Shown piece by piece: positions 1-34,188 of a stretch of DNA of 34,188 bases (positions within the stretch are counted from its first letter, which is position 1; each line of letters starts with the position of its first letter). The notes beneath the pieces are model-generated. The model made no database searches and had not been told where the DNA came from. It was given only the letters and a program-made list of their open reading frames with translations. Position numbers and translations under genes: made by a program. The stretch comes from an uncultured Deferribacteraceae bacterium (GTDB taxonomy: Bacteria > Chrysiogenota > Deferribacteres > CAMZNJ01), in assembly GCA_947313855.1 (NCBI GenBank), contig CAMZNS010000019.1, positions 1 to 34,188 on the forward strand. Reading direction: 5' to 3'.

Positions 1-40
1 CACGTTTAAGTAGAAGCTCTTCCGTCTGCTACAACAAACG

Positions 41-331
41 CTCGATGTTCGACGCACGACGCGCGATGCACGATGCACGATGCAACATGCCCGATGCTCG
101 ATGCATTATGCAGGACGCCCGATGCACGATGCACAATGCTCGGCGCGCGGGGCTCGGTGCCCGATGCGCCATGCCCGCGGCACGATGCTCGATGCACGAT
201 GCACGATGCACGATGCACGATGCACGATGCTCGACGCACGATGCACGATGCACGATGCACGATGCACGATGCACGATGCACGATGCTCGACGCACGACGC
301 TCGATGCACGATGCACGATGCACGATGCACC
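41..331. repeat. Heptameric minisatellite (unit acgatgc)
   Basis: Tandem array with a 7-bp period. The right half (about 190-330) is nearly perfect acgatgc units with occasional tcgatgc, tcgacgc and acgacgc variants; the left half is strongly diverged (for example gcccgatg, ggcgcgcg), as if older units decay toward the left edge. Because 7 is not a multiple of three and the unit has no stop codon in any frame, all six frames stay open and give spurious Met-His-Asp-Ala-Arg-Cys-type repeats. No real coding sequence is supported here. The array ends about 85 bp before the promoter at 416. Confidence 0.95.
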
Positions 332-415
332 CCCCGACCATCCTTTTTCTGGAGCCCATATCCCGCTCAACCACCCCTTTGTGCAAAATGTTTACCATGT
401 TTTGAAAAAAGGATG

Positions 416-447
416 TTGACAAATATCTGTCGAAAATATAATATAAT
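416..447 (+). promoter_or_regulatory. Sigma70-type promoter for the zapB-like/zapA/6S block
   Basis: A consensus -35 TTGACA lies at 416-421. Two overlapping TATAAT -10 candidates follow at 437-442 (15-bp spacer) and 442-447 (20-bp spacer), with TAATAT at the ideal 17-bp spacing between them. Any of these puts the transcript start close to the ATG at 451, so the first gene would have almost no leader. Confidence 0.7.
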
Positions 448-450
448 GAT

Positions 451-651
451 ATGGATATTGTTGAGAGAGTACGGATTATTGAGTCTCAAATTGAGGCACT
501 CATGGGGTCCAATACCGCACTGAAAAGCGAGATTGTACGCCGCGACGAACGAATACAGCACCTATCCTCACAGATGGACCTGTATCGTGCTCAACACCAT
601 GAAGTATTGCAAAAACTAAATCATCTCCTGGAAAAAGTAAACTTTAGTTAG
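451..651 (+). CDS. ZapB-like short coiled-coil protein
   Basis: A 66-residue acidic protein with heptad-like hydrophobic spacing along nearly its whole length, from Val-Arg-Ile-Ile-Glu near residue 7 to Leu-Leu-Glu-Lys near residue 60, as expected for a short parallel coiled coil. It lies 10 bp upstream of zapA, where many proteobacteria encode a ZapB-like partner, so a role in Z-ring organisation in the cytoplasm is inferred from position and coiled-coil character rather than from a diagnostic motif. No Shine-Dalgarno sequence precedes the ATG at 451, and the predicted transcription start is within a few bases of it, so translation may be leaderless. An internal start such as the ATG at 502 would remove about a quarter of the protein. 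Confidence 0.6.
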   Translation: MDIVERVRIIESQIEALMGSNTALKSEIVRRDERIQHLSSQMDLYRAQHHEVLQKLNHLLEKVNFS

Positions 652-661
652 GTGGTAAGCT

Positions 662-925
662 ATGCCTCTTCATGATGAATCTATCTACGGCGATATCTAT
701 AAATTGAACTATGACGACCAAGATAGAGACTTAACTTACAAGGTTGTACAGCTTTTGGAGAGCCGACTCGCACATTACGAAAGTGTAGCCACGGACAAGA
801 GCTCCAAAAGAATCGCTGTTATGGCAGCGTTTAGTATTGCCATGGAGCTAAAGCTTCAGGAAGAAAGACTCGAAAACGTTGAACGACTTGTTGAAGAGAT
901 AGAAGGTATGTTTCTTGCAGATTGA
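662..925 (+). CDS. zapA: Cell division protein ZapA
   Basis: An 87-residue protein matching the ZapA family layout: an N-terminal Ile-Tyr-Gly-Asp-Ile-Tyr-Lys-Leu strand (residues 8-15), then a helix carrying the family hallmark Arg-Ile-Ala-Val-Met-Ala-Ala-Phe-Ser-Ile-Ala (about residues 50-60), then a C-terminal coiled coil rich in Glu and Leu. ZapA binds FtsZ in the cytoplasm and cross-links protofilaments of the Z ring. A GGTGG-type ribosome binding site lies just upstream of the ATG. It shares a promoter with the upstream coiled-coil gene and is followed after 11 bp by the 6S RNA candidate, an arrangement common in proteobacteria. Length is slightly short of the usual 90-110 residues. Confidence 0.85.
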   Translation: MPLHDESIYGDIYKLNYDDQDRDLTYKVVQLLESRLAHYESVATDKSSKRIAVMAAFSIAMELKLQEERLENVERLVEEIEGMFLAD

Positions 926-936
926 TGCAAGGGTTT

Positions 937-1120
937 ATAGTACCTTCATAGGGTTGAGCTATTGTATTTAAAACCAACGCTACACCATTGGGGAACGGCA
1001 GTTCTAGTGGCGGTGTGAACACTTCTCTTAATTTATTAAGGTTGGATCCTAAAACCACTGACAGTTTCCCACCTGATTTTTCAGGTTTTAAATTGTAACC
1101 CGATCTTATGAAGGTACTAT
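937..1120 (+). ncRNA. ssrS: 6S RNA (ssrS)
   Basis: A 184-nt element closed by a perfect 14-bp inverted repeat: ATAGTACCTTCATA (937-950) pairs with TATGAAGGTACTAT (1107-1120), with further GGGTT/AACCC pairing inside it. Internal elements include the segment ggggaac (974-999 region) facing gtttccc (1065-1075 region), the hairpin cttaa-ttta-ttaag near 1025-1042 and the hairpin acctga-tttt-tcaggt near 1072-1087. Length, one long irregular rod closed by terminal helices, and position directly after zapA and before the 5-formyltetrahydrofolate cyclo-ligase gene all match 6S RNA, which mimics an open promoter and sequesters housekeeping RNA polymerase. The assignment rests on structure and synteny; the primary sequence is divergent. 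Confidence 0.75.
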
Positions 1121-1397
1121 TATCTTGCCAACAACACTAATCGAAACGCATTACCACCCAACATCCCCGCACCACGGTGGTATGAACTAGATTCCTGTTG
1201 AAGGCTGGTTTTATAATTTGATTGAATCGATCAATAAAAAGAATTCAATCGGATGAGTGTGGTACAACGACACTACGCAGTACCACTTTAAAAAGCTCTC
1301 GAAAGTATCAAAATAGAAGGTAAGACTCTTTTAAGAATGCTGTAAAATGGAGATATCCAGACCAGCCCTAATTAACGAGAAGTAGTATTTGACAAAA
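1121..1397. other. Gene-free stretch with three consecutive hairpins
   Basis: No credible reading frame occurs here. Three strong inverted repeats follow one another: TACCACC (1152-1158) with GGTGGTA (1176-1182); GATTGAAT (1220-1227) with ATTCAATC (1243-1250); and GTGGTAC (1259-1265) with GTACCAC (1280-1286). None is followed by a convincing T-tract, so they are not ordinary terminators. The stretch may be a further structured RNA, the processed 3' tail of the 6S transcript, or the downstream region of the minus-strand RNA candidate at 1398-1658. Function is not assigned. Confidence 0.45.
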
Positions 1398-1658
1398 CGT
1401 AAGTGGACGCAATAAGCCAACCACCACTTTTATCGATACTCCTTAGCTCTGCAAACTCATGCTTACCAGCGAAACGTAGTTTCTGCCCTACCAAAAATAC
1501 GGCACAAACTATGGTACTACGACGGTATCTTGATTTGCGGTTATGCTTTCCACACCTAGCCGTATGCTTCTATCTACCTTGCTTACTTCTGTGGCAGGGC
1601 TGTTTTCTTCACACAAGTTGTCCATAGTTTGTAAATCTTGGCGTTTACCGCCTTTACG
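1398..1658 (-). ncRNA. rnpB: Possible divergent RNase P RNA
   Basis: Read on the minus strand, short segments resembling the conserved regions of RNase P RNA appear in family order: GAAGAAAACAGCCC (1610-1597, like the first conserved region), GUGUGGAAAGCAUAACCGC (1555-1537, like the ACAGAAA..ACCGCC region), the small hairpin GUAGGGCAGAAACUAC (1491-1476), GGUAAGC then GAGCUAAGG (1467-1441), and GGUUGGCUUAUUG (1422-1410, like the terminal CCCGGCUUAU). The ends can pair weakly (CGTAA at 1658-1654 with TTACG at 1402-1398), and a TTTT tract follows. A CATAAT -10-like hexamer lies about 7 nt before the proposed 5' end. At about 261 nt it would be short for the family, and several universally conserved bases differ. 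Treat it as a hypothesis needing a covariance search. Confidence 0.4.
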
Positions 1659-1668
1659 AAGGTGAATT

Positions 1669-2235
1669 ATGGAGAACAAACAAGCTATTAGAAATTTTAT
1701 GACTCGACGAATTCAGGGCACTAGTATTCAAATATTACGCTCTGAATCCTTCCTCATTGGACAAAGCTTTATCGGACATTTTGGCGATTATGAATCCTAC
1801 TTGATATATTTAGATCATCGTCGCGAGGTTGCAACAGGTCGGCTGATAAGCAACTTGCTAACTATGGGTCGACGTGTTTATGCCCCTGTTATTGTCGGCG
1901 ATACCCTGAAATGTGCACCCTACTATGGTGCCAGCCGTCAGGAGATGCGTCTCAACAAGTTCGGCACTTGGGAACCCACTGCTGATATTAACCATATTGA
2001 TGTTGACGTCATAGTGCTACCATGTCTTGCCTGTGATGAATTGGGCAACAGGCTGGGGCGGGGAAAAGGGTACTACGACAGGGTGTTATGCAGATTTTAC
2101 GGAACCACCGTCTGCTTTGCATACTCCTTTCAGGTGCTAGAGTCGCTGTCGCACATTAAGGAACCACACGATATAACTGCAGATTACGTACTAACTAATA
2201 AAAAAACTTACGGAGGTATAAATTCAGAATGTTGA
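1669..2235 (+). CDS. ygfA: 5-formyltetrahydrofolate cyclo-ligase family protein
   Basis: A 188-residue cytoplasmic enzyme of the 5-FCL/MTHFS family, which uses ATP to convert 5-formyltetrahydrofolate to 5,10-methenyltetrahydrofolate in one-carbon metabolism. The diagnostic C-terminal signature Gly-Asn-Arg-Leu-Gly-Arg-Gly-Lys-Gly-Tyr-Tyr-Asp-Arg is intact at residues 126-138, and the upstream Tyr-Ala-Pro-Val and Val-Ile-Val-Leu-Pro segments match the fold. The N-terminal segment, which normally carries a basic Lys/Arg-rich nucleotide-binding element, is recognisable but diverged. The start ATG has an AAGGTG ribosome binding site 5 bp upstream. The 3' end overlaps rny by 7 bp, suggesting translational coupling. 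6S RNA upstream of this gene is a classic proteobacterial arrangement. Confidence 0.85.
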   Translation: MENKQAIRNFMTRRIQGTSIQILRSESFLIGQSFIGHFGDYESYLIYLDHRREVATGRLISNLLTMGRRVYAPVIVGDTLKCAPYYGASRQEMRLNKFGTWEPTADINHIDVDVIVLPCLACDELGNRLGRGKGYYDRVLCRFYGTTVCFAYSFQVLESLSHIKEPHDITADYVLTNKKTYGGINSEC

Positions 2236-3776
2236 ATACATGGGTAGTAACCTTAATAACTCCACTACTAGCATTGGGCATCGGAGTACTCTCTGGTGCA
2301 TTCATAATGCGTTTGAGAGTCGACAAATCCAACAAAGAACTGAACAAAACTGTTGACGATATCCTAGAACGTGCTCGAAAAGAAGCCGTAGACCTAATAA
2401 AAGATGCACGACTAGAATCCAAAGATATTATGCACAAAGGACGAAAAGACCTTGAACACGACATAAAAGAACGCAAAAAAGATATCGCTCTACTCGAACG
2501 CAAACTACAAAGCAAAGAAGACGCACTCGAACAAAAAATCGAAGGCGTCCATACGCGTGAACAAGATATTATCCGCGAAGAACGTGCCCTAGAAGAACAA
2601 AAGGCAAATTACGAAAATATGAGATCGGAGTACATCGAAGAGATTGAACGTGTAAGCTCGATGACCAAAGATGAAGCAAAAAATATACTCATCGAAGAAA
2701 TTGCCGACGACGCACGACTCGAATCCGTACGAATGGTGCGAGAAATAGAGGAAGACGCACGCTCAGAAGCTGAACAAAAAGCACGAAATATTCTCGCAAT
2801 ATCCATCCAACGAATTGCAAGCGAATACCCCTCAGAAATCACGGTCTCCACGGTAACACTACCAAACGAAGATATGAAAGGGCGTATCATCGGGAAAGAG
2901 GGACGTAATATCAAATCGTTCGAACAGGTTACAGGAGTGGACGTAATTATCGACGACACACCCGAATCGGTAATCATATCATCGTTCGACCCCATTCGAC
3001 GCGAAATCGCCAAACTTACGCTCAAAAAACTCATGTCCGATGGACGTATTCACCCCGCAAAAATCGAAGGACTCTACAGCAAAGCTAAAGTGGATATCGA
3101 AAAAGAGATACTCGAAGCAGGCGAAAATGCTATCTTTAGCCTAGGACTACACGGATTCCCAAAAGAACTCAAACAACTTATCGGACGACTAAAATTCCGC
3201 TCAAGTTACGGACAAAATGCACTCGCACACTCCGTCGAAGTTGCTAGGGTCGCCGGACACATGGCAAGCGAACTAGGACTTGACCCCAAAATGGCCAAAA
3301 GATGCGGACTGCTCCACGATATCGGTAAAGCGATCGACTACGAACTGGAAGGCTCACATACCCAAATTGGAGTGGATATTGCCAAAAAATACAAAGAAGA
3401 CTGGAAGGTCTCCAACGCAATACTCGCACACCACAACGAAGAAGAATACAAATGCATCGAATCAATACTCGTTCACGCCGCTGATATCATATCCGCAAGT
3501 AGACCGGGGGCAAGACGAGAAGTTCTGGAAACCTACATCAAACGTATGGAAAAACTAGAGGAAATCGCCACAGGATTCGATGGCGTAACCAAAAGCTACG
3601 CCATACAGGCAGGAAGAGAAATACGCGTTATTGTCGAACCTGGCAAAATCGGCGACAACCGAATCTCACTACTCAGTAAGGATATCTCACAACGAATACA
3701 AGAAGAACTCACATACCCCGGACACATCAAAGTAACCGTAATACGCGAAATGAGAGCAACCGAATACGCAAAATAA
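2229..3776 (+). CDS. rny: Ribonuclease Y
   Basis: A 515-residue membrane-anchored endoribonuclease that initiates mRNA decay. Domains in order: an N-terminal transmembrane helix (about residues 5-27), a long charged coiled coil (about 30-195), a KH RNA-binding domain with Gly-Arg-Ile-Ile-Gly-Lys-Glu-Gly-Arg-Asn at 218-227, and an HD phosphohydrolase domain with the metal-binding His363-Asp364 in Leu-Leu-His-Asp-Ile-Gly-Lys. Length is as expected for the family. The GGAGG ribosome binding site (2211-2215) sits about 13 bp from the ATG, inside the end of the preceding gene. Arginine is frequently encoded by CGA, and third positions are strongly C/A. No terminator is visible downstream; an octameric repeat array begins 15 bp after the stop. 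Confidence 0.97.
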   Translation: MLNTWVVTLITPLLALGIGVLSGAFIMRLRVDKSNKELNKTVDDILERARKEAVDLIKDARLESKDIMHKGRKDLEHDIKERKKDIALLERKLQSKEDALEQKIEGVHTREQDIIREERALEEQKANYENMRSEYIEEIERVSSMTKDEAKNILIEEIADDARLESVRMVREIEEDARSEAEQKARNILAISIQRIASEYPSEITVSTVTLPNEDMKGRIIGKEGRNIKSFEQVTGVDVIIDDTPESVIISSFDPIRREIAKLTLKKLMSDGRIHPAKIEGLYSKAKVDIEKEILEAGENAIFSLGLHGFPKELKQLIGRLKFRSSYGQNALAHSVEVARVAGHMASELGLDPKMAKRCGLLHDIGKAIDYELEGSHTQIGVDIAKKYKEDWKVSNAILAHHNEEEYKCIESILVHAADIISASRPGARREVLETYIKRMEKLEEIATGFDGVTKSYAIQAGREIRVIVEPGKIGDNRISLLSKDISQRIQEELTYPGHIKVTVIREMRATEYAK

Positions 3777-3791
3777 AACGTGGGGCAGGTG

Positions 3792-3941
3792 GCACCGTAC
3801 GGTCACACGGTCGTACGGTGCCACGGTCACACGGTCACACGGTCACACGGTGCCACGGTCACACGGTCGTACGGTGCCACGGTCACACGGTCGTACGGTC
3901 ACACGGTCCACGGTCACACGGTCGTACGGTCACACGGTCGC
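3792..3941. repeat. Octameric minisatellite (cacacggt / cgtacggt / gccacggt)
   Basis: About 18 tandem 8-bp units ending in acggt, built from three variants: cacacggt, cgtacggt and gccacggt. The variants recur in partly ordered groups (cacacggt, cgtacggt, gccacggt), a higher-order pattern suggesting expansion by duplication of multi-unit blocks. One 7-bp unit (ccacggt) breaks the phase. It fills most of the rny to M15-like gene interval. The period is not divisible by three, so open frames through it are artefacts. Confidence 0.95.
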
Positions 3942-3970
3942 ACACGCAGTAGAGGGGGGGGGAACGCATC

Positions 3971-4837
3971 ATGATGCACACACATGGTCGTAACAGAAAA
4001 CGCTCCAACAGTACATCGGGCACAATGGGTACAGTATCGCTCAGACCCGAATACCGCCTGCTGTTATCGGTGCCGAGACTTGTGCCGAGACTTGTGCCGA
4101 GACTCGCCCTGCTGTGGCTACTGTTCGCCATGGCACCACTCTCCACCGCCACCGCACAAAACCTCGGTAGGGTGGAGCTGGCTGGTGGTGGCTCCCAAAA
4201 ACCTCAGACCTCCAAACCCGTAAAACCACTGCAAATTGCACAATCATCGTACAAAGGTGACACGGCAATGCTTGATTGGTATAAAAATGTTATCGGTGCC
4301 CCCGGTGTTGTTGTGGAAAACATCACTGTTGACAGCAACATGACCTACGCACGTGCCATCAAAGGCTTGCCGTTTAGTCGCGAATACACCTATGCAAACA
4401 TCTCTCTGCTCAACGTAATCTACATCTCATTCGATGGTCATGTTCATCAGGGTCAGATACTCGTGCACCGCTCCATCGCACCAGAGGTCTACTACTTCTT
4501 CATGGAGTCGTATAAGTTTAACTTCCCCATCGGCAAGGTTGTCCCCTTGTCGGTTTACGGTTGGGATATTTCGAAGGCGGCTGATGCTGGCGTGACTTTC
4601 GGTATTACGCTTAGGGGTGACAATAGTGATCGTAATGGTTACAGTATGCATATCAATCCGCGTCAGAATCGTGGTGGTCTGATTCCACGCGGTGGTGTGT
4701 CTCATGATGGTATTGCTTTGGGTGCCATATCGTCTGGTTCGGAGCCGTTTATGCTTGGTATGAAGCAGCTTGGTTGGCGTTGGGGTGGCGACGGTGGTGA
4801 AAAGTCATACGGTCGCATGTGGAAGCCTGTTTCGTGA
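3971..4837 (+). CDS. Secreted M15-family peptidase homologue lacking zinc ligands
   Basis: A 288-residue protein with a long basic N-region, a hydrophobic core and a plausible signal-peptidase site after Ser-Thr-Ala-Thr-Ala (about residue 62), so it is probably periplasmic or surface-exposed. The C-terminal half follows the M15C D-Ala-D-Ala carboxypeptidase pattern: Ile-Leu-Val-His-Arg-Ser-Ile-Ala (163-170), Phe-Pro-Ile (185-187), His-Ile-Asn-Pro (227-230) and Leu-Gly-Trp-Arg-Trp-Gly-Gly-Asp (267-274). However, the residues that normally bind zinc are changed: the Ser-x-His motif reads Ser-Asp-Arg, the Asp before Ile-Asn-Pro is His227, and the final His-Phe motif reads Arg282-Met. It is therefore likely a non-catalytic peptidoglycan-binding derivative. 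The start is supported by a GAGGGGGG run 8-15 bp upstream; the ATG at 3974 is an equal alternative. Confidence 0.8.
   Translation: MMHTHGRNRKRSNSTSGTMGTVSLRPEYRLLLSVPRLVPRLVPRLALLWLLFAMAPLSTATAQNLGRVELAGGGSQKPQTSKPVKPLQIAQSSYKGDTAMLDWYKNVIGAPGVVVENITVDSNMTYARAIKGLPFSREYTYANISLLNVIYISFDGHVHQGQILVHRSIAPEVYYFFMESYKFNFPIGKVVPLSVYGWDISKAADAGVTFGITLRGDNSDRNGYSMHINPRQNRGGLIPRGGVSHDGIALGAISSGSEPFMLGMKQLGWRWGGDGGEKSYGRMWKPVS
4070..4105 (+). repeat. 12-bp in-frame repeat within the signal peptide
   Basis: Three tandem copies of gtgccgagactt encode Val-Pro-Arg-Leu three times at residues 34-45 of the M15-like protein, just before the hydrophobic core. The unit is a multiple of three, so copy-number change would lengthen the signal peptide N-region without a frameshift. 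Confidence 0.9.
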
Positions 4838-4901
4838 GTTTTTGTTTGCAGTTTTGTGTATATTTTTGCTTTTAAAATTTGGTATGTTTCTCAGAAAGTT
4901 G

Positions 4902-4930
4902 TTGACAAAAGTTGCTATAAATGTAAGAAT
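4902..4930 (+). promoter_or_regulatory. Promoter of tRNA-Ser
   Basis: A consensus TTGACA (4902-4907) and a TAAGAAT -10-like element (4924-4930) have 16-17 bp spacing and lie about 10 bp before the mature tRNA 5' end. The window's other intact tRNA gene has the same arrangement. Confidence 0.6.
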
Positions 4931-4940
4931 TGTTTTTGTT

Positions 4941-5031
4941 GGAGAGATGGCCGAGTCAGGCTGAAGGCGCTCGCCTGCTAAGTGAGTGTACGGGTCAAAC
5001 CGTACCGAGGGTTCGAATCCCTCTCTCTCCG
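4941..5031 (+). tRNA. tRNA-Ser (anticodon GCT)
   Basis: A 91-nt class II tRNA. The acceptor stem GGAGAGA pairs with TCTCTCC, followed by discriminator G. The anticodon loop is CTGCTAA with GCT at 4977-4979. The long variable arm (GTACGG..CCGTAC) is typical of serine tRNA, and the T-arm is GAGGG-TTCGAAT-CCCTC. It reads AGC/AGU codons. CCA is not encoded and must be added after transcription. Confidence 0.97.
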
Positions 5032-5079
5032 TTCCTTTCCCCCCCCCCTTATTTTCATGAACGTGGTACGTGGTGCAAA

Positions 5080-5112
5080 GAGCCACTAATGAGCCACTAA
5101 TGAGCCACTAGC
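5080..5112. repeat. 11-bp direct repeat, three copies
   Basis: Gagccactaat occurs three times in tandem (last copy gagccactagc) between tRNA-Ser and the 15-bp array. A shorter duplication, acgtggt, lies just upstream at 5061-5074. No function is evident. Confidence 0.85.
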
Positions 5113-5121
5113 GTAGCATTG

Positions 5122-5136
5122 TTCCCTACTAGGGAA
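5122..5136. promoter_or_regulatory. Perfect palindrome, possible operator or RNA hairpin
   Basis: TTCCCTA-C-TAGGGAA is a perfect 7-bp inverted repeat with a 1-bp centre. Its right arm provides the AGGGAA that would act as ribosome binding site for the small frame starting at 5145. It could be a protein-binding site. No T-tract follows, so it is not a terminator. Confidence 0.4.
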
Positions 5137-5144
5137 GGCACTGC

Positions 5145-5381
5145 ATGCATAACCGCAATTATCATCAACACAATCACAACCATCTTGGCGACTCCCCTCA
5201 AGAGTCTTCAACTCAAGAGTCTTCAACTCAAGAGTCTTCAACTCAAGAGTCTTCAACTCAAGAGTCTTCAACTCAAGAGTCTTCAACTCAAGAGTCTAGT
5301 CACAACTGTGACAGTCTCGCCCAAAACAACCTATCAGTATTAATCTCGCAACATGCTGTTGACGCAAGGAAGGGGAAATGA
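5145..5381 (+). CDS. Doubtful small CDS with Gln-Glu-Ser-Ser-Thr repeats
   Basis: A possible 78-residue frame with a His/Asn-rich start (Asn-Tyr-His-Gln-His-Asn-His-Asn-His), seven tandem Gln-Glu-Ser-Ser-Thr pentapeptides encoded by the 15-bp array, and a short unique tail. An AGGGAAGG ribosome-binding-like sequence lies 7 bp before the ATG. Against it: the repeat is open in several other frames on both strands, there is no signal peptide or fold, and no homologue is recognised. It could be a low-complexity peptide gene or an artefact of the array. Confidence 0.25.
   Translation: MHNRNYHQHNHNHLGDSPQESSTQESSTQESSTQESSTQESSTQESSTQESSHNCDSLAQNNLSVLISQHAVDARKGK
5197..5297. repeat. 15-bp minisatellite (ctcaagagtcttcaa)
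   Basis: About 6.7 nearly identical copies of ctcaagagtcttcaa. The near-perfect identity of the units implies recent expansion or active homogenisation. The 15-bp period keeps every frame in phase. Confidence 0.97.
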
Positions 5382-5420
5382 TAGGATTGGAAAAAACTGA
5401 GCTCAAAGTGGGGTAGAGGC

Positions 5421-6113
5421 ATGAAAATTTTGTTAATAGCGTTGCTAAGCATGGCTTTAGCGACTACAACATTTGCTGCAAAAGAAAGAGGTTTCCCCTT
5501 CAAACTCAACTCCACACCACTGAAATCTGTCCTAAACAAATCCGAAACAGTACCCTTCGTAGGGCTCGAATACGGAAAACTAGTCGAAAATTACGAAGGC
5601 CTAGGACTAAGATCATCGGTAGAACTCGATCACATATTCAAAGAACTGAAACTAGGGGCAACCACAACCTTCATCGAAAAACACCAAGTCGAATACTATG
5701 CAAGCTACCTTACGTCGACTGTTGAAAGTACGAGAGTCAACGGCATTGAAACAAGCCTTGCTGGTAACGGATTGTCGTCAAAACTCTCTGGTATCGGCGT
5801 TGGAATCGGCTACAAGTTTATATTTAATGCCACCCCTGAAGTAAGAGTTGGGCTAGGTCCATCGGTGGAGCGTCTGCAGATAAAAGAAGTGTTTTGCTCC
5901 TCAGACGCAACAGCATCTCTCGGAACATGTAGCACAAGCAGGCATACCCTATTTATCACTGACCTTCAAGTGTCTGTTCTTGCATACAAGTATCTGACAC
6001 CTTATATTAAAATCTTAAAAACATCCAGAGTGGGCAAAAACCCAAATATACCCACGGGACAAGGCTTAGGACTCGCAATCGGAGTAAAAGGGAACATTGA
6101 TATTTTCAACTAA
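5421..6113 (+). CDS. Predicted outer-membrane beta-barrel protein
   Basis: A 230-residue protein with a clear Sec signal peptide (Met-Lys-Ile-Leu-Leu-Ile-Ala-Leu-Leu-Ser-Met-Ala-Leu-Ala, cleavage near Thr-Phe-Ala-Ala at residue 20). The mature part consists of alternating amphipathic segments with Gly-rich turns, such as Ser-Gly-Ile-Gly-Val-Gly-Ile-Gly-Tyr-Lys-Phe near residues 125-135 and Val-Arg-Val-Gly-Leu-Gly-Pro-Ser near 142-149, typical of 8- to 10-stranded porin-like barrels. Two cysteines near residues 158 and 169 may form a loop disulfide. A GAGG ribosome binding site precedes the ATG. The family is not recognised and the substrate unknown. It lies in the same direction as the lipoprotein gene 57 bp downstream. 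Confidence 0.7.
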   Translation: MKILLIALLSMALATTTFAAKERGFPFKLNSTPLKSVLNKSETVPFVGLEYGKLVENYEGLGLRSSVELDHIFKELKLGATTTFIEKHQVEYYASYLTSTVESTRVNGIETSLAGNGLSSKLSGIGVGIGYKFIFNATPEVRVGLGPSVERLQIKEVFCSSDATASLGTCSTSRHTLFITDLQVSVLAYKYLTPYIKILKTSRVGKNPNIPTGQGLGLAIGVKGNIDIFN

Positions 6114-6170
6114 AACAAAAAACAAAAAACTTTTCACCTCCTCCGAACGACTAAAGGAAGGATATATTTT

Positions 6171-7109
6171 ATGGAAAATAAATCATGGGGACAACCCACA
6201 AAAATATCAGGAATACTCGCACTAATAGCACTATCGTTATTTATAGTATCTTGCGGGAACAACATGGAAAACGAGAACTCCATGAGTGCTGCTAGCAACC
6301 TAGGTGATCGTAGTGCACACTCCAAAACCCTAGCCGTTGCCCGAGACGAAAGCTCAAGCCTCTACCTAACATCACAACCTAACCAAAATATTAACCTCGA
6401 AATCGTAACCGAAAACTTCGCCAATACTGACAACCTAGTCTTTGCCGAAGGGGATGGCAAACCTGTGCTCGCCGAAAGCTTCGATCCATCAGGGTATCGC
6501 TTATACTACGAAGACTCAAACGAGTACAGTGAACTCTGGACGGTGAACCTCAAACCCATAAAAGACCAATTCCTGCCAAATACTCGCAGAATGCTAACAA
6601 TCAGGGCTGTGGACAAGGATAATACTACCATACAAAAGATCGATAACAATAACCTTGTCTCACGGATGGGTGGCGGTGAAGACCTGGTGCTAAACATACC
6701 TGTAGAAATCCTCGGAGTGGACACAAATATGCCATGCAACATGCGTATTTCTCGCATAGGGAAGGTTTGTGGCGACACAAATACGCCCATAGCTGTTGTT
6801 TATGGTTTCGACAAAAACTCAGATGATGAAAAAATCACGAAAGAGGTGGTAACAGACCTGCTTTACGGCAGACTTAAGGATACTGATGCCCCAAATACGC
6901 CATACTTTACCAAATCTGTGATACAGCTTACGGAAGACAGGAAAATGACTTTTGATGTTGCGGAAATGGACTCCAAAGGTGTTGCCATTTGCCTCACAGG
7001 GTTTGAGTTGGACGGTCCAACACGAATCAGGGGACAAGTTACAACGCGGGATAGCGGTACATCGGGGAAGGTTTGGCTGAGCTGGCACGTGGATAGTGAA
7101 AACAAGTAG
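6171..7109 (+). CDS. Predicted lipoprotein of unknown function
   Basis: A 312-residue protein. Its N-terminus has a hydrophobic stretch ending in a lipobox, Phe-Ile-Val-Ser-Cys at about residues 24-28, followed by Gly-Asn-Asn, so the mature protein is probably lipid-anchored at Cys28; no Asp at +2 argues against inner-membrane retention. The remainder is soluble, acidic and rich in predicted beta strands, without a recognised domain. Cysteines near residues 188 and 199 (Pro-Cys-Asn-Met; Val-Cys-Gly-Asp) could pair. The start is fixed by an AAGGAAGGA ribosome binding site. Upstream, cacctcctcc (6136-6145) could pair with that site and occlude it. Co-transcription with the beta-barrel gene upstream is likely. 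Confidence 0.75.
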   Translation: MENKSWGQPTKISGILALIALSLFIVSCGNNMENENSMSAASNLGDRSAHSKTLAVARDESSSLYLTSQPNQNINLEIVTENFANTDNLVFAEGDGKPVLAESFDPSGYRLYYEDSNEYSELWTVNLKPIKDQFLPNTRRMLTIRAVDKDNTTIQKIDNNNLVSRMGGGEDLVLNIPVEILGVDTNMPCNMRISRIGKVCGDTNTPIAVVYGFDKNSDDEKITKEVVTDLLYGRLKDTDAPNTPYFTKSVIQLTEDRKMTFDVAEMDSKGVAICLTGFELDGPTRIRGQVTTRDSGTSGKVWLSWHVDSENK

Positions 7110-7119
7110 GTATGTGGTA

Positions 7120-7415
7120 GGGTGGAGCGTTTGGGTGGAACGTTTGGGTGGAGCGTTTGTCCACCCTCAACACGACCCCACACGATTATGCTGCGATGCA
7201 CGAAAATAGCGATGAAACAGGATGTTTCCGGAACGTTTCCGGAATGTTTCTAGGACGTTTGTAGGGGGTCGCTTTATCCGGTGGCTTCCCGTGCGTCTGT
7301 CATTTCTCCGAAATGCCTAAGGCCGCACTTGCAAGTCCACCCTCAACGCGACCCCACACGATTATGCTGCGATGCACGAAAATAGCGATGAAACAGGATG
7401 TTTCCCGAACGTTTC
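7120..7415. repeat. Repeat-rich intergenic region: 13-bp array and an 81-bp direct repeat
   Basis: Three tandem 13-bp units (gggtggagcgttt) occupy 7120-7158. They are followed by an 81-bp sequence at 7159-7239 that recurs almost unchanged at 7335-7415 (176 bp apart, about four differences). Inside and after the first copy, ttccggaacg-like segments repeat (7224-7260). No reading frame in this 310-bp gap is convincing. The second copy stops 4 bp short of the stop codon of the minus-strand 60-aa gene. Confidence 0.9.
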
Positions 7416-7419
7416 TGAG

Positions 7420-7602
7420 TCACTTGCTGCTCTTCTCCTTACGGACACCCTTGAACTTCTCATCGTCAGCCTTCACGTCCATAATGCGACCCGTTGCAGT
7501 ATCACGCTTCTGCCACTTGCCTGTATGCTCATTGAAAAATTGTGAGCGATGCTTTACAGCACCATTACGATGTCCATCACCAACTTCACCATTCTTAGCC
7601 AT
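7420..7602 (-). CDS. Conserved small hydrophilic protein (60 aa)
   Basis: A 60-residue, highly charged protein beginning Met-Ala-Lys-Asn-Gly-Glu-Val-Gly-Asp-Gly-His-Arg-Asn-Gly-Ala-Val-Lys-His-Arg-Ser, then Gln-Phe-Phe-Asn, Thr-Gly-Lys-Trp-x-Lys-Arg-Asp-Thr and Phe-Lys-Gly-Val-Arg-Lys-Glu-Lys. I recognise this as the pattern of a small uncharacterised protein found in many bacteria, related to short genes annotated only as hypothetical. No enzymatic motif is present; the basic composition would suit nucleic-acid binding, but that is speculation. On the minus strand a GGAG ribosome binding site lies about 9 bp before the ATG. It is a single-gene unit between two repeat/terminator regions. Confidence 0.8.
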   Translation of the reverse strand: MAKNGEVGDGHRNGAVKHRSQFFNEHTGKWQKRDTATGRIMDVKADDEKFKGVRKEKSSK

Positions 7603-7732
7603 AATTCTGACTCCAAAAAAAAATATTTTACCAGCATCATCTAGGCTTCTACCCTAGACTTAATATGTTGAAATGAAATATAACCCTGAAAAATCAATTA
7701 TCCAGAGGGATACGAAAATATAAACCAAACAA

Positions 7733-7768
7733 CAAAAAAATGCCCCACACTTGACCAGAAGTGGGGGC
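7733..7768 (-). terminator. Rho-independent terminator of the outer-membrane channel gene
   Basis: On the minus strand GCCCCCACTT pairs with AAGTGTGGGGC around a 6-nt loop, followed directly by a run of T (A-run at 7733-7740 on the plus strand). It lies 40 bp after the stop at 7808. Confidence 0.9.
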
Positions 7769-7807
7769 AATGAAACTCGAAACACAAATCGCTACTGCAG
7801 GGAGTGA

Positions 7808-8548
7808 CTATTTGGGAAACAAGAACTGCATCGTAAACTGGAACGTCAGATCGGAATAATGACTGGGACGTAGAATATTATAATACGCCTGTGCATTCAA
7901 ATTCACAGGAAGCTTGCCCAACCAAAATACCTTACCCGCACCACCACCAAGGGGCAAAATAAGATTATCAAAATCGGTGATATCACCTACGATGAGGGGA
8001 GCTGAAGTAAGGTACACCTTGCTAGGAAGGGTGTGGCTGATAATAGGCTGAAGTGTGGTCACACCACCGCTGTGCTTGTCGTCCAAGGCAATGACATGGC
8101 TGAAAAGACCACCCATAACAGTGTTGTCAGATGCTAGGAGACCTGCAACCGTTGGACCTACCCCAAACATACCATTGGAACCCGACGTCGGTGCGATAGC
8201 AACGGCACCTGCACCCCAAAGGAAACCGGAACTCTTATTCGGAGACAAAAATGCCGAAAAACTTGTGTCGGCGAGGTTGCCATCGTTTATTGTCACAATC
8301 GTGCGAGTAATAAGGTTGAAGTCGCTCGTTACCTTAAACGGTATCACTGGCTGAATGCGAATAAGGTCGCCAACATTAACATTGTCGCCGGTGCCAACAT
8401 TCATAACGTACTGAAACGGCAAGCTAATAAGGTCACTCACAGGGTTCTGAACCTTATTGGTCAACTGATCATCAGCGGCAAACGCACCAAAAGATACCGA
8501 TAAAGCAGCTGTCATTAGTATCGACTTTAGAACTGAAATTCTCTTCAT
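7808..8548 (-). CDS. Outer-membrane channel, 'neuromedin U'/phenol-meta family
   Basis: A 246-residue protein with a signal peptide (Met-Lys-Arg-Ile-Ser..., cleavage after Ala-Phe-Ala at about residue 24). The mature start Leu-x-Asn-Lys-Val-Gln-Asn-Pro-Val-Ser-Asp-Leu-Ile-Ser-Leu-Pro-Phe-Gln is diagnostic of a family often annotated as neuromedin U or transporter, related to the MetA-pathway phenol degradation barrels. Further matches are Ile-Gln-Pro-Val-Ile-Pro, Asn-Leu-Ile-Thr-Arg-Thr-Ile-Val, Phe-Ser-Ala-Phe-Leu-Ser-Pro, Gly-Val-Gly-Pro, Pro-Leu-Gly-Gly-Gly-Ala-Gly-Lys-Val-Phe, Gly-Lys-Leu-Pro-Val-Asn and a C-terminal Phe-Pro-Lys. Strands end in an aromatic-rich terminus as in BAM substrates. 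The substrate is unknown. It is monocistronic, with its own terminator. Confidence 0.88.
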   Translation of the reverse strand: MKRISVLKSILMTAALSVSFGAFAADDQLTNKVQNPVSDLISLPFQYVMNVGTGDNVNVGDLIRIQPVIPFKVTSDFNLITRTIVTINDGNLADTSFSAFLSPNKSSGFLWGAGAVAIAPTSGSNGMFGVGPTVAGLLASDNTVMGGLFSHVIALDDKHSGGVTTLQPIISHTLPSKVYLTSAPLIVGDITDFDNLILPLGGGAGKVFWLGKLPVNLNAQAYYNILRPSHYSDLTFQFTMQFLFPK

Positions 8549-8684
8549 AAATCTCTCCCTACATCTTAGTATTTATAACCCCAAATACGAGGTAAAGTAT
8601 GAACAATAGTATATGCAGGGATGAAGAGATATCAAGGGTGGCTAAAAAAATTTATAATTAAACAACTCCATCAAAAATATAAAT

Positions 8685-8725
8685 AAAAAACCCACTCACA
8701 AAAACATAATGCTGATGCGAGTGGG
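8685..8725 (-). terminator. Rho-independent terminator of the sodium:solute symporter gene
   Basis: On the minus strand CCCACTCGC (8725-8717) pairs with GTGAGTGGG (8699-8691), one mismatch, followed by TTTTTT. It lies about 34 bp after the symporter stop codon. Confidence 0.9.
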
Positions 8726-8758
8726 GAAGAGGTTTAACTAAGCGACAAAAGTGAGGTG

Positions 8759-10201
8759 CTAGGTGGATACCTCAGTACGTGCCTCAGAAGGCTTGGGTTT
8801 CAACTCCTTGTTGACAAACATATTTGTAATAGGGTATGCCAAGAAACCAGCCAAAATACCGGCAGCTATTTCGTGGATAAAGTAGTTTAATCCCGATATC
8901 TGCCAAAACAGCATCATAGAAAAACCGGTCAAAACAATAATAATTGCCTGGTTCTCTGTGGTGCGTTTTCCAATGGTGTACAGGGTCAGAAGTGGGGCGA
9001 AAGATGCTCCCAAAACAGACCATGCAACCACTACCAAGAAGAACACACTATCGTTGCCAAGAAGTGCAATACTCAACGCAATCATGGCGACACCGATGGT
9101 GGCAAACTTAGTAACGCGAACGCTCACAGTGCGTCCGCCAGTAAGATCGCGAGTTGCCGATGCGGTACATGCCAGTATTTGAGAGTCGGCGGTGGACATG
9201 GTGGAAGCAAACATACCAGCAAGAACCAAACCAACAAGTATCTCCGGCAATAGACTGTACGCTAGTGTTGGCAAGGCAAGCTCCGGATCGAACGAGTTCA
9301 TCTCAGGAATAAGTAGACGAGCCGCAAGACCAGACATGATAGCCATTGCCGAAAATGAAACATACCAAGAATAGTAATACAAACGGACACGATTGATATC
9401 GCTAGCCTTATCCATGGTCATGAAACTCAACATAATGTGGGGCTGACCAACAACTCCAAAACCAGCGAATATCCAACCGATGATGAATAGGGTAATGCCT
9501 GTGGCACCAAATTGAAGATCGGTGGGGAATACTGACAAATATGTGGGGGAGATAGCTTCTAGTTGGGTAATGAATGAACCCCAACCACCAACCGATGATA
9601 CGGAAGTAATCAGAAGCAAGCCCATGGCAAAGAACATGACGAAAGACTGAGCGGTATTTGTCCAGATAGACGCACGGATACCACCAGCAAAGCAGTAGAG
9701 AAGAACTATCACAACGCCAATAATGGCTCCGATGGAGTAGTCCCAGCCGAACAAAATGTACAACGCCTTACTACCAGCCTTAAGCTGAGCAGCAGCATAT
9801 GTGCCCAAAAAGGCGATGGTGATTAGTCCACTAATAAAGCGGAGACGGTTGTTTGACTCACCGTGCCAGTTGGAAAGTGTCCCCGAAAAACTCAACACTT
9901 CACGCTTCTCACTAACATCGCGGATGCGTCTGTGTATAAATAATGATGCAACGAAGTCACCAAAAATCCAGCCGATCATCAGCCACATGGACGACAAGCC
10001 AGCAACGTAGGTGTAACCTATCATACCAACAAACATATAACCACTGTTGTTTGTGGCAACAGCAGACAGGGCAACAAGCCAAGGCTTAACGGATTGGCTA
10101 GCCAAGAGATAATCGGAGGCAGTACCTTTTCTTTGTATTCGTGAGAGCAGGCCGATGGCGATAAACATCAGCATAAACCCTATAAAACTTATAGCAACCA
10201 T
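8759..10201 (-). CDS. Sodium:solute symporter, PutP-like
   Basis: A 480-residue inner-membrane protein with about 12-13 hydrophobic helices, belonging to the SSS family that couples Na+ entry to uptake of proline, pantothenate or other small solutes. Recognisable features are the early Ser-Asp-Tyr-Leu-Leu-Ala-Ser-x-Ser (residues 29-37), Leu-Ser-Ala-Val-Ala-Thr-Asn-Asn-Ser-Gly in helix 2, Gly-Gly-Ile-Arg-Ala-Ser-Ile-Trp-Thr-Asn-Thr-Ala-Gln (about 174-186), and the helix-8 motif Leu-Ala-Gly-Met-Phe-Ala-Ser-Thr-Met-Ser-Thr-Ala-Asp-Ser-Gln-Ile (about 328-343) that lines the Na2 site. Closest in layout to PutP, but substrate cannot be assigned from sequence. GAGGA precedes the ATG. It is divergent from the marR-type gene, whose product may regulate it. 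Confidence 0.9.
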   Translation of the reverse strand: MVAISFIGFMLMFIAIGLLSRIQRKGTASDYLLASQSVKPWLVALSAVATNNSGYMFVGMIGYTYVAGLSSMWLMIGWIFGDFVASLFIHRRIRDVSEKREVLSFSGTLSNWHGESNNRLRFISGLITIAFLGTYAAAQLKAGSKALYILFGWDYSIGAIIGVVIVLLYCFAGGIRASIWTNTAQSFVMFFAMGLLLITSVSSVGGWGSFITQLEAISPTYLSVFPTDLQFGATGITLFIIGWIFAGFGVVGQPHIMLSFMTMDKASDINRVRLYYYSWYVSFSAMAIMSGLAARLLIPEMNSFDPELALPTLAYSLLPEILVGLVLAGMFASTMSTADSQILACTASATRDLTGGRTVSVRVTKFATIGVAMIALSIALLGNDSVFFLVVVAWSVLGASFAPLLTLYTIGKRTTENQAIIIVLTGFSMMLFWQISGLNYFIHEIAAGILAGFLAYPITNMFVNKELKPKPSEARTEVST

Positions 10202-10318
10202 AGTAAATCCTCATTTCATAAGCTATTTTACGTACTACTTCTTCAGCTTCTAATTTGATTAACTAGACACTAACACTAAAATAACAATATTTCAACACAA
10301 TTTATTTCAACACGAATG

Positions 10319-10363
10319 ATTTTTTCAAAAATGATTTTCTCAAAAATGATTTTCTCAAAAATG
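10319..10363. repeat. 16-bp AT-rich direct repeat in the divergent promoter region
   Basis: Three near-identical 16-bp units (tctcaaaaatgatttt) lie between the symporter gene and the marR-like gene. A second pair, tttcaacac, sits 15 bp apart just to the left (10291-10316). Regular spacing close to 1.5 helical turns inside a divergent promoter suggests iterated regulator sites, but this is unproven. Apart from these repeats and the promoter at 10366, I see nothing else in the 362-bp gap. Confidence 0.8.
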
Positions 10364-10365
10364 GT

Positions 10366-10395
10366 TTGTACTGTCATGGTGTTATGTGATATAAT
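10366..10395 (+). promoter_or_regulatory. Promoter for the MarR-type gene
   Basis: TTGTAC (10366-10371) and TATAAT (10390-10395) with an 18-bp spacer give a transcript with a leader of about 160 nt. The -35 directly follows the 16-bp repeat cluster, so proteins bound there could affect it. Confidence 0.6.
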
Positions 10396-10563
10396 AAAAT
10401 GTAAAGTGGACAGAACGGCTTACCATACACTCCTATCTCTGTAAAACGATAACAACAAATAACCAACACAGAAACATACCACAAAGCCCGCAAACAACGA
10501 TTGCACCAACCTAACACGGAGCAAAGTCTACTGAACTACACAAACTAAGGTGGACAACACAAT

Positions 10564-11193
10564 ATGCCAATAAAACTTCCCGATACAGGGAGCGACATAC
10601 ACGACAAACACGACAAACAAACAATAGCTAACGGCGGACAACAAGACTTCGCCCTGGAAGAGACTAAGATTGCCGCTGAAAATATATTTGTAGGCGAAAT
10701 ACCTCTGGACGAAACGAACGCCGCACCTCTAGAACGGTATGACCTGAGAATAATGAGGTCGCTGAGGCAGATTACAAGATCGGTGGACATTCACTCAAGG
10801 CAACTAGCACAAAAGTACGACATAACAGCACCACAACTCGTAACCCTACTCAGCATCGTCAACAGCTACTCAACAACCATCGCAAACATAGCGAAAGACG
10901 TACACCTTAGCCCAAGCACACTGGTAGGGATTGTGGATAGGTTGGAACGAAAAGGGTTGGTAAGACGTGATCGTAGTACGTCGGATAGACGGCAAGTTTA
11001 CATTACCATTACACCTAAGGGGGTGGAATTTGCGGACTCAGCACCATCACCGCTACAAGAAACCCTCTCACAGGCACTAATCGAACTGAGCGAATTGGAA
11101 CAATCATCCATCGCACTTTCACTCGAGCGGGTAGTGGAGCTGATGGACAAGGATGGGATCGGATACACAGGTAACGGCAACATTAAGGCGTAG
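10564..11193 (+). CDS. MarR-family transcriptional regulator
   Basis: A 209-residue cytoplasmic regulator. The winged-helix domain spans about residues 60-195: helix Leu-Arg-Ile-Met-Arg-Ser-Leu-Arg-Gln-Ile, recognition region Thr-Ile-Ala-Asn-Ile-Ala-Lys-Asp-Val-His-Leu-Ser-Pro-Ser-Thr-Leu-Val-Gly-Ile-Val-Asp-Arg-Leu-Glu, and the family wing Lys-Gly-Leu-Val-Arg-Arg-Asp-Arg-Ser-Thr-Ser-Asp-Arg-Arg-Gln-Val. The first roughly 55 residues are an extra hydrophilic N-terminal extension not needed for the fold. An AAGGTGG sequence is 11 bp before the ATG. Position divergent from the sodium:solute symporter gene suggests it may control that gene or itself through the repeats at 10319-10363. The ligand is unknown. 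Confidence 0.9.
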   Translation: MPIKLPDTGSDIHDKHDKQTIANGGQQDFALEETKIAAENIFVGEIPLDETNAAPLERYDLRIMRSLRQITRSVDIHSRQLAQKYDITAPQLVTLLSIVNSYSTTIANIAKDVHLSPSTLVGIVDRLERKGLVRRDRSTSDRRQVYITITPKGVEFADSAPSPLQETLSQALIELSELEQSSIALSLERVVELMDKDGIGYTGNGNIKA

Positions 11194-11208
11194 CGTTGCC
11201 TGAGTTCG

Positions 11209-11561
11209 GCAACGCCAGCAACGCCAGCAACGCCAGCAACGCCAGCAACGCCAGCAACGTCATCAACGCCAGCAGCATCATCAACGCCAGCAGCATCATC
11301 AACGTCGGCAGCATCATCAACGCCAGCAACGTCGGCAACGCCAGCAACGCCAGCAACGCCAGCAACGCCAGCAACGCCAGCAACGTCATCAACGCCAGCA
11401 GCATCATCAACGCCAGCAACGCCATCAACGTCGGCAGCATCATCAACGCCAGCAGCATCATCAACGCCAGCAGCATCATCAACGCCAGCAACGCCATCAA
11501 CGCCAGCAACGTCATCAACGCCAGCAACGCCATCAACGCCAGCAACGCCATCAACGTCGGC
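11209..11561. repeat. 9-bp minisatellite between convergent genes
   Basis: About 39 tandem nonamers drawn from four variants: aacgccagc, aacgtcatc, aacgtcggc and agcatcatc. Multi-unit blocks recur (for example agcatcatc-aacgccagc), implying block duplication. It fills nearly the whole gap between the ends of the convergent marR-type and gspN genes. The period is a multiple of three, so frames read through as Asn-Ala-Ser or Leu-Leu-Ala repeats, but no start signals support a gene. Confidence 0.96.
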
Positions 11562-11570
11562 CGTCCTGTG

Positions 11571-12428
11571 TTACCCCCCTAAGTTGGGGGCAGGGTTGTT
11601 CACCGTTCCCCCCAAGGTGAATGTTTGCTTCTGACCAAAGAACAGGACGCTACCACGCAAGTTGAGCATGGAGCTACCTATATTTTGTGGGTTGAGGTTT
11701 ACGTTCCCGTTCATGTTGATGTTGAATGTATCCTGAGTTGTGAGGCTGATATCGGCGTTGTTCCCTGTTATTGTTGAGTCGAGCTTGACATTTTTCAGTT
11801 TGAGGGGGAAGCTATTGGCGGTGAAGGCAAGGGCATCGGATCGCACCCTGATTTTGCCGTCCCCAGATGTTGTACTGTAGGTCAGGGCGAAGGACATGTT
11901 GCCTGTGGCGTCGTCCCCTATTGGCGATCCGGGCATAATGTTTGCGACGTCAGTAAGGTCGACGAGTCCTTTTGCGTTAACGGATTTTGGGCTAACCTTT
12001 GCATTTATTTTGGTATTGCCGTGTGTGATGGTTACTCGGGCACTTTTTGTGATTGCGGATAGGGGTGAGTATTTCGTAACGATGCTGTTGATTTTGTATG
12101 GTTTGGCGTTAATTGTGCCGACGGTAACGTTGTTCATTGTTAGTTTGCGTATGGATACTTTGAGTTCGTCGTAGTGTATGTTGATATTGTTTTGGGCTGC
12201 TGTTGATTGTATTATTTTGCCGACGACTATTTCGTATGGGAAGAGTACAACGAGTCCGATAGCGAGTCCTGACAGGGAGATTAGTGTTGTTCTCAGTAGG
12301 TGTTTTTTGCGAGGTACGATGGCTAGCACGGATGATTTCAGCACTTTTTTGGGGTTTGTGTGCCTGATGTTGCTGATGATTTTATTGATGTCCATGTTTT
12401 TGAGTTTATTTTTTATCTGCTCTAGCAT
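11571..12428 (-). CDS. gspN: Type II secretion system protein GspN-like
   Basis: A 285-residue protein, last gene of the leftward secretion operon. A basic cytoplasmic N-terminus (about 45 residues) is followed by one transmembrane helix (about residues 48-68, Leu-Ile-Ser-Leu-Ser-Gly-Leu-Ala-Ile-Gly-Leu-Val-Val-Leu-Phe-Pro) and a periplasmic domain made of beta segments, as in the long GspN proteins of deltaproteobacteria and Leptospira. Sequence motifs in GspN are weak, so the name depends on topology and position after gspM. Its role in the inner-membrane platform is accessory and missing from many systems. The end Pro-Asn-Leu-Gly-Gly overlaps a small C5/G5 hairpin (11574-11590) without a T-tract. 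Confidence 0.75.
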   Translation of the reverse strand: MLEQIKNKLKNMDINKIISNIRHTNPKKVLKSSVLAIVPRKKHLLRTTLISLSGLAIGLVVLFPYEIVVGKIIQSTAAQNNINIHYDELKVSIRKLTMNNVTVGTINAKPYKINSIVTKYSPLSAITKSARVTITHGNTKINAKVSPKSVNAKGLVDLTDVANIMPGSPIGDDATGNMSFALTYSTTSGDGKIRVRSDALAFTANSFPLKLKNVKLDSTITGNNADISLTTQDTFNINMNGNVNLNPQNIGSSMLNLRGSVLFFGQKQTFTLGGTVNNPAPNLGG

Positions 12429-12459
12429 TGGTGCCTCTTTGGAAGTATGTGGTGATTTG

Positions 12460-13116
12460 TTATCGGGTTATTTCTTTTGCAAGACTAATTGTAACGAGTA
12501 GTTTTTGGTCGTCGTTGAATTGCGGTTTGATATTGATTGACACTACGGCTAAGTTGTCGTATGAGTTTATGTTTTTCAGTATTTCGGTGAGTTGGTAGAG
12601 TGTTAGTCCGTCGAGTCTAGTGTTGAGTTGTTCGGTTGAGTTTGTTCCTGCTCGAGGCGTGATTTTTATCTGGTCGGAGTTCAGGTCTACCTTTTGGGAC
12701 AGGTCTTGCATGTAAGTTATGAGTCCGTCTTGGAGCAAGTTTTGTGTTCGTTCAATATTTTTGGATTTTTCGAGTAGTGTCATACTTGAGATGAGGGTTT
12801 TTTCGGCAAGGGCGATGTCGGCGTCGATTTTTGCTGATTTGTTGTTGAAGTAGCTGTTTGTCCACGATATGACGAAGAATACGCTGACAACAATGAGGGT
12901 GGTACTGAGGATGTAGGTTTTGTTGTTGCGGTAAAACAGTGCGAGAGTGTGTTTGTTGGATACGGATTTTGCCATGGAACGCCAAGGTAGGGCTTTGATT
13001 TGTCGAATGGTGGTTGGCATTGCTTTTATCATTCCAACTGTTTTGCTTAATAGTTGGATGGTGGTGGGTACTATTGCGGTAATCAGTTTTATTGGTGCTG
13101 TTATAATGTTGTTCAT
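12460..13116 (-). CDS. gspM: Type II secretion system protein GspM
   Basis: A 218-residue bitopic inner-membrane protein: about 65 cytoplasmic residues, one transmembrane segment (Tyr-Ile-Leu-Ser-Thr-Thr-Leu-Ile-Val-Val-Ser-Val-Phe-Phe-Val-Ile, about 68-85), a periplasmic coiled stretch, and a small ferredoxin-like domain with Leu-Asp-Gly-Leu-Thr-Leu-Tyr-Gln-Leu-Thr-Glu-Ile-Leu (about 165-180) and Val-Ser-Ile-Asn-Ile-Lys-Pro. GspM partners GspL in the assembly platform. The cytoplasmic region is longer than in classical GspM, which begins almost directly with the membrane helix. Identification rests on topology and the L-M-N order. Confidence 0.8.
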   Translation of the reverse strand: MNNIITAPIKLITAIVPTTIQLLSKTVGMIKAMPTTIRQIKALPWRSMAKSVSNKHTLALFYRNNKTYILSTTLIVVSVFFVISWTNSYFNNKSAKIDADIALAEKTLISSMTLLEKSKNIERTQNLLQDGLITYMQDLSQKVDLNSDQIKITPRAGTNSTEQLNTRLDGLTLYQLTEILKNINSYDNLAVVSINIKPQFNDDQKLLVTISLAKEITR

Positions 13117-13146
13117 GCTTTACCTTTTGTTATTTCTGTGTGCCGT

Positions 13147-14169
13147 TTATTTTTCGAATCGTATGGAGAATTTGACGTTATTGTCTTTGAAGTTCCCCAC
13201 GTTGACGATGGATACTGTTTTGCCGACGCGTTTTTCGATCTCTTTGCTGTAGGTATCGATACTGTCGAGGCTGTCGGTGTTTGCTTCGACGCGTACGAAG
13301 CTTGTTGTGACAGCGAGGCTAATAACGGTGGTGTTTGTTTCCTTTGAGCTGAGGTTGCTGAGTATTGCTAGCGGGTCTCCTATCCCTTGTTTGCTGATTG
13401 TTGAGGGGTTTTTGCTAGCACTGATGAGTGCGTCTAGGGGATTGGGTAGTCCGTCCACGTTGGCTTCGACGAATATTTCTTGTTGTTTTTCGTTTAGTAT
13501 GATTAGGGGTTTTTTTTCGGCATTGAGGTTGATGATGTTTGCCCCTACGAATATCATGTAGATGAATAGTGCACCGTAGGCTATTGATGCTAGGTGTGAG
13601 GATGCTTTTTGTATTCTTACGACTCCGGGTAGGTTGATGTTGCCCATGAAGAGGTACTGTTCGAGTTCTGCGACCATATCGAGGAAGCCGTCTTTGTTGA
13701 TTGCTGTTTTGTCTGTTGGTATTGGTGCTACTCGTATGATGCCGTTTGCAACTTTGTATGAGTGTTTGCCTGAGTCGTACAGGAAGTCTTTGCTATCGCG
13801 TTGCATGGTTTCGATTAGTGGTGTTGTGATACGTGTTGCTTTGGAGAATAGGGTTGGGTTTAGTTGGATGAGGTCGACTAGTTTTTCGCTGAGAGTGAGT
13901 ACGACTATTTTGTCGTTTCCGGAGAACACGGTGAATACGGTGTCTTGGGATAGGAACACAGTACGCATGTAGTTTTTGACAATCATGTTCATTTTTTTAG
14001 TTTTGATGGGTTTAGCGTCTATTGTGAAGTAGAAGAAGTAGTTGTCATCGATGATGATGGTAATTTTGTCGCTAAGGTTGTTGTATTCGGTTAGCTCTAT
14101 TTTATGACCGTTGGGGTAGTGGTAGAGTTTGTTGTTTTCGATTAGTATTACTCTAGAAGTAGTGCTCAT
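13147..14169 (-). CDS. gspL: Type II secretion system protein GspL
   Basis: A protein of 340 residues from the ATG at 14169, chosen because GAGGGG lies 5 bp upstream; an upstream TTG at 14181 has no such site. It has an N-terminal actin-like cytoplasmic region that recruits the ATPase GspE, one transmembrane helix (Ile-Ala-Tyr-Gly-Ala-Leu-Phe-Ile-Tyr-Met-Ile-Phe-Val, about residues 200-215) and a C-terminal ferredoxin-like periplasmic domain ending Val-Asn-Val-Gly-Asn-Phe-Lys-Asp-Asn-Asn-Val-Lys-Phe-Ser. Length is a little short of the usual 380-400. Its start overlaps the end of gspK, indicating coupling. Third codon positions are strongly A/C. Confidence 0.85.
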   Translation of the reverse strand: MSTTSRVILIENNKLYHYPNGHKIELTEYNNLSDKITIIIDDNYFFYFTIDAKPIKTKKMNMIVKNYMRTVFLSQDTVFTVFSGNDKIVVLTLSEKLVDLIQLNPTLFSKATRITTPLIETMQRDSKDFLYDSGKHSYKVANGIIRVAPIPTDKTAINKDGFLDMVAELEQYLFMGNINLPGVVRIQKASSHLASIAYGALFIYMIFVGANIINLNAEKKPLIILNEKQQEIFVEANVDGLPNPLDALISASKNPSTISKQGIGDPLAILSNLSSKETNTTVISLAVTTSFVRVEANTDSLDSIDTYSKEIEKRVGKTVSIVNVGNFKDNNVKFSIRFEK

Positions 14170-15133
14170 TGTTCCCCTCAATATATCTTTGCAGTGATAT
14201 GGATCCGCTACTTAAGTCGCGTCGAACGAGCATGTGGAAGTTTTCGTTGACGCCACTTCGGCTGATACTTAGTTTAACATAAAAGTTATTAGATTTTACA
14301 GATAAAAACCGAATATTTTGTGAATATAGGTCTGTGGGAATATTTGCAACCTCTTGGAGTTGAGAAATATTCGGGATGCCACCGTTTTCGTTGCGGTATT
14401 CTATCCATTGTTCGATGTAGATGGATAGTTCGGGGAGTAGGAGTTCCATGGTGTATTGGGAGGCGAAGTTGATGTTGAGTTGGCTCCCTTTGGTGCCGAC
14501 GTTGAAGTTTTCGCTAATTTTGTCGTAGAGTTCGGGGGTGATGGATGGGAGTAGGCGTATCTCAGCGAGGGTAGTGAACGGCTTGCCAGTGTTGGAGTAT
14601 GTTTTCTGATTGGTGTAGAGGGGTTTGTCTGTATCTTTCCCCTCCCCCCACAGGTAGAGTTCGTCGATGAAGTTGACGTTACCCTCCATGTCGGCGACAA
14701 GTTGTTCGATACTGTTGCGTACTCGTTGTTTTAGGAGGGGATCGGTGGAGAAGATGTCGTTGAGGCTAATGCGTGAGTTGAGGGGTAGGATGGTGGCGGA
14801 GATGATGGAGTTGTCTTCGGCTGGAAGGGGGGGGAGGGATGTCCATATGTCGTCGGCGGAATCGTGATTGTTGGTGTCTAGCTGGAAGGCGGCTGATAGG
14901 GCGTTGATAATGGTGCGAGAGTAGATGGACGACTGATACTGGTGCTGAAGGGTGCTAACAGACTTGAATACTTGGGAGCTGGAGGCGGCCATGGCAACAA
15001 CGATGGTCATGGCGATGGCAAGGATAATCAGCACAGACAGCAAGACTGTACCACGCTGGCTTCGCCACGGTGCGTGCTGGTGCGGTGCGTGCTGTGAACT
15101 AAATCGAATATGGCGGCGTAAATAACGAATCAT
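14153..15133 (-). CDS. gspK: Type II secretion system minor pseudopilin GspK
   Basis: A 326-residue minor pseudopilin. The class III leader is Trp-Arg-Ser-Gln-Arg-Gly followed by Thr-Val-Leu-Leu-Ser-Val-Leu-Ile-Ile-Leu-Ala-Ile. As is characteristic of GspK, the Glu at mature position 5 is absent, consistent with its place at the pilus tip. The large globular domain contains the helix-hairpin-helix-like region Leu-Asn-Ile-Asn-Phe-Ala-Ser (about 220) and Ile-Ser-Gln-Leu-Gln-Glu-Val. The leader is preceded by a His-rich segment encoded by a short gcgtgctg duplication. Coding-strand codon choice changes near the 5' end of the gene (about 15000). Confidence 0.9.
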   Translation of the reverse strand: MIRYLRRHIRFSSQHAPHQHAPWRSQRGTVLLSVLIILAIAMTIVVAMAASSSQVFKSVSTLQHQYQSSIYSRTIINALSAAFQLDTNNHDSADDIWTSLPPLPAEDNSIISATILPLNSRISLNDIFSTDPLLKQRVRNSIEQLVADMEGNVNFIDELYLWGEGKDTDKPLYTNQKTYSNTGKPFTTLAEIRLLPSITPELYDKISENFNVGTKGSQLNINFASQYTMELLLPELSIYIEQWIEYRNENGGIPNISQLQEVANIPTDLYSQNIRFLSVKSNNFYVKLSISRSGVNENFHMLVRRDLSSGSISLQRYIEGNNEHYF

Positions 15134-15149
15134 ACTTTATTAACCAATC

Positions 15150-15764
15150 CTACCTGTTGAGCATTACCGACGGTACGGTAACATTAAAACTGCTGTTGTC
15201 TGTCATTGTAATCACGAAATTGAACAGATCAGACTTATCGTTGAACGCTTCGGTATACGTGCTGTTGGCAAGGTCGTAGCTACGGGGAACAACAGACTGT
15301 ATGTCGGGCAGGAGGGGGAACGCATTGTAATAGTGCATCTGAGACTCCTCCTCAACACGCACAAACCAACCCGAAGGGTGAAGGTAGTACGAAACTGAAA
15401 CCCTCAAAGCGTTGTTGAAAAATAGTGAGTTCTGTGTTGTAAACGTGAACGCAGAAACCTCCTGATTATTCTCAATGGTAATGTTCTCAATCTTAAAACT
15501 ATTCCTGTAACCTTGGCGGAAATCGGTGTTGATTATCTCTGTGAGGCGAACCTGCTTCAAAATCTCGGCGGAAGCGGCATCCACAACCCTTTTGGAAACG
15601 ATAGTTTGGTTGAGAACACTGTAAAGAGTCAGCAATATCATACTGGATATTGCCAAGGCAACAAGCATCTCGATGAGGGTGAAACCACGACCAAAAGCTC
15701 TGGAAGGGTGTGACTTGGTGGTGATGTGATGACTTCTCTGTCGCAACGCTGAAAACATGAACAC
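15150..15764 (-). CDS. gspJ: Type II secretion system minor pseudopilin GspJ
   Basis: A 204-residue minor pseudopilin with the class III cleavage motif Gly-Arg-Gly | Phe-Thr-Leu-Ile-Glu-Met-Leu-Val-Ala-Leu-Ala-Ile (cleavage after about residue 27), Glu5 present, and a C-terminal beta domain. GspJ forms the tip complex with GspI and GspK in the periplasm. The leader is long (27 residues); an ATG two codons later is an alternative start. It lies 16 bp from gspI and 16 bp from gspK in a compact operon. Confidence 0.9.
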   Translation of the reverse strand: MFMFSALRQRSHHITTKSHPSRAFGRGFTLIEMLVALAISSMILLTLYSVLNQTIVSKRVVDAASAEILKQVRLTEIINTDFRQGYRNSFKIENITIENNQEVSAFTFTTQNSLFFNNALRVSVSYYLHPSGWFVRVEEESQMHYYNAFPLLPDIQSVVPRSYDLANSTYTEAFNDKSDLFNFVITMTDNSSFNVTVPSVMLNR

Positions 15765-15780
15765 TCCTTTTCAAGGCGGG

Positions 15781-16122
15781 CTACTTCTCGTAAGTGTAGT
15801 AATAAAACTGTGAGCGAGCACTATCGCTCTTAGTGGTTATTTGCGTAACAAACAGGGTCGGAAGGATAGTGCCATTAAGGTTGGACTCGAAGGTGACTAA
15901 ACTACCATCCTCCAACTCAATCTGGCTAATAAAGGCAACCTTGGGATTAGCAAGCTCCAACGAAACACGCTCATAACCGTACTGAAGCACAGCCAAACGG
16001 TTCTTCATAACATCCAACGTATAAATGGACTGGCTCAAAACTACAAAAATCGCCGAACCAACGATGCCAACGATGGTCAATGAAACCAAAACCTCTATCA
16101 GCGTAAACCCTTTATTGTTCAT
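15781..16122 (-). CDS. gspI: Type II secretion system minor pseudopilin GspI
   Basis: A protein of 113 residues starting at the ATG at 16122 (Met-Asn-Asn-Lys-Gly | Phe-Thr-Leu-Ile-Glu-Val-Leu-Val-Ser-Leu). This start gives the short leader typical of GspI and has GAGG about 10 bp upstream; the frame stays open to 16173, but the added 17 residues do not look like a leader. Glu5 is present, followed by a hydrophobic helix and a small domain ending Phe-Tyr-Tyr-Tyr-Thr-Tyr-Glu-Lys. It is a component of the pseudopilus tip with GspJ and GspK. Confidence 0.9.
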   Translation of the reverse strand: MNNKGFTLIEVLVSLTIVGIVGSAIFVVLSQSIYTLDVMKNRLAVLQYGYERVSLELANPKVAFISQIELEDGSLVTFESNLNGTILPTLFVTQITTKSDSARSQFYYYTYEK

Positions 16123-16228
16123 ACCCAAGAACCTCGAATAGTTTTTGTGCGATAACAGCAACAGCATTCGCAACGGTCTTCATACCCTTGGCTTTTAACA
16201 GCTTGTTGACACAACAGCATTCGCAACC

Positions 16229-16684
16229 TTATCGGTAAGCAGGGCGTATGCCGGTGTAGCCACCACCCTCGCTCTGAAAACGAATTGTTGTCAGCAAGGG
16301 GATGGACTCAACAACGGTGCCGTCGGAGAGGTGTAGCTCGAAATAATCCACCATACCGCTGGGGTAAACAAAAATATTGTACTCCAAACCCGGTTCGTCA
16401 ACACCGCCAACAGAAGCATCCTGCACGGTAATGGAGCCGGGCAATGTTACGCGTTTCCCGTCCATCTTAAGGATATTCCCCGAACCCAAAAAACCTTTGA
16501 AAAACACGGGACGACCGAGATCGGAGGCTAGCTGTAGGTGTTCGTCCACGATTTCGGTGTAGAATTTGATGACAGGGCTGACGCCAAGTTTACGCTCGAT
16601 AATACGGGGGGTAATGCCCACGGTAACAATACCGATGATTACAAGGAGAACCAATATTTCGATTAATGAAAAACCTTTGCTCAC
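16229..16684 (-). CDS. gspH: Type II secretion system pseudopilin GspH
   Basis: A 151-residue pseudopilin. The preferred start is GTG at 16684, giving Met-Ser-Lys-Gly | Phe-Ser-Leu-Ile-Glu-Ile-Leu-Val-Leu-Leu, a standard short class III leader with AAGG about 8 bp upstream; TTG at 16693 would add three residues. Glu5 is present. The C-terminal domain (Tyr-Pro-Ser-Gly-Met-Val-Asp, then Thr-Ile-Arg-Phe) fits GspH, a minor pseudopilin that joins the tip complex to the GspG fibre. It is separated from gspG by about 380 bp containing a terminator-like hairpin and 70-bp repeats, so gspH-N may be expressed below gspG. Confidence 0.85.
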   Translation of the reverse strand: MSKGFSLIEILVLLVIIGIVTVGITPRIIERKLGVSPVIKFYTEIVDEHLQLASDLGRPVFFKGFLGSGNILKMDGKRVTLPGSITVQDASVGGVDEPGLEYNIFVYPSGMVDYFELHLSDGTVVESIPLLTTIRFQSEGGGYTGIRPAYR

Positions 16685-16811
16685 TAAGACCAACCTTGTG
16701 TTTAATTGTTGTGTGGCATGTATTTGTTGTGGATATGAGTTAATCGACTGTGCCTGTGCACGCTGTTGTTTGAGTAGATTAGTAAAACTAGTAAAATAGT
16801 AAATTAATTAT

Positions 16812-16987
16812 GTCAGGGTGAAAGTGGTAAAAGAGATTCAGGGGCACCAACACTTCCACTATTATCTACCACACGAAAGTAGTCAGGGTGAAAGTGGTAA
16901 AAGAGATTCAGGGGCACCAACACTCCCACTATTATCTACCACACGAAAGTAGTCAGGGTGAAAGTGGTAAAAGGTATGCAGGGGCAC
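16812..16987. repeat. 70-bp tandem repeat between gspG and gspH
   Basis: Two full copies (16812-16881, 16882-16951, one difference seen) and a partial third beginning at 16952 start with gtcagggtgaaagtggta. Each unit holds the inverted pair GTGGTA/TACCAC. The remainder of the gspG-gspH gap contains only the hairpin at 16990-17031. Confidence 0.95.
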
Positions 16988-16989
16988 AT

Positions 16990-17031
16990 AAAAGGGCAGG
17001 TTGGCTGTTGACGTGCACCATCAACCTGCCC
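16990..17031 (-). terminator. Terminator or attenuator after gspG
   Basis: On the minus strand GGGCAGGTTG (17031-17022) pairs perfectly with CAACCTGCCC (17003-16994), followed by TTTTAT. The T-run is short, so partial read-through into gspH is plausible. Such a site is expected where the major pseudopilin is needed in excess. Confidence 0.7.
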
Positions 17032-17069
17032 CGTAAAGTAATTCAGTTTGGGGAAATCACTTTAGGATG

Positions 17070-17555
17070 TTAATTATCCCCTTTCTTTTTGGGGTTGCTG
17101 GATATGTCTGCTTCAACGCCAGTGCCACCCTCAACTCCGTCGGCACCGTATGAGATGATGACAAAGTTTTCACCATTTGCACCGGGTGAAGTGTAGATGT
17201 AGTCGCGTCCCCAAGGATCTTTGGGAACATTGTCGAAGCCGAGGTATCCGCCGGGTTGGTAGTTTGTTGGGATGGGGTCGATTTCGGATTCTTTGACAAG
17301 TGCTGAAAGTCCTTGTTCGGTGGAGGGGTACATTCCGTTATCGAGTCTGTAGAGTTGTAGGGCAGTTTTGATTGCGGAGATATCGGTGCCGGCTTTTTCG
17401 GCTCTAGCCTGGTCGGGTCTGTTCAGTATGTTTGGTATGAAGACGGTGGCAAGTATTCCGATGATAACCAGTACAACCATGATTTCGATAAGGGAGAAAC
17501 CTTTTTGGTTGTGTTTCGTATTTTTTTGCCGTACAGGTTTTGTGTTGCGGTTCAT
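17070..17555 (-). CDS. gspG: Type II secretion system major pseudopilin GspG
   Basis: A 161-residue major pseudopilin. Class III leader: Asn-Gln-Lys-Gly19 | Phe20-Ser-Leu-Ile-Glu24-Ile-Met-Val-Val-Leu-Val-Ile-Ile-Gly. The mature domain is diagnostic: [10 protein letters not shown]-x-Tyr-Pro-Ser-Thr-Glu-Gln-Gly-Leu, then Asp-Pro-Trp-Gly-Arg-Asp-Tyr and the calcium-site region Ser-Tyr-Gly-Ala-Asp-Gly-x-Glu-Gly-Gly. It polymerises into the periplasmic pseudopilus. It is the first gene of the leftward arm, with an AGGAG ribosome binding site and its own promoter and terminator. The extension after the calcium loop (Pro-Lys-Lys-Lys-Gly-Asp-Asn) is charged. Confidence 0.97.
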
Positions 17556-17614
17556 AGCGTATGCTCCTTCTGTTGCGTTCAGCTTCGCAATTTTGGTTTA
17601 GTCATTCGATAGAC

Positions 17615-17644
17615 ATACTACCACACTTTTGCCATGTATGGCAA
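17615..17644 (-). promoter_or_regulatory. Predicted promoter of the gspG arm
   Basis: On the minus strand TTGCCA (17644-17639) and TAGTAT (17620-17615) have an 18-bp spacer, about 60 bp before the gspG start. The -35 overlaps the inverted repeat gccatgtatggc (17631-17642), a possible operator. A perfect palindrome ACCGTACGGT (17749-17758) lies further up in the same divergent region. Confidence 0.45.
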
Positions 17645-17817
17645 TTAATTTAATGTGGTCATATTTTTAGTCTGTGTTGTTGGTATTTTTGTGTTGTTGT
17701 GGTTGTAAGTTTTTGTTTATTGTTTGTTCCCTATCTAGTATATTGGATACCGTACGGTGCTGTTTGGTTTGATTTTTCTTAAAAATGTGTTAGTATGCTT
17801 CCTTAGTATGGTCTAGT

Positions 17818-18327
17818 GTGTTACCTTGTTTTGGTAGCTATTTCTTTGGGCACGGTATTGTTATGCCAGTTTTTAGGCTTGTTCGCAAGGGTTATGAAGG
17901 GTTTATCCCCTCCCATAGAATATTTATTTTTGCCATGCTTGCGGGTTTAGTTTATGGTTTGGGGCGAGTTCTCTACTATAAAACATTTCACAATCAGCAG
18001 TTAGAATTGCATTTTTCGAGCAGTATGGCTTATTTATTGCTAGTATCTCCCGTGTGGGAAGAGATAGCTTTCCGCGGGGTATTGCTAGAGTGGCTTAGAA
18101 GGCGTGTGCGTGGTGTTTTGCCACTTAGTGGCGGTTATATTAGCTACGCAAACATGCTCACTGCAGTAATGTTTGCCGCAATGCACCTTCTAACACAGCC
18201 ACCGTTAGCTGCTATTAGTATTCTCGTGCCCGGCATAATTTTTGGCATGGTTTACGAGAGGTATCGTATTATTATGTTGTGTATTATTGTGCATATGAGT
18301 TACAATATTAACGCTTACATATATTAG
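17818..18327 (+). CDS. CPBP-family intramembrane metalloprotease
   Basis: Up to 169 residues from GTG at 17818, or 154 from ATG at 17863 (the coordinates used below); neither start has a strong ribosome binding site. A multi-pass inner-membrane protein carrying the CPBP (CAAX protease / bacteriocin-processing, formerly Abi) motifs: Glu66-Glu67-Ile-Ala-Phe-Arg71-Gly, then His108 in Phe-Ala-Ala-Met-His-Leu-Leu, and His144-x-x-x-Asn148 near the C-terminus. These are the glutamate and histidine residues expected at the active site. It is shorter than typical members (200-300). Substrate unknown. It sits between the two divergent T2SS arms, 51 bp before gspC, so it may be co-transcribed with gspCDEF. 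Confidence 0.8.
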   Translation: MLPCFGSYFFGHGIVMPVFRLVRKGYEGFIPSHRIFIFAMLAGLVYGLGRVLYYKTFHNQQLELHFSSSMAYLLLVSPVWEEIAFRGVLLEWLRRRVRGVLPLSGGYISYANMLTAVMFAAMHLLTQPPLAAISILVPGIIFGMVYERYRIIMLCIIVHMSYNINAYIY

Positions 18328-18378
18328 TACACGTGTTTATGCTGAAGGTATATTTGAAACAATAAGGGTGTATTTATT

Positions 18379-19323
18379 ATGTCGAAAGGGTACAAAGCAA
18401 ACTACATTAGCCGAGGGTTTAGTTTCACCAATGCATTCGTTGTGCCTTTTGCCATAGGTTTGTCCTTCGCCTACTTAATCACCACTGTGATTGCCACCTC
18501 CGAACTCGAAAACTACACCTTTACATACACCGCACCAAAGGTAGGCGAGACCCCCGCAATATTACAAGCAAGTTTAAACGCCGATATTCAAGGTATCTTA
18601 GACGACAACATCTTTAACGTAGAGATTGGCGTGCCCGTTGACGCACCACTGGAAGACACCCCGATTGCCAAATCGGACTACTCGCTGGTAGGCTTAATCT
18701 ACAACCCTGCAGGCTCATTTGCGTTCATCAAAGGTGACGGGGGAGTGTTTCTGGTTACGTCCAACCCTAACCCTAAGGACGCCTCAAACCCATGTGCCCT
18801 AAAAGAGGCAACACCATCGAGTATCACACTAGACTGTGGCGACGGTGACGAAACCCTGCAACTAGTCGACTCTAGGGAGGGGGCAGGATCATCACCGAAC
18901 TCCCGTGTGCTCAATACCTATTCTGCCGATACCGTATCCAAGGTTATAGGGGGGAGCTCTGTGCCATCCTCTGGTGCCAAAATATCTCCCACAGCGGGGG
19001 GCATCAATGTTGAGATTAGCAGGAACTACGTCGATCAACAACTCTCAGACGTGAACAAGATATTCACAACAACAAGGATTGCACCGAAGTACAACAACGA
19101 CGAGTTCCTCGGCTACAGTATACTTGGGTTCTCCTCCGACTCACCTCTCAAAGCCATAGGGATACAGAAAGGGGACGTCATCGTACGCATTAACGGTGCC
19201 TCCACCAACAACCCAACAGCACTTTACGGACTTGTGGGGGATGCCGACAGTATCGACTCCCTGACCGTTGAAGTAATACGGGGCGGGACGAGGCAAACAA
19301 TATACGTAAGTGTGGTGGGTTAG
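18379..19323 (+). CDS. gspC: Type II secretion system protein GspC
   Basis: A 314-residue bitopic inner-membrane protein linking the platform to the secretin. One transmembrane helix (about residues 18-40) follows a short basic cytoplasmic tail. The homology region has Ser-Asp-Tyr-Ser-Leu-Val-Gly-Leu-Ile-Tyr and Ala-Phe-Ile-Lys (about 98-118). A Ser/Gly/Pro linker leads to a C-terminal PDZ domain (about 230-312) with Leu-Gly-Phe-Ser-Ser-Asp-Ser-Pro-Leu-Lys-Ala-Ile-Gly-Ile-Gln-Lys-Gly-Asp-Val-Ile-Val-Arg-Ile-Asn-Gly. An AAGGGTG ribosome binding site precedes the ATG. It is the first T2SS gene of the rightward arm. Confidence 0.93.
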   Translation: MSKGYKANYISRGFSFTNAFVVPFAIGLSFAYLITTVIATSELENYTFTYTAPKVGETPAILQASLNADIQGILDDNIFNVEIGVPVDAPLEDTPIAKSDYSLVGLIYNPAGSFAFIKGDGGVFLVTSNPNPKDASNPCALKEATPSSITLDCGDGDETLQLVDSREGAGSSPNSRVLNTYSADTVSKVIGGSSVPSSGAKISPTAGGINVEISRNYVDQQLSDVNKIFTTTRIAPKYNNDEFLGYSILGFSSDSPLKAIGIQKGDVIVRINGASTNNPTALYGLVGDADSIDSLTVEVIRGGTRQTIYVSVVG

Positions 19324-19498
19324 GATAATCGCACCACGAACTACACGCAACGAAAAACACTGCTGGTTAACGCAAGCCTCAGAGATACCTAGACGAACAG
19401 CAACACTACAACATGTTGACGATAAGTTAGTTTAAAATATTAAAAAGCTAAGATTTAAAGAAACACAGGACTATTGGTTTATAAAAAAAGGGTTTATT

Positions 19499-21607
19499 AT
19501 GATGTTTAATTTTTCCAATACGACGACTACGAGCAGTAACTTCACCACACATAATCGGCTGAAAGTGGGACTAATGGCACTGCTGTTGGCATTGTTACTG
19601 TCACCGCTACTGTCATGGTCTGGACTGGCACTTGCCGAAGAGGGGGACAATCCCGACAACACAAACATGTCCACCCCCCCCAAGGTGGTTTTCGATGGGC
19701 TGTATGCGGTTAATCTGGAAAATATTACCCTGCAAGAGTTTACCCTTTTTGTGCAGGATGTTACCGACGTAAACTATGTCTACAACCCTGCCGACCTAAC
19801 TGCCACCGTAACAATCAAATCACGTGGACGCATGTCTCGCGAAGATATTATCGAAATATACCAAAGTACTCTGGCCGCAAATGGGCTCGCAACAATCAAT
19901 CGTGGCAACTACGTACTCATTAGCAAAACCTCCAAACTAAAAGAGATAGATGACCCCGTCGTCAACTCTCGAATGGTGGCCGCCAACAGGGAAGACCTTA
20001 GCTACCTCACCACAGCCGTTATTCAGGTCAACAACTACTCATCAAGTCAGCTCGCTAGCTACCTTCGCAATTTTAGATCGAACTTCGGATTCATCACATC
20101 CATCGACGCCACCAACTCCCTCTTAATACGCGAAGATCAGTCAACGCTGAACAAAATGATGGATATTATTCGCCAAATCGACTCGGTATCAAAAAGATAC
20201 AAACTTCGATCCATAGACGTCGAAAAAACATCTGCAACCAAACTCGCAAACACACTGCGTAGCTTCTTCAACGAACTCAACAAGAAGGGGCTACAGGGTG
20301 GTGTGCCCCTATTCTTAGCGAGCGACGAAACAAACACACTCATAGTTGCCGGTACAAATGCCGATTTCGATCGCATAGACTACTTCATGGAACAGATAAA
20401 CACCACCATCGAAGGGGGCTCAGCAGGGTTTACATCCCGCGTCTTCAAACTACAAAACTCCAAAGCATCCGAAATGCACAAAATTGTAAACACCATTGTT
20501 GGGGCTCAAAAGGCGAAACCGGGTGAAGTTCCAAACAAAGTATCGTTCGACTCCACAACAAACTCCATCATCGCCGTCGGCTCATCAGAATTCTACTCCC
20601 GAATAGAAGACGTTATCAGCAAACTTGATATCCCACGCAAACAGATCTACATGGAGATGCTCATACTAGAAACTAGTATCACAAAGAGCTCACAAATCGG
20701 TGTGGAATGGACAAGCTTCGCCGCCGATCCAGCTGGCAATACCCTTGGATTTTTAGGGAACATCAACCAACAGGGCTCACTGTTAGGCTTGCAAAACGCC
20801 ATTGTCAACGGTGCGGCACCGGCATCCATCCCTGCAGGGTTGTCGCTGGGAGTGCTGGGGAACACAATCAGCTTTAACGGAATATCATTCCCGTCCATTA
20901 GTGCCATGCTCACGGCGGTGAGTGGCGATTCCGGCTTCGAAATAATATCCAAACCACAAATACTCACCCTCGACAACGAACCTGCCGAAGTGTTTGTTGG
21001 GGAGAATAGACCGTTTTCCACAGGCACAACAGTGGACACCAACGGCGTAGCTCAACCAAGTATCGATTACCGAAATGTTGGGGTATCCCTGAAAGTAACG
21101 CCGCATATCTCGGGGGATGACTCCATAATACTAGCGTTGGAGCAAACCGTTGACGAAGTGTCCAGTAGCTCAGCCTCCCTCACTACCCCCGTAACACTCA
21201 CTCGACGCACAAAAACTACAGTCAAATTGCAAGACGACTCCATCATGCTAATTAGTGGACTGATGCAGAATCGTAACTCCACATCCAACGCCGGTATCCC
21301 ATTCATGCGGAGCATACCCGTTGTAGGCAAACTATTCGGTGCTGAACGTCGTGATAGCTCTAAGCTCAACATGATGGTGTTCCTGTCGGCAAGAATCGTC
21401 AACAACCCTGACGACATGATTGACATTGTTGACAACAAAACAAGTGCCTCCCTAGACTTCACCGACTACGTTTACAAGAAAGTTTACGGCATGGATCGAG
21501 CTAAATCTGTGGAGCGAGGCGGACTTGATGGGGTAGGGAATATGCCCTTCAATCTGCAAGAGATACGCGAATCCTACAGCTTGCCCGACATTGTAGGCGA
21601 AAGCTAG
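19499..21607 (+). CDS. gspD: Type II secretion system secretin GspD
   Basis: A 702-residue outer-membrane secretin. Signal peptide ends near residue 46 (Leu-Ala-Leu-Ala). The N0 domain starts at Phe-Asp-Gly-Leu-Tyr-Ala-Val-Asn-Leu-Glu-Asn-Ile-Thr-Leu-Gln-Glu. N1-N3 repeats follow, with family motifs Ser-Ser-Gln-Leu-Ala-Ser-Tyr-Leu-Arg and Phe-Leu-Ala-Ser-Asp-Glu-Thr-Asn-Thr-Leu-Ile-Val-Ala-Gly. The secretin core contains Glu-Met-Leu-Ile-Leu-Glu-Thr, Ile-Ile-Ser-Lys-Pro-Gln-Ile-Leu-Thr-Leu-Asp-Asn-Glu-Pro-Ala, Val-Gly-Val-Ser-Leu-Lys-Val-Thr-Pro-His and Ser-Gly-Leu-Met-Gln-Asn. No lipobox is seen, so insertion may need a pilotin or be spontaneous. ATG at 19502 is an alternative start. Confidence 0.97.
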   Translation: MMFNFSNTTTTSSNFTTHNRLKVGLMALLLALLLSPLLSWSGLALAEEGDNPDNTNMSTPPKVVFDGLYAVNLENITLQEFTLFVQDVTDVNYVYNPADLTATVTIKSRGRMSREDIIEIYQSTLAANGLATINRGNYVLISKTSKLKEIDDPVVNSRMVAANREDLSYLTTAVIQVNNYSSSQLASYLRNFRSNFGFITSIDATNSLLIREDQSTLNKMMDIIRQIDSVSKRYKLRSIDVEKTSATKLANTLRSFFNELNKKGLQGGVPLFLASDETNTLIVAGTNADFDRIDYFMEQINTTIEGGSAGFTSRVFKLQNSKASEMHKIVNTIVGAQKAKPGEVPNKVSFDSTTNSIIAVGSSEFYSRIEDVISKLDIPRKQIYMEMLILETSITKSSQIGVEWTSFAADPAGNTLGFLGNINQQGSLLGLQNAIVNGAAPASIPAGLSLGVLGNTISFNGISFPSISAMLTAVSGDSGFEIISKPQILTLDNEPAEVFVGENRPFSTGTTVDTNGVAQPSIDYRNVGVSLKVTPHISGDDSIILALEQTVDEVSSSSASLTTPVTLTRRTKTTVKLQDDSIMLISGLMQNRNSTSNAGIPFMRSIPVVGKLFGAERRDSSKLNMMVFLSARIVNNPDDMIDIVDNKTSASLDFTDYVYKKVYGMDRAKSVERGGLDGVGNMPFNLQEIRESYSLPDIVGES

Positions 21608-21706
21608 ACGACGCAATAATCACAAACCATAGCTTACAGATTAGGCTAGGATGCATAACGCTGATAACTCAAAATACGCTACTAAATACCAAAGGGCTCA
21701 AAAACC

Positions 21707-23179
21707 ATGTCATTGATTTCGAAAGTCTACGACTACTACAGGCAGATACCTGACAAAAGCGACTTTATCCCCACCTCCGACGGCGACAATATTACCATGC
21801 TTTACTGTGGGGAAGAGGGGTACGAAAAAGCTTACTACATGGTGATGAACCTCAGTAGCAGTATGGACTTGGATACTAGCAAAATAAACTACAAACTGGT
21901 TGAAAAAGAGGACATTCTCACGCGACTCGAAGAGATGGAGGGTGCCGTTGAAGATATTGAAGAATCCGACGAAGATCTTGCTAGCTCCGACTCCAACGAT
22001 ATCCTACTTGCATCCTACGATGAAGCACCCATTATTCGACTAATCAACCAAATTATTATCAACGCTGTCAAAAATGGTGCCAGTGACGTGCACATTGAAG
22101 GCACAGAGGTGTCGACCATTGTGCGTATCCGTATCGATGGCAAACTGCAAGTACTTAAAACATACCCACGAAGTGTGCACGACTCCATGTTGGCACGTAT
22201 CAAGGTTATCGCATCCTTGGATGTTGCCGAAAGCCGTCGCTCGCAGGATGGACGCATTAACCTCAAAGTTGGGAACCGTACCATCGATATTCGCGTATCT
22301 ATTGTGCCGTCAGTGGATGGCGAGAAGGCTGTGTTGCGTATCTTGGAGCGTTCATCGGGGCTTGTCTCTTTGGAAAATGTTGGCATGCAGGAAAATATTC
22401 TAGAACAATACCGACCCTACCTGCGTCGTACTAATGGTATCATCTTGGTAACCGGCCCTACTGGTAGCGGTAAATCCACCACCCTGTACGCGTCTTTGCT
22501 AGATATGGACAGGGATGACAAAAATATACTGACCATCGAAGACCCAGTGGAGTACCACATTAACGGCGTTACACAGGTTCAGGTAAACAATGCCGTGGAT
22601 CTCACGTTTGCAACGGCTTTACGAGCATTCTTACGTCAAGATCCTGACATTATCCTTGTGGGGGAGATACGAGACGAAGAAACGGCGGAGGCTGCTGTTC
22701 AGGCATCCCTAACGGGGCACTTGGTGCTGTCAACACTGCACACCAATAGTGCAACAGCCACCATCAGCCGACTCCTTGAGATGAATATCGAGCCGTTCCT
22801 CATATCCACAACACTGTCGCTAATCGTTGCACAACGACTAGTGCGGCGGGTGTGCGAAAACTGCAAGGTGGAAATACCTGTGGACGACGCAATGCGTAGT
22901 GCCCTGAAAGACACCAACATTAACTTCAATACCTGCTACAAAGGCACAGGTTGCAACGAATGCTTGCACATCGGGTATAAAGGGCGTGTTGCTTTATTCG
23001 AAATACTTGAGATAACCGACGCTTTGCGAAACCTCATCACACAAAAAGCTCCCTCCCACGAAATACGAGCTACTGCAGTGGCAGGGGGGTTCAAATCCAT
23101 GTTGGACAACGGTCTCGACCTCGTGCAAATAGGACTCACAACCATGGACGAAGTAATCGCAAACACTGTCCTAGACTAG
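21707..23179 (+). CDS. gspE: Type II secretion system ATPase GspE
   Basis: A 490-residue cytoplasmic secretion ATPase. The N-terminal domain is short and contains an acidic stretch (about residues 76-96). The N2E domain includes Ala-Ser-Asp-Val-His-Ile-Glu (125-131). Walker A Gly-Pro-Thr-Gly-Ser-Gly-Lys-Ser is at 250-257, the Asp box Ile-Glu-Asp-Pro-Val-Glu-Tyr at 277-283, Walker B Asp-Ile-Ile-Leu-Val-Gly-Glu-Ile-Arg-Asp at 314-323, and the His box Gly-His-Leu-Val-Leu-Ser-Thr-Leu-His-Thr at 337-346. The zinc tetracysteine motif of GspE is present (Cys383, Cys386, Cys416, Cys419). All catalytic motifs look intact. It energises pseudopilus assembly through GspL and GspF. Confidence 0.97.
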   Translation: MSLISKVYDYYRQIPDKSDFIPTSDGDNITMLYCGEEGYEKAYYMVMNLSSSMDLDTSKINYKLVEKEDILTRLEEMEGAVEDIEESDEDLASSDSNDILLASYDEAPIIRLINQIIINAVKNGASDVHIEGTEVSTIVRIRIDGKLQVLKTYPRSVHDSMLARIKVIASLDVAESRRSQDGRINLKVGNRTIDIRVSIVPSVDGEKAVLRILERSSGLVSLENVGMQENILEQYRPYLRRTNGIILVTGPTGSGKSTTLYASLLDMDRDDKNILTIEDPVEYHINGVTQVQVNNAVDLTFATALRAFLRQDPDIILVGEIRDEETAEAAVQASLTGHLVLSTLHTNSATATISRLLEMNIEPFLISTTLSLIVAQRLVRRVCENCKVEIPVDDAMRSALKDTNINFNTCYKGTGCNECLHIGYKGRVALFEILEITDALRNLITQKAPSHEIRATAVAGGFKSMLDNGLDLVQIGLTTMDEVIANTVLD

Positions 23180-23214
23180 GTACGCCAAACTAATTTTGCA
23201 GGTGCAACACAACT

Positions 23215-24480
23215 ATGGCAACTTACAAATACGAAGGTATTGACAAAAAAGGCAAAACAGTACGCGGCACTGTGGATAGTGCCTCAGAAGCCCTAGCCGC
23301 ACGCGAACTCCTTGGAAAAGGTGTGTTTGTGGATACCATTCACGAAGTGAAGGCGGGGAAACGCTCACGTACTGCAAACAAAGGCAAAGGGCGGGGTGAA
23401 GGCAAAAAGTTCTCATGGAAAGACCTTCGCGAAATGGAGATAACATTCGGTGCCAAATCCACAAAACATGTTGGCGAAATATTCTTCCAACTCTCACTGC
23501 TACTACGGAGCGGACTACCACTCGTCAACTCCATGAAAATCGTCTCCAGCAATACCAAATCCAAATACTACGCCGACATACTGATGGATATGGCGGAACA
23601 AGTGTCGGAAGGGATACGCTTTTCCGAAGCAGTGAAATCCCACGGCGACGCATTCCCAACAATGTACACCTCCCTGATTCAGTCCTCCGAAAAAATGGGG
23701 AACATTGATGTTGTCTTGCACGACATATCCATTTACGAAGAACAAAAACGTGAAAACTTGGACAAAGTTACATCCGCCATGGTTTACCCCGTGGTCGTGC
23801 TCATGGTGGGTATTGGGGTGCTGTGGGGGATGATCGCCTTTGTTGTGCCAAACATGACATCGGTGTTCGAAAACTTTAACGCCGAGCTACCAACCTACAC
23901 CAAACTAATGCTAGGTTTCTCATCGTTTATGCAGAAATATTCCCTTGTCATGATTATTCTGATTGTTGCAGGCTTCTTCGTGTTCAGACACTACTACGGC
24001 AACGTTGACGGCTCATTCCGCCAAAAACTAAACAAACGCATGTACGACATCAAATTTTTGCGTAACGTCTACATCAGTCGCTACACCTACATTTTGTCGT
24101 TTCAGCTGAAGGAGGGGATACCCCTCACCGACGCCATGGTACACGCCAACGCCAACCAATCCAATATCTACTTCAGAAACGAGCTTGAGGTTGTTCGCGA
24201 CCTAGTTGTTTCCGGTACAAAATTTTCGGAAGCGTTACGTAGTCGCAATATCTTCCCTGAGTTGCTGGTTGCCGCTTCAGCCACAGGTGAGCAATCGGGC
24301 AACATGAGCGGTCTGCTGGAGCGTGTAAGCACATACTATGGGAAACAGGTTCAAAAGCTTCTGGGGATTTTTGTGTCCATGGCCGAACCTCTGTTCCTAG
24401 TGTTTGTTGGTGGTATTATCGGGTTTATGGTAATATCCATCATGCTACCACTACTCAACATCAACTCCGTTATCGAATAA
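23215..24480 (+). CDS. gspF: Type II secretion system inner-membrane protein GspF
   Basis: A 421-residue polytopic platform protein. The N-terminus Ala-Thr-Tyr-Lys-Tyr-Glu-Gly-Ile-Asp-Lys-Lys-Gly-Lys is the usual GspF/PilC start. Two related cytoplasmic domains follow: the first with Phe-Phe-Gln-Leu-Ser-Leu-Leu-Leu-Arg-Ser-Gly-Leu-Pro-Leu (about 87-100), the second with Tyr-Ile-Leu-Ser-Phe-Gln-Leu-Lys-Glu-Gly-Ile-Pro-Leu. Three transmembrane segments lie near 195-220, 240-260 and 385-410. The second cytoplasmic domain carries the usual Gly-Glu-Gln-Ser-Gly-Asn-Met motif. It is the last gene of the rightward arm, 35 bp after gspE. Confidence 0.97.
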   Translation: MATYKYEGIDKKGKTVRGTVDSASEALAARELLGKGVFVDTIHEVKAGKRSRTANKGKGRGEGKKFSWKDLREMEITFGAKSTKHVGEIFFQLSLLLRSGLPLVNSMKIVSSNTKSKYYADILMDMAEQVSEGIRFSEAVKSHGDAFPTMYTSLIQSSEKMGNIDVVLHDISIYEEQKRENLDKVTSAMVYPVVVLMVGIGVLWGMIAFVVPNMTSVFENFNAELPTYTKLMLGFSSFMQKYSLVMIILIVAGFFVFRHYYGNVDGSFRQKLNKRMYDIKFLRNVYISRYTYILSFQLKEGIPLTDAMVHANANQSNIYFRNELEVVRDLVVSGTKFSEALRSRNIFPELLVAASATGEQSGNMSGLLERVSTYYGKQVQKLLGIFVSMAEPLFLVFVGGIIGFMVISIMLPLLNINSVIE

Positions 24481-24648
24481 CCGACGCGGGCATCTGTTAC
24501 GCAGTAATCACCTAACGGCACAATCATTAGCAACATAGTTATAAAAAAGTTACGATAGTTGTAGATTTTTTGTGCCCCGTGTGCCATAATACTCCTGACT
24601 AAGTTTTATTATCGCATAAACTATGTTTTATGTGGAGGAGTATTGACT

Positions 24649-25911
24649 ATGAGCTTACGAGAAGATGCACTGCGTTACCATCAGGATCCTGTTCCTGGGA
24701 AAATATCCATTCAACCTACAAAGTCCATGGAATCACAAATGGACCTAACACTTGCCTACTCCCCCGGTGTTGCCGAGCCCTGCTTGGAGATTGAAAAAAA
24801 CCCCGACTTAGCCTACAAATACACGTCCAAAGGTAATCTTGTGGCTGTTATCACCAACGGCACAGCTGTTCTTGGACTTGGAAGTATCGGCTCCCTTGCA
24901 AGCAAACCCGTAATGGAGGGGAAAAGTGTTCTATTCAAAAAATACGCTGCCATAGACTCCATCGACATCGAAATCGACTCCACCAATACTGAAGATATTA
25001 TTCGAACAGTCGAACTAATCGGCGAAACATTCGGTGGAATAAACCTCGAAGACTTCAAAGCACCCGAATGCTTCGAAATCGAAACAGAGCTGAAAAAACG
25101 TCTGGGCATACCCGTCTTCCACGACGACCAACACGGAACAGCCGTTATCGGACTAGCAGCCCTCATCAACGCCATGGATATTGCAGGCAAAAAACTGGAA
25201 GATATTCGCGTCGTAATCAACGGTGCCGGTGCTAGCGGTATCACAATGGTGAAGTTCTTCAGAAGCTACGGTGTCAAAAATATCATCGTTTGCGACACCA
25301 AAGGTGTGATTTACGAAGGACGACCCGAAGGGATGAACGAACAAAAATTGTCCGTTGCCGTGAAAACCGACTTCAGAACACTTGATGAGGCTGCCAAAGG
25401 GGCAGACGTGCTTTTCGGACTCTCCGCCGAAGGAGCATTTACCGAAAGTATGGTGAAATCCATGGCAGATAACCCTGTCATCTTCGCACTGGCAAACCCT
25501 AATCCCGAAATTCGTCCTGAAGTTGCGAAAGCTGTACGCTCTGACGTTACCATCGCCACCGGTCGATCCGACTACCCCAACCAAGTCAACAACGTACTAT
25601 GCTTCCCATACCTCTTCAGGGGTGCGTTAGACTGCCGTGCTAGCAGTATTACCGAAGGGATGAAAATGGCAGCCTCCAAAGCACTAGCAAAACTGGCAAA
25701 AGAACCTGTAACACAAGAAGTTTTGGACGCCTATGGAATCAAATCCTTGGAATTTTCAAAAGAGTACCTGATTCCAAAACCAACAGACTCACGTGTTATG
25801 ATTGAAGTTTCTGCCGCTGTGGTTGAAGCAGCCATGGCAGACGGTGTTGCCAAAATCAAGATTAACGACTTGGATGCCTACAAAGCCTCTTTGCGTAAAA
25901 TGATTTCTTAG
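24649..25911 (+). CDS. NAD(P)-dependent malic enzyme (short form)
   Basis: A 420-residue cytoplasmic enzyme that oxidatively decarboxylates malate to pyruvate. The start is the ATG at 24649, preceded by GGAGGAG 8 bp upstream, in preference to the TTG at 24643. Malic domain signatures: Tyr-Ser-Pro-Gly-Val-Ala-Glu-Pro-Cys (37-45), the lysine region Gly-Lys-Ser-Val-Leu-Phe-Lys-Lys (91-98), the metal-site segment Glu-Asp-Phe-Lys-Ala-Pro-Glu-Cys-Phe-Glu (134-143) and Phe-His-Asp-Asp-Gln-His-Gly-Thr-Ala-Val (157-166). The dinucleotide fold starts at Gly-Ala-Gly-Ala-Ser-Gly (192-197). It lacks the phosphotransacetylase-like C-terminal domain of MaeB. NAD versus NADP preference cannot be read reliably. 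Confidence 0.95.
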   Translation: MSLREDALRYHQDPVPGKISIQPTKSMESQMDLTLAYSPGVAEPCLEIEKNPDLAYKYTSKGNLVAVITNGTAVLGLGSIGSLASKPVMEGKSVLFKKYAAIDSIDIEIDSTNTEDIIRTVELIGETFGGINLEDFKAPECFEIETELKKRLGIPVFHDDQHGTAVIGLAALINAMDIAGKKLEDIRVVINGAGASGITMVKFFRSYGVKNIIVCDTKGVIYEGRPEGMNEQKLSVAVKTDFRTLDEAAKGADVLFGLSAEGAFTESMVKSMADNPVIFALANPNPEIRPEVAKAVRSDVTIATGRSDYPNQVNNVLCFPYLFRGALDCRASSITEGMKMAASKALAKLAKEPVTQEVLDAYGIKSLEFSKEYLIPKPTDSRVMIEVSAAVVEAAMADGVAKIKINDLDAYKASLRKMIS

Positions 25912-25948
25912 TGTATACTATGCTCAAAAAGGGGTAACCACTTCTGTT

Positions 25949-28315
25949 ATGAGTATGGATAGACAGTTTACACACGGTAATATTCGCGACGACAATAGTT
26001 TCGGGGGTGATGAGCTGGGGTACTCGCACCCCCCTGACGAAGGGGAAATGGGCGTGAACCTTGTGGGGAGTGCTTTGTGGCATAATACCCTGCTGGTTGC
26101 ATCTGGTGTGGGTATTGCGTCCATGTCTAATATCCGTACCACTGGTGCGTTTGGCGATGCTGGTGCGTCTGGCGATGCTGTTGCGTCTGGTGATGCTGGT
26201 GCGTCTGGCGATGCTGTTGCGTCTGGTGATGCTGGTGCGTTTGGCGATGCTGTTGCGTCTGGTGATGCTGGTGCGTCTGGCGATGCTGGTGCGTCTGGCG
26301 ATGCTGGTGCGTCTGGTGATGCTGGTGCGTTTGGCGATGCTGTTGCGTCTGGCGATGCTGGTGCGTCTGGCGATGCTGTTGCGTCGGTAGACAACACCTC
26401 GACACAGGCAATACAATCCCCTTGGCTGAACTCGAAATCTGATGGCTACACTACCGACCACACTACTCACACCGCCACCGAACCAAGTAACGCAACGGAC
26501 GTCAGTGGTGTACTGCGGATTAAGAACCACCTTGCAGATGTGTTACGCCTCGACGAGCACCTCGACAACCGCGACAACCGCGACGGCGACGCCTCAGTAA
26601 CCACGAACCCTGCCAACACCCTCACCATTATTCTGTTTGACAGCTTTGCGTCGCAGTATTCGCCACAAGCCTTGTCGCTCATAGCCGACACCGAAATGAA
26701 CAACACCCTAACACAGGAGTGCGGGTTTGCGTTGCGTCTCATGGACAGGGATGAGCACCCTTACACCGCCCCCATGCTTAGCCTCTTCCTACAGACACTT
26801 GGCTTGCATGGGTCTGTTTACAGGCATATCCCTGTATTTATTTTTTATTCGTCGAAAGATGGCTTGTTTTATGCACTGCCATTCTGTGACCACCTAGGGG
26901 AACACAGGGTTGTGCCTGAAACCCTTATTCAGCGTGCCAAATGGGTGTTGTCGGAGTACCAAGCTGGCGGTGACAAGTTTGTGCGTGTTGCAGAGTTGTT
27001 TTTTGCCGTTTATCGCAAGGCGTCCAAGGTGGAGGGTAGCTCTAGCAGACCGGTGGGGGACTTGCTCAGCATGGTGCGTAACAGTATGGTGGAGTCGATT
27101 GGTGGCTCTCTTGGTGGTTCGGCTAGTGGTTCGGCTAGTGGTTCGGCTAGTGTGGGGGCGTTGTTTCGTGGTCTAGCAATGTACGATACTGATGCCAACA
27201 CCAAGCTCGCACTAGACACCCTTGCCGTGGGGATGGCAACCACGACCATGAGGGATATTTTCCGTGGCGGATTCTTCTCAAACGCAACGTCCATACCGAT
27301 TACACTGGAGACGGAGTCGGCTGAAACTAATACACACGTACCGCAGTATTTTGCTCCAACCCTAGAAAAATCGTTGGAAAATAATGCGTGGATGGTCAGC
27401 TTCTACTCACGCCTGTACATTAAGTCTGACAACCCTTTTTTCTTGTATATTGCAAAACATACTGCCGACTTTATTATCGACACACTGCTCACCGACAGGG
27501 GTGTTGCGAACGGTATCGTCCCTGATCCCGATCTATACTTGCCAAATAAAAAGTGGCTCAAGGATTTATCAGCAGGTGAGATCGAGTCCTTAGGCAACGT
27601 GATTCAGATGGGTACTGGCTTGCCACATCTAAAGTCTGGCTCTGATTATAACGATATCCGATCTGTGGACAGTCTTTTAGATAAGGTTGCACAAAACCTT
27701 CTACCCTTTGGCGTTGATAGTCGCATTGTGGCACAACATAACTTCATCTTTGTGGTTGCATTGCTGGACCTATTCGAGGCATCGGGGGATGAGTACTACT
27801 TCACCATCGCCCTTTCGGTAATGGGTAAGTGTGAGGGTATTTTTGTGTCTGGCGGTGTTGCGAGTATGCTGGGCTACGCATACGCTGGTGCTGGTGGTGC
27901 TGGCGATGCTGGCGATGCTGGCGATGCTGAGTTACCCTTAGGTCTTGCTATTCACGGTGTGCAAACCCTTGGCGGTGTGGCATCGTATGTGATGGCATGT
28001 ATGAAGATGTTTGAGGTTACGGGTGAGAGGCGATTCCTAGATACTGGTCGCAATGCGTTTGCCATGGCGGAGCGTCGTCATTTTCATAATGGTAGTCTTT
28101 ACCTAGATGGGGGTAGTAGTGGGGGGCTGTGCTTTACTGGTGATTTTTCCGGTGGGTCGGTTCCTCAGGTTGCCATATTTATTTACACACTACTACGTTA
28201 CGCTCATCTGTTTGATGTATCTGCACAGATGTATGATTTTGCGTTGCAGTACACCCTTGCTTACGGTTATGAGTCTCCGTTTATGTACTACGGTTTGTCC
28301 GATGATGATTACTGA
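25949..28315 (+). CDS. Degenerate YyaL-like protein (thioredoxin-like plus alpha/alpha-barrel) with repeat insert
   Basis: A 788-residue protein. Residues 1-66 are unrecognised; 67-144 are 13 hexapeptide repeats (Ala-Ser-Gly-Asp-Ala-Gly/Val). About 190-350 resembles the thioredoxin-like domain of the YyaL/DUF255 family, with Met-Asp-Arg-Asp-Glu where the family has its Val-Asp-Arg-Glu-Glu, but the Cys-His-Trp-Cys-His motif is missing (the region reads Ser-Phe-Ala-Ser-Gln-Tyr-Ser-Pro). From about 420 it follows the six-hairpin domain: Asp-Ile-Phe-Arg-Gly-Gly-Phe-Phe, then Tyr-Phe-Ala-Pro-Thr-Leu-Glu-Lys-Ser-Leu-Glu-Asn-Asn-Ala, parallel to the family Val-Pro-His-Phe-Glu-Lys-Met-Leu-Tyr-Asp-Asn-Ala. 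Further Ser-Gly-Ser-Ala and Gly-Asp-Ala repeats interrupt it. Function unknown. It lies 37 bp after the malic enzyme gene and has no good ribosome binding site. Confidence 0.7.
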   Translation: MSMDRQFTHGNIRDDNSFGGDELGYSHPPDEGEMGVNLVGSALWHNTLLVASGVGIASMSNIRTTGAFGDAGASGDAVASGDAGASGDAVASGDAGAFGDAVASGDAGASGDAGASGDAGASGDAGAFGDAVASGDAGASGDAVASVDNTSTQAIQSPWLNSKSDGYTTDHTTHTATEPSNATDVSGVLRIKNHLADVLRLDEHLDNRDNRDGDASVTTNPANTLTIILFDSFASQYSPQALSLIADTEMNNTLTQECGFALRLMDRDEHPYTAPMLSLFLQTLGLHGSVYRHIPVFIFYSSKDGLFYALPFCDHLGEHRVVPETLIQRAKWVLSEYQAGGDKFVRVAELFFAVYRKASKVEGSSSRPVGDLLSMVRNSMVESIGGSLGGSASGSASGSASVGALFRGLAMYDTDANTKLALDTLAVGMATTTMRDIFRGGFFSNATSIPITLETESAETNTHVPQYFAPTLEKSLENNAWMVSFYSRLYIKSDNPFFLYIAKHTADFIIDTLLTDRGVANGIVPDPDLYLPNKKWLKDLSAGEIESLGNVIQMGTGLPHLKSGSDYNDIRSVDSLLDKVAQNLLPFGVDSRIVAQHNFIFVVALLDLFEASGDEYYFTIALSVMGKCEGIFVSGGVASMLGYAYAGAGGAGDAGDAGDAELPLGLAIHGVQTLGGVASYVMACMKMFEVTGERRFLDTGRNAFAMAERRHFHNGSLYLDGGSSGGLCFTGDFSGGSVPQVAIFIYTLLRYAHLFDVSAQMYDFALQYTLAYGYESPFMYYGLSDDDY
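26147..26380 (+). repeat. 18-bp coding minisatellite (Ala-Ser-Gly-Asp-Ala-Gly/Val)
   Basis: Thirteen tandem 18-bp units of the form gcgtctggcgatgctggt, with ggt/gtt alternation at the last codon and tct/ttt at the second. The period keeps the reading frame. The alternate order of Gly- and Val-ending units forms a 36-bp higher-order repeat. Confidence 0.95.
27108..27153 (+). repeat. 12-bp coding repeat (Gly-Ser-Ala-Ser)
   Basis: Three copies of ggttcggctagt, preceded by related ggtggctctctt/ggtggttcg sequence, lie inside the linker between the two YyaL-like domains and encode Gly-Ser-Ala-Ser repeats. Confidence 0.9.
27882..27928 (+). repeat. 9-bp coding repeat (Gly-Asp-Ala)
   Basis: Ggtgctggtggtgctggc followed by three gatgctggc-type units encodes Gly-Ala-Gly-Gly-Ala-Gly-Asp-Ala-Gly-Asp-Ala-Gly-Asp-Ala in a loop of the six-hairpin domain of the same gene. 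It uses the same gatgctgg core as the 18-bp array at 26147. Confidence 0.9.
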
Positions 28316-28338
28316 TATCTGCTTGTTGTCGTGTTTTG

Positions 28339-28773
28339 TTAAATAAATCGGTAGATTTTCATAATAGTGAAGATGAGTATTGCGACACCGAGTGCGACAA
28401 CACCGAGTATCCACACAATATCTTTTTTCAGACTTTTTTTGCCAAAAACTTGCAATGTTGATTGGCAGAATGGGCAGGCAAGGTATTCGGGTGCCCCTTT
28501 TTTGTTGTTGTACAGGTTTGGGATAACGGATTTGGTGCATTTGGGACAGAGTGTACGTTGTTTTGGTGGTTTGTTGGGGTCAACAACCACAATGGAGACA
28601 GCTACTGCACCGAGTTCTGTTTCCATTATGTCGAATTCGACGAGTTGTCCGAGTTCTGGTTGGCTTCGGTTTTGCCATTCGGATATGTAGAAAAATATAT
28701 CGGATTGGAAATCTCTTACGAAGATTGTGCCGTAGTCTTTTTTTGGATTATAATTGTTTATTACTCCATACAT
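28339..28773 (-). CDS. Cold-shock-domain / zinc-ribbon / membrane-anchor protein
   Basis: A 144-residue protein with three visible modules. Residues 1-64 resemble a cold-shock OB-fold: Gly-Val-Ile-Asn-Asn-Tyr-Asn-Pro-Lys-Lys-Asp-Tyr-Gly-Thr-Ile-Phe-Val parallels the family Gly-x-Val-Lys-Trp-Phe-Asn-x-x-Lys-Gly-Tyr-Gly-Phe-Ile, and Asp-Ile-Phe-Phe-Tyr-Ile-Ser parallels Asp-Ile-Phe-Val-His-Tyr-Ser, followed by Leu-Gly-Gln-Leu-Val-Glu-Phe-Asp. Residues 76-103 carry Cys-Pro-Lys-Cys and Cys-Pro-Phe-Cys, a zinc ribbon. Residues 118-141 form one transmembrane helix with a short tail. This suggests a membrane-tethered nucleic-acid-binding protein. Its start overlaps the end of the upstream gene by 26 bp. 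I know no named family with this architecture. Confidence 0.75.
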   Translation of the reverse strand: MYGVINNYNPKKDYGTIFVRDFQSDIFFYISEWQNRSQPELGQLVEFDIMETELGAVAVSIVVVDPNKPPKQRTLCPKCTKSVIPNLYNNKKGAPEYLACPFCQSTLQVFGKKSLKKDIVWILGVVALGVAILIFTIMKIYRFI

Positions 28774-29263
28774 TCCGCATCCCCTTGAACGTGTTCATCT
28801 CTTGTTGTATGTGTCTGTGGTATATTTCGATTAGTGGCTTGAAGTTTGACCCCGACCCGAGCATTTCGAGTTTTGTGCCATTTCGAAGGTGTATTTTGAG
28901 TTGCATCATCCCTTTGGTATGGCGTTCCCCCAGAACGTAGCCGTTGAAGGCAAACTCGGTGGAGACAATCTCCTTTTTGGCGTATGTTTGCATGAGGGGT
29001 GAGTATTCCACCTGCAGGGTATCATGTGGGATACGGTGCAGTAGTTTAACCCCTTTTAAATGAATAATGCAGTTTTCGGTAAAGGCGAACGGTTCGCTGT
29101 AGTGGTGCTTGGAAGTGCGACCTAGTCCGCCCCCTTCGTTAATAAAAATCTCTTGAACATCCTCTAAAATAATATCGCGAATGTTTTGTGTCATGACTTC
29201 CAGCATTTGCGAAACAGTGCTGTTTAGTCCGATTAATGTACAGTATGTTTGTATTGCGATCAT
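28748..29263 (-). CDS. Hypothetical protein (171 aa)
   Basis: A 171-residue soluble protein from the ATG at 29263, chosen because GGGAG lies about 6 bp upstream. The open frame extends upstream to 29422, but that portion overlaps the end of the neighbouring membrane-protein gene and a small gtttgagg repeat, and looks unlike coding sequence. The protein has alternating beta segments (Ile-Ile-His-Leu-Lys-Gly-Val-Lys-Leu-Leu; Met-Gln-Leu-Lys-Ile-His-Leu-Arg-Asn-Gly-Thr-Lys-Leu-Glu-Met-Leu-Gly) and a C-terminal helix, compatible with a PH-like fold, but no family is recognised. It overlaps the cold-shock-domain gene and lies 77 bp after the membrane gene, so the three are probably one operon. Confidence 0.7.
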   Translation of the reverse strand: MIAIQTYCTLIGLNSTVSQMLEVMTQNIRDIILEDVQEIFINEGGGLGRTSKHHYSEPFAFTENCIIHLKGVKLLHRIPHDTLQVEYSPLMQTYAKKEIVSTEFAFNGYVLGERHTKGMMQLKIHLRNGTKLEMLGSGSNFKPLIEIYHRHIQQEMNTFKGMRNVWSNKQL

Positions 29264-29340
29264 GTTTGCTCCCTGTGGCTTCGACGTTTGAGGTTTGAGG
29301 TTTGACTGTCGCTGTTGTAGCACGCCTGTAGCACCAAGGA

Positions 29341-30312
29341 TTAGTAGAGGAGGTAAGACACCCCCACTGCAACAACAATGCCACTGCCAATAATTATTTT
29401 TGTTATGTAAAAACGTCTGCAATCTTCATTTTCGTAGGGGGAGATGGTAATATCAAGTTTTGCGTCGGTGTTGTTGACAGCACCGGAATCAGTCTTCCCG
29501 TAGCAAGTGGCACGGCGGTATGCACCGTATCCCGCAGCCATGGCGATAAAGCGGACAACCACAGCAATAACAAACATGGATGAAATAAAAATTATTCCGA
29601 ACTGAGCATTTTGCACACCGTATGACACAATAAGCACAACCAAAACAACGGGGTTTGCAAGGAGTGCCAATCCGATCATAACCATCTTGATACCGGAGTT
29701 GCCACTCATGCGGAACTCATCCTTGAGGGGTGCAGAGTTGCTATTTGCAAGGGTACTCTTTAACTTAAAGTAGCCCTCAAGGAGCAAAATAACACCCGTA
29801 AACCCTAAAATAATGTGGGATATGAATTTTGTGGAGGCGAGTAGGTCGAGTGAGTAGAGGGGGTTGTAGGGGGTGGTGATGAGGAGGGTGAGCCCGAAAA
29901 TAATCCCTGCACCGGCAAACTGAAGGGCTGTTACTAGCATAACAACTTGGAGGTGGGTTATGAAAATACTGCCCTTGCGACGCTCAGGAATACTGTAAGA
30001 CGCACGCAACGAAGCCCTATCCTCCTCAGTGGTATGCTTGACCCTAGGGGAACGTCGCCCCATCTTGCTGGAGCGTTTTACGGAGAAAATATCGTTACCA
30101 CGGGCAAAACTATAACCGAATAGCACCTGTGTTGTAGTATCCCATAGTAGGGTTGCAACGCTCAGGCTTAGTAGGAGTTGTAGTATGGTGGCGGTGCTCG
30201 GTATGGAGTCGAAGGCTGTTGCGGCGAACATGAGGGGTGCGAAGTGGCTGTATGTCCAGTGGTAGTTGCCGATAAGCTCGGACGCAAACTCTGCAATGCT
30301 CATAGGTTTCAC
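29341..30312 (-). CDS. Multi-pass inner-membrane protein, unknown function
   Basis: Up to 323 residues from GTG at 30312, which has AGGA 4 bp upstream; ATG at 30303 is the alternative. About six hydrophobic segments are visible: near residues 42-60, 122-145, 160-178, 210-232, 238-262 and 300-322. A polar, basic segment of about 50 residues (Lys-Arg-Ser-Ser-Lys-Met-Gly-Arg-Arg-Ser...) lies between the first two and should be cytoplasmic. No transport or enzyme motif is recognised. It is the first gene of the leftward trio with the 171-aa protein and the cold-shock/zinc-ribbon membrane protein, which suggests a shared membrane-associated task. A 12-bp repeat array occupies its upstream region. 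Confidence 0.7.
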   Translation of the reverse strand: MKPMSIAEFASELIGNYHWTYSHFAPLMFAATAFDSIPSTATILQLLLSLSVATLLWDTTTQVLFGYSFARGNDIFSVKRSSKMGRRSPRVKHTTEEDRASLRASYSIPERRKGSIFITHLQVVMLVTALQFAGAGIIFGLTLLITTPYNPLYSLDLLASTKFISHIILGFTGVILLLEGYFKLKSTLANSNSAPLKDEFRMSGNSGIKMVMIGLALLANPVVLVVLIVSYGVQNAQFGIIFISSMFVIAVVVRFIAMAAGYGAYRRATCYGKTDSGAVNNTDAKLDITISPYENEDCRRFYITKIIIGSGIVVAVGVSYLLY

Positions 30313-30331
30313 TTAGTCCTGTTTGTTTGTG

Positions 30332-30446
30332 GTGCGTTCCAGCGTGCGTTCCAGCGTGCGTTCCAGCGTTCGTTCCAGCGTTCGTGCCAGCGTGTGTTCC
30401 AGCGTTCGTTCCAGCGTGTGTTCCAGCGTGTGTTCCAGCGTGCGTT
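30332..30446. repeat. 12-bp minisatellite (gtgcgttccagc)
   Basis: Nine full 12-bp units with variants gtgcgttccagc, gttcgttccagc, gttcgtgccagc and gtgtgttccagc, plus a partial unit. It lies about 20 bp upstream of the leftward membrane-protein start, where its promoter would be expected, so copy-number change could alter that gene's expression. The rest of the gap up to uppP holds only a 19-bp direct repeat (tgctgtggcagtgtttttt, about 30600-30640). Confidence 0.95.
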
Positions 30447-30658
30447 TTACGCACATATTTACGCCATAAATACATTTTAGCAAATATGCAACTATTCTGC
30501 CAAAGTTTTTTTACCATATTGCGACTACTATTGCAAAAGATTGCTAGCGGGTGTTGTATTTGCATTTGCTTAATAGGTTGTAAGGGTGTATGATTTGTTT
30601 TGCTGTGGCAGTGTTTTTTTGCTGTGGCAGTGTTTTTTGCTATGATTAGGGGGACGCC

Positions 30659-31465
30659 ATGTTGTTGGAGTATGTAAAAGTTGCCATACTGGGGTTGGTT
30701 CAGGGTGTTACGGAGTTTTTGCCCATTAGTAGTAGTGGTCATCTGGTGATATTCAGCCATCTGTTGGGAGTTAGTAGCGATATTGGTGTTACGTTGGTTA
30801 TCCTGCTTCATACCGGTACGTTGATGAGCGTTTTGGTTTACTACCATCGACGTATATTTGTGTTATTTTTGTCATTTGTTGGCATGTTTGTGCCACGATT
30901 TCGCTCTGTTTACCATCAGAATAAGGTAATGATGTGGGGTATAATCATTGCGAACATACCGACAGGTATTGTTGGTTTGCTTATGGCGACCTACTTGGAG
31001 GCGTTGTTTTTGTCTTTGACATTGGTGGGTTTCATGCTTCTTGTGACATCTTTTCTTTTGTTTGTGTCTGATATGAAAGTGTCCACGGGTGATTTGACTC
31101 TTCGTAAGTCGTTCATTCTTGGTATTGTTCAGGGTTTGTCGATTATTCCGGGAGTGTCTCGTAGTGGTAGTACGATTGTTGCGTCCATATTGATGAATAT
31201 TAGTCGTGAGAAGGCTGTTGAGTTCTCGTTTTTGTTGTCTGCTCCTGCCATTGTTGCAGCAGCGACACTTCGTTTGTTGGAGTTCGATCCACAGGCCAAC
31301 CTTCTTCCTATCGGTGTGTATGTTCTTGGTGGTTTTGTTGCTTTTGCTAGCGGTATTGTATCCATTCATTTTGTTATTGGTTTGGTGAAGCGTGCTCAGT
31401 TAAAAGTATTTGCTTTATACTGTTTGGTGGTGGGTGTTTCGGCGATTTTGGTGTCATTATTTTAG
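30659..31465 (+). CDS. uppP: Undecaprenyl-diphosphatase UppP (BacA)
   Basis: A 268-residue integral membrane phosphatase that converts undecaprenyl diphosphate to the monophosphate carrier for peptidoglycan and O-antigen synthesis. Both family motifs are intact: Gly-Val-Thr-Glu19-Phe-Leu-Pro-Ile-Ser-Ser-Ser-Gly-His28 in the first membrane segment, and Pro-Gly-Val-Ser-Arg-Ser-Gly at 164-170. About 7-8 hydrophobic segments match the family topology and length. GGGGGA precedes the ATG by 5 bp. Directly upstream is a duplicated 19-bp sequence, and TTGCTG-N16-TATGAT could be a promoter, though it would leave a very short leader. Third codon positions are strongly T/G, opposite to rny. Confidence 0.97.
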   Translation: MLLEYVKVAILGLVQGVTEFLPISSSGHLVIFSHLLGVSSDIGVTLVILLHTGTLMSVLVYYHRRIFVLFLSFVGMFVPRFRSVYHQNKVMMWGIIIANIPTGIVGLLMATYLEALFLSLTLVGFMLLVTSFLLFVSDMKVSTGDLTLRKSFILGIVQGLSIIPGVSRSGSTIVASILMNISREKAVEFSFLLSAPAIVAAATLRLLEFDPQANLLPIGVYVLGGFVAFASGIVSIHFVIGLVKRAQLKVFALYCLVVGVSAILVSLF

Positions 31466-31484
31466 GTAATTTGCAAATTATTCC

Positions 31485-31514
31485 TTGACAAAGGGTATGG
31501 TTTGGTTGTATTGT
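31485..31514 (+). promoter_or_regulatory. Promoter of tRNA-Gly
   Basis: TTGACA at 31485-31490 and TATTGT at 31509-31514, with an 18-bp spacer, end 12 bp before the tRNA. Confidence 0.6.
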
Positions 31515-31526
31515 AGTGTTTCAAGC

Positions 31527-31599
31527 GCGGGCGTAGCTCAGCTGGTAGAGCGCAACCTTGCCAAGGTTGAGGTCGCGGGATCGAGTCCCGTCGCCCGCT
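31527..31599 (+). tRNA. tRNA-Gly (anticodon GCC)
   Basis: A 73-nt tRNA. Acceptor GCGGGCG pairs with CGCCCGC with discriminator T. D-arm GCTC..GAGC, anticodon stem CAACC/GGTTG with loop TTGCCAA (GCC at 31560-31562), T-arm GCGGG-ATCGAGT-CCCGT. CCA is not encoded. Confidence 0.96.
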
Positions 31600-31635
31600 T
31601 GTTTTTCTTCCCATTAAAATTTATTTGTAGTTGCT

Positions 31636-31719
31636 TGCGTCCAGCTGAGCGTAGCACTGTTGTAGATTGGTAGAGCGTCACCTTGCCAAGGTTGAGGTCG
31701 CGGGATCGAGTCGCCCCTT
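31636..31719 (+). pseudogene. Decayed tRNA-Gly-derived repeat, copy 1
   Basis: The stretch from ggtagagcg through the anticodon loop ttgccaa to gcgggatcgagt matches tRNA-Gly, but the 5' acceptor strand is replaced, the D-arm is 8 nt longer and unpaired, the anticodon stem is broken (tcacc against ggttg), and the 3' strand of the T-stem has been deleted between short direct repeats. The tRNA 3' flank (tgtttttcttcccatt, then aaaatttatttgtag) is copied along with it. Confidence 0.85.
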
Positions 31720-31820
31720 GTTTTTCTTCCCATTAAAATTTATTTGTAGTTTCGGCAGGATAGTGTTGCGGTATGCTGTTGTTCGGCAGGCTGTGCATTG
31801 CGTTGAGTTGAATAGTTGTT

Positions 31821-31905
31821 TGCGTCCAGCTGAGCGTAGCACTGTTGTAGATTGGTAGAGCGTCACCTTGCCAAGGTTGAGGTCGCGGGATCGAGTCGCC
31901 CGCTT
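31821..31905 (+). pseudogene. Decayed tRNA-Gly-derived repeat, copy 2
   Basis: Nearly identical to the copy at 31636, sharing all its lesions, so it arose by duplication of an already broken copy. It retains cgcccgctt at the 3' end, where copy 1 has lost bases. The same flank follows, and a third partial start, gcgtccagct, runs to 31951, touching the kinase stop codon. The 100 bp between the copies show nothing else except ttcggcagg duplicated. Confidence 0.85.
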
Positions 31906-31949
31906 GTTTTTCTTCCCATTAAAATTTATTTGTAGTTGCTTGCGTCCAG

Positions 31950-32942
31950 CTAACACAAACCTAAGAGGTGCTCTAGCTGCCTGATGAGAGACACGAAGTG
32001 ACTCTCACCGAAGACAACAGTATTGACATGGCGATTATGATTGCTAGTGCTATGTGTGCTATGTGTGCTATGTGTGCTGTGCGTGCTGTGTGTGCTATGC
32101 GTGCTGAGGAGGTCGGGGCGATTGATGTACCATCCGATACTCGCCATGGTGGAGAGTATCGCCGCAACAGTCATATCTTTCTGCGAATAGGTAATAGTAT
32201 GTGCACTTATTGAGTTGTACGCAGAAACAGTTCGACGAAGAAACTGAGGGCTCCACAGGGCTTGGAGGGTTTGTAGCTCAAACAAAATATGACCGTAGCT
32301 GGCGTACTCAAAATCGATGAGCATGGCTTTATTATTATGGAACAGAATATTGTCCTTACTGAGGTCGCAGTGGCACAGAATACTGTCTAGACCGCTGAGC
32401 GACTGTGAGTGCTGTTGCTGTTGCATCCACGCCTCAACAACACGCTGACCCTTAACTATGAGTGGGGCTAGTGACTGACCTAGGTGCGGTGTGTTTTGGG
32501 GCTTGAAGTAGCTGTTTACGCGGTGAACAAGGCTGTACGTTTCTGGTTGAATATTTTTGTGTGCAAGTTGCGACAGGATGGGCTCGGAAAGGGTGTGCAG
32601 GCAGTGCATGGCTTCGGCAACAGCCTGTGCTTGATCTTCATCGGTGAGGTTGCTTTGCGAGGGGATGTGCTCGAGTAGCATGTGTGTGTTGGGATCAACG
32701 CCGATGATGCCTGGTGCATAACCTTGGCGAGCAAGCTCTTGGTGGATGAGTATTTCGAAGTTGCGATCGATTCCGCAGATGTTGCCATGGTGAAATTGGC
32801 GTAAAATGGCTGTGGTGCCACCATAGTCCACCATGGTGAGCGTATTGCTGACACCTTTATCTATGTTGGCGATATGGGTAGTATTTTGACGTAGCCAGTC
32901 AAGATTATTGGGGTTCGAGGGGTTGCTGTTCTTGCAGGTCAT
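31950..32942 (-). CDS. APH/choline-kinase-family small-molecule kinase (thiamine kinase-like)
   Basis: A 330-residue cytoplasmic kinase. N-lobe: Val-Ser-Asn-Thr-Leu-Thr-Met-Val and Thr-Ala-Ile-Leu-Arg-Gln-Phe (31-51). Catalytic loop Cys-His191-Cys-Asp193-Leu-Ser-Lys-Asp-Asn198 and metal-binding Ile-Asp210-Phe-Glu-Tyr-Ala are intact and match the ThiK/choline/aminoglycoside kinase superfamily. A His-Ser-Thr tripeptide array (residues 280-299) lies in the C-lobe and is encoded by a 9-bp minisatellite. Its start overlaps the upstream PnuC-family gene by 38 bp with a GGAG site, implying coupled translation. Together with that transporter, phosphorylation of an imported vitamin such as thiamine (or nicotinamide riboside) is the likely role. 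The stop codon coincides with the edge of a tRNA-derived repeat. Confidence 0.8.
   Translation of the reverse strand: MTCKNSNPSNPNNLDWLRQNTTHIANIDKGVSNTLTMVDYGGTTAILRQFHHGNICGIDRNFEILIHQELARQGYAPGIIGVDPNTHMLLEHIPSQSNLTDEDQAQAVAEAMHCLHTLSEPILSQLAHKNIQPETYSLVHRVNSYFKPQNTPHLGQSLAPLIVKGQRVVEAWMQQQQHSQSLSGLDSILCHCDLSKDNILFHNNKAMLIDFEYASYGHILFELQTLQALWSPQFLRRTVSAYNSISAHTITYSQKDMTVAAILSTMASIGWYINRPDLLSTHSTHSTHSTHSTHSTHSTSNHNRHVNTVVFGESHFVSLIRQLEHLLGLC
32048..32107 (-). repeat. 9-bp coding repeat (Ser-Thr-His) in the kinase gene
   Basis: About six tandem nonamers (plus strand tgtgctatg, tgtgctgtg, cgtgctgtg variants) encode Ser-Thr-His repeats near the kinase C-terminus. The period preserves the frame. 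The placement suggests a surface loop. Confidence 0.93.
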
Positions 32943-33516
32943 ACTGTCTTCTCCACTGAATAGAGCCGTAGATATTCATCACAACCATGAACATGCCTAG
33001 GAGGACGAGGAAGTACAGACCCGACAGGAAGGCAACAACTGTGACAAGGGTGTTTACAAATATCCAGTAGTACCACCCCTCGATCTTTGAACGGGTTTGT
33101 AGGTAGGTGGCAAACACAGCAACGGTAGCAATGGAGGCATCTGCAAACATAATGCCGGAAAAAGATTTCTGCGTCGTAATGGCGATGGTACTACTCGCAA
33201 CAAAGGCGATGGCGATGAGGACTGCAAATGTGGCAAAATTTGTGGGACGGGAACGCCAGTAAGCAACAATTAAGACGCCAGAGTCGCCTTGGTTTTTCGT
33301 CCATGCCATAAATCCGTAAGCCGCCATGGCAATATAATAGATTTGCAACCCCGATTGGAAGAACAGACCCGTTTGAAACAGCACAAAGCAGTAAACTCCC
33401 CAGCCGATACTACCAAAAATCCAGCCGATACGTTGACGATAGATAATAAGAATGATAAAGATGATTAGCATGGTGGTGGCAAAAAAGGATAGTAATGGCA
33501 ATAGTAATAGGGACAT
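32905..33516 (-). CDS. PnuC-family vitamin transporter, copy 2
   Basis: A 203-residue inner-membrane protein with about 6-7 hydrophobic helices, matching the PnuC family of facilitators for nicotinamide riboside, riboflavin or thiamine. Conserved elements: Arg-Ile-Gly-Trp-Ile-Phe-Gly near residue 29, Gln-Ile-Tyr-Tyr-Ile-Ala-Met-Ala-Ala-Tyr-Gly-Phe-Met-Ala-Trp, Ala-Thr-Tyr-Leu-Gln-Thr-Arg-Ser-Lys-Ile-Glu-Gly-Trp-Tyr-Tyr-Trp-Ile-Phe-Val-Asn, and the C-terminal Tyr-Gly-x-x-x-Trp-Arg. Uptake is driven by intracellular phosphorylation, which fits the kinase gene overlapping its 3' end. AGGA lies 9 bp before the ATG. It is a diverged paralogue of the next upstream gene. Confidence 0.88.
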   Translation of the reverse strand: MSLLLLPLLSFFATTMLIIFIILIIYRQRIGWIFGSIGWGVYCFVLFQTGLFFQSGLQIYYIAMAAYGFMAWTKNQGDSGVLIVAYWRSRPTNFATFAVLIAIAFVASSTIAITTQKSFSGIMFADASIATVAVFATYLQTRSKIEGWYYWIFVNTLVTVVAFLSGLYFLVLLGMFMVVMNIYGSIQWRRQYDLQEQQPLEPQ

Positions 33517-33564
33517 GAAAATAATTCCTCGAATCTAAACTATGAATAACACAACATCATAACA

Positions 33565-34137
33565 CTATTCAGAACTAATTTGGACAACTATTTTTTGCCA
33601 ACGCCAAATACCGTAAAAACTCATCCCCAAGAGTAGCAACGACAGCAAACAGAAGAAATATAGACCAGCCAAAAAACTAACAACTACCGAAAGGGTATTC
33701 ACAAATACCCAGTAATACCAGTTCTCAACCTTGGATCTGGCTTGAAGGTAGGTGGCAAAAAATGCCACGGTCGTAATGGTTGCATCCAAGAACCCCATGG
33801 TTGTCTGTGTGTACTGTCGAAGAACTATGCTCAGAAGCCCCCCAAAAGCTATCAGTATGATAAATACAGCAATATTCGTGCGAAGGGAACGCCATCGAGA
33901 AACAATTACACTATTCGCACCATCAACATTTTTTGTCCATAAAATAAACCCGTAAATCGACATAACAACGTAGTATGAAAATAGAACGGACTGAAAATAT
34001 AGACCGGATTGAAACAGAACAAAAACGTAGATACCAGAGCCAGCACCACCAAATAACCAACCCATACGATGACGACGAATAATTAATACGATGAAAGCAA
34101 TGCTTAAGGCACTACCGATGAAATCTAACAAGGACAT
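33565..34137 (-). CDS. PnuC-family vitamin transporter, copy 1
   Basis: A 190-residue paralogue of the downstream gene with the same layout: Arg-Met-Gly-Trp-Leu-Phe-Gly, Tyr-Gly-Phe-Ile-Leu-Trp-Thr-Lys-Asn, Ala-Thr-Tyr-Leu-Gln-Ala-Arg-Ser-Lys-Val-Glu-Asn-Trp-Tyr-Tyr-Trp-Val-Phe-Val-Asn-Thr, and the terminal Phe-Tyr-Gly-Ile-Trp-Arg-Trp-Gln. It is the first visible gene of the leftward pnuC-pnuC-kinase operon. GGGGAG precedes the ATG by about 3 bp. Only 51 bp of upstream sequence is in the window, so any riboswitch that would name the substrate (TPP, NAD+ or FMN class) is out of view. Both copies keep the Trp and Tyr residues typical of the family. Confidence 0.88.
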   Translation of the reverse strand: MSLLDFIGSALSIAFIVLIIRRHRMGWLFGGAGSGIYVFVLFQSGLYFQSVLFSYYVVMSIYGFILWTKNVDGANSVIVSRWRSLRTNIAVFIILIAFGGLLSIVLRQYTQTTMGFLDATITTVAFFATYLQARSKVENWYYWVFVNTLSVVVSFLAGLYFFCLLSLLLLGMSFYGIWRWQKIVVQISSE

Positions 34138-34188
34138 GACTCCCCTTTGCGGTGCCGAGTAAGTGTTCGGCGTCTGTGTGTGTGCGTG

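Follow-up and report, generated by a model that had tools for sequence, protein, structure and literature searches.

Minisatellites appear to be born and replaced unusually often, genome-wide and across a whole genus of reduced shrimp-gut symbionts, by a slippage-driven process that is filtered by reading frame; to this reading we assign a probability of about 60%. The source organism matches "Candidatus Rimicarispirillum atlantis" (Deferribacterota) from the midgut of the deep-sea vent shrimp Rimicaris. It is a gut symbiont with a reduced genome of 1.34 Mb (PMC9636832, PMC12887300), here in 49 contigs, and with a published coding density of 84.5% (PMC12887300). The window, i.e. the whole stretch of DNA analysed, comprises 34,188 nt of contig C19. 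The analysis was extended to 953 kb of the genome and to 711 kb from a sister species in the same genus. No mention of the repeats turned up when the publications describing these MAGs were searched by term.

Within the window, TRF returned 24 rows at a score of at least 40. At a score of at least 50, 15 non-overlapping arrays cover 5.1% of its bases (Table 1), whereas TRF detected none in a control sequence simulated from the window by an order-2 Markov model. All 14 arrays listed in a preliminary description of this DNA proved to be real. The 16-bp period given there for 10319-10363 has to be corrected to 15 bp, the 8-bp array placed at 3792-3941 exists with other boundaries, and the 9-mer reported at 11209-11561 is right and is additionally ordered into longer units. 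An unlisted array of score 82 was found at 30598-30638, and weaker extra rows start at 7224, 10593, 12622, 16780, 26559, 27978 and 29286.

Table 1. Tandem arrays of the window as delimited by TRF, and their state in the sister species.
Array	Position	Strand	Copies	Location	Sister species
7 bp, CGATGCA	50..330	.	40 (81% matches)	intergenic, close to contig start	flank alignable solely downstream of array
8 bp, ACGGTCAC	3799..3943	.	18	intergenic	orthologous interval without array
12 bp, GTGCCGAGACTT	4070..4104	+	2.9, perfect	ORF 3971-4837, N-terminal part	array of another unit (9 bp, CAGCACCGT) close by in same gene
11 bp, GAGCCACTAAT	5080..5110	.	2.8, perfect	intergenic
15 bp, CTCAAGAGTCTTCAA	5197..5297	.	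6.7, perfect	intergenic
13 bp, GGGTGGAGCGTTT	7120..7159	.	3.1	intergenic
15 bp, AATGATTTTCTCAAA	10315..10367	.	3.5	intergenic	array shared, 4.5 copies
9 bp, CAACGCCAG, 18- and 126-bp higher-order structure	11206..11561	.		intergenic	array at same place, unit changed
70 bp	16812..16987	.	2.5 (96% matches)	intergenic, inside T2SS cluster	just a fragment of one copy
18 bp, in-frame, CTGGTGCGTCTGGCGATG	26142..26385	+	13.6	ORF 25949-28315	gene holds arrays of 33- and 36-bp period here
12 bp, in-frame, GTGGTTCGGCTA	27114..27152	+	3.2, perfect	ORF 25949-28315	absent; GCTGGCAAGCCC x4 slightly downstream
9 bp, in-frame, TGCTGGCGA	27889..27929	+	4.6	ORF 25949-28315
12 bp, GTGCGTTCCAGC	30332..30446	.	9.6	between genes 29341-30312 and 30659-31465
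19 bp	30598..30638	.	2.2, perfect	intergenic
9 bp, in-frame, encoding repeated S-T-H	32047..32105	-	6.6	choline-kinase/APH-like gene 31950-32942

The window is not exceptional within its genome. An absence of arrays elsewhere had been named beforehand as evidence against a general process; the load outside the window is equal (5.49 arrays per 10 kb), and each of the 84 10-kb bins examined holds at least one array. Both species reach 5.3–5.5 arrays per 10 kb, about 500 per Mb, which make up about 4.5% of the DNA (4.3–4.5% non-redundant), compared to a mean of 1.1 per 10 kb in 20 classmates. Exact tandem duplications are roughly 20-fold commoner than among classmates: at periods of at least 12 bp there are 4.3 and 3.7 per 10 kb in the two species against 0.19 in classmates and none in 49 kb of E. 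coli. The mean period is 20–22 bp in the two species (21.5 bp for the array set), and copies match each other at about 90% on average.

Almost every array has a unit of its own (511 of 523 distinct in this genome, 368 of 378 in the sister species), which bears out the earlier statement that this is not one mobile repeat family and does not fit a dispersed REP/MITE-like element. The units nevertheless share a composition, being GC-rich, CA/GT-skewed and alternating in purines and pyrimidines. Against unit-length controls the amino/keto skew reaches z 5.6–8.9, and purine-pyrimidine alternation is 0.61 versus 0.51 (z 13–16). Single-copy orthologues partly share the amino/keto skew (z 1.7–3.9). 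Z-DNA was considered for its compositional likeness alone, i.e. alternating CA/TG/CG steps, and no claim is made.

Between the species, array positions persist and units turn over. The sister species has an array at 54–63% of orthologous places, in contrast to 2.6–14.5% (about 3–15%) of controls. Its unit is unchanged at about 21% of the sites and another one at 41%, and no array is present at 38%. Most arrays are thus missing or replaced in the sister species, as a continuous local birth of arrays, proposed from the window, would predict. Even where an array is shared, the copy number often differs (32 of 51). Among pairs with another unit, 38% have units closer to each other than 95% of shuffled pairs, which suggests that some sites rewrite an older unit. 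Array purity did not separate shared from species-specific arrays, and therefore no claim on array age is made.

Of the 523 arrays, 214 lie inside called genes, and 26% of called genes carry one. Genic periods are divisible by three in 195 of 214 and 159 of 166 cases in the two species (91–96%; P about 1e-66 to 1e-70 against an expectation of 1/3), which supports the selection on reading frame proposed earlier. The accompanying rule, that genic units are multiples of three, holds in the window for arrays scoring at least 50 and is strong, not absolute, genome-wide; a weak 13-bp row inside a gene (12622-12647, 1.9 copies, score 45) is the exception in the window. Arrays are also found as in-frame inserts within DnaE, PolA, MutS, MutL and RecA.

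As the process behind these patterns we infer slippage. Where the local sequence is simple and rich in CA/GT, chance would produce short direct repeats of a few to about ten bases, and the nascent strand may slip between them during replication. This would leave a two-copy duplication, which further slippage could enlarge, shrink or rewrite. Arrays would survive where insertions are tolerated, that is, between genes or in-frame in disordered linkers and termini of proteins, possibly including the five replication and repair proteins named above. Reuse of such permissive sites would conserve the position between species and not the unit. A microhomology test was limited to nine clean one-copy differences, of which three keep, in the single-copy relative, a direct repeat of 6–7 bases at the right spacing (6/6, 6/7 and 7/7), most being without a long kept repeat; the set with trailing partial copies mixes young duplications with pieces of old arrays.

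A rather unlikely alternative is that arrays are born at an ordinary rate and that a symbiont confined to its host, having a small effective population, keeps what is purged elsewhere. The reduced gut-symbiont genome and the far higher density between genes than within them (12.6 versus 2.9 arrays per 10 kb) would fit to this. However, the frame filter indicates that purifying selection is effective, essential genes hold their arrays as in-frame inserts, and drift alone does not predict a compositional bias of the units. Furthermore, the published genomes of Wolbachia, which is likewise host-restricted, have far fewer TRF rows (PMC3287509 Table 4).

Rather improbable is an expansion and rewriting of arrays by a RecA-dependent process of unequal crossing-over and gene conversion among the units, favoured by GT-rich strands. 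RecA is present, the units are GT/CA-rich and show higher-order structure (the 126-bp period at 11206), and some units are modified sister units. Nevertheless, units of 6–20 bp offer RecA little length for efficient pairing, and such exchange is unneeded for a two-copy birth from single-copy sequence.

A loss of mutS, recJ or ssb, suspected in the preliminary description, was not found: MutS, MutL, RecJ, RadA, ExoVII, PolA, SbcD, SSB and RecA are all present, as were all further candidates looked for (mutL, xseA, radA, sbcD, polA and recA), and a slippage mutator through loss of mutS, mutL, recJ or ssb is rejected, these genes having open frames. A PolA 5'-nuclease defect as a FEN1/rad27-like cause is rejected as well, since the conserved 5'-nuclease motifs are intact. 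The suspicion of missing exonucleases fails for recJ and xseA and holds in a form it had not named: PF00929, the DnaQ/RNase T 3'-exonuclease superfamily, has no match in the two MAGs, which are incomplete (91% and 86%), compared to 2–4 matches in each of the 11 other classmates searched. A tblastn search with three DnaQ queries against the 953 and 711 kb gave no match either. The PolA exo domain is degenerate. Since the PHP domain of DnaE has the residues HHDHEHCDH known from active enzymes (motif per PMC12926913), loss of proofreading is nevertheless not claimed, and replicative proofreading is, from these residues, probably intact.

ExoI, ExoX and RecJ are known stabilisers of tandem repeats (PMC3942315), and tandem-repeat rearrangement is raised in Pol III mutants (PMC4627823). 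Without 3' exonucleases of the DnaQ/RNase T superfamily, displaced 3' strands would stay and the rate would rise, acting together with drift in the host-restricted population; this contribution is speculative. The stronger version is doubtful, namely that this loss made the lineage a slippage mutator that is natural and viable, with births at fixed CA/GT-alternating hot spots, units rewritten between sisters and essential replication and repair enzymes lengthened by disordered in-frame inserts. RecJ and ExoVII are retained, and one relative (G003) has two PF00929 matches, yet 9 arrays in a 20-kb sample, so that the missing exonucleases do not explain everything. Array density is intermediate in this classmate and in two others (G023 and G024).

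Adaptive hypervariability, with contingency loci as a source of diversity at the surface or in regulation, is very improbable: some arrays are found close to the start of a gene or in proteins that look secreted (4070; 26142), but the spread over every 10-kb bin largely refutes it, housekeeping genes such as DnaE and RecA are hit, and nearly all genic periods keep the frame. An assembly artefact is hardly credible, for although these are metagenome assemblies whose contig ends carry arrays at about double the frequency of random places (18 of 76 versus 11.5%), copies carry point differences, and in a second species, assembled separately, arrays occupy the same sites far more often than in controls. 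Since arrays are prone to collapse in short-read assemblies, copy numbers are likelier understated than invented. Dense repeats also influence assembly and gene calling.

The array load resembles several known systems. Bacterial VNTR/MLVA loci (Wolbachia, Brucella) likewise have tandem units of 6–70 bp that differ in copy number between relatives; they number tens per genome in contrast to about 500 per Mb here, where units are also replaced. Phase-variable simple sequence repeats are similarly driven by slippage, whereas here the units are longer, in-frame in genes and spread across housekeeping genes, so on/off frame switching is not expected. Eukaryotic minisatellites have GC-rich, strand-asymmetric units of 6–100 bp and recur at hot spots; the present arrays share these traits in a bacterial host, without meiosis and with different machinery. 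As a natural system, the two related species make array birth, growth and replacement readable; selection on frame serves as a built-in control, and the absence of PF00929 is a specific, testable candidate cause.

A close likeness is to Ehrlichia ruminantium, whose reduced genome is likewise host-associated and holds numerous tandem arrays, unrelated to each other and put down to slippage, with expansion and contraction aimed at noncoding DNA (PMC3287509, PMC10710844). Its tandem-repeat content, called the highest reported for bacteria in a 2012 paper, amounts to 201 TRF rows in 1.52 Mb (133 per Mb; 6.3%), with a mean period of 139 bp and a coding ratio of about 64% (PMC3287509, PMC10710844). 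At matched scoring (2,7,7; score 50) the two species here have 843 and 858 rows per Mb, about six times as many, summing to 7.8–7.9% of the DNA. Unlike in E. ruminantium, with its long periods, long noncoding stretches and low coding ratio, arrays here are short in period, reach into about a quarter of the called genes of a densely coding genome, and reuse their sites while the units turn over.

Dense tandem-repeat arrays had been claimed for the window in a preliminary description, and this was confirmed by TRF, which detected 15 non-overlapping arrays at a score of at least 50, covering 5.1% of the bases, and none in the Markov sequence used as control. The window comprises the complete contig C19 (34,188 bp) of G000, a genome of 1,343,155 bp in 49 contigs (90.72% complete). 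G001, the sole further genome in its genus, differs from it by 0.103 mismatches per site in aligned DNA. The observation turned out to be real and its extent understated: the array load is genome-wide. G000 has 523 arrays in 953 kb and G001 has 378 in 711 kb, no 10-kb bin is empty, and the variance approximately equals the mean. For MAGs of this kind, an ANI of 87.0-97.6% and possibly two species have been reported in the original study (PMC9636832), and the habitat of "Candidatus Rimicarispirillum atlantis" ("Ca. Microvillispirillaceae", Deferribacterota) is the space among vent-shrimp midgut microvilli (PMC12887300). Term searches of this literature met the word 'repeat' seldom or not at all and found no account of these arrays.

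Other Deferribacteres contain a mean of 1.12 arrays per 10 kb (n=20, 367 kb total). A sharper contrast is given by exact tandem duplications with a period of at least 12, which amount to 4.33 and 3.70 per 10 kb in G000 and G001 vs. 0.19 in these classmates. Three of them, G003 (L074), G023 (L086) and G024 (L091), display an intermediate density of 3.5-4.5 arrays per 10 kb together with exact duplications, each in a single 20-kb sample. With TRF scored as in a published table, G000 and G001 yield 843 and 858 rows per Mb; that table lists 201 rows in 1.52 Mb for E. ruminantium, 93 in 1.27 Mb for Wolbachia wMel and 89 in 4.65 Mb for E. coli (PMC3287509). The arrays of this genus behave like the slippage-driven repeat turnover of E. 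ruminantium but do not follow its pattern: here arrays are several-fold more numerous, units are shorter, many arrays lie in genes, and sites are conserved while units change.

This turnover was followed at arrays for which both flanks could be placed in the other species (240 from G000, 216 from G001). At the orthologous site the unit is the same for 21% of them, another array stands there for 41-42%, and 38% have no array. Any array is present at 54-63% of orthologous intervals, in comparison to 2.6-3.4% (genic) and 11-15% (intergenic) of matched array-free control intervals. Since occupancy lies far above the controls and the unit is so seldom the same, sites are reused and units replaced. 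In 37 of the 98 different-unit pairs, unit similarity exceeds that of 95% of shuffled pairs; therefore, an old array is rewritten at some sites, and at others arrays begin anew or have diverged beyond recognition.

Features of the window and the polA locus, with the state in the sister species
Feature	Position	Content	State in G001
Array	3799		no counterpart
Array	11206		place kept, unit changed
Type II secretion cluster	11571-24480	GspD, GspE, GspK-like and pseudopilin-like genes, both strands	
70-bp array	within type II secretion cluster		one-copy fragment only
Gene	25949-28315	arrays	different arrays
Adjoining membrane-protein genes	32905-34137	two similar proteins side by side, one matching PF04973 (NMN transporter family); look like a tandem gene duplication	
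PolA	G000 C39:12297-14966		

Almost all units are unique (511 of 523 in G000, 368 of 378 in G001). With genes called by a simple codon-usage gene caller, about 26% of which contain an array, the period is divisible by three in 195/214 and 159/166 genic arrays (G000, G001). In the intergenic class this holds for 41-47% of periods, a class that includes some coding arrays because the caller misses real genes. Residues H, T, A, D, P, N and G are enriched in genic arrays and W, F, Y, L, I and C depleted, a bias resembling that of disordered linkers. Array DNA has a G+C content of 57-59% vs. 38-42% in other intergenic and 47-48% in other genic DNA. Furthermore, one strand of the units favours A+C and its complement G+T (z 5.6-8.9 relative to controls matched in unit length and GC content), CAACAC and CACACG are among the enriched words, AGGG/CCCT is depleted, and purine-pyrimidine alternation is 0.61 vs. 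0.51. Genome-wide, coding strands are rich in A and C, not purine-rich (A 0.30, C 0.265, G 0.214, T 0.222), and therefore GC skew tracks gene orientation in the window.

For nine duplications the two species are precisely one copy apart, and in three of these a 6-7 base direct repeat, correctly spaced, is retained in the single-copy sequence; slipped pairing would be expected to act on such a short direct repeat. Single-copy orthologues of arrays already have some of the amino/keto skew (z 1.7-3.9). These data are consistent with slippage that starts from locally simple CA/GT sequence, but are no proof of it. The process proposed at first, frequent array birth from local sequence filtered by reading frame, is well supported.

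The gene losses suspected alongside were only partly borne out: MutS, RecJ and SSB are present in the genus, as are MutS2, MutL, RadA, XseA, PolA, SbcD and RecA, and a different exonuclease family, PF00929 (DnaQ, ExoI, ExoX, RNase T), is missing. It has neither matches nor first-look candidates in the G000 and G001 genomes, and tblastn with DnaQ queries from E. coli and two classmates gave no match in 953 kb of G000 and 711 kb of G001. All 11 Deferribacteres searched as classmates have 2-4 matches each. Since ExoI, ExoX and RecJ have been reported to stabilise tandem repeats (PMC3942315), loss of this superfamily is a reasonable candidate contributor to the array load. G003 counts against a simple exonuclease-loss explanation, having PF00929 matches and yet a moderately high array density (small sample).

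The DnaE PHP domain, read from an alignment, retains the nine active-site residues HHDHEHCDH (motif from PMC12926913), and polymerase proofreading therefore probably persists. Arrays lie within DnaE, PolA, MutS, MutL and RecA, and the C-terminal extension of RecA in G001 is itself an array. PolA has intact conserved 5'-nuclease motifs but a degenerate 3'-5' exonuclease domain, which in G000 contains an in-frame GS-rich 24-bp array. Repair and recombination enzymes of this genus tend toward long frames; the SbcD open frame has 596 aa in G000 (C34) vs. 490 in G001 (C46), with a spacer of ~300 bp vs. ~110 bp at a shared model position.
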